This document shows positions 1 through 64,000 of a stretch of DNA of 64,000 bases, one piece after another. The stretch is from Saururus chinensis (taxonomy: Eukaryota > Streptophyta > Magnoliopsida > Piperales > Saururaceae): contig CP141143.1 in the NCBI GenBank assembly GCA_035235625.1, positions 5,686,501-5,750,500 of the forward strand, in the 5' to 3' direction. The translations under genes and the position numbers were made by a program. The notes under the pieces are model-generated. The model saw only the letters and a list, made by a program, of their open reading frames with translations, did not search any database and was not told the origin of the DNA. Position 1 is the first letter of the stretch. Each line of letters begins with the position of its first letter.

Positions 1-392
1 GTTTGCTCTGCTTTCTTCATGTTGACTCTTACGCTGAAACAACTATTTTTATTGTAATCTTATGCTTATGTTATATATTTATTTCCAAGTTCTTAAAGAC
101 ATCCGTGTTATCCATATATCTACAACTCCGATGTGAATTCTTAGAATTGGTATAGCAACAATGATGAAAATAGTTTTTGTGCACGAATTGTACCTTACCA
201 TCCCAGAGCACACCCAATTATACTTTCAACTGAACCTACCTAGAGTGAAGTGTTTAACAATAGGGTGCACATAAAATCCATTGTATTCACATGAAAGATG
301 TATAAACTGATGAAACAACCATGAACAACCTACTGAAAGAAATGAATTATGTGAAAAAAATGGAATCAGGCATAAATAACCTTGCAGAAGTA
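1..392. other. AT-rich intergenic DNA, nothing recognised
   Basis: No long open frame, RNA gene or repeat could be recognised on either strand. The stretch leads directly into the 105-bp tandem array. Confidence 0.5.
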
Positions 393-1165
393 GTCTCACG
401 GTAGGTGTTACCCTACAAATTATAAGGAAGCATATGGTGGGTGCCCATCGAGAGCCCCGACAATCTTTCTGGAATTGCTCTCACGGTGGGAGCCCCTTGA
501 CAAAATACAAAGTATTATACGGTGAGTGCCCACTAAGAGATCGATGGCTTGTATTAGAGCCCTGAGAATCCTTGTAAAACTGCTCTCATGGTGGGTGCCT
601 CCTGACAATCAAAAAAGTATCATACGGTGGGCGCCCATTGAAAGAGCAAATGACCCGCATTAGAGCCTTGAGAATCCTTTTGTAACTGCTCTCATGGTGG
701 GAGCCCCCTGACATATTACAGGGAAGCATACGGTGGGCACCCACCGAGGGCATGTATTTGAGCCCCTATAATCCTTCCAGAACTGCTCTCACAGTGGGCA
801 TCCCTCGATAGTTTATAAAGTATCATACGATGGGCTCCCACTGAGAGAGCATATGACCTGTATTGGAGCCCCAACAATCTTTTTAGAATTGCTTTAATGG
901 TGGTCGCCCCTTGACAAATTACAAAGTAATTACATACGGTGGGCACCCACCGAGAGAGCAAGGCCTGCATTAGAGCCTCAGGAATCCTTCTAGATATGCT
1001 CTCACAGTGGGCATCCCCCAATAGATTACAAGGAAGCATACGGTGGGCGTCCATCGAGAGCATAGATGGTATATATTGGAGCCTCAGGATACCTTTTGGA
1101 ATAACTCTCTCAGTGGGCGCCCCCCATAGAAAATAATATTTTTTATAGTAGGCGCCTACCATATA
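393..1165. repeat. Minisatellite, about 105-bp unit, about 7 copies
   Basis: The motif GCTCTCAYGGTGGG recurs near 393, 477, 582, 688, 785, 891, 998 and 1104, so most units are 105-107 bp; one is 97 and the first is 84. Half-way through each unit a second motif, ATACGGTGGGCGCCCA, continues into CCGAGAGAGC. This second motif is nearly the reverse complement of the first, so each unit contains two arms able to pair. Open frames on both strands here are only the array read through and are not called as genes. The units differ at many positions, so the array is not recent. Confidence 0.9.
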
Positions 1166-1256
1166 AAACATCATTATTGAATTCTATTAATTAAACATAC
1201 ACCCAAAAGTAAATTTTCACACCCATGAGTGAATTTTCATTCAAATGCGTTAGTGG

Positions 1257-1259
1257 CCC

Positions 1260-1290
<31 letters not shown>
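1257..1290. repeat. Poly(C)24-poly(A)10 homopolymer tract
   Basis: An uninterrupted run of 24 C is followed at once by 10 A. Long C runs are rare in plant DNA and are error-prone in sequencing, so the exact length is doubtful. Confidence 0.85.
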
Positions 1291-2110
1291 GTGTTTAACA
1301 TTTCTATTGTGTATTATCTTCCACCCCAACTAAGACATCAGAGAAAACAAACTACATTAGGAGGACCAACCACTTGCCATTCTCGGGTTTTCAACAGCTA
1401 CAATATAAACAAAAATTTGATCTAACACAAAAAAAAAAACTTAAAAACAACCACAAGAAAACCTTCATATCCCATGTTGGCTCTGCTTGGATAACTGACA
1501 AAAAAAATGGAGCTTAATAATACTAACATATTCGTCACCTCCTTTGAATCCACTGCTTCCACTACTCATCAACAGAATGCAGATAGGAAGTATTAAAAGA
1601 TTTGTGCACTTTTAAAAAAATCAATTTAAATCAATCGCTACGATCTAGATTTCTCTTCCAACATATAGTGACATTACTTCTAATATTTGACATTAAAAGG
1701 AAACATATGTCACTATCTTAGAAGAAAAAGTTTAATAGAATTAAATGTCAAATAATCATTGTAATAATAACATCCCGTTGGAAAAAAAACTCTCCACTCT
1801 TCCAAGCAATTACCCAAGATCAGTTTAGCCTAAAAGCCAAACTAATTCGACTTGCAAATTTCTTCCATAAAAGGCTATAAACCGTAGCAAAATAGACTCC
1901 AAATTGCCTTGAGACAGGAGAGACAATACTATAATACACAGCAGTTTCCTACTCCCACGCTTTGTCTGGCAAAAAAAAACTTGCATCAAAATATGTATGA
2001 CTTTTGTTGCTATCATGCTTGTAGAAAATCTTTTTCCTTCATATCATATCTTTGTACCTCATGAACCACGTGGCATCAATCCATTGACAAAACCTCTAGA
2101 CAGGACATAC
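1291..2110. other. AT-rich non-coding stretch
   Basis: Many A runs and no credible coding frame. It lies downstream of the importin-alpha relic in that relic's own (minus) direction and could hold its decayed 3' part, but I recognise no further importin-alpha sequence. Confidence 0.4.
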
Positions 2111-2306
2111 CTGCTTTGGAGATTTTCAATTTTCTATAAACCCTCTACTTCATTAATCACCTATGCATACAAATTAACAACTCCAATGTTTCCAAGGTTT
2201 TTCTCGACTTCTCCAATCTTCAATATATTCTCATCACCCTCGTAGGTACCACCAAAGGTAGTATTTGAGATAGCCCATGCAACCTCTTTGCTGATATCAA
2301 ATTCAG
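2111..2306 (-). pseudogene. Importin-alpha (karyopherin) gene relic, armadillo region
   Basis: On the minus strand the translation reads AEFDISKEVAWAISNTTFGG, then DENILKIGEVEKNLGN and VNLYA, then in the same frame after a stop KIENLQS. These are the last armadillo repeats and C-terminal part of plant importin alpha (family sequence roughly AEFDIKKEAAWAISNATSGG ... ENILKVGEAEKNLG). About 35 codons expected between GGTYE and DENILK are missing, and an in-frame stop follows VNLYA. The fragment begins just after a GTGCAG acceptor-like site and ends at a CAG|GTATGT donor-like site. It therefore looks like a decayed duplicate of an intron-containing gene, not a processed copy. Importin alpha carries nuclear-localisation-signal cargo into the nucleus; this fragment cannot do so. 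Upstream exons were not found. Confidence 0.72.
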
Positions 2307-4125
2307 CTGCACAATAGACATAAGAACTTGATAGTGACATTCGAAATTCATATGTATATGATATCATCATAAATCTTCTTAATAGCATACACTGTAATTC
2401 AAGTGCTAAGCAGTTCGATATAAACCAAAATTTGACAATAGAAAATTTGATGTGGATTATTATGGAATATACACTACATGCATTCCAAAACAAACTGTAG
2501 AAATTATTTTGGAATATACACTACATGCTTCCGCTTTTCCAATTTATTTAGCCTACGTGGTCACATTCCAGTTAGGCAATATGTCAAAACTTTCATATAT
2601 AGAGAGATATCAAAATCGTTACAAATACACCAGTCCATTTCACATGATGAGCATTACAACAAAACTAAAGCATAAACCCCAAATAGAAGCCATAAATACC
2701 GCTATGTAAACACTAAATCATCAAGAACACAAACAAAACAAATTTTGATAAATATAAACAAAATAAAACGTAGAAGAAAAGATCATGAAATTAATCAAAG
2801 GAAAAGGAAAATTGTCACCCTAAAAGGCAAATGACAATTTTTTCATATAATATACATATCTTAGCAATAATTTTGGACAATGCAACAATCATAAATGAGA
2901 AATTTTAGTTTCAATTTGCAACAATACGATGAGAAAAATAAGATAGGCATCCCAACCTTGTAGAAAAATCAGAATTTAAAAACTTGCAACAGTCAAATGG
3001 GGGGATAATACTTTTGTTCTGGAAAAAGAACACAAAACCAAAACATGAGAAACAAGGCCATCGTGTTGAAATGAAATGTGAGTGAACATGCTCATTGGAA
3101 TTCTCTAGTGAAAATTTTAAACTCTTAATCTATGAAATGTTTAATCAAGTTGTAGTGGCGATGAGGATTTTGGGGAAATGGGGCACCGGAACACCTGAAA
3201 ATCACAACAATGGACACAAAGACAGACAACAAATGGGGGGGAGGCATGAAGAATGAACACAAACCCAAATCTTCGATTCAGAAGAACAACACCCACAAAT
3301 CAAAAAGCCCAATTTCGAACAAAATCAATTCTTTTCTTTTTTTTTTTTAAAAATGTAATCCTCCTTGGCTAATTAAAGCTATAATCTTTACCCTCAACAG
3401 ACAACACGAACCAGGAATCGAATATGCCCTCACAAGTAAAATTAAACCGAACTAAAAGTATGTATTTATTATGGAATATATGATAAACATACTGCAAATA
3501 CAAGGGTGCATGCATGTCAGATACAAATAAAGGAATACCCATTGTTAGTTCATTATTACAGTTTCATAAAATTTTAACAATTTCGATGAAGATATGTAAA
3601 TATCATAATGTATAGCACACCAAAAAAATTGAGGCTGAAAAAAAAGAAAAAATTAACTATGATGGATTACATACTTGTGTTGTGAATGATAATTGATCCA
3701 TGCTATAGAAGGAAAATCACAAATTTATAGTTTCACAAGAAGCTTAAAATCGACGGCGGAGGTTAAGAACCATACTCAGAAAGAGGGGGCAAAAAAGATG
3801 ACAAACAATTGAGATACCCATATTTCAAAATGAGACAAGTGTAGTAGACAAAACAACCAGGTTTCGAACATAGAAGATCTGTCAACTTCACCGACCTACA
3901 TTTTAAGTTGAAATTTACAAGTCCAAATACAAAGATGGGAAAGTGGTAGCCATACTTGTAATTCAAATCTCAGTCTCAAATTACATCACTTGCGGATTTA
4001 AAAAAAATAACAAAAATCAGATAGTACCCTGTTTTAAGTCCTCAACATCTCCTAGAATACTTTAAAACTATACCTTATAAAAAGGAATTTAAAGAAGAAT
4101 AATAAACAATGAGAAGAGAAAAGGG
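2307..4125. other. AT-rich intergenic or decayed intronic DNA
   Basis: No recognisable coding frame, RNA gene or transposon end. If the minus-strand importin-alpha relic once had its 5' end near 5.4 kb, this would be its intron space; that is inference. Confidence 0.35.
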
Positions 4126-5314
4126 GTTTTAAGTAGGGCTGGGAGAATCCAACCCAACCCGTTTATCAGACCCGAACCTGACCCACTTAACCTTGCACCA
4201 GACCCGACCCGACCCGACTACAGGTAGGGTCAGGGTTTAGGTTCTTGACTCGTTTTGAATTTAGGGTCAGGTCGTACCCGACCCACATAACCCGACCAAT
4301 CCTACTTTTACCCGATTGCAAATAATAATGAATCTTATTATTATAGTGTTGATCTATTGGACTTGTTTATACTATTATTATAGTATTTGTTTAGTGTATA
4401 CTATGTTGAACTAGAGGTGCTTAAACATAAATTTGAGCATGAATTAGTTGTTTGGAGCATAGGTGTGATCACATATATTTTGCTTTGTAGTAGACATCCA
4501 TTTTGGGATACCAGAGGATGATATCTTCAAAGTGTGGTTAATTTATATATAGTTTAATTTATTTTTTATTATTCTTTTAGGTGTGGTAAATGAAATGAAA
4601 ATATGTCATATTTTGTTGTATTCATTACTCATCCTCTCTCCTTCAGAAGGACACATCGCACACTAAATTTAGCTCTTTGTTGAAGGTCTAACATTTATAA
4701 TAGGGAGCAGGTTAGGAACATGTATCCATATAGGTGGATAATAGAGCTCGATGAGGGACAATTTTTGGAGGAGGAAAATTGTAATCAAGTGTCACTTATT
4801 GTAAAAGAGGGTAGGGTTATGAGCAGCCATATAGAAGTAGTTACTTGAATTTTGAAATTAAGACATGTTGAATATCGAAAGCCAAGTAGGCTGATCATGA
4901 GTAAATAAACGTTGAAGGTTTATTTTGTTATCATTATCTTAGAATGGATCATTATCTTAGAATGGAGAAAATGCAACATTATACCTCTAAGGTTTTAGTT
5001 GATGGCTACTACAAAAAATGTATCCACAAATTAGCCAAAGAATTAATCATTTCAAATTTATGTTGTAATGTATTTAATTTCATTTGTGTTTGCCCTTTGC
5101 AAAGAGAAAAGGTATATAATACGAGTCTAACAAAAAAATTATGAAAAAAAAGTAGGGTTACCCGCATACCCGACTCAAGTAGGGTTAGGGTTTGAATTTT
5201 CGACCCGATTTAAAAATAGGGTCGGGTCATGACTCGACCCGATTTCAGTGAGGGTCAAGGCCAACCCGACCCTATTTGACCCGACCCGACCTAATTTTCA
5301 GCCCTAGTTTTAAG
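4126..5314. mobile_element. Non-autonomous hAT (Ac-like) transposon with 8-bp target duplication
   Basis: The element proper is 4134-5306 (1173 bp). It starts TAGGGCTGGGA and ends TTTTCAGCCCTA, an imperfect terminal inverted repeat close to the Ac consensus YAGGGATGAAA. The flanking 8 bases GTTTTAAG are identical on both sides (4126-4133 and 5307-5314), the hallmark of hAT insertion. Each end has a subterminal block rich in CCCGAC/GTCGGG motifs (about 4180-4310 and 5150-5295), as expected of transposase-binding regions. The interior is AT-rich with no transposase frame, so movement would need a transposase supplied from elsewhere. Confidence 0.9.
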
Positions 5315-6272
5315 AAGATAGAAGTGAGGAAGTTACCTGGAAGGACAATAAGCAATGGGAGGGGCTGATACCAGATTTGCACTGGAAATCTAAACCCTAA
5401 GCAGTAATGAAATAGAGGAGGGAAATGTTTCTTGAATTTGCTCCCTCCTTCCCAGTCCAAATGTGGTGTTTATTGAAATCTCCAACTCCAAAAAAATAAG
5501 CAGCGACAAAAGCGGATCCTTCACTATTCTCCCATCCTCTTCCTCTTTGAAACTTAATAAAAAATGGGAATTTCATGTAATAAACTATACAAATCGAGTG
5601 CAATCGATGAATGATATCTCTATCTATGCATGTCGGTCACTGATGAGGGTGACCTTTCCGCCACCAACGAGGGTGATAAGGAGAAGAATAAGAGGCAACC
5701 AACTGGTGAAGAGGAAGAAGAGGAAACTAATAGGAAAAGTTGAGCAAAAGCTAACGAGGTACACAATGAGTATTCTAGAGGGGTAATAAAATAAAATTAA
5801 ATTAAGATTTCAATTTAGAGTACGTTGAGAATTATTTTAAATTAAAATAAGATAAAAAAATAATAAAGTATTAAGGGATATTTAAAGGTGTATATAGCTG
5901 TATTCTATAAAAATATAATTTTCTTTTCAATTAAAGCTCATAGAAAATAAATATGGTGGTGGTTAGATAGCCACGCACTTTTTGGCCAGATGCAAGTATC
6001 CAACCTCTTCCACACCGCGAGCCCTATCCATCCGATAATGAAACTGATAAAACGTACTAGAGATATCTGGCGCTGTACTATTTCTTCTCTAAATTGCAAC
6101 CTAATCTACTGCGGACTGCAGCCTGCTGGACATGAAAGTCCTCCACAATTATGTGTCCGTGAAGCCGCACCCACTTCAAAACTGGGGGCAGCAAGCGCAC
6201 AAAATCTTCAAGAAAGTGCCTTTCTTGCTCACGAGGACCCCTGCGGATTGCAGCATTTTTTTAACTTCAGTA
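5315..6272. other. Low-coding region with possible old minus-strand 5' leader
   Basis: On the minus strand about 5470-5338 reads like a plant 5' leader: a pyrimidine-rich start, a telo-box (AAACCCTAA on the plus strand at 5392-5400), and an apparent CAG|GTAACT donor near 5338. It may be the 5' end of the decayed importin-alpha gene or of another lost gene. A 145-codon open frame at 5990-6427 (plus) resembles nothing I know and is not called as a gene. Confidence 0.3.
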
Positions 6273-6400
6273 AACAAAGAGGATATAAACAACAGAAAAA
6301 AGTACTAGCCCTTTTTTACTGTAAGAACTTCAATGTAACAAAGAGGATATATAACAGAAAAAAAGTACTAGCCCTTTTTTACCGTAAGAATTTTATGGTG
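6273..6400. repeat. 64-bp tandem duplication
   Basis: Two direct copies begin AACAAAGAGGATATA at 6273 and 6337 and both contain AGTACTAGCCCTTTTTTAC. They differ at a few positions. Confidence 0.85.
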
Positions 6401-6789
6401 TGTAATGCAAGATTTACTCATATGTAGCATTTAGGTTAAATGAATGGACACATAAGTTTTTTTTTTTTTTTTTATATCGGGTGTATGGTAAAACCTGACG
6501 TAATAGGTAAGGTTTGAGTTTTTGAATTCAATTTGAATAGTTATTAAAGTTGAAATTAAATTTATTATTTGTTAAATAGTATTGGGTTAAGATTTGACAA
6601 AACTTAACATAAATAAAATTGTAAATATAAATTTTTTATATATTTTTATATTTTAATAAAATTTAACCTAACTAATTTTAATAAATTAAATTTAAAATTT
6701 AAAATTTTTAGATTCAACTTTATTATTTAATAGTATCATGTTTGAGTTCGGCGAGATCCGACTGGACCCGGTGGCATCCCTGGGAAGCA

Positions 6790-7569
6790 GACAGACAGGG
6801 TTGCCAAGGAAAGTGTAAAATTTAATCTTGTAACAAGTTCTTCAAAGGCGAAAAACGAGAGGCCCGGAATCGCCAGCCTCACCTTCTCACATATGTAACG
6901 ACTGCCTTATCCTGTCTATCTCCCTATCCTTGCACTTTTCCGTTCTACCTTAGATACATAAACCCCTCCCTCTGTCCAAGCCACACTCTCCTTCCCTCGT
7001 TTATCTGTTTTCTATCTTTCTCACCTTCAACAAGCCTCAAAAGGCGTATCTGTCCACTTCATACCGTTCTATTCGTTGCATCTACATACACTGGCCTTTC
7101 TCTCCCCGGGAACTAGCTGCTTCCAGCAATAGATCAGAACCCAGAAATATCAAATGGCATGAGTTGGTTCATTCCGATGGATGGTTACGACCCCATTTCT
7201 GGATCTTCAAGTGGGGAGGGAATTCAGTAGCAGAGCAAAGACACAAGTCACTGAAATACTCGGTTCTTCACCTGTGTGTGTGTTGCTTACACACAGGCCA
7301 GTGTGGGTGTAACAACAATACCCACTAGTCTCCTGCAGGTCGCTGGAAGTAAAAACTTAAGAGAAAACGATCAGATTTATTGATTGGACAGAGTCACAGC
7401 CACAGGTTATACAATTTGTCGACATTCCAAAAGGATATCTTGCTTCTTGTCTTCCATCTACCCAGCTCCCGGACCTATCATTTGTGGAACTGCAGTCTGG
7501 CAATATATTGCTTCATAATCTTCGTGAAGACTACATTAATACAGGTAGTTCTGCGAGTTTGGTTTTGAG
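6790..7569 (+). promoter_or_regulatory. Promoter and 5' leader of the REC/TSS-like gene
   Basis: GC content rises from about 6830. A pyrimidine-rich Y-patch of the type common at plant transcription starts lies at about 6980-7032. No convincing TATA box was found, so a TATA-less promoter is likely. Several ATGs lie between 7150 and 7380; they either belong to short upstream frames or lie in a 5' leader intron whose borders I could not fix. Confidence 0.5.
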
Positions 7570-10500
7570 ATGGCCCCCAAAGCTGGGAAAGCAAAACCTC
7601 ATAAAGCCAAAGGGGAAAAGAAAAAGAAAGAAGAGAAAGGTTCTCCTCACGTAAATTTAGTTAGTTTATCTGCTACATATTTTCTACTCGTTTGTTATTC
7701 ATGCGCATTCCGAACCAATTGTTTAACGTCTCCATTCAGTTCATCTTCTCTGTTTTATCAACGGGACTCATCTTATACATTAATGTAATGGCTTGGTAAT
7801 TTGTGAAAAGCAGTTCTGCCCACGGTGCTGGACATCACAGTTGAAACCCCGGACTACAACCAAGTGACTCTCAAGGTGAAATGCTCTTCCTTGCCGTACA
7901 GCCAAATGCAGTAGATGTTGTTTCGTCTTCATGACAAAATGCCTGGTGTTTTTCTCTGATGAAGCCGAACTGCATCGTAGTAGATCAGTCCGAATGAATG
8001 CTTCGAAGAAACTAAAACTGGAAGCTAACTTTTATTATGTATGCATTGACGTTGGAATTGTGTTTGGTTGCTGCAGGGGATCTCGACGGACCGGATCTTG
8101 GACGTCCGAAAATTGCTGGCTGTTCATGTGGACACTTGCCATCTCACCAACTACTCGCTATCTCATGAGGCAAGTAATCATCGTCCAAACCCCTTATATT
8201 AACGATCAGAAAGCATCATCAAGTCCAAACGGCGATCTCATATTTTAGCGTAACGACGAGATTAGGCCGAATAAATTAGGAGTTTTCAGGTTAACTGAAT
8301 GTAACGGCTAATGTGGCTGAGTTGGGCAGGTCCGCGGGCACAGGCTGAAGGACTCGGTGGAGGTCAGCTCCTTCAAGCCCATCCATCTCACTCTCGTCGA
8401 AGGTAGACGACGTGCCGGCCCTGGCCACGCATTCCTCCCTTTCTCTCTTTTCCCGCCTTCGGCCTTCCCTGACCTGAGGCTCGAGTCTCTCTGATTTCCA
8501 TTTTTTGGTTGCTTCAGAGGAGTACACGGAGGAGCTGTGCGTGGCGCATGTTCGCCGCCTGCTCGACATCGTCGCCTGTACCAACTTCTTCGGCCCTCCC
8601 ACTCTCAAGACGCCCGGCGCCAATGGAGCCTCCAACACCCACAGACCCAAATCCGAACCCCACTCCGCCAACGGCCCAGACGCCACCGCCGCATCCAAAG
8701 ATGCACCCGGCAAGGGCGACTTCTCGTCCATGTGCCCTCCCCCGAAGCTCGGCCAGTTCTATGAGTTCTTCTCCTTCTCGCATCTCACCCCGCCCCTCCA
8801 CTGTCAGTGTATCCTTTCAGTTCTCTAGGTTCCAGAAGCAATTTCCTTTTGTTTTTTGAAACAAACATGAATGTATTGAATTTTTCTGTATGAAATATAA
8901 TGGAGCAGATATTCGGCGGTCGTCGAAGCCCTTTGGAGAGGACAAGCGCGAAGAGGATTTCTTTCAAATCGATGTGAGTTTCGTATCCTTTCTTTATGTT
9001 TGCATTGCCCATCGGACAAGTATTTGTTTTGAACGTGCATTTAGCATCTATTTTTATATCTCCTTTAAACGAGTCTTCTCCTTGATTTCAAATGTATTCA
9101 GGTGAAAGTTTGCAATGGGAAGCTGGTGACGGTTGTCGCCTCTCGAAAAGGGTTTTATCCTGCAGGGAAGCATGCAATTTTGGCTCATTCATTGGTAGAC
9201 TTGCTGCAGCAGATAAGCCGGGCATTTCATGCAGTAAGTCGATTTCTTTCCTATTTCATATGTATGAAAACCCAATTCATGTTTCCCCGTTTGTTACCTT
9301 TGTGGGTTAACGTTTAAGCATAAGATTGCATCCGCTTTGTTTCTCAAGGTGGGTAGGAAATTGGTTTCCTCATCTTTCACTCTTCTTACTCATCGTTCTC
9401 TCTTCTGACTCTATTTTTCATCGAGCATCAATTGATCAGTTGCTCATTTAAGATGTTGTGTTCTTGTATTTTCGTACTCCGGTTTTAGTTATAGCTTACC
9501 GTTCATATTAATGGAGTTGCTTACTTGCTTAACTAGCCTCTTTTTTCGCTCTGCTGAAGTTGCATATAAATTCTCCATTAATTAATTATGTATGTTGCTT
9601 GAATCATACATCATTGCAGGCATATGATTCCCTCATTACAGCTTTCACTGAGCACAATAAAGTGAGTCCATTTTATCTAATTAAGTATCAATAGTATCAA
9701 ATTTCGCCCTGACACCTTGCGACCTGGGTATTCTTTCGTAACCGAGGTGATTTTCACTTTTTCTATCATCAGTTTGGAAACTTGCCCTATGGTTTCCGTG
9801 CAAATACCTGGTTGGTCCCTCCTACAGTGGCTGATGCTCCATCAGTTTTCCCACAATTGCCAACCGAGGATGAAACTTGGGGTGGAAGCGGGGGAGGCCA
9901 GGGACGAGATGGGAAGCATGACTTTAGGCCATGGGCAAAAGAATTCTCTATTTTAGCTTCGTTGCCTAGTAAGACAGCAGAAGAGAGGCAAATCAGAGAT
10001 CGGAAGGCCTTCCTCCTTCACAGTTTATTTGTAGATGTTTCAGTTTTTAAAGCGGTTTCTGCTATTCAGCATCTCACCAAGAGTCACAGAAGCTCACATG
10101 GGACTGAAAAAATACCTCCTGGTAAAATTCATGAAGAACAAATTGGGGATTTAAGAATTGATGTGTTGAGAGATGCACCGGATGGAAGCATGAAGTTGCA
10201 GGATAAAATTGATGGAAGCCAGGCACCAGGAATTTCTCATAAGGAGCTAGCTCAGAGGAATTTACTCAAGGGGATTACTGCTGACGAAAGTGCGACGGTT
10301 CATGTAAGAATTATTTGGCATCTTGTTTGTCTCTCTTGACACTGTGTTCTGACTACCCTAGCATGCTATTGTTGTCAGTGTGCATATATAGGTGGTCCAT
10401 CCTAAAACCTGAAGTAGTGTGGTGGCTTTGCAGGATACTGCTACTTTAGGTGTTGTGGTTGTTAGGCATTGTGGATACATGGCTGTTGTGAAGGTTCCAG

Positions 10501-13500
10501 TGGAGGACAAGACAAAGCCAAGTGCTGCACCGGAAGACATTGACATTGACATTGAGGATCAGCCGGATGGTGGGGCCAATGCCTTGAATGTTAATAGGTA
10601 AGATACTATAGACTACAGAACCTCTAAGTGACTAAGCTAATTGGAAAGCATTTTGTTTTACATGTACAGCATGCTAAAAAATGGAAATACATCAGATTTT
10701 TTGGTGTTCATTCTGATATTCTACTTACCATGTGGAGGCATTGTCTGAAACCCGACAAATTATATTTCCGGTTGAAAACATCTCTACCTGTACCTGTTTA
10801 CATGTTATGTTGTCACAAATAAATGGTTTCCTTGCGTAAGGCTTCTTCCTGCTTTTTTTCTTCATTTTCCCCCCTTTTTGCTCCAAAAGAATCTATAAAT
10901 GCTTACATAAGAAATTTGTGTTATTGTTATGCAGTGTTTGTAGCATTTGTTTAGTTATATATGTTGTTCTTTTTTTTTTGTCTGAACTTCAATGTTGTGC
11001 ATTTTTTGCTTGCACCACATATACAATAATTCTGTTTGTATAATGTGATTTATATTTTGAAAGTGAGGGGATTATATAGACAGAAAAATTGAATTCAGAG
11101 TGCTTTGAACACAAACAGATTTAAATTTAGCTTTGTAAAAGCCTGGACATTGTACTAGGACCATGTTGGCACGCTTGAAGTTGTTTTTTTCTATTAATAT
11201 ATAAATTACTTGGGTGGTCTTCGAACTGCAGTACATTGGTATGTTTAACATCTGAACTTTGTAATCTGGCAATAATGTGTTCACTTTAGATTAATTCTTT
11301 CAGCTTGAGGATGCTAATGCATGAGCCATCCTTGACTCCAAATACCCGAGCACATGGTTCAGATAATGAGAATTTGCAGTCTGCAAAGTCCTTAGTACAA
11401 AAAATTCTACAAGACAGTCTCTTGAAGTTACAAGACGAGACTCATAAGCAGCAGAATTTCATAAGATGGGAACTTGGAGCATGCTGGCTACAACATCTGC
11501 AAAATCAGGCATCAGGCAAAACTGAAGTTGAGAAACGTGAAGAACCAAAGGTGGATTGTACTGTCAAGGGACTTGGGAAGCAAGGAGGCCTTTTGAAAGA
11601 GATAAAGAAGAAGACAGATGAAAAAAGCATCAAAACTGACCAGGGAAGGGAGAAGTCCAACTGTGATATTCTTGTTGTGAACAAAAATGAGACAGTTTAT
11701 GCATGTGAACTGAAAGAACTGGAAATGCAAGAGCTTGAAAAGGAGTATATGCTGAGAATGGTGCTTTCAGAGGCTGCATTTCTTCGTCTCAAGGAATCCA
11801 ATACCGGCCTCCATCTCAAGGTTTGCTCTTGGTGTTTCCTTTAGGAAGTGTTTTTTTCTCTTTCTCACTCTTTTGATGGGCATGTATTGTGAATTTTAGA
11901 CATTGTTTACAGTAAACTACAAGTAGGAATCCATTCTGGTTAGTCTTTATTTTTCATCATTAAGTATCTATCATATTATTTGAGCTTTAAATTTCTTAAA
12001 ACATGGGCAATAAACATGAGATTTCTTTCATTGATATTATTGTGACACAATTCTTTTTGTCTATTGCATCCTTCTTAAAGTCACCTGAGGAGTTGATTGA
12101 TATGGCATACAAGTATTATGACGACACAGCCTTGCCAAAGCTGGTGACATTCACCTTTCGCTTGTTATTTTAATCAAACTGTCCTTTCCTTATATTTTAA
12201 TTCTATGTATGTTCTGGGGAATAATTTTAACCCTTCATCAGGTGGCAGACTTTGGAACGCTTGAACTATCTCCAGTGGATGGGAGAACATTAACTGATTT
12301 TATGCATACACGTGGTTTGCGGATGTGCTCTTTGGGACGTGTGGTAATGCTCTGAATTTTATATTGGACTAATGCTACCATGTTCATTTGCTATTCATTC
12401 TTGATCTGATCAATGGTTTTTGGACAGTGTTCTGCCTTTTCCCGATATAGCTGGGATGGGGTTGGATTACAAAGAAAATTACTGATTTTTACAAGAGAAT
12501 TTAATTGTTATTTCAGGTGTTTTTGCTATTGCAGTAGTCATGCTCATTGTCTTATTGTTCTCTTCTTTCATGTTGTAATAGGTTGAACTGGCAGCTAAGC
12601 TCCCTCATGTACAGTCGTTATGTATCCATGAGATGATTGTTCGAGCCTTTAAACATATACTCCAAGCAGTTGTTGCAGCCGTTGACAACATATCTAATGT
12701 ATCTTCATTAATAGCCTCGTGCTTAAATGTTTTGTTGGGGTCTACTCTTGTTGATGATGAAACCTTGAAGTGGAAGTGGGTGGAGACTTTCCTTTTGAAG
12801 AGATTTAGATGGAAAATGAAGAAAGAAAGTTGTAATTTGAATAAATATGCAATTCTGCGTGGGCTTTGCCACAAGGTTTGACATATTATACTTATAAATT
12901 AGAGCTACATATCAGGCTACCAATTATACAGTTAGTTGGCCAAAAACTCATGTTAACCTTGTTCTTTTACTAGGTGGGGCTTGAATTGGTTCCTCGAGAC
13001 TATGATATGAACTCTTCCTCTCCATTCAAGGGAAAAGATGTTATAAGCATGGTCCCTGTTTACAAGGTAACATAGTTGAATAGCTTGAATTTGCTGGGAG
13101 TTATCCTTGTTTTGATCTCCTTCAGTGAAAAAAATATGAAAATACACATTACTATCTGGTGTCACATTCTAGGATTGAGCACTTTTACCCTTCTAGGAAA
13201 AAGTAAACAACAAATATTATCATGTTCATACTAAAGTGGGGCTTCAAAGGAATGTTTCAATAATGCTGAACCTGTAAATACAGCATGTATCATGTTCAAC
13301 TGCTGATGGAAGAACACTTCTTGAATTGTCAAAGACTTCACTGGATAAAGGAAAACTAGAGGAAGCTGTCAACTATGGTACTAAGGTGCAGGACACTTTC
13401 TAAGAATTTTTTTCTTATCGCGTACTCAGAGTCTTGATACCATCTAATGCTTGCTACTTGCAATTTTTATGAACTCTGAAGGCGCTTGCAAAACTCGTAG

Positions 13501-16500
13501 CAGTTTGTGGTCCTTACCATAGAATGACAGCTGGAGCTTATAGCCTTTTGGCTGTGGTGCTTTACCATACAGGCGATTTTAACCAGGTACTTGTCTGATG
13601 GGAGCATATAAAGACTATTATGAAGAGATACATATTGTAGACCTGAATCTGTATGATATTTTATTCAGAATTATATGGGTAAGGGGCTGAGTTTTATCTA
13701 TATATGAGGCCCCATTGTTTGAAAAATATATCACAGTTGCATTCCTTTATTGCATGCTAACCAGGCAACCATCTACCAACAAAAGGCTCTTGATATTAAT
13801 GAGAGGGAACTTGGTCTTGATCACCCTGACACAATGAAGAGCTATGGGGATCTTGCTGTCTTTTACTATCGACTTCAATACACTGAACTATCCTTGAAGT
13901 AAGTAACCAGTGTGTGCACTTCACTACATCTGAGTTTGTTTTGCCGAGTGAATAGTATGAGACTATAAGAGACAAAGGAAAACACTTCATACAATAGGTA
14001 AATTGTATATAAGGCTCTATAGTGACAACTTCTTAGTCCTTTTTTCCCCTTGTTTTAGCAGCATTGTATACATTACCTACATATGAAATGCAAGATATGC
14101 TGATAGTGTAGATTAATCTACAATTATTATGTGTATGAACTATTATGATTCCCCACTCAGGTATGTAAATCGTGCATTGTATCTTCTGCACCTCACTTGT
14201 GGGCCCTCTCATCCAAATACTGCCGCCACTTACATTAATGTGGCAATGATGGAAGAAGGTCTTGGAAACGTTCATATTGCACTTAGATATCTGCATGAGG
14301 CTCTCAAGTGTAATCAAAGATTGCTTGGACCAGATCACATACAGGTTAATCTGTCCAGTAAAACAATTATTATTTTCTATATTTGTTTAAAACTGTTTGG
14401 GTTTCTTGTCAAATAATAAATGTGGTTTTATTTATTTATTAATTTAGTATGGAAATGTGTTGCACAGACGGCAGCCAGTTATCATGCCATTGCCATTGCT
14501 CTCTCTTTAATGGAAGCATACTCATTAAGTGTGCAGCATGAGCAGACCACTCTGCAAATTCTGCAGGCTAAACTTGGGTTAGAAGATCTACGTACACAGG
14601 TGTTGTGTGTTTTTTTTTATGTGAGGCAGTCTTATGTGATTACTTCATCATAATTAAGTTGAAGATGTGTATATGTATAGGATGCTGCTGCATGGCTTGA
14701 ATACTTTGAATCCAAAGCCTTAGAGCAACAGGAAGCTGCACGGAATGGAACTCCCAAGCCTGATGCCTCTATTGCTAGTAAAGGGCATCTCAGGTAATTA
14801 TAGTCACCAGACCGCCTTGTCTCCGAATATTTTTTAGGAACATACCTTGATATCCTCACATATTTTCCGAATGATTACATGCATGAAAGAGTGGGTAAAT
14901 ATCATTAACTATTTAGATGTTCATTTGTGTCAATTATTATGAACAAAAATATTTTTAATTTAATTTTAATAAAAAACAATTTTGGTGTTTGTGTATGCAA
15001 TAAATATATGTAGAACTGTATTCTTGTTGGTACTTGCATCGTAGAATTTGCGTTTCACTTGTTTTTTTATAGTTATTATTGCAAATGTCAAAGGATGTAA
15101 CTTATTTTAAAAGATTTACGATAGAGGAGGTAGGAGTTGCCTTCAAGAAGATGAAAAAAGATAAGACATGAAGACCTAATGGAATTCCTATTGAAGTATA
15201 GAAGTGTCTTGGGGGTGTTGGTTTAATTTGGTTGACTAAGTTGTTTAGTAATATTTAGAAGTCAAGAAGGATGCTAGAGGAGTGGAGGAGAAACACCCTT
15301 GACATTCAAAGTTGTACAAACTTAAAGGGGTATAAAACTTATGAGTAATACTATGAAGTTATGGGTGAGAGTGGTTGAAGGACGCTTGCGAAAAGTAACT
15401 GAGAAGCAGTTTGGTTTCATGCCAAAGGTCAATAATTGAGGCTATTTTCTTGTTATGACAATTAGTTGAGACGTATAAGAATAAGAGATAAAACCTCTCT
15501 ATGGCCTTATTGATTTGGAAAAAACTTACGATAGAGTGTCTTGAGAGCTCATTTGGAGTGTCTTGAAGAATAAAGGAGTTATAAGATATTACATGGATAT
15601 TATTAAAGAGATGTAGAATAGGGCAATGTGTAGGAGAAACTAAGGAGTTTTGGGTCACAATAGGTCTACATCAATGGTCAACCTTAAGCCCTTATCTTTT
15701 GGCTCTAGTTACGATGAACTAACTGCACATAACAAAATGGGCTCTAGTTACGATGAACTACTTGCACATATACAAGATAGGATACTTTCGTGCTTGTTTT
15801 TTTGCAAATAATATAATTTTAGTTGATGAGACTATAATAGGGGTGCCAAACTAGAACTGTGGAGGAATGCTTTAGAAATAAAAAGTTTTAAAATAAGTAA
15901 GACTATGATTGAGTAGATGAAATTTACCTTTAAGGAAAGTAGAACTATAGGTAGAACTTTAATTGAAATAGATAGGCAAGAAGTATCAAGATGTGAGCAA
16001 TTCCGTTATCTGGGGCTCCATTATCTAAAAAGAGGGAGTTGTTGATATTGATGTGGCAGATAAGATTAATGCGGGGTGGGTAAAATGGAGGGTAGCGTCA
16101 GAAGTATTGTGTGATAGGCGAGTCCCAAATAAGTTTAAAAGTAAGCTCTATAGGATAACTATTAAACTCGCAATGCACTATGGAGTAGAATGTTGAGCAC
16201 CAAAGAAAAGTTATATAGATAAATTAAATGTAGCTGAAGTAAGGATGTTGCGGTGTATGTATAGAATAACTAGGAAAGATACGATTAGAAATAAGTATAT
16301 ACGTGATAATTTAGGGGTAACACCTTTAGGGGAGAAGCTCAGTGAGTATAGGTTACATTAGTATGAGCATGTATAAAGAAGACCAATGGATGACCCAATA
16401 TAAAGATTAGAAGGGTTTTATGTAAATGATGTCAAAAGAGTGAGAGGGAGTCCTAAGAGAATTTGGATGGAATTAATAACAAAGGATATGGCTATGCTAT

Positions 16501-19500
16501 CTCTTACGAAAGAGTTGACACAAAATATACTAGAATAGAGGCATAAGATCTATGTCGTTGACCCTAAATTGTTGGAAAAAGTTGCTACTTGATTATGAGT
16601 ACATGTGTTAGAGGCATGAAGTGGGAGGTAGGAACTATGACTTCGTTCATTTTTTATATTTTCGTTTTTCATTAATTATTTCCAACTCTTAGCATTCAAG
16701 AAGGTCCCAATGAAAATTAAAAATCATCTTATTGTCCATCCTTTTCTCAAAGTTGAATAGATAGAGCTACTTTGCGCAATACAGAGAACATAAAGATAGT
16801 TGGGCTGTTTTAAATTGAAGTTATTATGTGTCTTATTTGCTATTTTTTATCATAATTTGGAAATTCCAAAGAGTTTTGTGGGATTGTTTGGGGGGTTGGT
16901 AGGAAAATGGATCTTTATTCAGCCTAATGTAACCCCTTAATGGTTTACTGCCATTAGCAAAAATCTGATAGTTATGATGATTGATGACCCTTAGCGTTCC
17001 TCATTTTTACATTTTTAGGTTTATCCAAAAACTCTATTGGACAAGATCAATTCTTCAAAGATTTAACTGATTCCAATTGTTTCACTGCAATGTATGCATA
17101 AAGTACCAGTATTAATTATCTGATACAACTTCTGTAGCTTCTTTAAAGTTCAGTCTCGTGAGTTCCATTTTTCAAAAATATAATTTTAAGTTAGGACATG
17201 AAAAAAAACTTGCTGTGTATTAATACGGTGTATTATAGAACTGGAGGGCAGAATGCATTCCATATGCTAACTCTAAATAGTTGGGAAGTGGTGGTGACTA
17301 TGTTGATGAGGGTATTTAGTTTCAACTTTTCAGATTTATATGATGGCTCGATGCCCTTTTTTTTTCTTGAATTCCAGTGCCTTCTCAGTGTATAGTTTAT
17401 TATGAAATTTGAAATAACGTGTAATATATGTCTTAATTACTGTTAAAAATCAAATAATTATAAGAGATTGAGAGTCTAACAATGTGCCGATAATAGATTT
17501 GGTGCATCTTATTAAAATCCAGTCACATCAGGATATTCTAGGTAAACATTGTTAGCTGGGAAACTGTTTTATGCCTTGTTTGGCTTCAGTGCCTTAGGGC
17601 TGCAGTGCCTTAGTGCATGTGCACAACTTGCATACATGCTATTGCAAAAGTTCCACTTTCCCAAAAGCTGATTGATAAGATTGATGCCAGCTTCCAGGAG
17701 TCTACTTATGGATACTTGTAACATTGTCAAGACTTATTCTTAGAGAGCAAATTGGTTGTTGGACTTAACGTTAGTTTTTGGAGCATACACATCAAAAGAT
17801 TTAAGCAGCCTAGTATTTTGGGCATTATATTTTATGGTTTGCTTGTTGAGAGATCTTCTTTGCTTTGAAGTTGGTCTTGGCATTATCAAGGGGCTATATT
17901 AGATTCGGTTAGAATAACTTTGGTAACTAGTAAGTGAAATGAATATTATGTTGCCAGAATGAGATTTCAACTCTCTATTTGATGAAGCTCTCTGAATGTG
18001 TTTTTCTTCCAATTAGCGTGTCAGACCTTCTGGATTTCATCAACCCAGACATGGATCTAAAAGGGAGAGATCTCCAAAAGCGACAAGCCTGCACAAAGGT
18101 ACTTGGTTTGTGACAAACTCCTAAAGAACCAAAGTATCTAAATGTTTCAGTTTATTTATGTAGTATTTTTGTTATGAGGAGTATATGTTAATAATTTTTG
18201 AACACTTCAAAAATGCAGATCAGAGGCAGAGGTGGCCAAAATGATGTAAGCACGGAAGAATATCAAAATGATGAGTCTCCCGAGCAACTCTTTTCTAATA
18301 TTGAGCAGCCCAAAGCTGAGACCAATCAATCAATAGCTGAACATGTGGAATTAAAAGGTGAGGAACCAGTTATGACGGTCATAGATGAGACCCAATTCAG
18401 TAATCAGGATGAACACATGCTGGATGGAACCTTAGATGAAGGATGGCAAGAAGCTATGCCAAAGGGTCGAAGTACTACCAATAAGAAGTCTTCTGGACAA
18501 AGAAAACCAAATTTACAAAAGCTAAATACAGATTTCATTAATGGCTTAGAAGCCCGATATAAAGGAAGAGCTGCTAACTTCACTTCTCCAAAATCATTAT
18601 CTAGTGAGCCTTCAGCCCCCTCAGCTCCGGTTTCAGTTGCAAAGAAATTGGTTAAAAGTTCAAGCTTCAGCCCAAAAGGGACTACTATGAAGGTTCCAAC
18701 AAGCAGCTTTGAGAAATCTAGTGCTCCTAAGACGGCACCACCCAGTCCTGCTGCTACCAGCCAAGCCACCAGGACCACTACATCACTCATCAGTGTTCCT
18801 ACTTCTGGAAAAATGCTTTCCTACAAGGAAGTGGCACTGGCCCCACCTGGCACTATCATGAAGGCCGTTGTAGAACAACATGGAAACAATCAAGTCAGCA
18901 ATGATACACCAACAGAACTCACCCATGTGGCTCAGGTGGCAACAAAGGAAAACAAAGAAGAGAAAAAAGACCAGAATTCCATTAATGCAAATGTTGCATT
19001 ATCACCATTTGGCATAGAGCAAACGACAGAAAAAATGGACATTACCCTGAAAACTTTTTCAGTGGAAATAAGCTGTGTAGATGCACAAGGGAAAAATAAT
19101 GTAGTTGTTCTGAAAGCGTTACAAGATATAGAGGGTTCAGATGTAGAAGCAAGTAGTATACAGGCACTGGATTATTCAGCTGTTGGCAAGGAAAAGTCTC
19201 CGGAACTGAAGACTTCATTTGTGGGGCAAAAAGCAGTAGCAAGTGTGGTAAATCTGGAAACCGATGGTGTAGATTCCTATGCTAAGGTATCGCTTGCTCA
19301 GACGGAAAAGGCTCTAGAAAGTGAAATAGCTTGCAAAACTGCTGATTCAAATTCCTCTTATGCTCCAAACTCGGTTTCCTCTGTATCTGAAAACTCAAAA
19401 ACCGAGGATAACGTGGTAGAGGAATATCAACCTGTCTTAGCAGAAGAAACTATTCTAATGCAGGAAGAAAATGCCGGAAGAGCAGGAGATAATATGACTA

Positions 19501-20171
19501 GTGATCATGTGAGTGAGAGTGAACAGCCATTATTAAGAAGTGATGGTGAACCTAGGAGAGCAACCGGGAAAAAGCTTTCTGCTGAAGCCCCACCCTTTAA
19601 TCCATCCACTATACCAGTTTTTAGTGCTATTTCAATGCCCAGTTTTAAAGATCATGGAGGTATATTACCTCCACCAGTTAATGTACCTCCAATGCTGGCT
19701 GTTAACCCAGGACGCAAATCTCCTCATCAATCAGCAACTGCAAGAATTCCATTTGGTCCTCGCTTAGCTGGTGGTTATAACAGAAACCGGGTCACTCGTA
19801 ACAAACATAGTTTGCAGAATGGTGAACATCCTGTTGAAATGAACCGGTGTAGCCCTCCTACTCTAATGAATCCTCATGCGGCTGAATTTGTGCCAGGCCA
19901 ACCATGGGTCCCAAACAATTACCCGATTTCTCCAAATGGATATCCTGTGTCTCCAAATGGTTTCACTGTGAGCCCAAATGGTTTTCCATTGCCTTCTACT
20001 GGTTTTCCTGATTCCCCCGATAGTACTGTGGCATCTCCAAATAATTGTCAGGCATTAGATAACACTCTTACTGCATCTGCAGTGGTAACTACAGAAATAG
20101 CTGAATCTGTCTCAGAAGAGGTGGGGCTGATCAAAGAAACCCTCCTGGAGGAACAGAAGAAAGAAATCTAA
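7570..20171 (+). CDS. REC/TSS-like clustered-mitochondria (CLU) family TPR protein, 23 exons
   Basis: Plant homologue of Arabidopsis REC1-3/TSS, cytosolic/nuclear CLU-family proteins that set the share of cell volume given to chloroplasts. Exons: 7570-7639, 7814-7875, 8077-8169, 8330-8402, 8518-8802, 8909-8973, 9102-9233, 9620-9661, 9773-10303, 10434-10597, 11304-11820, 12081-12143, 12242-12343, 12582-12875, 12974-13066, 13284-13385, 13482-13586, 13765-13898, 14161-14344, 14468-14599, 14681-14793, 18017-18098, 18219-20171. All junctions keep frame, giving about 1796 residues, the family's usual length. The start [20 protein letters not shown] matches the family. Residues 24-190 are the CLU N-terminal region ([29 protein letters not shown]). 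The CLU domain starts near 275 ([30 protein letters not shown]). TPRs lie at about 890-1100 ([28 protein letters not shown]). A low-complexity tail includes [12 protein letters not shown]. Intron 3 uses a GC donor. The tail is probably shifted out of frame (see 20131-20319). Confidence 0.93.
8170..8329 (+). other. GC-AG intron (REC intron 3)
   Basis: The only reading that joins SLSHE to [10 protein letters not shown] in frame uses donor GAG|GCAAGT and acceptor GGGCAG|GTC. The donor fits the strong consensus typical of GC-AG introns. All other introns of the gene are GT-AG. Confidence 0.85.
14794..18016 (+). other. Expanded intron 21 of the REC gene
   Basis: At 3.2 kb this is several times longer than any other intron of the gene. 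The donor is CAG|GTAATT and the acceptor AATTAG|CGTG, joining codon AG|C (serine) in [11 protein letters not shown]. Much of its size comes from the LINE at 15108-16590. The stretch 16600-18010 is AT-rich, with nothing recognised. Confidence 0.85.
15108..16590 (+). mobile_element. Decayed RTE-type LINE (reverse transcriptase part) inside REC intron 21
   Basis: Plus-strand frames give typical plant RTE reverse-transcriptase pieces: an [15 protein letters not shown] stretch, [32 protein letters not shown] (through a frame change), then the downstream W(L/R)-A-x-x-VLCDR and GVECWAPK-like segments. At least six stops and several frame changes interrupt it, so it is dead. It lies in the same orientation as the host gene. 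A related fragment on the minus strand at 59990-63590 supports the family call. No 5' end, APE domain or poly(A) tail was identified. Confidence 0.8.
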
Positions 20172-20319
20172 ACAAGATTCAAGTCCTCTCTTACCTTTGC
20201 TAGTTAATAGTCAAGACATAATGGTTATAAAAGCAGTCTCAGATGCTCAGAAGCATGAGGAAAAACCTGGGAAGTGTTGGGATGATTGTAGCAACAATGA
20301 AGCTCTTGAAGTACTGACT
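20131..20319 (+). other. Conserved REC/TSS C-terminal tail in a shifted frame
   Basis: The main frame ends at TAA 20169-20171 after LLEEQKKEI. In the next frame (codons starting at 20131) an open stretch reads [20 protein letters not shown] and, further on, SDAQKHEEKPGKCWDDCSNN, ending LEVLT before a GTAAGT. As I recall them, REC/TSS proteins end with a K-C-W-G-D-Y-S-D-x-E-A-E-x-x-E-V-T-S motif, which this resembles. The simplest reading is a one-base indel between about 20128 and 20160, which could be real, allelic or a sequencing error; an unrecognised splice is less likely. Confidence 0.6.
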
Positions 20320-21955
20320 GTAAGTTATAAAGTAAACGTTCTATTTTGATTATCGGTTAATTTTATTGAGGGGAAATATAGGCAGTCTTTCCTGGACTGA
20401 GAATATGAGCATAAAGGAGAATAAAGTGGTCAGATCCGATAAGCAAAGTCTAATTTGAGAATAATTACTTCTTACAAATTTTTTTAATATGAAATGGACT
20501 CTGTTGGTTGCCAACAGCTGAAGAAGCTTATATTAGGTTGGGTTACTTTCTTATGCCCTGTGAAAAAAAAGAACTACAGCAAATACTCAGATCGTTAGGA
20601 TTTTTTTACCTTCATTCTGGTATTTAATTGAGCTGGACGATGCACATCTTGTAACAATATATCTTTTATTTAAAATTTTCTCTGTTTCCTAAGATGGACT
20701 GCAATGCATTTTTGGTATGAAGCTTTCAGTGTGTTTAGTTTCGATAGAACAGTTCAAGGTTCTCCTTTTTTTGTAATTTTCATCAACTGTAAACCGCGCT
20801 GTTATGTCTATGTCCTGTATTGGTTATAAACATAAGCTTCCATGTAACTAAGAGAAGGGGGGTTGAAGAAAAGAATGAGGTCGATAGCAGGTGACACAGC
20901 TCACAACTAACGTCGGACGTTGAAGATGGTTGATGTGATTTCAATGAAGGTTGCCTTTTGAAGATCTTTTACGCCGGGGAACTTTCACAGATTACCTTTT
21001 TCTTTCTATTTCCCTACTCTCTTTCATGTATGCCTGCCACCAGCAACATCGAGCCAAAACTCTGATTCTACACATGCTCTAAGATTTACAGTTTTACCGA
21101 TCTTACATTTTCGGCGAAACTGTAAATCTGATGTTTTTATTTGTCATGGCTGACATGATTTTAGCGTCATGAGAAATATTTTTATTTGCTCCGAATAAAT
21201 TCTTTGGCACCAATGCTGCAGGTATCTCTTGATTGTGAAGTGAATACTTCATTTTTATTTCTTGCGCATCTTGACTACTTCCCATTAAGTAAAATAATAA
21301 ATGGATCGTTTAGCTTCAAGGAAAAAGGACTCTTTTTACATCAAAATTTAAAGCAAAAGGACTTGCAATGATAAAAGGATTATAATTTTGTGGTCTTAGA
21401 ATGACATACCCAGAGGCCTGAGGTTACCCAAAAGAAGGGAAAATAACGCAATACAGAAAGTCACAAACACAAAATTGATCCTAGTGGTTGTAAAAGTAGC
21501 TGAGACCAGTAAACACACGGCTAAAAGAGGGCTTAGTCTGTTTCACAGAAAAAAAACAGAGGGCTCTTTGGAGCAAATTATGCTCAGCATACATCTAGAT
21601 AGTGCTAATTTTGAAAGGGCTAACGCATGGCTCCTTCTCTATGAAAGTCAGAAAATGGGCCCACATTTGACCGCACTTTGTAATTTAGTATAATCATAAT
21701 TACTTAATATTAACTTATCTAGACTTTATTTATGATTAGATTTGTAAGCCCGATTCCTTATTAAAATGCTTAACAATTTAGCTTTAATATATCATATAAA
21801 TTATCTATTTTAAATTACCCATTTGTGCCTAATTTCTAGCCGCTTGCATCGAAAACTTTGATACAAGTATATATTAGTTGATACGTCCATATTTATTACT
21901 TGTATAGGACAAGGAGGTTAGACACCCTTAAGAAAGTTTCTCGATATATTTCTCG
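20320..21955. other. REC 3' flank and intergenic DNA
   Basis: This must hold the REC 3' untranslated region, but I could not fix a poly(A) site. No credible gene was seen; short frames at 21186-21371 and 21475-21693 have no recognisable similarity. Confidence 0.4.
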
Positions 21956-21959
21956 CATA

Positions 21960-22325
21960 TAGAGGTTGTAAAGGGCCAGGCCAGCCTGCCCATAAAGGGC
22001 CAGGCTTAATTAGGCTAGATCCTTTAACGGTCAAGCCCAGAGTTTATGGCCCTCGGCTTAAATGGGCCCTGCCAAGTTGTGGTCTAGGCCCCAACTAGGC
22101 CTAGTTGCGGCCCATAGGCCGATCAATTGGCCCTGGCCCATTGGGCCTTGGTCCGTATGGGCATGGTCCATAAGGCTTTATGAGATAATTTTTTTGGGGG
22201 GCTGGCCTAAGTTCTAGCCTGAGGTACATCGGGCCCTAGGGCTGTGTTGGGCATTCCTTCGGAGATGATGATTGTGTTGGCATGGCTAGCCCACATGCGG
22301 GCCTCCAAAAGGCCCGGGCTGGGTT
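21960..22325. repeat. GGCCC-motif-rich island (possible transposon end)
   Basis: GGGCC/GGCCC and close variants occur more than 15 times in about 360 bases, in sharp contrast to AT-rich flanks. Such motif clusters are typical of hAT subterminal regions, but no terminal inverted repeat or 8-bp duplication was found, so the class is open. It abuts the TGTCATGCC end of the LTR at 22326. Confidence 0.45.
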
Positions 22326-23184
22326 TGTCATGCCTTGCTACACCCCCTAGCCTGAACCCGGTCTAAGGAGGCGGGACGTGATGCGACAAAGTGGAAATTG
22401 CATAAGACTTAACCCATTATGGGTGGTTCTCATTGAAGTACGCAACATGTGCTCTTTGTGCAAAAGTAAGTGACATAAGGTAAAAGAAATTAAATAGCAA
22501 TTTTAGTCCAATATAATACCCACAACATCTAAAGTGAACATAGCCTCAAGTCTTAGGGCTACAACATATCAAAAGTTATCTTAGGCTAACTGAAATATGA
22601 AATAAAGTCAAGTACAGGATTATCATATTACATGACAAGTCTAAAATAACCTAATAGCTAACTCTTTCTCATGGTGCATGCTGATCCTCAAATTCCACAT
22701 AAAAATCATCTGGAGCACCTACATAATACAACATAGAGCCCCAAAATAAAACTACAAACAAAAGATGGGTAAACTTAGCTCAATAAGAGTTTTAAAACAA
22801 AACACAAGCCTATAATAACATCACATGAATTCTCAATTTAAACACGCAAAACATATTCATTCTCTACACTTGCGCATTATGGGATAAATCACATTTCATA
22901 TACACATTCACACAACTTGTGCATCATGAAATAAATCATAGTCTATTTACACATTCATGTCACTTATGCATCATGGGTTCAATTAAAATTCATAACACAC
23001 ATGCACACCCTGTGCAATCATTTAAGTCTCATGGTTCATTCACATCCAGCATGAAATAAGTAACAATATTCACATTTACCCTGCATAATCAAGTATATTA
23101 AATCATATTTCATCCTCAATGAGCATTATAATCCATACACATACATAAACCTTCAGGTAAATGTCTTAGGGAGTCATAAACCCT
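22326..23184 (-). mobile_element. LTR of the TGTAAGG...GTGACA family, outer copy E (left part)
   Basis: It starts TGTCATGCCTTGCTACACCC and continues with a G-A-A-C-C-C-G-G-T-C-T-A-A-G-G-A-G-G segment, matching the same end of the copies at 26636, 54174 and 60335. The next 600 bases are the reverse complement of the corresponding part of copy D, including the region around 22750-22800. Its far end was not found; it should lie beyond 26640, after copy D, which is inserted in it. The right border of this family member is therefore unknown. Confidence 0.6.
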
Positions 23185-26100
23185 TGGTCATCTTTCAAAC
23201 CATGACTCTCTTTTACTTGGCTAATGGACCCACTTTTGGAGCTCATCAAGATAGTAGGTATTCATTATCCTCTATAAGATCTCTAACTTTAACTTGGTTT
23301 AATTTCTATTTAATTGTGTGTTATTTCATGGTTTATTTAAATTACTGGTTTGACTTAATTTTTAGGGTTAAGAGATTATAATTATGGTTTTTAATAAGGT
23401 TTAATTTATTTTTATAAGTTTTAATATCAAACTTAATTTATCCTATTTTTAGGGGTTTTATAGAAATCTTTTATTAATTAAGGGTGTGGACCCTACCATG
23501 GGGCCCACATCTATGATTGGATGGTGAGTAACTCACATGACCCTAAACTTTAATTATTTAAGATTAATGAGTTTTGGGCTCATTAAATTCATTTTTAGTC
23601 CTAAAATGACCCTGATTAGCCACTTAGGGCGTTATAATTCATTTTTACAGCCTAATAATTTGTATACATTACCCAACAACTTACTATATAAGGAAAACCC
23701 TATCCCGTTTTCCAATTAGGAAATGGTTATTATAGGAGGCAAGGTAGTGCCCTAACCCCAGTGCCAAAAGAAGAAAATCTGATTTAGGTAAACTTCTATC
23801 CTTCATCTTGTGGTTTTACTCTTAATCTCTCTTATCTTCACTTTCATTGAAATAATTTTTTAATTTTTTTATTAAAATACTATTTTTAATTTTAATTTCA
23901 AACCCAAAACGGGTGATTTTTATTTTTAAACAAAACAATTATATATCTACTTAATTTCAAGGTGATTTAAGCTTTATAGTCGATTTTAATTAAGTATTAA
24001 CTAAAACTCTAATTTTGGGTAGGGTTTCTTGATGAGTAAAATTTTATTTTCGATCCAAGGACTACTTAGAGGTAAGGGGATTTCATCTCATGTGGTTTTA
24101 TACATTGGATTGCATATTTGAAAAAGTTAAGTGGGTTCTTGCTTATTTATATACTTTCACGGTGGAATATTAAAAGTATGTCATTTATGTTTATTTTCTC
24201 ATGATTAAGCTTAAGAATGATTAGATCTACTATGTTTTAGGTTTGTATTTTGATATCATAAAGTTGTAGGGTTAATTTAGGATATACCTAGAATTTTTGC
24301 ATGTTTTTGATTTTTTCGAGAGGTTGAAGATGAACCAGAAATTGGGTATAAAGTGAATTGTTAAGGGAGTTTGAATGGCCAAACAACAGTTTTTGCTATT
24401 TTTGTATATTTTGGTCATTTCTTGTTTTCTTTCCATGAACCTAATTTCCTTATGATTAAAATGAGTTATTATTGTTTATAAATGTTGTTTTCATTGCATG
24501 ATGACCATCTTAAAATTTATGATTTAACTCAAGCATGATTTATGCTATATTTATTTAGTTTTAGCATGATATTCTACTTGTCCTACATTTATGTTTGTTG
24601 ACTACGTCATGATTTCTTGATGATTATAGTAGGTCTAACCATGATAATGTACATATATACTTGCACATATTATATTAATTGTTGGTAAATTATGCTCTAA
24701 TGTTCTAACTTAAGTATGGTGATGTTTATCCTTGTCTAAGTCTAGCATGATATTATACTTGTCTAAAACTCGTATTTTGATATTTTCTCTGCACTTGCTT
24801 CATGATTCTTGTAGGGTTGGACTATGATGAAATTATGGATGCAAATATATAACATTGATTATGGCTTATTCATGTTTCACATGTCGTAGCTTATACTTGA
24901 ACACTACCACTTATATACTCACTTGTGTAGATATTTGTGATGTTATTTGACACCAATGGACTATGTTTGATGCACATGTGGACTGATTTGAACATGTCTC
25001 TTGTATTTGGACTAATGTAACATTGCTTACGTATGTATTATGTTACATGCATAATAAAAATGACTTATAAATAAGATTAATCGTGATTAGCTATGTTTGA
25101 TCGATTAGATAAAAATTGAAAGTAATTGGTTGTTGGATTAATCGATCAGAGACTTAACAATCGGTTTTACGTCTGAAAGGATGGGGTTTTACATCCCTTG
25201 AGGACGAGTTTCCTCCTCGGGTTGAGAAGAATGGAATGCTATAACAAGTTATTTAATATGTTATCTAGACCTTGAGAATCTTTGATGATATGTTCATGTG
25301 CACCAGATGACTAGTGCTCGAGACTTCGGTCTTGATGAGCAGGGGTGCTAAGGGCTTTGGCCTTGATGAACAGTTGTGCTCGGGGTTTTTGACCCTAATA
25401 ACAAGTTTATTTCTCTCAATTTGTGAGACATTTATTATTTATTATTGCATATGTATGGAAGTTTATACTCATTGACACAGGTTGTGTAGGAACAATGAAG
25501 GTTATGTTATACATGTGGTTATGGTTGATGAACTTGATGTTGCAAGGTGAATGTTTTCATTGAGAAATAGATATGAATAATATGTTTATACTGAGAAATA
25601 TTTCATGTAGGATGTAATTATGATAATGAATTTCACATGTTTACACATGAAGTGTATGTGTGTTATGATCTATGTTTGAACTCATGATGCGCAAGAGGCA
25701 TGGGTATGTGATGATGAGATAATATGGGTTATAGCATGATATATAGGTAGTATAGCTATATGATGATGAGATAATATGAGTTATAACATGATATGTAGGT
25801 AGCATAGCTATGTGATAATGAGATATGTTATATATAGCACGATATGCATGTGGAATGAATATGTGATGATGAGATATGTCATATAGCATGATATGTAGAT
25901 AAATTGTACATAGTATGATATATAAGTGACGTGAGGATATGCTGATGAGATATGTTATAGATAACATAACATGTATGTGGTATAAGTAGATGCTTATGGA
26001 TTATAAATTATGACATAAATGCATAGGTTTGTATAGTTATCCCATGGTGAATGGGCATTGTGGTTGATTATATGATGAGTACTGTGTGATTATGTTTGTG

Positions 26101-26636
26101 TTATTTTAGATTTATTTTCTATATTAAAACCCTTGTTGAGCTTGTGTCTTATCCCTCTTTGTTTGTGTTTTATTTTGGGGTTACATATCATGCCATACAG
26201 GTTGTTTTGATGGGCTCTATATGGAGCGTGTAGCTGGTGATGATCCTTAGGAGGGGATGTATAGAAATTAAGGGTTTTATAATAGCTTTGATAGCATATT
26301 GTGTTAAGACCTTTATATACTTAATGATACTTCACACTTTTTTTAGCTGATGTTGGCTTAGACTCATATTAGCCATTGTGGGCTTAGACTTATACTTTGG
26401 CTATATGTGGGTTGTTTATGACTAAGTATGTGAGTTTGTGTGTGGACTAATATTTAATTAATAGTCATTTATTGTTCATTTTACTTTTGTACAAAGGTTA
26501 CGTGTGCAACTCCGTAGTGTTTTTCTCAAGGATGGGTTAAGTTTTTTGTAATCCAACAATACTTCATCGAGTTGCATGTCACTTCCTCCTTGGACTGTGG
26601 TTCGGCTCGGGGGATAGCGTGTGCTAGGGTGTGACA
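23185..26636 (+). mobile_element. Solo LTR of the TGTAAGG...GTGACA family, copy D
   Basis: About 3.45 kb, ends TGGTCAT...GGTGTGACA. A 4-base CCCT duplication flanks it (23181-23184 and 26637-26640), so the borders are less certain than in copies A and B. It sits inside copy E in the opposite orientation. A TATA box (ACTATATAAGG) at 23684-23692 lies about 500 bp from the left end, as in the other copies. A tandem array of roughly 55-60 bp units is at about 25660-25990. No coding domains and no second LTR are seen, so it looks like a solo LTR fossil. Confidence 0.65.
25660..25990. repeat. Tandem array of about 55-60 bp inside LTR copy D
   Basis: Units contain GATGATGAGATA and AGCATGATATGTAGGTA in 5-6 diverged copies. 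It occupies the same place in the LTR as the 57-bp arrays of copies A and B and resembles them weakly in sequence. Confidence 0.75.
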
Positions 26637-26640
26637 CCCT

Positions 26641-28400
26641 CTATGCAATCATCAACATTTCAACGTCACTAACCTCTTCGTATGCCTAAACATATTGTTG
26701 CATTTTGAACTACTCACAAGCTCAGGGTAGAAGGCCTAAGAACAACTCTCATTATGTGACTAAACAGACCTACAAATGGAGCTCAAATCAAGGATTTACT
26801 TTACCTCCTTCCCACATGTATTATATCATGTGCTCCAATTATTCCAATTATTGCTAACATTTATTATACAAGAGGCATTTCTCATTGTCTTTCTCTTCAC
26901 ATGAATTTTATTATTTGTTCAAGCATTTTATTACATTCATTATGCAAGTAAAATATAGCAAAACTATCATAAATCATTCATCAAAACTTTGAAAAATATG
27001 TAATAGTCATTATACTTATTACTAGACATAGATTCATACATAAAATTATCCATTCTAATTCATGCAAGTAAGAACTAATCCTTAGTAGCATAATCATATA
27101 GATTCAATTCATGATTTCTATATCTTCCATGTGAAATACTTAGCTACAGTACCATAAATTCATGTTCATTGACAAACCCATAGCTCTATGTCATGCTTAA
27201 CATGATTGTTCACAATTTATATTATAATCAGTTTGGGATTTAAACCCTTTTCATATGCTCAAAATCCTTTCTCACCAGCATTGTCAGTAGTTCCCCACAA
27301 GATATATTGCCTCTCTCCTTCTAGTTTTCATGCCATTCTCTAGATTTTTAAAAAATTTTAAAGAAATGAGAGTCTAAGGGTGTCAAATGGTATTCATAGG
27401 GGAGAAAGAATAAATTTTATCCCATTTGCATAATTGTCCTGACTATTAATAGCCTTGCCGACATGCCGGTGATAAGTCAATAATAAAATTTAGTTTCAAA
27501 GACACGGCCATTTACGATCAGTGGGTCACCGACAACACCTCAGGTCCAACTTCAATCAACTATAACTTCCTCATATAAACTCCAATTTAAGTATTCTTGG
27601 TATAGTTTAATTCAAAGATATTTTTGTCCACTTTATAACCTCAAAATTTTGTACGATTGTCTACAAAAAAAGTAATGCTATTAATAAAGTACAAGGGTAC
27701 TTGTCTACAGGTCACTGATAGCACCGTATGTTCAATTTTGGATGACCGTGACTTCTTCATCCAAACTTTGATTCTAATGTTCTTGGTAGAGTTTTGAAGA
27801 TACTCCCATATACTTTCTATCCTCAAAGTTTCAGAACTGAAATTCATTTATAACAAAAGTTTTTATACGTAGAAGTCTAAGGGCCAAACTCATTATTTTT
27901 TATGTAGGCATAAAAAATTCTTAGATGTTATATTTACTATAATTTTCTTTTATATTAGCTCCGATTTATATGTTTTTGGTGGCATTACTAAGTTGAAAAA
28001 AATATAAAAAATTCTTAAGTGTTATACTCACAACATCGTCAACATGTACCAATATTCATGGTCATTAATATAACCATTAATAATGATACATCCTTCTATG
28101 GCCATTGGGCGTATCCCACTTGAGCTAAGGCAAACTTCCAAGTTTGAGTCTCGTCTATCCTTAATGCACTGTAGTGATCCCCATTCATATTTTATCAATG
28201 AGGGAACCCTAAATAATAATTCAAGCCACAATTTAAGCTTTTGCTTGATGAGCCAAAACTTCGAGCAGAGAGCCATTAAAGAAGCTCAACGCTTTTTTAT
28301 GTTTTCACATTCAGCCAACACTTTCTCCACAGGACCACAAGTGCAGGCAAGTGAATTTTTTTTCTACATCTAAGGCAATTAGGATTAAAACCCTTTGCTT
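26641..28400. other. AT-rich DNA, possible remainder of LTR copy E
   Basis: No gene recognised. Two degenerate direct repeats at about 27522-27655 and 27710-27845 share a pattern (CTTCNTCATNNAAACT ... TTCTTGGTA). This kind of repeat is common in plant LTRs. The stretch may continue copy E, but no end was found. Confidence 0.35.
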
Positions 28401-28468
28401 TTCAAACATATGCTTACTCCCTATCAATTTCTAACAGCTGCAAGATGAGGAACAACACGATATTGTTT

Positions 28469-28609
28469 ATGGCTTCTTTAGAAAATCAACCCCTAATATC
28501 GACACCTATATCGGCAACTGCCTTGGAGACCGACATGGATGAAATCTTCTCCAAGGGTCATAAACTAATCTACATGTATGGATACGACAAATTCAAGTTG
28601 GCTACTTAA
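28469..28609 (+). other. Small open frame, 46 codons, unrecognised
   Basis: An ATG-to-TAA frame starting MASLENQPLISTPISATALE and containing DMDEIFSKGHKLIYMYGYDK. The composition looks protein-like, and an AACAG acceptor-like site lies just upstream (near 28438). It could be the last exon of a lost gene or chance. No family recognised and no promoter seen. Confidence 0.2.
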
Positions 28610-28611
28610 AT

Positions 28612-28700
28612 ATTCCCTCTATCTTCATAGCTCCATTTGGTTTTTTTAAAATAAATTTAATTTAATTTATTTTAAAAAATTAAATAGAGTTATTAAATAT
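28612..28700. repeat. Stowaway-like MITE remnant
   Basis: TATTCCCTCTATCTTCATAG is followed by CTCCATTTGG, resembling one Stowaway-type inverted-repeat arm, then an AT-rich imperfect return arm. It is related to the copies at 52645-52727 and 53093-53193. No clear TA duplication on the right. Confidence 0.45.
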
Positions 28701-29339
28701 CTATGTAATATATATAAATTTACAATAACGCTGCTAAATGCAAAATAACAAAGAAGAATTGAATTGAAATGTGAAACTATAGTGTGTGATAGATTTTGAA
28801 AAGATGAATCAATGCACTAAAAACATATCAATCAAAATTTATACCTCAATTTTTTATAATAAAATATACTTAATTATTAAATATCCAACATTGCCCTTTA
28901 TCACTAGTGACAAAATCATTAACGACTCCACACAGTCCTTACGGCAATGTCACTTGGTAAGTGACGAAAACCGTTGTTACAAAAAGCTTATTTGGCGCAC
29001 CATTTGGTGCCTTCGATTTGTCTCTACAACATGCTAATCAAATCCATGCCATCTAAATAATTTTAAAAAATTTACTCCGTCAGGGAAGGGAAAAGTGATA
29101 TGTGTCGGAAAGGAGTCAAGGAAGTTAATATTTTTACTCTAGTTTTTTAGACTAAAATCTTACTTTTACTATTTAGTGCGCATAGAGACACGAGCCTCAC
29201 GATCAGAAAGGAATAACTTTTTTCAGTCTAATGAGAGGCTGAAATAAAATTTTGGCTCAGAAGTAGTCCAGTTTTGGTATTAAAAAACAAAAAAAGAAAT
29301 AAGAAGCACTGATTTCGCTTTTTAACACACGCCCGGACG

Positions 29340-30120
29340 AACGTTTTTCTCAGCTATTGCTTCTGCATGTACGGCCGGCTGGCTGCTCAATGAGCTGGTG
29401 GTGGGGTCTTTCTTGTTGGCGGCACTTAACTTGTTTGCATGGGTTTTGCATGGTGTCAATCATGAGAGTGAGTCAGGGCCAAGGACTGAAATCCCCGAAG
29501 GATCCTCTAATGGATACATGGACAAAGGTTTGCATGGGTTAAAGCGCCGATTTGAAAGCAAAAGTAGCCAGGATTCAAATGTCCCATGCGTAATACTCAC
29601 CTACTCGTCAAGACTATTATCGCCTGCCGGCTTCAAGCCCCACTTCTGTTTGTTCTTTTGTTTATTCAAGTCCTTTGCTGGTTTTAGCAGCGGAGAGGGG
29701 CTTTGAGAGGCCATGTGTAGTTTTGTACCCCCGTCCAACAGTAATTTATTTATTCTCTACCAATTCCAAGCATAGAGATTTCTTTCAAGTGAATCATAAT
29801 CCATCTTCCATTGGATTATGGGTCTCTTTCTAGCTTTGCTCCCGATCTGAAAGATTTAAAGAGGGCGGAGCTCAGAGAATGAGACGGGTGATGGGGAGGG
29901 GCAGGTTCCTTGCAGTTGCAGAGCACCCGTCAAAACAAACCCGAAAACGGCAAGCATTTAGCTGTCTGCCCCTTGCAGATGTCCTTGGCTCACTACTGCA
30001 GGCAGAGGCCCCAAGAAAGTTCCTGCTTTCAGACCCAGTCTGGGGAAAGGAGCCAGCTATAAAGATGATAGCAGCCAGTTTTCTCGCTAATGGACACGTT
30101 CTTTCACACCAGTTTTAAAA
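29340..30120 (+). other. GC-richer stretch with two unrecognised open frames
   Basis: Open frames at 29398-29706 (102 codons, with a hydrophobic segment near the start, SFLLAALNLFAWVLHG, which could span a membrane) and 29879-30118 (79 codons, basic) stand out from the AT-rich surroundings. I recognise no family, and no splice sites or TATA box link them. They may be exons of a decayed gene or chance frames. Confidence 0.2.
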
Positions 30121-30917
30121 GAGCTGAGATTGGATTCCGAAGGAGATCACAATTTCTCAGTTACTACACGTGCTATGAAAATATTCGGACGTAAATCAGA
30201 ATGAGGGGTCACGACAATTTATAAAGGAATCTCTTTTTCAGGAATTTGCAAACTATGTCAGTGAATGCTGATTGGTTTAATTCAGTTTAATTATATCATC
30301 AGTTCGTCATTTCTTCCCTTCTCAAGTTACGATTTTAAAATCCCTTATCTGTTTTCATAAGACCCCCGTTCTGCATTTGTTTCCATTATTCAGCTTCATG
30401 GGAACATAATTTGCTAAACAGATAAGATGAAGTATTTTTAATGTTTTACTCTGATAATATACCCTAATAATTAAAGAAAATATAATAGTACACACGCTAG
30501 ATGTTAATGTCAGCATCAATTTTAAATATTAAGGACTTACAAACAATTTATACGTTCTTGAACTTGTTCAATAAAGACTGGAGGGGCAATTGCCCCCTTT
30601 AAAATTCCTAAAATCCCTTAAAAAATATACTTAGTAAATGGGTAAACCTCTCCTAAAATGTTTGAGTTGACCCTCCCTCTCGCATCCCTATCGTAACGTT
30701 TTAACTATGCCCCCCTCAGGTCTTATTGTCAGTAGGCAACATGAAAAACTCTTGCCCCTTTTTCTTCTTTAATGACGTTCTTAGCCTGATGCCTATGTTC
30801 ATGTATATTATCTCGGTTATGAATGCAAAATTCTCTTCTTTAAGGAAGCAAGAGAGAAGAGAAAAAGGACAAAAGCCCATTTCTCAAAATCTACCGCAGG
30901 ATCTCCATTTTCTTGTC

Positions 30918-30924
30918 TATAAAT
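30918..30924 (+). promoter_or_regulatory. TATA box of the AAA-ATPase gene
   Basis: TATAAAT in the context TGTCTATAAATCAAG, about 350 bp before the start codon. This predicts transcription starting near 30950 and a 5' leader of about 320 bases. The leader is rich in C and T. Confidence 0.65.
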
Positions 30925-31277
30925 CAAGAACCAACGTGCAATAGAAGCTCATCCATCTTCGCCGAGAAGCAGAGCTCGTCGCTTCTTCCCACTTCTCCCA
31001 GCTTCTTCTGCAACAACCCTTCGTCTGCTTTCTTCCATCTTCTTCTTACGTCCGCAGTGCATCTGACGACCGCACGCTGAAGCAAAAAACCCTTTGACCC
31101 AGCTGAATTTATTGACTCGTTCTAAAGCCGCAGCCGGCCAGGCCATCTGAATCATCAGCGCAAGTAATCACCATTCTTGACCATCCTGCTAAAATCAAAC
31201 ATAAAAAGCCACCACAGGCGCCAGGAAGGAGAAAGGAGCAGCAAAAACAGGAGCAGTTTCTAATTTTTTATTAGAGA

Positions 31278-32840
31278 ATGAAAGAGGTGTGGACCTCGCT
31301 GGCCTCCCTGATGGGAGTCTTCGCCTTCTTCCAGACCCTGCTCCACGCCGTCTTCCCGGCGGAGCTGCGATTCGCTTCCGTCCGGTTCATCCACCGCTTC
31401 TTCAGCTACTTCTCCTCCTACTGCTACTTCGACATCACGGAGATCGACGGGGTCAACACCAACGAGCTGTACAACGCGGTGCAGCTCTACCTTAGCTCCT
31501 CCGCATCCGTGACCGGGTCCCGCCTCACCCTCTCCCGGCAGCCCAACTCTTCCTCCTTCACCTTTGGTCTCTCCAACAACGACCGCCTGGTAGACACCTT
31601 CCAGGGGGTCCACGCTTCCTGGGAGCACGTCGTAACCCAGCGCCAGTCCCAGACCTTCTCCTTCCGGCCACTCCCCGAGGAGAAGCGGGGCTTCACTCTC
31701 CGCATCCGCAAGAAGGACAAGTCCCTCATCCTACATTCCTACCTCGACTTCATTATGGACCGCGCCACCGAGATCCGCCGTCGCAACCAGGACCGCCTAC
31801 TCTACACCAACTCCCGCGGAGGCTCTCTCGATTCCCGCGGCCACCCCTGGGAGTCCGTCCCCTTCAAGCACCCGAGCACCTTCGACACCCTCGCCATGGA
31901 GCCTGCCAGGAAGGAGGAGATCATGACCGACCTCCGCGCCTTTGCCGAGGGGGAGGCCTTCTACCAGAAGACGGGCCGCGCCTGGAAGCGAGGATATCTC
32001 CTTTACGGGCCCCCGGGCACGGGCAAGTCAAGCATGATCGCGGCCATGGCCAACTTCCTCGGATACGACATCTATGATCTGGAGCTCACCGAGGTGCACA
32101 CCAACTCCGAGCTCCGGAAGCTCCTCATGAAGACCACATCCAAATCCATTGTTGTGATTGAGGACATCGACTGTTCGATCAACCTCACCAACCGGAAGGC
32201 AACCCCCAGGAAGGACAACAATGTGGCTGGTCCAGGGATGCGGCCGGGCGGGGCAATCGATTCCTCGTCAGATGACAGCAATATGAATTCGATGACGCTG
32301 TCGGGTCTGCTCAATTTCACGGATGGGCTCTGGTCTTGCTGCGGGAGCGAGAGGATCTTCGTGTTCACCACCAACCACATAGAAAAGCTGGACCCGGCGC
32401 TCCTACGGAGCGGGCGGATGGACATGCACATCTTCATGAGCTACTGCTCCTTCGAGGCGCTGAAGATCCTGGTGAAGAACTACTTGGGCTTGGAGGTCGA
32501 TGGCGGGGACCTGGCGCAGGAGGAGATGGCGGAGAATATAAAAGCGGTGATCGACGATGCGGAGATGACGCCTGCGGATATAAGCGAGGTATTGATAAAA
32601 AACCGGTTGAATAAGGACAAGGCAATGGCGGAATTGCTGGTGGCGCTGAAGGGCCGGGCGGAGAGACGTCGGTCTTCGCCAGGGAGGAATGTGGCGGAGG
32701 AAGAGGAAGAGCAGGAGAAGCGGGCTCTGGAGGTGCCCAAGGAAGGAGTGTGCGGGGCGGCGGCAGAGGAAGCGGCAGAGTATGGAAAAGGCGGCGGCGG
32801 CGGCGATGGCGAGGATGGAGGAGAAGAGAGAATCGATTAG
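31278..32840 (+). CDS. BCS1-like AAA-ATPase (At5g57480-like), intronless
   Basis: 520 residues in one exon, the usual form for this plant family (Arabidopsis At5g57480/At3g50930-type proteins). The N-terminus MKEVWTSLASLMGVFAFFQT holds a hydrophobic anchor (about 6-26). The plant AAA-ATPase N-terminal domain follows (about 27-130; YCYFDITEIDGVNTNELYNA at 48-67). The AAA core has Walker A GPPGTGKS (244-251), Walker B VVIEDID (292-298), sensor TTNHIEKLDPALLRSGRMD (364-382) with N366 and arginines R377/R380, all intact. The C-terminus from about 460 is a low-complexity E/R/G-rich tail, longer than I remember for relatives. Members sit in the mitochondrial outer membrane or ER and are linked to stress, salicylate and senescence responses; the exact compartment here is not shown. 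GC-rich third positions set it off from its surroundings. Confidence 0.95.
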   Translation: MKEVWTSLASLMGVFAFFQTLLHAVFPAELRFASVRFIHRFFSYFSSYCYFDITEIDGVNTNELYNAVQLYLSSSASVTGSRLTLSRQPNSSSFTFGLSNNDRLVDTFQGVHASWEHVVTQRQSQTFSFRPLPEEKRGFTLRIRKKDKSLILHSYLDFIMDRATEIRRRNQDRLLYTNSRGGSLDSRGHPWESVPFKHPSTFDTLAMEPARKEEIMTDLRAFAEGEAFYQKTGRAWKRGYLLYGPPGTGKSSMIAAMANFLGYDIYDLELTEVHTNSELRKLLMKTTSKSIVVIEDIDCSINLTNRKATPRKDNNVAGPGMRPGGAIDSSSDDSNMNSMTLSGLLNFTDGLWSCCGSERIFVFTTNHIEKLDPALLRSGRMDMHIFMSYCSFEALKILVKNYLGLEVDGGDLAQEEMAENIKAVIDDAEMTPADISEVLIKNRLNKDKAMAELLVALKGRAERRRSSPGRNVAEEEEEQEKRALEVPKEGVCGAAAEEAAEYGKGGGGGDGEDGGEERID

Positions 32841-34511
32841 ACAATTAACTAGCGTAAAGTGATTAGTTAAAAGCGAAATTCGAAAGAAAAAAAAGACAAT
32901 TGTGGATCAAACAGAAAGCAATGAGAAAGTTAAAAAGTAAGAGCGGAAATTTTCAAGGGCCAACAAACTTCTCCCACTTTGATCTGCCAAAATTTCCATG
33001 TAGCTTTTGGTGGTGTTTGACGATGTTCCTTCTGATTAATTAAAGTGTTAACGAAGGGCGAGTGAACTGGCTCTGAAAGGCCACGAGTTTTAATGGCTCT
33101 TAGCTGGCTGAGAGCATATACATGTTCTCATGTCCAGAATGTCTCTGTTTGGTGGGCATGTTACGCAATCGCATTTTGCAATAAATATGTAATGATTCAC
33201 CAACATCTTGTTTAGATGACAGACGAGCAGAAATCCGTGTTTTATCTCCATTTCCTCACTTGGATTTTGTGAACTCCAATTAGAGGACTCTGAGCCGACA
33301 AAAACTATTCATAATACGACAACTCCTATGAGTTCTTCCGTAGGAGTATTAAATGTTGTAGGATCGCTACAAGCTACCAATTCCAGACATGGACGGAAGC
33401 TCTTCGTTTTGTAGCTCTCAGGTAAACTGGGCAGCGCCAGTATTCTTCTACTGCACAGCAGCGGGAGGATGCTAATATCATAGATTCATAATTACGCCTG
33501 CTAAACCAACTTAGAACGTTTATGTGGAGCAGTTAACTGCCTGGAGTATATATTAACCACAGAAACAGTATCACAAAAGATGGAAACTGAATAAAAATGA
33601 ATGATTGATTAAGTGTGGGCCGGGATATTTTGACTTTATTTATTGCTTTAAGTTCAGCCAAAAATACTAATGCGACCTAAACCACTTAATTTAGCCAAAG
33701 CACCGAAAAGTCTTTGACAATTTTATCGTTGTCGGGATATAAAACCGGGGGGGGAGTACCCCCCACGTGAAGACAATGTGGCAATGCAGTCACCACCGGT
33801 AGCACGTCAGACACCAGGCAGACAGAGATCGAGTCGCCAAGATGCTTTGCTTTACTGAGCTGGCTAACGTGTTCAATTTGCTCCGAGTACAGCCAACGTG
33901 TTGCACAGCTGCAAGCTGCAAACTGCAGAGGCCTCCTCACTCCAGTTTTGCTAGAGATAATTGGTGCATCGACGAATGAAATGAATGGATCCTTGTTACA
34001 CATCGCGTCGTGGGGGAGGGCGAGGGCGAGGGCGAGGCGAACTAGTACTGCTTCCTAGACTAGAGTTTAGCTTAGGACGCTTTTTAGCTCTTGGCCCATG
34101 CCTCCTCCTCCACCCATAAAAAAATGTCTTTGACTTGCCGATTAAAAATACAAATCTACTCCCTACGTTACGGCTTCCTCAATTTCATGTCAATCTAATG
34201 TCGTTTGTACTAAAAAATCAATCTAATGTCCATTACTTGGAATACAGGTAAGATCACGTGCATTACTTGTGGGGACTACGGGTTTTGTATCTTTTAACGC
34301 CCATGTACCATATTTACTCTCTCCCTGTTTAGTGGAAGTAAATTGTGTAATAACACAGGATTAATTGTTACTTGTTTGTGAGTAAAAAGATAGCGAAAAT
34401 TGAACTCCCTAACCAAGTAGAAGCTAATAAGTGTGTTTCCACCCAGCAGACCAGACCACCTCATAAAAGAAGCATTTTTAATGCTCCCCTCTCCCTCTTG
34501 ACAATGAACCC
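32841..34511. other. 3' flank of the AAA gene and intergenic DNA
   Basis: An AATAAATATG signal near 33181 is a plausible poly(A) signal. A short GGGCGA run lies at about 34014-34040. A minus-strand open frame at 33686-34003 has no recognisable family. Otherwise nothing is seen before the copia LTR. Confidence 0.4.
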
Positions 34512-34771
34512 TATCAGACCAACCAATTAAGACCATCAACTAGCCAACATCACAGCTTGTCTGTAACTATATTCTCAGTTTTCAATTCTATCTCAGCACT
34601 CTATGTTCTTCTCTCAAGTACCATTGGATTGTAACTACCCTGATATTTTTTATTCTTTTTATACAATGTCTATAATGTTGAGTCACACTCTCTATAATTC
34701 TTCTTCTCCATGGAATATAATGCATAGGATTCCTCACTGTTCTGTCCATCTTTGTTTGCTATAGTTTTATA
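34512..34771 (+). repeat. 5' LTR of the copia element
   Basis: 260 bp, aligned end to end with 48463-48722 and followed directly by the primer-binding site. Confidence 0.88.
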
Positions 34772-35088
34772 TGGTATCAATCACATTACGTTCTATGCCC
34801 TTTTTCTCTTAAATTGCATCCTCTCCACCATCCGCCCTCTCCTAGTCCTCTGTCTTTAATCCCCTTCCTAACTCCTCCTTTCCCTCCCTTCCAAACATTC
34901 AAGCTCTCATCTCTTGCAAACTTGACCATGAAAACTTCATCCTCTGGAAAACCCAATTCCTCTCTCTTGTATACAACTATGACACCATTCCGCTGGTCTT
35001 TTCACTACCAACCCAGAGCATACCAATGGTTCAAGACAGACAATCTCATCAAAAGCTGGCTCTTTGCTCCCATCTCACCCATTTTTCT

Positions 35089-36115
35089 TGTAGAGTGGCT
35101 AGCCAGTAGCGGAAGCAGTGGTAGGAGAGGTGGCGCACATAAAAATCAAATCTTTACACGATCTACTCCATAAGCATGCAACACTCATACAAATTAGCAA
35201 TAAACATGCAATACATACAATCAATCAAAGGGAGATAATTAAATATAGGAGAGATACGAACTGACTTGGGCCAAATCAGCCCCTTGCACGCCCTCCTTAA
35301 TAGATCTAGCACACCATCTATAGATCTACTCAATTAAACAATTAAACAAGAATTACCTTCAACAACTTATGTGTTGATCCCTTCTAGCCTTGATCTTGGA
35401 ATCAATTTCAACAAAGCCTCTCCTTGAAACCTCAAATCAGTGAGCTCCTCTTCCAAACTTGCACTACACACCGTAGGAGAAGGAAGGAAGAATCTAGAGG
35501 AAGAAGAAGGGGGCGGCCAACCCTTAGACAAGAGAAGGCCACTCACAACCAAGAAGAGAAGGGGGGGGGACTAGAGAGAGAGAGGGGAGATCTAGAATGA
35601 AATTCAATGAATTCCCTAGATCCACACAAGGGGGGGACGCCCCATCTCATTTGGGAATAAGGGAGTCTCCCTCTCAATTAATCCTCTTCCTTTCCATATA
35701 AAGCACAGGCCAGAAATGGACTTCCTCTCATGGGCTCACTGAACGGGCTCAAGACAATGGTCTTAAATACTAAAATACTGGCTTAACACAAAGAGTCATA
35801 CACAACGGGTGCGGGCTCTGTCTCACAGAGCTCGCGGAGGCCTGACCCCCCTGCACACGGCCAAGCCTGCGATAGGGTCGACCCCAACACCTAATTCGCG
35901 CGACTGGGCCCCACAATATGTAAATACACACCTAGATGTATGTCTACTGTACGTGTGTGACATGTGTGGGTCCCATTCGAATTATGTGTAACGAGGGATC
36001 CAATGGTGTTGGCGCATCCGCCCCCACCACCCTTAGACCACGTGACCCATACTGGTTCACCCGGATCGCGACATGTTGGACCAAACCGGGCCTGAGCCCA
36101 TACCATGGTCCAACA
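35089..36115 (-). mobile_element. Solo LTR nested in the copia gag region
   Basis: 1027 bp. On the minus strand it runs from TGTTGGACCATGG to a GGCTAGCCACTCTACA end, i.e. TG...CA. The flanks are TTTCT (35084-35088) and CTTCT (36116-36120), a 5-bp duplication with one mismatch. The copia gag sequence resumes on the far side. It holds CT/GA-rich and G-run stretches and no coding domain. The source family was not identified; it differs from the TGTAAGG family. Confidence 0.75.
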
Positions 36116-37309
36116 CTTCTTACTCATGTCATTTATCTATCTACCTCATGTCTCTTCTGGACTACTCTAGAATGTTTGTTTGCTCACACTCTGCTGCTTG
36201 TCGACAACTTCTTTGCCAGCAAATCCAGTCTATCAAGAAAGGAGACCGCTCTTGCGCTAATTTCATTTCTCATCTCAAAAAATCTTGACCACTCCTTGGC
36301 CATGATTGACTGCTTCTACCCAAAATCAGATCTCATCGACTTTACTCTCCAAGGTCTTTCCCCTTGTAACGCCCGAGATTTTTCATCCCTTTTTCTCAAA
36401 ACTCATAGAAATATTTTTTTCAATAACTCGGAGTCAAAACGATAAAATCAAAACCTGTTTATAATTTAAAACATCATACGGTTAAACATCGTACTGTCAA
36501 ATCAAATATCCTCAGGCGCTACCCGAAAACACACGTACGAATAAATTCTGCTATGATCATAGACTTTTAAATACAAATCACTCCCGGGCATCCCTGAGTA
36601 CAAGTCCCATAACAGTCCACAGACTAATCCAATCGAAAGTCCAGAATAAAACATCTTAAAGTCTCATCTCACTCAATACAGGAGATCGTGGCACAAATGA
36701 ACTCGCAGAGAGTCAAGCTGATACTTGAGTCAACGGGAATCAATCCACCGCTGAAACGAGCGTCCATCTCCAGGAGCTCTCCACACAACCTGCAAAACCT
36801 CCCGTGCAACGGGGCTAAAAATAGTAGGGTGAGTATTTTCATACTCAGTAGGAAAATACCCAGTAGGGGAAATCCCAAACGGTGAACTCACAAGTTCAAA
36901 AATGCATGCATCATGCAACTCAAACATGAAGCAAAAGCATATCATAATCATAAACATGCTCAAACTCATGCAAACATACCAAACGCACCATCGTGCCAAA
37001 ATCATATCAAGGCATCATCGTGCCAGAATCATACCGAAGGCACCATCGTGCCAAAATCATACTAAAGGCACCATCGTGCCACAGACATAGTACAAGCACC
37101 CTTATCCAGGGTCATACAACTTACTCCTACCACCGTACGCATACTCATACAACATACGCATACTTGTACGACCTTACTCGTACAATCGTATGCTCACTCA
37201 TACAACTTACACATACATGTATGACCTTACTCGCACAATCAGACTCGTACGACCTTACTCGTACAGTCTGCACAAAATCATACTTACTGTCTTACTCAGA
37301 ACCATATTC

Positions 37310-37520
37310 TCACAATCGTACTCATACTCTTACAGTCGTGCTCATACTCATACGCTTACAGTCTTACTCATACTCATACGCTTACAGTCTTACTCATACT
37401 CATACGCTTACAGTCTTACTCATACTCATACGCTTACAGTCTTACTCATACTCATACGCTTACAGTCCTGCTCATACTCATACACTTACAGTCCTGCTCA
37501 TACACATACAGTCGTACTCA
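37310..37520. repeat. 26-bp tandem array, about 8 copies
   Basis: The unit is close to CTCATACTCATACGCTTACA plus GTCTTA. The copies at 37345-37460 are almost identical, which suggests recent expansion. Confidence 0.88.
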
Positions 37521-37787
37521 CACTCATACAGTCATACTCATAATCGTACACATAACAACGACCACTGAAGCTCATTACAACTAATAAGCTCCAGCGTCGA
37601 AATGGAAAAGAATGCCACTGGGGCAACACCTTAACCTCCGGGGAGTGACTAGACGCCATGGACTTTTCCGAAGGTAAGGCACACCAATGCTCATGGGGCA
37701 CTGGATCAAACAGGTAAGAGTAGATCCATGATACTACTTACCTGAGCGCACAAACATAAACACCCACACATAAGGGGTCATACAGTT

Positions 37788-37885
37788 GCCCACCATAATG
37801 GGTCTTATAGTGCCAGAGATTTGCCCACCATAATGGGTCTTATAGTGCCAGAGATTTGCCCACCATAATGGGTCTTATAGTGCCA
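37788..37885. repeat. 35-bp tandem repeat, three copies
   Basis: Copies begin GCCCACCATAATGGGTCTTA at 37788, 37823 and 37858 and are essentially identical until the third ends. Confidence 0.92.
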
Positions 37886-37962
37886 TTGCCACTCTTGGGC
37901 GTAAAACATACAAAGGCCACTTGGGCGTAAACGCATGCGCCACTCTTGGGCGGAAACATACA

Positions 37963-38210
37963 ACGCTCTCAACAGAGCATCAAACGTCTGGGCTTACACA
38001 GCACACAGACCAAATCAGAAACATACGTCGCTCTCAGCGAGCATCGCACGTCCGGGCTTCATACAAAGCACGCGTACAAACTCGAACGTACATCGCTCTC
38101 AACGTAGCATCAAACGTCCGGGCTTATACAAAGACGCGGACCAAATCGAAACAACGTCGCTCTCGCCAGCATCGTACGTCCGGTGCTCTACACAAAGCAC
38201 ACGTACAACA
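37963..38210. repeat. About 64-bp tandem repeat, four diverged copies
   Basis: Each copy contains CGCTCTC, an A/C-rich GCATC, then AACGTCYGGGCTT and ends with a GACCAAATC-like or CACGTACAA-like segment. Spacing of the CGCTCTC motif is 63-66 bp. Confidence 0.8.
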
Positions 38211-38939
38211 TCCCGCAGGATAAACACCATGGCAAGACATGATAAACGCTCGGCCAACTCATCAGCGGCCAGCTCAAACACGGAACTTAATCCGTCGAAC
38301 CCTCAGGTCTCAAACTCACAATGCTATCATTAGCTGTGCTTATAATTCAAGTTTGAATTAAGTATATTATGCGGTACAATTATGCCACACAAACTCTCAG
38401 TCCTCGACTGATCAAACTGAAGCTGAGCCCGATCGAAACCCAAGTTCGTCAGGGCAGCAGACTTCACTTACCCGTCCACATCATGGACAAAAACTCATCG
38501 TACACCAAACTCTTACAGTCTTACACACTTCGCCATCCATCTTATGGCCAAATCCTCTTACACTGACATCCTCAAATATCGCTCCTCAGAGTCAACCCAG
38601 TTGTCGCCCTCTTACTTATATCTCACTTATTATACTTACTTTTTACTTCATAATCTGTACGTTATGCTTGTACAATTATGAACACTCTTACTGTCTGACA
38701 AACGCCCAACATATAATCCACCCCAAACTGATCCATTCTAATCCTTGCCCGTCATACTCTTATCCTCTGTCATACGCTTACACAACTGTATCCAAATCCA
38801 GACAAAGCTTCTGTCACCTCTTACTGTCCATCGCCCATATCTCTGCCCACATACACTTACACACATCCAAAGCATAGGCAAAATGCCATCATACATACGT
38901 ATGTCTCACACATACGTACAACATACACATACGGTCATA

Positions 38940-39160
38940 CGTACATAACTTACAAACATGCATGCTAGCCGTCACTAGCACATGCATACATCAAACGTAC
39001 ACGCTAGTCATCTCTAGCATGTGCACACACACATTCATACATACTTCAAACATGCATGCTAGCCATCACTAGCACATGCATAACCCATACATAGCATACT
39101 GACATATTTGCTAGCCATAGCCAGCGCATACATAATCCACATCCATAAAACATGCATACA
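38940..39160. repeat. GCTAGC/ACTAGC palindrome cluster
   Basis: CATGCTAGCCGTCACTAGCA and three diverged versions recur at about 60-80 bp spacing, each able to fold on itself through GCTAG...CTAGC. Confidence 0.65.
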
Positions 39161-42100
39161 TCTCATGCATATCAATCATACCATACAATCATGCTTACAC
39201 GCACCTCATGCAATCGGATCGTTACTTAACATCCAAGCATGGAATCATACAATCCTAGCATGCTGCTACTCATTCAAAGCATGCTTCATGAAATTACGAG
39301 TTCAAAGCTCCCCTACCTCGTAATCATGACGTTCGATGGCGAGCACACGACGGTGGCGGCGTCGGCGGCGGAGTTGGCAGTCAAAACTGTTGCCTGGCTG
39401 AGAGAGCTGCTGTCCCGAGGATTTTAGGATGCGCCGGAACTATCACGGCCAAACAGAGAGTCAGAACTCAATGCGGTAAAACCCGCAATCCACGGCGACA
39501 CACTAGGGCGGCCGGGAGAAAAGTCGTGCCAACATATGTGGCGGTGCGACCAGAAGTCGAGGGTGTACACTGAAGATCGGCCGGTGGCTAAAACGTGCTC
39601 AGCCGGCCACAAGACGTCGAAATCGGCCGTGGACAGCACCCAACGGCGACGATTTCGGTCAACAAATGCCCACATAAGGGCGGAGAGCGTGGGGCAACGC
39701 TCGAGAATCAAAGTAGAGGTGGAGGACGGCTCTAGTGGTCAACTCCACTCGGTGGCAAAGCCAACCGATGGTTAGGCGGCACGAATGCGGCGCCTAAACC
39801 CAGAAGTACACGCGTGGCCACATGCACACGCGGCCCAAAGGGCGGGGGAAATGGGGCGACTCAAGGCCCACAAAAGCCAACAGGGCTAAGGCCCTTAGCT
39901 GTGGCCAATCTAAGCGGCAACATCGCCGATCGCCACCCACAACCAATACCCATGGTGCGGGCAGCTGTGCATCTCGCACGGTATAGGGCAATGGGAGGGT
40001 TCAAGGTCGTGCAAAGGCTATGAGGCCGTCACTGGCCAAGGCCTGAGCAGGTGAACTCATCCACCTTCTGTCAAGGTAAGACATACAATCTCTTGCCCGA
40101 GGCCGTCCGGTACCGACTGCGTAAAATGGGCAAGAGGGGTCAGCGGCACACATGCCGGTAAGGCGGATTAGCTGCAGCTACGGGCCGCAAGGCTGAACAA
40201 GACCCAGAGGGTGGCCCACTGGTGTCACCGGGCTGGGGCGGAGCCAAACTACGGTCTGCTAAATCAAATCCGGCGTCCGACTGATAACGTCAGTCACCAC
40301 GTCCAAAACGGACGTAGGCCAAAAATAGGGGACGACCGGAGAAAACCCGTAAGGGCGGAGCGGCCATGGGGGCGATGGCTGAATCAGGCACGGAGGTGTA
40401 GTCCACTGCCTTCGCCGGAGCAAGGCGGGACTGGGGGAAGGCCGAATCGGCCGCAGATCACCGCCGGCGGCCACTGTTTGCCCAAACAGTCCGTCGGCGG
40501 AACAGTGAACAGAGGGGGAAAGAGGGTGGGGCGGCGGTGCCGAGGCCCACCGGGCCGGGAGGAGGGGCTCCTCGCCGTCGCCGGCCCAAGGCGAAGCCGT
40601 GGCCGGCCGGTCGGGCCGAGCCGGCCCGTGGCGGCGGCGGAACGGCGTGAAACAGTCGGGCGGCGAAATAGGGCAGCAGAGAGAGGGAGCGGGACGGCGG
40701 AGCTGGGGCCGTCCGGGGCCGGGGGGAGTCTCCTCCCGCCGTCGCTGGCCCATGGCGGAACCATGGGCGGCCGGCCGGCCCTCGCCGGCTCACGGCGGCG
40801 GCGGAACCGCACAAATCAGAAAAGGGGGCTCACCGAAAAAGTGGGGGCGGAGCGGCCGTGGGGCCGGGACGGCAGCTCCCCTGCCGTCGCACGGCCAGGG
40901 CGGAGCCGGTGCGACGGTCCAACGGCCTGCCGGCGGCCAGCGGCGGCTGGGCACAAGGAAAAGGCGGAATGGGGTGGGCGGCGGTACTGTTCATCCAGCC
41001 GGGTTCTGGATCGGGTGATCCCGACCCGATCCGAATTTTCCTGTTTTTTTTTTTTCTTTTTCTTTTTCCAAACGTACGCTCAACGCGCGTTAACCCACTG
41101 GTTACGCGTCGAACCTCCAAAATTCGCGCAGTAAGTGCGCAGCGAGGCCCGTGGCCCGCGACTAAGCCCCACACCCGACTCTACAGGTATAAATACGGGG
41201 AAAAGACACAAATACTCATACGCTGAAACGTCACATTTTCCTGCCGAAAAATAACCAGAAAAATGGCAGAAAAATCCCAGAAAATCGTAGAAAAATCAGG
41301 GACCTTACACCCCTGACTATGAAGCTTTTGTTACTACCATCAACACTCGCGGCACCACCACCATCTCATCTGAGGGCTTCTTTGCTATGCTCCTTGCCCA
41401 AGAAACTTGTATTGAGCAACTTCACTCCTCATCTGCTCTACTTTCCTAGCCCTCTGCTCTAATTGCTACTACATGTCCTTCCTATCTCCCCCCTCGTAAC
41501 ACATCTCGTGGTTATCACAACAATCAGACCCCTAGCTATCGTGGTCCTCCTCGTGGTTGTGGCCGTGGTTCCTTCAACTGTGTCCCTAGTCGATCTAGAG
41601 CTCTGCCATCCCCTACACTAGACGTTCTACGTTGTTCACGTGCACCTCCACCTACAAACCTTGTTGTTGTTTGTCAAATTTGCAACTCCCATAGTCATGC
41701 TGCAATGATATGCCCATTTTGGCATATGAGTGACTTCGTTGCCAAGTCCATTGTCCCTCCATTTGTAGGGCTCACTCTTACACAACCAGCTTGTGGCCAA
41801 CGAATTCCAAATACAATTGCTACACATCACATGGTAAACCATATTTTACTACAACATTCCACCTATACAATTGTACAAACCATGTCATAGTGGGTAATGA
41901 CACTCCTCTTCCCATTCATCGCACCGGTAACATCTCTCTTCTCCTCTCCTCTACCTCTCTTTCCTTATCCAATGTTTACCACTTCCCTCCGCTCACCACC
42001 AATCTCCTCTCTGTCTCTCAACTCACCCAAGATAATCACTGTTACATTAAATTTCACTCATTGTGCTTTCTCATTAAAAACTCTACCTCTCATCAGGTCC

Positions 42101-43738
42101 TTCTCTAAAGTCTCAGTAATGGGCATCTCCACTCACTCTCCACCTCCAACTCAAATCCCATTGCTCTCCACTCCGCCAAAGCATCAGTAGATCATTAGCA
42201 TCTTCGCTTTGGTCATGCCTCCTTTGAAGTTTTGCAACTACTCAAGTGTTTTGGACATCTACCATTGAAGTCTCCCCCCACCATATCATTTTGTAACAAT
42301 TGTGCTGCAATCAAAGCCACCAAGCTTCCTTTTAATTCATTGTCATTTCTTACTTCTCAGCCTTTAGAACTTATATTTATTGATGTATGGGGCCTTGCCC
42401 CTACCCCTGCCATCAATGGAACAAAATATTACATTACATTGGTTGATGCATACTCTCGATGTACTTGGATCTTTCCACTTCATCGCAAATTAGATAGCTT
42501 CATCATATTTCAATCATTTCATCCTATGGTTGAATGTCAATTTAACTGCAAACTCCAAAGACTCCAAAGTGACAATGGCGGTGAATTTACAAGCTCCCAA
42601 TTCTCAGCTTATCTCACTAGTCATGGCATCTCTCTTTGGTTCAGTTGCCCGCACACACCAGAACAAAATGGCATCCTCGAAAGAAAACACTGTCACATTG
42701 TAGAGTTAAGACTCTCTATGATACAACATGCTGCCCTGCCCCTTCAACTTTGGCCAAACGCCTTCCTAATTGCAGTATACATCATTATCCATCTTCCATC
42801 GAAGTCCATATCCAATCTCTCACCCTACCAAGGTCTCTATAAACTTCTTTCTGATTACTCTCATCTTCTCATTCTAAGTTGTGCATGCTTTCCTTACCTT
42901 CGTCCTTATAACACTAATAAGTTCCAACTTTGCTCCACTCTTTGTATCTTCATTGGTTACTCTCCTCACCACAAAGGCTATCACTCTCACCAGTTGTATC
43001 TTCATCAGTAGACATGTTGTCTTAAATGAATCTTTTTTTCCCTAAACGATCACAATCTCTCCCCCATCAAAAACACACTTGTCTCCCTTCTTTCTTCCTC
43101 CTCCACCCACACTAAACCCCAAACCCTCCTTCTCTACTCTTCACCTACACCCTCTTTACCCAACACCTCCCCTCATCCACTTGCATCTCCTTCTCCTTCT
43201 ATTAGTTCATCCTCTTCCTCTCCCATTAGCCTCACCCCGTCTCCCTCTCCACTTCCTCCTCCCAAAACTCATCCTATGATTTCCCGCACAAAAGATGGTA
43301 CCCACCGACCAAAACCTCTTTCACACTACCACTGCTTCCATAGACTTTGTACCCACATTCTACTCTCAAGCTTTCAAATTACCTCACTGGCGCGTTGCAA
43401 TGAAAACACAATTCAATGCACTGATGTAGAATCACACTTTGACTCTTGTCCCAACTCCTTCTAACAAGACCATCATCATCAACAAATGGATATTTAGAAT
43501 TAAACACAATTCGGACGAATCTGTTGATAAGTTCAAAGTCCACCTAGTTGCAAAGGGATTTCATCAAGAATATGGTCTAAACTACAATGAAACTTTCAGC
43601 CCAGTCATCAAGCCTCCAACACTGCAACTAAATCTGTCTTTTGCAATTGCAAATTTTTGGCAAATTTGGCAACTCAATGTACAAAACACATTTCTGCATG
43701 GTGACCTCACTGAAGACATATACAAGGCTCAGCCTCCC

Positions 43739-46700
43739 TATAAGGACCCTCATCTCTAAACCAGTTTTTGGTTTTCTTTAATTATCGGTTATCGTGAGGT
43801 TAACACATTTTCTGATTTATTCGGTGGTTTCAAAAATAAATGGTGTTTATGATAGTTTTAATAAAAATTAACTTTAATATTAGTGGTTTTAAGTGATTTT
43901 GAATCAAATGTGAATTTTTGAGATTTTTCTGAATTTTTACAATTTTTTCAAAAATTAAGGTTTTAGCAGGACACTTGTGGGCCCCACCGTCGAAATTTAA
44001 TTTTTGGACCAAATAAACCCAAACATCAACTTAAGCCCATATAAAAATTTTCAGAATTTTCTTAGACTTAATTAGTGCTCAAATTTGTAAAATATCCATT
44101 TTAGCCTACTTTTTCTATTTACACCCTATAACTTACCCATACACACCCCAAAGCCTACTATAAAAGGCCAAACCTGAGCCATTCCCATTTTGGGAATACG
44201 CTGAGGAGGAGAGGTCAGGCCTAATCCCCAATTAGGCCCAAATTAGAAGGTGTTTAAGGTAAACATATTCTAATTAAGCACTAAATCCTAACTTTCTTCT
44301 TAATCTCTTCTAAATCTACCATTTTTCCTTTGTTTTAATCCATTTTTAAACACCAAAACTACTGATTTATATTTTTACTATAAACCCTAGCTCTCAAGAT
44401 CTGATTTTTATGTTCAACAAGCCCTAGATCTAAGTTTTTAATTAGGGTTTTCTTTGTTAAATCGGTTTTAATGGAGTTTAATTCAAACTTTATGTCTTTG
44501 TAAGGTTTTTAAGAAGGGTGACCATCAAATCCAAGTCTAATCAAGGGATAATGTAATGGACCTTCAAATTTTCAGTTTGTCTATGGTAAAACTCTTGATT
44601 TTGTGGTTTATTTTGAATGGAGTTACTTGATTTAATGTGTTAATGACATGATTAGAAAATGGTAATCTTTAATCCCGATTTCATAGGGTTTTATCTTGTT
44701 ATGATGTAGTTTAGCATTCTGGAAGTCATGGTGGACTTTTGATGGTATTTAGGTTGTTAGATGATGATTTGAAGTGTTATCAATGGAGTTTCAGTTTGAA
44801 ATTATGAAAGGAATAAGAAGGTCGAATCTGCCTTGTTAGCGTTCGAACAGCTCTGCAGGGCATTCGAACGGCAACACTGCAGTTCTGACATTTTTCAGTT
44901 TAGCCGATCGAACGGCCTGCTGGGTGTTCGAATGACCAAACTATGAATTTGAAATTTTCCCATTTAGCAGATCGAACAGCCTTCTGGGCGTTCGAATGGC
45001 TACACAGCAGAATGTTGTTCAATTTGCATAATATTTATTTCAATGATTCTACTTTAACTTGCCAATTTTATATGAATGTGGAGTGTTTTGAGCTATATTA
45101 TATTACTGGAAAGACATGTTATTAAGGTTATGAAGTTGGGATATATGATTAGAGATTTGTGGAATGACTTATGTTTTGTGGCATGATGTTGAAATTGTCA
45201 TCTTGAAATTATGAATGGTTGATTCTTTATAGTTAAGCATATTTTCAGTAAGACTACAACCTATTAATGGATTGATTTGCATAATAGAATGTGGTTAGTT
45301 GATGTGTAGATGTTGGTGAATGTCATGGCTTAAGGATGAAATGAATGATCTTATATGTGTTTAGCCTTTGTGGTTGAGTTTTGATTTGAGTTATGATTTT
45401 AATGATTCTTCTCCTATGATTTCCGCTGTAATTCATGATTGGATGTTAATTCACATGTGTAGTGTGGTAGTTAGTTAATTTCAAGCATGTTGAAATGCAT
45501 TGAGTGAAGTGCTTCTACTAGGTACATACAGAGTGGGGGTTAAATGATGATGTTTGGAGTTTGATATTATGATTATGAATGATGCATTAGGGGCTGATGA
45601 GAGCACTTATCATGGATTAGGATTCATGTATTCCTTGCCCACGTATGTACCATGCTGCATGCGTCATGAAAATAGATTTCCAATTGAGGCTTCATCGAGG
45701 GTAAGCCAATTTGACCAATTGGATGCAATGTGGTGAAATTGTGTGCCAGATTAATCGGTCGTAGATTAATTAAAAGTTGATTGGTCTGAAAGGACATGTT
45801 TTGATTTGAGTTCCTGTGTGGAACGAGGGCGCTCCCCAGGTTGAGTCTAGAGGAATGGAAGTATGTGGGGACGAGTTGTGTACTTGTCTTGCAGATTGTG
45901 AGAATGTTATTATGAGTGTCATCTAGACCCTAAGAATCCAATGTGGTATGTCGTGTGCATCCGCTACCACGTGTTCTAGGGTTTCTTGTGTGAAAACTCG
46001 GGTTCTCCCCACAGCAGGAGATGTCCCTGGGCGAACACCCCTGCTCTAGATTCTCTGTGTGAGAATGGGACATCTTCGGTCAGGATCGTCCAAGGCAAGC
46101 AGTTTTTAGGGATTGACAACCCCGATCTTTCTTGATTCTTGTGTAGAATTTTGGACATGACACGCCTTCGTGGCCTTGTCGATGTTCCCGTCTATGTGAC
46201 ACTAAATTGTGATTACTCCTTGATGGAGGATGTTATGATGTGATGCTTGAGGGAATATGTATGTTAGAGATACATTCATGCATGTTGTTATGATATGATG
46301 CATGGGGGAATATATATGTTAGAGATACATTCATGCATGATGATATGATGTGATGCATGATGGAATATGTATGTTAGAGATATATTAATGCAGGTTATTA
46401 TGATGTGATGCATGATGGAATATGTATGTTAGAGATACATTCATGCAGGTTATTATGATGTGATGCATGATAGAATATGTATGTTAGAGATACATTCATG
46501 TAGGTTATTGTGATGTGATGCATGATGGAATATGTATGTTAGAGATACATTCATGCAGGTTGTTATGATGTGATGCATGATGAAATATGTATGTTAGAGA
46601 TACATTCATGCAGGTTGTTATGATGTGATGCATGATGTGATATGTATGTTAGAGATACATTTCATGTAGGATGTTATGATGAGAATGACACTATGTGGAT

Positions 46701-47332
46701 TATGCACTATGATGCAGGTTTAGGTGATGTGTATGTGTGATCAGAAAATGATGCACATTGTAAATCTTTGATCTAAATAATCATATTGTTATGCTATCAT
46801 ATTTTCGATGATGATAGTTATATTAAAAACCATTGCTGAGTTTGTTAAACTCACCCCTCTTTCTTATTTTTTTGATTTGGGGCTACTTGGTGCGACACGC
46901 AGACGGACAGGATCTCCTCTTTGAAGAAAGGTCAGAGATGACTTGGATGTGATCGTGGAGATCGTTGTGTGACTTATTTTCCTTTGGTTTTATGCTTTAT
47001 GTTTAGAACCTTTGTGTAGGGTTTTTTGTTGGATTATGTCACATTTTACAGTTGTGTTGCTTAAGACTTATTTTGAGCCGGTGTGGGCTATAGTTGACTA
47101 AGCATGTGGGTTTGAGATTAGTTGTTTACTTTGTGATAAACAACTCTCTTTCTTTTCTTCTTATTTACTCTTGCTCAAAGAAATGTGCGTACTCCGTATT
47201 TCTGTTAAGTTGCCCGTGGTTAGGGTTAAGTCTTCCGCTAAATCATTTCTCAATTTCCCTTCGTCGCCCCCGCGCGCTTGAACGGCCCTTGGACCGGGTT
47301 AGGCTCAGGTCGGGCATCACTAGGGCGTGACA
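43739..47332 (+). mobile_element. Solo LTR of the TGTAAGG...GTGACA family, copy A, nested in copia RT
   Basis: 3594 bp flanked by a perfect 5-bp duplication CTCCC (43734-43738 and 47333-47337), splitting the copia reverse transcriptase. It begins TATAAGGACCCTCATCTC (first base pair of the family's TG altered) and ends ATCACTAGGGCGTGACA. A TATA box ACTATAAAAGGCC at 44158 lies about 420 bp in. A cluster of TTCGAACG-type motifs is at 44825-45000 and a 57-58 bp tandem array at 46228-46682. No coding domain, so it is taken as a solo LTR fossil. Confidence 0.85.
46228..46682. repeat. 57-58 bp tandem array inside LTR copy A, 8 copies
   Basis: The core TATGTTAGAGATACATTC recurs eight times at regular spacing, with GATGTGATGCATGATGGAAT between. 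The copies are nearly identical, so the array expanded recently or is being homogenised. Confidence 0.92.
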
Positions 47333-48462
47333 CTCCCATCTTTCCACGCCCTTTTTATGTTGGCTCCGTTTGCAAGCTACAAAAGGCTTTATACAGCCTC
47401 AAGCAGGACCCCGAGCATAATTCTAAAAAATAAATACCTTCCTCCACCATCTTTCACAACAGTCGGGTAGATACATATCTATTTATATACCAATCCCACC
47501 AAGGAATTGTTCTTCTTCTACTCTATGTAGACAACATTCTCATCACCGGAAACAACACTCCACTTATCCAGCTTCTTCTTGCTCACCTCCACTCTCAATT
47601 TTCCATCGACAACCTTGGTACTCTACACTATGTCCTTGGAATCTCTCATACTACCAATGGATTCCATCTCAACCAATCCAAGTATGCGCTATCCATACTA
47701 AAACAAGTAAATCTTGACAACTGTAAGCAATGATTCACACCTAGCAGCCTCAAGCCACCCAAAACACCAAACCAATCTAACAAAATTCAGACAACTAGTC
47801 GGCAGCCTACAAAACCTTACATTCACCTGACCAGACATCTCCTTCTCTGTGAATAGAGTATGCCAATAGATGCAATCACCCATCATCCATGATATGATTG
47901 TAGCCAAACATATACTTTGCTATGTCAACGGAACAATTCATCATGGCCTCTCCATCACCCCATCCTCCACCAACACTCTCACTGCTTATTCAGATAGTGA
48001 CTAGGCAAGCAGCCCCACTAATAGAAGATCCACCACCGACTCTTGCATCTTCTTAGGCCACAACCTCTTCTCCTGGATAGCTAGAAAGCAACCAACAATT
48101 TCAAGATCTAACACTAAAGTCAAATAAAAAGCATTGGCCACTACTGTAGCTGAAATCATCTGGATCTAGTTCTTACTTCTTGAAATCGGCATCCTCTGTT
48201 CAACACCACCAACACTATATTGTGACAATCTCAGCACCACCTATCTTACCAGTAACTCAGTTTTTCACTCCCGCTCCAAATACATTGAACTCAATCATCA
48301 CTTTATTCATGAACAACTCACTAACAAGTTTTCTCAAGTTGCATCTCATTCACAGTTCAAATCAGCAAGCTGATATCTTCACCAAACTTCTCACTGCCTC
48401 TCAATTCTTCAATCTATGCTACAAGCTTCAAGTGCTTCCACCACCTTCAGCATGCGGGAGGG

Positions 48463-48722
48463 TATCAGACCAACCAATTAGGACTATCAACTCACCATCA
48501 TCACAGCCTCTTGTCTGTAACTGAATTCTCAGTTTGCAATTCTATCTCAGCCATCTATGCTCTTCTCTCAAGAACCATCAAATTGTAACTACCATGATAC
48601 TTTTGATTCCTTTTGTACATTGTCCATAAAGTTGAGACACGCTCTCTATAATTCTTCTTCTAAATACAATGTATGGAATTCCTCATTGTTCTATCCATCT
48701 TTGTCTATTATAGTTTTTTATA
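48463..48722 (+). repeat. 3' LTR of the copia element
   Basis: 260 bp, preceded by the polypurine tract at 48456-48462. Confidence 0.88.
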
Positions 48723-48779
48723 CCCAACTTATGAAATGTATGAGAGCCCTTTCCTTATGAGATTGATGACACATACGCT
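48723..48779. other. Short spacer after the copia element
   Basis: Nothing recognised. Confidence 0.4.
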
Positions 48780-49115
48780 AGTACATATTAATGCTAACAT
48801 GGATTCACTGGTGCACCGTCGATCTCAAATATCAAGGGCCCCTATGCATTTCTTACGCATGGCTCATTGTCAGAGTAGAGCATACAAAACTTTTCCCTCA
48901 TAAAATGAGCAAGTTCATTTGGGTTGCCGGGGTAGTTTAACCGGATGAGCAACACTACCCTAGCCAGTTGAATCGGTGACCCATCGATCCGAGTCAATAT
49001 GCTACAAACACTGCATGGGGTAAACATTATAAAACAATATATAAGTTAAAGAGATTTGAACCTTAGTTCTCTTAAAAAATTCACAAGCCTTTTACCAACT
49101 AAGTTATAGTTTATA
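48780..49115 (-). mobile_element. Possible tRNA-derived SINE or tRNA relic
   Basis: On the minus strand a box-A-like TTAGTTGGTAAAAGG (49088-49102) is followed about 26 bases later by a box-B-like GGTTCAAATCTC (49051-49062), the order and spacing of an RNA polymerase III internal promoter. The body would run on to lower coordinates and holds a GC-richer segment. No 3' tail or target duplication was identified, so this is tentative. A true tRNA fold was not obtained. Confidence 0.4.
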
Positions 49116-50194
49116 TGTGTTAAACTTAGTAACTAATTACGTATATAATAATAAATTTATGGGGACGGGCATGGAACAAAAACTTGGTCCTGGAGGGATT
49201 CGTACTTTTGATGAACCGAAATATCTTTTTTAATTATGCTATCTTATTTTTATACTACATTTAGTGCTCAATTATATATAAATTATTAAAATTATAAAAA
49301 ATATAATAAATTTTAATATCAAATTTAGTTAATGTGTCAACTACGTGTTGACTAGCAATTTTAATCGGGTCGACTCAACTCAGTGTCCAATCCAAGTCGA
49401 TAATCAAACCAGGTTTTAAGACATTACTTCAAAGTATGTATCATGTAGACACTGACCTTTGTGCCCTAATGAATCATTTTCATTGTTTTTAGCCTTTAAC
49501 TAGTTTAATACGCCACCCTACCTCACGTTAATAACTTTATTTAAAAAATAGTAATTTTATTAAATTGTGAGATTCACATATAAGGAAGGAAAAAACAAAT
49601 TTTCAGACACTTTTTTTTTTTAAAATACACAACACCCTAAACCCGTTATCATGAGTTTGAGCTTAAATATTCGAGTGAGCCTGGGCATCATGGAAGATTG
49701 GATTGAAATCAGATGGTGGGCATTACTCAAGGGTAAATGAGTTTGTGCCATTGAATCTCGATCCAACGGCTTGTAATATCTAGGCTCATATAAAATATTT
49801 TTATAGATTGATTAATATAAAATACTTTATTTTCTAAATGAGGAGGACTTATAACCAGCATATCTGCATATGAAAAGACAATAGAAGCAGGGTTGTATAA
49901 AAAGCAAACAAAATACTACTACATTACATTCAGCAATATGTAAATGGTAAAAGCTTTTCACAAAATCTTTTTACATTATATGCCACACATATACAAACGC
50001 ATTTGACAAGGATAATGTTGATAATCATCAACATCATTTACATTCGACGTAATTATTAAAACAATCCAAAAGTAGTTCAAAACACGTTGTGAACGATTTC
50101 TTTTTCTTTTTAAAAACAGAAAAAGAAATAAAAAAAATGAAAGAATCGTCGATTGGAAAAAGGGAACCAAAGATGAGACGGAAGAGCATCATCT
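49116..50194. other. AT-rich intergenic DNA and 3' flank of the DUF761 gene
   Basis: No gene or mobile element with ends was recognised. The poly(A) site of the minus-strand DUF761 gene should lie in the last 300 bases. Confidence 0.4.
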
Positions 50195-50554
50195 TCAATC
50201 CGAGATTGTTCTCTCCAAGCTATTGTCCCTGAGATATCGAAGCTGGAGCGATACTTGTCTTTCCATCCGAATCCTTTCATAGAAGTTGGCTATGAACATC
50301 TCCGCTCTCCTGTCGATATCATCGCTGGCAGTCCTCTGAATGATGATCGGCGATCGGCCCACCTCAGGATCGACCAGTTGAGTCTCGATGGTGCAGTCAA
50401 GAAGACCGGGGGGCTCTTTGAAGCTCAATCGACGCCGGCTGGACGAACCTATCATAGCCCCAATCCGCCATCTGTTCATGCTGAAGTTGAGCATTAATCT
50501 CACCTTCCGAATGGCTCTCCTCAGGCGGCTTACAAGTAACCAGTTGCTTACCAT
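50195..50554 (-). CDS. DUF761 (cotton-fibre-expressed-protein-like) small protein
   Basis: 119 residues in one exon. The C-terminal motif DRRAEMFIANFYERIRMERQ followed by VSLQLRY (residues 81-107) is the DUF761 signature: an acidic D, then A-x-x-F-I-x-x-F-Y-x-x-[IL]-R-x-[EQ]-R-Q-x-S-L-Q-x-R-Y. The N-terminus has a hydrophobic and basic stretch (SNWLLVSRLRRAIRKVRLML, 3-22) common to short members. The start at 50554 has A at -3 and G at +4 and lies about 75 bp below a TATA box. Family function is not settled; some members affect growth or defence when mis-expressed. The reading frame is intact. Other frames on the opposite strand here are shadows. Confidence 0.85.
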   Translation of the reverse strand: MVSNWLLVSRLRRAIRKVRLMLNFSMNRWRIGAMIGSSSRRRLSFKEPPGLLDCTIETQLVDPEVGRSPIIIQRTASDDIDRRAEMFIANFYERIRMERQVSLQLRYLRDNSLERTISD

Positions 50555-50628
50555 GATTATTGGCTGTCGTTGTGCAATTCAATGTAGAAAGAGTTGTAAC
50601 TTGTAAGGCGGCTGAGTTGTGAAAAGCA

Positions 50629-50637
50629 TATTTATAG
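50629..50637 (-). promoter_or_regulatory. TATA box of the DUF761 gene
   Basis: On the minus strand CTATAAATA lies about 75 bp upstream of the ATG, giving a leader of about 45 bases. Confidence 0.65.
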
Positions 50638-50639
50638 TA

Positions 50640-52330
50640 GTTGAGGCATGTGACTTGTGAGAGATGATACATAGCGACTAACAAAGAAACCACGCGGTTT
50701 TAAGAAGCTGCCGGGGAATTGAAAGGAAGAAAGCTGATCAAAAGCGTATCAAGGCTGAGTTCCGTGTTCCTGGCTGCTACGCGTAATATAAAACTTTGAA
50801 GGATTCACGGGGCAGCCGAGTGATGTGGGTTCCATTTTCTTGGGGCTAAAGTTTCATGCCAAAGTAGTCACATTAACGGATGATTGGATGAGATGCATCC
50901 CCACCTAATAAACTGGACCCCGAAGGGGCTGCCAAACTTATCACGAGTCATATTGAATGGGCTATTTGTACCCCAATAAGCTCCTCCGTCTCCTAATTAA
51001 AGTGAAAAATATTTTATTTATTTATTACTTTAATCCATTAATAATTCTCTTATACTTTCTTTTAGACAATAACGCTACCTCTTCCTAAAATAACTTTTTT
51101 TTAATTCCGGTAATGATGGTGACAATAGTGATAATCGTAGCTCGGTTATGATTAGCAGCCTGGCTAGTTGTTGGCTATAGCAATGTAGCCTTCCAAGCTA
51201 TTGGTCGTGGCTAAGTTGGGCTAATCTTGCCCGGGTAAAGGAGGGGGTTGGTGGGCAGGCTAAGGAGGAGGAGGGCGGATAGCAACCAACTTGCATGATT
51301 GCAGCAAAGGAGGGGGAAGTAGGAAGACTAAAGAGGAAAGAGAAAAGTAAAAGAGGAAGAGGGTTGAGACCGGGTCATGGCGGTGCTAGCCGATACCCAA
51401 GAAGAAAGAGAAGGGAAGGTAGGGTAAAAGGATGACATAATATTTTTTTAAGAGCCTTATTTAAAAGAGCTAGGGCGCACACCATTGTATATGAGCTTGG
51501 GCACACACCATTGTATACGAGCCTAGGTTCTCTAAGCCATAAAATTTATATCCATCGACCTATTGCATGTGAGCCTATGCTCTTTGGGCTATTATATTTA
51601 TATCTGAAACCCACGTTGCTCTAAGAGCATTTATTACTTAAGTAATGCGGGCTATTAGATTTTGATCCGCTAGCCCAAAGAGCCTTATGAATATTTTTTA
51701 AAATATAATAAATGAATGAAAAAATTTAGTAGTAGAATTATTATAAATAATTAATAGGGTATAGAAAAGCTTAATGAGGTGTAAATAATCACGCTCACGC
51801 TCACGCTCACGCTCATGCACAATTTGTGACAAACCACTCAGCCCGTAACTTGCGGAGGGTATGAATATTAAACACGAGTTTGGCAAGCAGGGGCTGCGGT
51901 AGAAGGGTCGTACCTGAGAAGTCAAAAATTTCAGATTGGATAAGGCAAAAGCGGCGAAGGATATTCCTTGTCGGCATCAACACATTTGATTGGGTCATAA
52001 CCTGCGGATGCCGCTGTCCCTTGCTGCGTGAGTGCCTAGTGCGAGAGACCGCTAACAAGGGGCGGGTTTGGGGCTTCTAGATCTAATCGTCATCAGACAG
52101 GCTTGGGCTATGCTGACGGCTCTGGCCATATAGAGGGTTGGCTGTATCCACATACAAATTTAGTAAAATAACGCAAGTTCATTATGGGTGCAAGCCGTTC
52201 GTCAAAAGTACGGTTCCAAGATTACTCCTCATCCGTCGGATTCATACAGTTGGAAATTATTAATTAAATTATCTCACTAGGTAAATTTTGTTAGGCTGCC
52301 AAATATCAAATGAAAATTCTGTTTTGAAAA
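50640..52330. other. Intergenic DNA upstream of the DUF761 gene
   Basis: This contains the rest of the DUF761 promoter, a (CACGCT)n run at about 51789-51816, and a block at about 51450-51690 of repeated AGCCTATGCTCT-like words that looks like an old non-autonomous transposon without definable ends. No gene was recognised; the open frames at 51813-52080 have no family similarity I can see. Confidence 0.4.
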
Positions 52331-52644
52331 GTTTGGAGTAGGGCTATTAACGAGCACAGTTGGTTTGCTGAGCAAGCCCAGCTCGGCTTAGATTAACTTA
52401 AATTAAGTTTAGTTTTAATTAGGCTCGACTTGAACTCGATTTAAACTCGAATAAGCTTGAGTCAAATTCGAACATACCCCTACTTAACTCGGTTCGAATA
52501 AAACTCGAACCTGATACTACTCGACTTAAATTCGAATTCGAATATAATTTTAAAATTATTTATAAATAATATATATAATAAATAATATATATATACATAT
52601 TTTATATAAGCATAGTTGTTAATTTAAATATATATTTATGACAT

Positions 52645-52727
52645 GCTTCCTCCATTCTAGATTAGTAGCTCCATTTGATTAGTTCATTTTAAAAAATCAA
52701 ATGGAGCTATTTAATCTAGGATGAATA
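52645..52727. repeat. Stowaway-like hairpin MITE remnant
   Basis: CTAGATTAGTAGCTCCATTT and its imperfect reverse complement AAATGGAGCTATTTAATCTAG face each other across a short AT-rich loop. Confidence 0.65.
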
Positions 52728-53092
52728 AAATATATAAAACAACATACAATCACATATATGTACCAATATCACATAACATATAAGATATATGAGGCCCATT
52801 TATATGAGCCAAGTCTCACTCACGATTGCGTGAGCCTCGAAGTTATGCGTCATTAGATTATGATCTAATAACATACATAACTAAGGAGGTAGATTAATTT
52901 ATGTCTTCTTGCGCCCTCGAGTCTCGATCTAATGGCCCATAAAGTCTTGGCTCACACTAATGTATGTAAGCTCAAACTTATATAAAAAATTTTCATGATA
53001 TATATCCTTGTTAAATTGTAATGATTCTATAATTTTTATATATGATATATATTTTATAAAAATAAAAATATTAGAAACACAAAGACTAATAT

Positions 53093-53193
53093 ACTCCTTC
53101 TATCCCAAATTAATAGCTTCATTTGGTTTTTTAAGATGAACTAAAATTATTGTAATTGAAGACCCAAATGGAGCTATAAGTATATGATGGAGG
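53093..53193. mobile_element. Stowaway MITE with TA duplication
   Basis: 101 bp, starting CTCCTTCTATCCCAAATTAA and ending TATATGATGGAGGG, flanked by TA on both sides. The left end matches the Stowaway consensus CTCCCTCCGTCCC. It is nested in the hAT element. Confidence 0.75.
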
Positions 53194-53705
53194 GTAAACA
53201 TAATATCACACTAATATGCTTAAAAATACTTTTAAAAGAAGCGTGACATTAGGAGGACAACCCTTAATTTACAAAATAATGATTAGATATTTTTTTAAAA
53301 GTTGAAGCATAACATTTGGATCGTCCTCAGCTTACAAAATGTATATATTTTTACATATATTTTGGAATTTTTTAGAGGCATAGTAAGGCTAAAAAATAAT
53401 TCTTTTATAAGTAATTTATAAGTATGCAAAGAAAAGAAAATACGAAGAAGTAGATAATAATGTTGCCTAAGTGAGTTTTTATTTTCTAGACCTTTTTTAG
53501 TGATTATATATACATAAAGAGAGGAAAATAGTAATATTGTCTATTTTTAACATATGTAACTAAAACTTATTTGTCATAATTTTCTTATTTCATAGTGACT
53601 ATATATACTAAAATGTTCAAGGTGTAGTCATAATACTTGTTGAAGTATTTTTAGTAATATTTAATACTAAAAACATATTAATATTTGTAACACTTTATAT
53701 ACTTT

Positions 53706-53708
<3 letters not shown>

Positions 53709-53799
<91 letters not shown>
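53709..53799. repeat. (TA)n microsatellite, about 90 bp
   Basis: Uninterrupted TA dinucleotides. The exact length is likely to vary between individuals and is prone to assembly error. Confidence 0.95.
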
Positions 53800-53803
<4 letters not shown>

Positions 53804-54173
53804 TTTTTAGTTTGAGCCTAGACTCATGATTCACTTACTTAAGTTCGAGCTCGAGCTCAAGCTCAAGCCAAGCTTTGGATTTCCAATTCGAGCCGAGCTC
53901 GAGCTATAAATTTTGAGCTTATTTGAGCTTCGAGTCAAGCTCGAGCCGAGCTTTAGCAGTTCGAGCTCGAGCCGTAAAAACCCAATACTCAGCTCAACTT
54001 GGCTCATTAACACCCCTAATTAGGAGAAATGCTTATTAGATGATTGCTCACTTACTCCTCCAACCTTATCCCAAGTAATTCTCAATCTATATTTGTTTGA
54101 TAATTCATTCATTCCACATAATATAGGATTGGAATAACATATATGGCCACCTAATGTTGCACAAAAGATAAGT

Positions 54174-57100
54174 TGTCACGCCCCGACACTGTCCAACTTG
54201 AGCCGAACCCGGTCCAAGGGCCGGTCCAGCGCATGGGGGTGACGATATTGAAAACGGTTAAAGAAATTATAGAAGACTTATGCCTCACCTACGGGCGGTC
54301 TAATAAGCAGAGTTATGCACTACTTTGAGTAAGAGTAAATAAATAAAGCAAAAGAGGAGTTAAACTCTAAAATTAAACCACAAGTCTTAAACCCATATAC
54401 TAATAATCCAAAGCCAACATACTTAGCTCAAAACAAGGTCTCAAACAAATCTAAAGACATAATATATTACAAGTCTAAAACAAGAACCACTCCACAAGGT
54501 GTTCTAATATCATAATAAAATAATCAGAAAAATATGCAAAGTCTAGAGGCCTCCACACCTAATCCCAAGCTCTCCCCGAGCGTTCTTCATACAGAGGATC
54601 CTATCTGATTGCATGTCACGCCATGCAGCCCTAAAATAAAACAAGAAAAGTGGGGTGAGTATAAAAACTCAATAATGGTTTAAATATAACTATAATAATC
54701 AGAAAACACGACAGCATGGCAAAGTAATAATTCAGATCCAAAATTTACATGTTATACCAATTTTTAATCATGTAATTATATCACATAAACTTGCATAATA
54801 GTGTCTCAACCACACAATTTTAGATTATGCATTCATATCACATGAACCTATATAATAGTGTCTCAACCACACAATTTCACATAAACCTGCATAATAGCGT
54901 CTCAACCACACAATTTTTTATTATGCATTCATATCATATAAACCTGCATAATAGTGTCTCAACCACACAATTTCTGATTATGCATTCATATCACATAAAC
55001 CTACATAATAGTGTCTCAACCACACAATTTCACATAAACCAGCATAATAGTGTGTCAACCACACAATTTCACATAAACCTACATAATAGTGTGTCAACCA
55101 CACAATTTCACATAAACCTACATAATAGTGTCTCAACCACATAATTTTTGATTATGCATTTATATCGTATAAACCTGCATAATAGTGTCTCAATCACACA
55201 ATTTTTAATTATGCATTCATATCACATAAACTTGCATAATAATGTCTCAACCACATAATTTTACATAAACCTGCATAATAGTGTTTCAACTACACAATTT
55301 CTGATTATACATTTATATCACATAAACGTGCATAATAGTGTCTCAACCACACAATTTCTGATTATACATTTATATTATATAAACCTGCATAATAATATCT
55401 CAACCACACAATTTTTGATTATGCATTCATATCACATAAACTTGTATAATAGTGTCTCAACCACACAATTTCTGATTATGCATTCATATCACATAAACCT
55501 GCATAATAATGTCTCAACCACACAATTTTTGATTATGCATTCATATCACATAAACCTGCATAATAATGTCTCAACCACACAATTTCTGATTATGCATTCA
55601 TATCACATCTTCATCCATTCTGCATGATAAACATGTCAAACGCATGATACATAATCATGCATAACATTCATAATACACATGCATCAATACAAATGGTGAA
55701 TGCCTTTATGAAGGAGTAAACACAAGTATTGCCACACATGCGGGACATGGTCAAGGCCATGAAGGCGAGACGTGGTCCGGTTTCCACACAAGAAACATAA
55801 GAAGTTGGGGTTGTCAACCCCTAAAGATGCTCACCCTAGACTATCTTGGCTAAGGATGTCCAATTCTCACACAGAGAACCTAGAGTAGGTGTGTTCGCTC
55901 AGGGACATCTCCTGGGGTGGGGGAGAGCCCGAATTTCTACATAGGGAACCCTATAACACATGGTAACCAGTGCACGAGGCATACCACTTTGGATTCTTAT
56001 GTTCCAGATGACAATCATGATAATCTCATCCGCAAGACAAATACACAGCTCGTCCCCACATAACTCAATTTAACTAGACTCAACCCAGGGAGTGTACATT
56101 TTTCACATAGAAACTTAAATCAAAAACATGTCCTTTCAAACCAACCAAGTTTCGATTAATTCACCAAGCAATTAACCTGGTATGCAATCTCATATACAAT
56201 CGATCAATTCCGGTTAAACATTGGTAAAACTTTGTTCATGAATACCGATCCATGATGCATGATATCATGACACATCCGTGAGCAAGACCTACGTGGGTTC
56301 CAACACATGGAACATGCTTCTAATCAGTCCCCTCATGCATCATAATCAAGCATAATTAACTACATTATCATACTAGATTCCCCATACGTGTGTGTATTCA
56401 TGCATATTCTAAGCACATGACCAATGTTTTGACATAAACTCATAATGCAATATACACTTGCTTAAACACATTCAAAACAATAATTCCTAACTGAAATCAA
56501 AGCAAAATCTACCGTAAAGCTTAAATCTATCCATGTGAAATCGTACACTCACTCCTACAAGCATGATTTTTCTCCACAGTAAGCCATAACAAGATCACAT
56601 CAATTACGCATAAACCATTCTCATTATAAGAGAACACATCTCATCATTTTCCATATAATATCCTTGCTGAAGATATACTCTAATCACAAGAGTTCCAACA
56701 TTCAAAGGTTTAAGGTATTTCAATATCAATATGCACAATTATCAACATATAATATAATACCATATAACAACACTTAAACCAAATCCATAAACCTCCATCA
56801 TCAATTTCACACCTCGAGTGGCCTAATTTCAACATATCATACCTCCCATAAACATTATAACCATTAAATAAAGTAAGAACATTGAAATAAGCATAATCTT
56901 TGAAGATTTGAAGACCCATAATAAAACTGAGATTTGAAGACCCATATCTTCTTTCTTGGTTTGGTTCGGAATAAACCTTCAATCTTTTCCAACACCTTCC
57001 AAAAATATAATTTTTAAGTTAACACACATCTAAACTCGATTAAGCTTTGAAAAATCAAAAGTAAACCCTAGTGCTTTAGAAGCATAAAAATGAGATTTTG

Positions 57101-57739
57101 AAGATTAGGGCTTAGAAAAGAAGAGCAAAATAGTAATTTAATGCTTTCAAAATGGATTGAAATGATGGGGAAAGACAAGATTAAGAACATTTTAAGAAAA
57201 CCCTAAAAATTAAGCAAAGATTAAGCTAAACTCACCTCTAATCGTTTCCCTTTTGGGCCTAATTGGGGATTAGGCTTCAATCTCCTAGCTAAGCCTATTC
57301 CTAATTTGGGAATGACATAGCCCTTTCCCTTTTATAGTGGGTTACACCTAATAGAAACTTGGGGTAAAAATAAAGTTTTTAACTAAAATTAAGAAATTTG
57401 GTAATTTAACCCAAAATTAGGTCTACAAAAATTCTAAAACTTTTTATAGTGTCTTCCAATGATGTTTGGGGCATTTTGGTTTAAAAAACCTAATTTTGTC
57501 AGTAGGGCCCACAAGGGGGTCCTGCCAAACCCTAAATTTTAAAAAATTGGTAAAAAATAAAAAAATTCCAAAAATTCAGATTTGACCCAAAATCACTTAA
57601 AACTTATAAATGTGAAGTTAATTTTTATGAAAACCTTTAGAAACCCCATTTATTTTAGAAAACTACCAAATTTAATCAGAAAATGCTTAAACCACACGAT
57701 AACCGATAAATAATCCGGTTTAAAATGAGAGTCCTTACA
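54174..57739 (-). mobile_element. Solo LTR of the TGTAAGG...GTGACA family, copy B
   Basis: 3566 bp flanked by a perfect 5-bp duplication TAAGT (54169-54173 and 57740-57744). On the plus strand it runs from TGTCACGCCCCGACAC to GAGAGTCCTTACA. A TATA box read on the minus strand (CTATAAAAGG, 57328-57337) lies about 405 bp from the right end. The 57-bp array is at 54775-55615. There is no coding domain and no partner LTR. Confidence 0.88.
54775..55615. repeat. About 57-bp tandem array inside LTR copy B, about 15 copies with short variants
   Basis: CATAATAGTGTCTCAACCAC recurs throughout, usually with a 57-bp period and sometimes about 38 bp where the TTATGCATTCATATC segment has been lost. Reverse-complemented, the unit aligns with the 57-58 bp unit of copy A (shared GCAGGTT, ATGCAT, GTTNGAGANAC). 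Confidence 0.92.
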
Positions 57740-57744
57740 TAAGT

Positions 57745-59410
57745 TCTATTCACATTATATATGGTTCTTCATATCTACCCATACAACAGCATATTTCTAT
57801 TGTCAGGTTATATTTGCATAAGCGTGTATCATTATTTGTCAGTATCAGCGTCAGGTTGATTTTTGTTGTCTAATTATCAAAAATTTACTGAGCAGGCTCA
57901 AGATATGGAATTTGTGTCTCATGTATTTCTCTGGTGTCCTTTGGCTCATGCTTTATGGTTTAGAAGTACTATCGGATAACTTCCTCTTTATGCATTTTAT
58001 TTGACAGCACAGTTAAAAATTTGGTGTACACTCATCACTTACTACATTCTTAATCTGATTATCTGATTAATTGACACTTCTATGATATTAATGTTTCCTT
58101 GTATTGAATGTCAAGAATGTTGAATTATTTATTCATTGCCAAATATTCAATTGATATTAAAACTCTTTTTCTATTTTGTAGCTGGAAGTTACCCAACTTC
58201 AAGCTTTTAAGCGTATGTTGTTGAAGTTTGTACCATTATTGGAATTTCCTTTCCTGGAACATGATGCATGCAGAGTATGGATGAACTAAAACGTATTTGA
58301 ATAAAACTGGTTCTTCATTCAAATTCAAAGATATATTCTAATGCAATGAATCTTCAATTGATAAGCTAAATCAACATACAAATGTAAGGGAAGAAAGGAT
58401 TTCAGAGCTCGAATCCACGAGTTGAACCCAAATTTACGAGATCTGATGGGCAAATACTAAATCCACAATATGAAAGTTTTTGAATCCACAAAGAGATGCA
58501 AAGCAAAGCTCAAACAGGACATAAAGTTCAAAATTTCAAAGATAATAACAACTGGTCTAGAATGAAACTAATCTACTATTTTATACTTACAAAAGGTCGG
58601 TGCCTCTGGGTGATGTTTTGTGAATTTTCTTTTTTACCCTTTGGGTGAAATGATGGGAAAAGCTGATTAATAAAATGTGTCCTTAAATGCAGATAAATAC
58701 CTAATCCCACATCAGTGCTCATCATTTCCTCCATCTCAAGAAAAAGTTCGTCCTTGAGCTTATAACAAAAAGATAGAAACATATGAGGCTGAGCAAGGAT
58801 GTGGACATGGTATCTTTGCAGGTGAGTTACAAACACCTAAATACATCAAGCAACTTGGTAAATAGAAGGGTAATTGTTGCTTCAATAGGGCAATGACAAC
58901 AATAGTTCAAAAATAGTTAAATTGCATGGAGGATGGAAGGTCTTCAAACTAGCTCATGAGATAGCAAGAACTGTATTGACATATTTGCAAACTGGCAGCT
59001 AATATACCTTCTCCTTAATAGCTTGAGACAGCTTGGAGAGTCATGACTCAAGGTTACTCAAACTTGGGTAGAAGCCAAAACCAACTTCAGTAAGTTGATT
59101 ACCATGCCAAAGGAAAATATTGTAAACATCAAAGCACCATATATGAAAAGAGTTTGGTAGCCCAATGAAATTTCCAACCAACCAAAACACTTGTAGTTCC
59201 CACCTGGAAACTGGATATGTAACATATTTCTTTGGTGGAACTTGTTCTAAGAAATAGGGCTCAACTATGTGATCAACCTTGAAAATTGTTTGAACGACCC
59301 TTTTGAAATAGTAGTTCCCAAATGCTAATTGAAACAATGAGCAAATAATGATGTAGCCTAAATTTGGCAAGCAATTCCCAAAAGTCATTGGTATGGTTAT
59401 GTTTATCAAT
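57745..59410. other. Degraded region with retroelement-like scraps
   Basis: At about 57900-57990 the plus frame gives FVSHVFLWCPLAHALWF, like the zinc-knuckle end of plant LINE reverse transcriptases. At 58180-58280 a short frame (QLQAFKRMLLKFVPLLEFPF) follows a TTTTGTAG acceptor-like site and looks exon-like but is not recognised. No complete gene is present. Confidence 0.35.
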
Positions 59411-59893
59411 TGAAGTAGCATTGAGTTACTCACGAAGAGAGCATTGATTCAGGGAAGACTACTGTCTATCAAAATAATCAAGTAGCTCAAATACATTAGT
59501 CTCATGGCACTACTTAAAACCATATTGCACTAAACCAGATAGATACATGAAACTCAACAAATGTATTGCACAATTGCAAACTCTTGCACTTGTCATGGCA
59601 ATCTTTAGGAAACCATGCAGAGTCAAAGCACTGATATGAAAAAACTACCCCTTGAAGTAGCATTGAGTTACTTGTGTACATATCATTGATTTTAGGAAGA
59701 CTATTATCTTTAGAAATAATCAAGTAGCTCAAATACACTAGGCTTTCATAGCACCACTTAAAACCGTATTGCACTAAACTAGATATATACATGAAACTCA
59801 GCAAATGTAATGCACAATTGCAACTCTTACATTTGACATGACAATCTTTAGGAAATTATATTCAAAGCGCAAATATGAAGAAACTACCTCTTG
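59411..59893. repeat. About 242-bp tandem duplication
   Basis: TGAAGTAGCATTGAGTTAC begins both copies (59411 and 59653), and AATCAAGTAGCTCAAATACA and GCACAATTGCAA recur in each. The copies differ at many positions, so the duplication is not recent. Confidence 0.85.
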
Positions 59894-59989
59894 AGGGTTT
59901 CAAAGCCTTCTCCCTAATTGGTAATGCTCCAGGTGTTTCCCCAAACCCAAATCTCCAAGGGCTTTCTAGTGAAGTTTCGTATTTCAACC

Positions 59990-60334
59990 CAAATCAAGTT
60001 CATAATCAAGTAGTACATTTTTCCAACAATTTGAGGTTGGCAACATAGATCTTATACCTCTATTCTAGTATTTTTTGTATCAACTCTTTTGTAAGAGATA
60101 ACATAGTCATATCCTTCCTTATTAATTTCATTTAAGTTCTCTTAAGTCTCTCACTCCCTCTTTTGACATTAATTACGTAAAACACTTCCAACTTTCTTAC
60201 TGGAGCATCCATTAGTCTTCTTTGTACATGCCTATACTAATACAACTTATACTCTCTGAGCTTCTCCCCTAAAGGTGCTACCTCCAAGTTCTCACATGTA
60301 TACTTATTTCTAATCCTATCTTTCTTTATTAATC
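59990..60334 (-). mobile_element. RTE-type LINE, 3' part (minus strand), left of LTR copy C
   Basis: The reverse complement aligns with the end of the LINE in REC intron 21 (about 16250-16570), including the ATTAGAAATAAGTATA and GGGGAGAAGCTCAG-like segments. It is broken by stops. Confidence 0.8.
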
Positions 60335-62957
60335 TGTCACGCCCCGGTGATGCCTGACCCGAGCCGAACCCGGTCCAAGGGCCGGTCAAGCGCGAGGAGG
60401 TGACGAAGAGAAATTGAGAAACGATTTAACAGAAAACATAACCCTAACAATGGGTGATTTAATAGAATTATGGAGTACACACAATCCTTTGAGCAAGAGT
60501 AAATAAGAAGGAAAGAAATAAAGTTGTTTAACACAAAGTAAACAACTAATCTCAAACCCACATGCTTAGTTAACTATAGCCCACACTGGCTCAAAATAAG
60601 TCTTAAGCATCACAACTGTAAAATGTGACATAAATCCAAAACAAAGAACCCTACACAAAGGTTCTAAACATAAAGCATAAAACTAAGGGAAATAACTCAT
60701 ACAAAGATCTCCACGATCACATCCGAGTCATCTCTGACCTTTCCTCAAAGAGGAGATCCTGTTTGTCTGCGTGTCGCACCATGCAGCCCCAAAACAAAAC
60801 ACAAGAAGGAGGGGTGAGTTTAACAAACTCAACAATGGTTTTTAATATCACTATCAACATCGAAAATATGATAGCATATCAATATAATCATTCAGATCAA
60901 AGATTGGCAAGGTGTATCATTTTCTAATCACACATACGCATCACCTAAAACTGCACCATAGTGCATAATCCACATAATGTCATTCTCATCATAACACCCT
61001 GCCTCAATTGAAAATCTATTTTCATGATGCATGCAGCATGGTACATACGTGGGCAAGGCATACATAAATCCTAATCCATGATAAGTGCTCTCATCAACCC
61101 CTAATGTATCATTCATAATCATAATATCAAGCTTCAACATCATCATTAAACCCCACATGTGTGTATGTGTACCTAGTAGAAGCATTTCACACAATGCATA
61201 TCAACATGCTTGAAATTAAACTCACTACCACACTACACATGTGAATTTTCATCTAAACATGAATTTCAGCGGAAATCATAGGAGAAGAATCATTGAAAAC
61301 ATAATTCAAATCAAAACTCAACCACAAAGGCTAAACACATATAAGATCATTCATTTCATCCTTGAGTCATGACATTCACCAACATCCACACATCAACTAA
61401 CCACATTTATCATGCCAAGTCAGTCCAATAATAGGTTGTAGCTCTACTGAAAATATGTTTAACCATAGGGAATCAACTATTCATAATTTCAAGATGACAA
61501 TTCCAACATCATGCCACCAAACATAAGTCATTCCACAAATCTCTAATCATATATCTCAACTTCATAACCTCAATAACATGCCTTTCCAGTTGGATAATAT
61601 AGCTTAAAACACTCCACATTCATATAAAATTGCCAAGCTCAAGTGGAATCATCGAAATAAACATCATGCATTAGAACACAATTCTACTGTGTACCCGTTC
61701 GAACGCCATTCAGGACATTCGATCCGCTAAACAGGAAAAATTCAAATTCACAGTTTGGTCGTTCGAACGCCCAGCAGGCCGTTCGATGGGTTGAATTAAA
61801 AATTTGTCGATCCGATAGTGTTGTTGTTCGAATGCCCAGAAGGGCCATTCGAATGCCAACAAGGCAGAACTGACCATTTTCTTCCTTTCGCAAATACAAA
61901 CCGAAACTCTATTGGTAACACTTCAAATCAACATCTAACACCCTAATTATCTTCAAAAGTCCTCCATGACTTCCAGAATGTTAAACCATATCATAATAAG
62001 ATGAAAGCCTATGAAATCGGGATTAAAAATTATCATTTTCTAATCATGTCATTAACACACTAAATCAAATAAATCCATTCAAAATAAGCCAAAAATCAAG
62101 AGTTTTACCATGGATAAACTGAAATTTCAAAAGTCCATTACCTTATCCCTTGATTAAGCTTGGATTGATGGTCACCCTTCTTGAAAACCTTACAAAAACA
62201 TAGAGTTTGAATTAAACTCCATTAAAATTGATTTACCAAAGAAATTCCTAATTAAAACTTATATCTAGGGCTTGTTGAACATAAAAATCAGATTTTGAAA
62301 GCTAGGGTTTGTAGTAAAATACAAATAAGTAATTTTTGATGTCTAAAAATAAATTTAAATAAAGGGAAAATGGTAGATTTAGAAGAGATAGAAAAAAAAG
62401 CTAGGGTTTAGTGCTTAATTAGAGTAGGCATACCTTAAACATTTTCTAATCCGAGCCTAATTGGGGATTAGGTCTGACCTTTCCTCCTCATCCTATTCCC
62501 AAAAATAGAAATGGCTCAGGTTTGGCCTTTTATAGTAAGGGTTGGGGTGTGTATGGGTAAGTTATGGGGTGTAAATAGGAAAAGTAGGCTAAAAAATGGG
62601 TATTTTACAAATTTGAGCACCAATTAAGTCTAAGAAAATTCTAAAATTTTTTGTATGACCTTAAGTAGATATCTGGGTTTATTTGACGCAAAAACAAAAA
62701 TTTCGACGGTGGGGCCCACAGAGGTCCCGCCAAAACCCTAATTTTCAGAAAAATAGTAAAATTTTAAAAAAATCCCAAAAATTCAAATTTGTTTTAAAAT
62801 CACTTAAAACCACTAATCTTAAAGTTTATTTTGGTTAAAATAATTATAAATACTATTTATTTACAAAACCACCGAATAAATAAGAAAACACGTTAACCTC
62901 ACGATAACCGATAATTAAACAAAACCAAAAACCGGTTTAGAGATGAGGGTCCTTACA
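60335..62957 (-). mobile_element. Solo LTR of the TGTAAGG...GTGACA family, copy C, inserted in a LINE
   Basis: 2623 bp, on the plus strand TGTCACGCCCCGGTGATGCC to GATGAGGGTCCTTACA. The flanks are TAATC (60330-60334) and TATTC (62958-62962), a 5-bp duplication with one mismatch; the related LINE in REC intron 21 has TTATTC at the matching site, which supports TATTC as the original. A TATA box on the minus strand (CTATAAAAGG, 62526-62535) lies about 425 bp from the right end. TTCGAACG-type motifs are at 61690-61870. It lacks the 57-bp array, which explains most of its shorter length. Confidence 0.85.
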
Positions 62958-63590
62958 TATTCTACACATCCACCTTAACATCTTTATTTCAACTACATTC
63001 AGTTTATTTGTATGACCTTTTTTAATGCCCAACATTATGCTCCATAAAGTATTGCATGCGTAATTTTTGTCCTATAGAACTTACCTTTAAGCTTATTTAG
63101 GGCTCGCTTATCACACAAAACTCTTGGTGTGGCCCTCTATTTTAACCACTATGCATTAATGATATGTATCACACCACTAGTAATATCTTCCTCTTTGTGA
63201 ATGATGGAGCCCAAATATCAAAATTACTCACATCTTGGTACTTCTTGCTTGTCTATTTAATAAAAGTTCTATGTATAGTTCTATTATCCTTAAAGTTAAT
63301 TTTTATATACTCCATCTTAGTCCTACTTATTTTAAAACCTTTTAATTATAGAACTTATCTTCACAGTTTTAGTTTAGTATTTAACTCAGTTATAGTCTTG
63401 TCAACTAAAACTACATCATTTACAAAAAAACATGTACTAAGGTATCTTATCTTTTATATGAAAGTTAGTTAATCTCTAACTAGAATAAAAAAAATAAGGG
63501 TTTAAGGTTGACTTTTGATGCAATCCTACTGTGATCGAGAAGTTTTTGGTTTCTCCTTTAATTATTCGTACACTAGTTACTACAAAAAAT
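62958..63590 (-). mobile_element. RTE-type LINE, reverse-transcriptase part (minus strand), right of LTR copy C
   Basis: The reverse complement matches the intron-21 LINE from about 15640 to 16240; the minus-strand frame gives FSITVGLHQKSTLNPYFF, the GLHQGSALSPYLF motif of plant RTE reverse transcriptase. Stops and frame changes make it dead. It continues into the segment at 59990-60334 beyond copy C. Confidence 0.8.
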
Positions 63591-64000
63591 TTAGCACAAA
63601 AACATGTTTCCCAACTGCCTTTCTCCACCATCATTCCTTGCCTTGTCACATAATTGGTTGTCCAGCTGCAAAAAATGTTAATTTTAAACAAGGCGAATAC
63701 TTGTTTGGTATCTTGTTGGGCAGGTTCACTTCAACTAGTCCCCTTCAACGTGTCTCACAAAAGAAAGGACACTGAGGAGAAACAAACTTGAGGCTCAATT
63801 ACCAAATCCTATCTAATAATTCAATGATAACTATCAACTCCAACCTACCACCTTTGATTCTTTAGGATGTATACGAGTTTGGTATCCTGCATAAAGAGTT
63901 ACCAAAAACTTGTAAATAAGAGTCGTTTCACCATCACAAGTTTTTTTTGTTTTTTTGTTTTTATGATAACCACAGAAGATGAAGAGTGTGCGAATCATTG
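63591..64000. other. Window end, nothing firm
   Basis: Plus-strand open frame 63515-63775 has no recognised family. A TACTACAAAAAATTTAGCAC stretch near 63577 faintly resembles a CACTA transposon end but has no partner. Confidence 0.3.

Follow-up and report, generated by a model that had tools for sequence, protein, structure and literature searches.

The question raised by a stretch of 64,000 nucleotides from Saururus chinensis, positions 5686501-5750500 of contig 4 in a 516-Mb assembly of 11 contigs and referred to here as the window, is whether the large repeated units crowded into 40 kb of it are complete mobile elements or the remains of longer ones. The initial annotation had recognized five copies of one large LTR family, apparently present only as solo LTRs, with a non-autonomous, LARD-like family as the alternative. 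Our analysis makes it very probable that five of the units, here termed copies A, B, C, D and F, are solo LTRs, and that a further unit, copy E, is a fragment of such an LTR, all derived from several related Ty3/gypsy chromovirus families, most likely Tekay/Del, whose interior was lost by recombination between the two LTRs.

Copies A (43739..47332, plus strand, 3594 bp, TATAAGGACC...GGGCGTGACA), B (54174..57739, minus strand, 3566 bp) and C (60335..62957, minus strand, 2623 bp) lie where they had been placed, with boundaries that are base-exact from ends and flanks. Copy D, a distant solo LTR on the plus strand, begins 88 bp later than proposed and spans 23273..26636 (3364 bp), since the profile match begins at 23273, the TATA motif then lies at the common distance of 413 bp and the flanks read TCCTC/CCCTC, all of which rule out the former start at 23185. 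Copy E (22326..~23117, minus strand) is a U5-side fragment nearest to D; a second end, sought downstream through its flank GGGTT, was not found. The largest copy, F (36365..41309, minus strand, 4945 bp, TGTAAGGTCC...GGGCGTTACA), had been missed; its ends on the minus strand are TGTAAGGTCCCTGA...CTCGGGCGTTACA, with CCCCT at both flanks, and its 5' part is rich in GC and CpG. Exact 5-bp target duplications thus flank A (CTCCC), B (TAAGT) and F (CCCCT), while the flanks of C (TAATC/TATTC) and D agree at four of five positions. For 5-mers paired at random within the window, a perfect match has p=0.0013 and one with no more than a single mismatch p=0.020.

Short motifs recur at corresponding places in these units. 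All five instances of GGGYGTKACA in the 64 kb, where shuffles predict 0.34, coincide exactly with the U5 end of a copy (A, B, C, D or F), and the GGG of the type A U5 attachment site (-8 to -10) is present in the same five copies and absent from E. When one mismatch is allowed, the U3 pattern TGTAAGGWCYCT is found four times in the window, in A, B, C and F, against 1.01 expected from shuffles, of which 1 in 100 reached a count of four; the units A and D start with TA, not TG. CTATAWAAGG is likewise found four times (0.38 expected), once each in A, B, C and D at 421, 404, 424 and 413 bp from the 5' end, and was absent from copy F in the motif search of the window.

Judged by their sequences, copies A to F do not represent one family. 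Identity over aligned columns is 88% between A and C, which places C in the same family as A, 66% between A and B, 62% between B and C, and about 50% between D and each of these, the latter measured with 88 extra bases at the start of D, which has only short colinear patches in common with A, B and C. At E 1e-3, BLAST connects F with no other copy on either strand, and a profile built from A to D finds a single weak match in the repeats of F (39074-38890, E 0.001). With identities that fall from 88 over 66 and 62 to about 50%, and with an F that shares little beyond its ends, the assumption of one large family was too strong. Tandem arrays occupy corresponding parts of A (55-bp units, 46223-46681) and B (57-bp units, within 54758-55608), and copy C is without the whole stretch that holds them. 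B and C, 2.6 kb apart on the same strand, were also considered as the LTR pair of a single element, a reading that is rejected on their 62% identity, their differing duplications and the empty site of C described below.

The surroundings of the copies record how they arrived. A decayed Ty1/copia element (34512..48721, plus strand) with two LTRs of about 260 bp (34512-34772 and 48463-48721, 83% identical) and an integrase (42199-43011) was the target of both F and A. Copy A interrupts its reverse transcriptase, with RVT_2 profile positions 1-102 to the left and 143-236 to the right of A; the 32-amino-acid piece between the two RVT_2 parts gave no match by itself. Copy F splits a copia reading frame upstream of the integrase, which ends in GLSP on the left and resumes with PDYEAF on the right, in a region that, from motif and position, we take to be gag; in Pfam the only gag match near F is Retrotran_gag_3 upstream of it (34846-35106, E 0.026), and the open reading frames adjoining F have no gag match. 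The same copia region received a third insert (provisionally 35109-36112, minus strand), whose start TGTTGGACC presumably resembles a copia LTR. For copy C, an uninterrupted paralogue of its target repeat (15743..16598, minus strand) carries the target once and is an empty site, whereas C itself is flanked by TAATC and TATTC. The units were inserted whole, with a 5-bp duplication, at target sites, as is directly observed in the copia element and in the repeat with the empty paralogue.

That the window lacks an internal domain of a parent element, as had been stated, is borne out by a Pfam search (E 0.01) of 116 stop-to-stop open reading frames of at least 70 amino acids between 20131 and 63772, which found no Ty3/gypsy domain; the retroelement domains in this region are all of the copia type (RVT_2, rve, SH3_retrovirus, Pol_BBD and gag_pre-integrs). 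The canonical TGGTATCAGAGC, with at most two mismatches, occurs four times in the window against 4.3 expected, and this lack of an excess is what is expected for solo LTRs. A tRNA scan and an Rfam scan of the window gave no match. Elsewhere in the window, an open frame on the plus strand (31275-32840) encodes, according to Pfam, a plant AAA-ATPase whose lid domain is At3g28540-like; a multi-exon gene, pieces of which lie on the plus strand at 7500-20200, presumably resembles the plant CLU/REC family, three of its open reading frames having no Pfam match; a degenerate array of units of about 105 bp lies at 451-1130 and a 240-bp tandem duplication at 59410-59894.

Parents of the A type exist in the same genome. 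Of 40 A-type places read at their ends (20 loci and 20 further stretches, picked by likeness to A and not at random, with nested units around some of them left out of the count), 35 units have both ends, a number which includes outer and inner units of two nests, and 33 of these are single while two are linked to a primer site. In both nests (L046, L050) an A-type solo LTR sits within an A-type solo LTR, each with its own exact duplication. The flanks of the 33 single units agree at five of five positions in 23, at four in seven and at three, two and one in one unit each, compared with one exact match in 1056 mispaired flanks; a convincing duplication is missing in three (L021, L026, L041), and a second end is missing in seven of the 40 places (L029, L047, L048, L049, L052, L056, L058). 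At the two linked units (L027, L028), which are followed by AAGTTTTTGGTATYGGAGCAC, the primer site reads AAGTTTTTGGTAT[C/T]GGAGCAC, which we take to be similar to a tRNA-Met primer site. Exact A-type junctions of U5 and primer site (GGCGTGACAAAGTTTTTGGTATC) number 57 in the genome and zero in the reversed control. The candidate numbers 9575, 9571 and 9558, being nearly equal for three different queries, were discarded as copy counts. The junction pattern also matched four viral contigs, which is taken as chance since none has similarity to A to D better than E 0.08; three are without direct repeats at 1e-10 and one (L004) has two short ones. Copy C had no match among plasmids.

Followed from the primer site, three of four loci show a second A-like LTR past the interior (L034, L059, L060). 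The most complete reading, assembled from L027 and L034, which were read apart, is an 11.6-kb element on the minus strand of contig 10 (C10:766061-777627) with, in this order, a 5' LTR (773872-777627, 3756 bp), a primer site, a zinc knuckle with RVP_2, RVT_1 with RNase H, H2C2 with rve, an SH3-like integrase end, the polypurine tract AAAAGGGGGAGGA and a 3' LTR (766061-769326, 3266 bp), and with CCACC at both flanks. Its LTRs share 95.4% identity in 3265 aligned sites (K=0.048); with the rate of 1.3e-8 given in the available text of PMC7251063, this would correspond to an age of about 1.8 My. L033, downstream of L028, has matches to Retrotrans_gag and to the chromodomain profile PF00385 (26.6 bits with a cut-off of 25.1), with no second A-like LTR in its 9.9 kb, or in the 9.7 kb past its primer site. 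L059 and L060 resemble the stretch of L033 that holds the integrase end and chromodomain, and in both the interior is followed by another A-like LTR: L059 has matches to protease, reverse transcriptase, integrase and the chromodomain region, then an A-like LTR (77%) and another primer site, and in L060 reverse transcriptase, integrase and the chromodomain region are accompanied by an A-like LTR that is shortened. The two primer-site junctions of L059 (C8:11145200-11153200) point in the same direction, 7.86 kb apart with interior and LTR between them, an arrangement that is probably a product of unequal recombination.

Since protease, reverse transcriptase/RNase H, integrase and the chromodomain region are found jointly in these loci, L033, L034, L059 and L060 together are classed, by predicted domains, as chromoviruses. 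The order protease, reverse transcriptase, RNase H and integrase of a Ty3/gypsy chromovirus occurs in L034 and in L059. The rve matches of L033 (31.4 bits) and L034 (26.2 bits) lie under the curated Pfam cut-off of 32.6 bits, no chromodomain was found in the scanned open reading frames of L034, and the evidence for a predicted chromodomain is the match in L033 together with the similarity of L059 and L060 to it. Paired parents with coding capacity are thus observed in the same genome for the A type, in direct pairs around primer site and pol genes and in one case with polypurine tract and matching duplications, the arrangement that the initial annotation had suggested searching for. Its reading of the window copies as solo LTRs gains accordingly, with 33 single units and two linked ones in the sample.

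The B and F types were read in the same manner. Among the best eight loci of 40 scored B-type candidates, five, the window copy included, have both ends and no primer site, with flanks that agree at five of five positions twice, at four twice and at three once; the primer-site-linked end at one locus (L007) belongs to an adjacent copy, and the stretch examined at the remaining two contains no ends. For the F type, 29 candidates were scored, copies matched in several pieces being left out, and each of the seven other copies whose match covers the whole 4945 bases of F without a break is a single unit; their flanks agree at five of five positions in five cases and at four in two. The F-type U5 18-mer AAAATCTCGGGCGTTACA has 1766 exact occurrences in the genome (control 0), and 45 of them are followed by TGGTAT within 9 bp, 43 of these at 2-3 bases. 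If each junction stands for a two-LTR element, the number of solo or truncated F-type U5 ends is at most 1676, or about 37 for each junction, an upper bound because decayed primer sites are missed.

Numbers of this kind speak for an origin without any interior, in which LTR-only DNA circles or aberrant cDNAs with one LTR integrate directly and many single LTRs never had an interior. The 1766 F-type U5 ends against 45 junctions far exceed the mean ratio of solo to full-length elements in a survey of 15 species (regression intercept 2.69 in the available text of PMC7251063). However, recombination between long LTRs yields an identical anatomy and is the established route, the discussion of the same survey, in the text available, cites a link of the solo/complete ratio to LTR length (PMC7251063), exact-match counts miss decayed primer sites, and the U5 ends are not all proven solo LTRs, so that we regard such direct integration as very unlikely. 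The same slender chance is given to its stronger form, in which single LTRs, foremost the 4.9-kb F type, would be the mobile form, packaged or circularized as LTR-only molecules and integrated by the chromovirus integrase, and many solo sites would never have held a full element.

The LARD-like family offered earlier, in which the unit of 2.6-5 kb would itself be the complete form and be moved in trans by another element, would agree with the preponderance of single over primer-site-linked units in the samples and with a window without chromovirus interior, a feature that the copies do have in common with LARD and TRIM elements. Such elements need two LTRs around a long non-coding interior, though, and a comparison of half against half in A to F revealed no terminal direct repeats within single units, with one match of 15-16 bp each in A and C and zero in B, D, E and F. 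As the A-type LTR moreover flanks a coding interior elsewhere in the genome, which contradicts this origin for the A type, a LARD-like family is unsupported and in our judgement highly improbable. A DNA transposon bounded by terminal inverted repeats (TGTAAGG/TGTCACG) and making 5-bp duplications, which the two ends, as imperfect inverted repeats of each other, might suggest, deserves next to no credence, since LTRs normally have inverted ends, as in Retrosat2/RIRE8 with 5'TGTCACACCC-GGGCGTGACA3' (available text of PMC3485330), and since pairs of A-type units in direct orientation enclose a primer site and retroelement genes, which refutes it for the A type and with it the earlier proviso that the copies might never be paired and carry ends recognized by a DNA transposase.

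Recombination between LTRs, a known route to solo LTRs, therefore remains the preferred origin of the window copies, and its course can be pictured as follows. Insertion of a complete element by a chromovirus integrase with a 5-bp target duplication came first, a step shown by the targets, the duplications and the A-type parents, of which the one measured has 11.6 kb. The two long LTRs of each element would later have recombined, removing one of them together with the whole interior, and the end state would be a single LTR within the original target duplication. The single-LTR anatomy and the duplications are observed in the copies themselves; that recombination between LTRs caused the loss of the interior is what we infer from them. 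Plant solo LTRs formed by unequal LTR recombination have the same characteristics, a single LTR without interior between matching target duplications, and the present ones differ only in degree, with 33 against two among the A-type units sampled and no more than about 1676 against 45 for the F type.

Among chromoviruses, the long LTRs and the pattern of the attachment sites most likely point to Tekay/Del. According to the available text of PMC4029996, Del/Tekay elements have LTRs of 1143-4831 bp, the U3 site TGTAACACCC, which is the commonest U3 attachment sequence in maize and sorghum, and a type A U5 site with GGG at -8 to -10; Tekay is a clade of chromoviruses, and duplications of 5 bp are the rule (available text of PMC6317226). 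Like members of this group (Del1, Retrosat-2, Legolas, Peabody, Bagy-1), the window copies have kilobase LTRs (2623-4945 bp), a type A U5 site with GGG in A, B, C, D and F, a U3 that begins with TGTAA in B, C and F and 5-bp duplications, and one A-type parent locus has a predicted chromodomain. They differ in their U3, TGTAAGG[A/T]C compared with TGTAACACCC of maize and sorghum, and F with 4945 bp is slightly longer than the longest surveyed LTR (4831 bp, PMC4029996). The copies had been called very large for LTRs, which for this lineage the published range does not support. Rice Retrosat2, RIRE8 and RIRE3 have LTRs of about 3 kb as well, and those of Retrosat2 and RIRE8 end with GGGCGTGACA as here but start with TGTCACACCC (available text of PMC3485330); all three carry an extra ORF0. 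For D, E and F a chromovirus lineage seems likely, in the case of F as suggested by its ends, duplications and primer-site junctions. A text search of the literature with the end sequences retrieved, among the matches listed, no element with both ends and no description of these families.

The kind of element is therefore already known, and these families add new members to it, of a size that is normal for the lineage; the one notable quantity is the excess of solo over paired copies. One stretch of 40 kb, along with samples over the 516-Mb genome, indicates the extent to which long-LTR chromoviruses are reduced to solo LTRs. Within this stretch the short-LTR copia relic keeps both of its LTRs while its long-LTR intruders are solo, which, as one case, fits a role of LTR length in the loss of the interior. 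Counting primer-site junctions relative to LTR ends, as is simple in the A and F families, yields a measure that could be compared between species.
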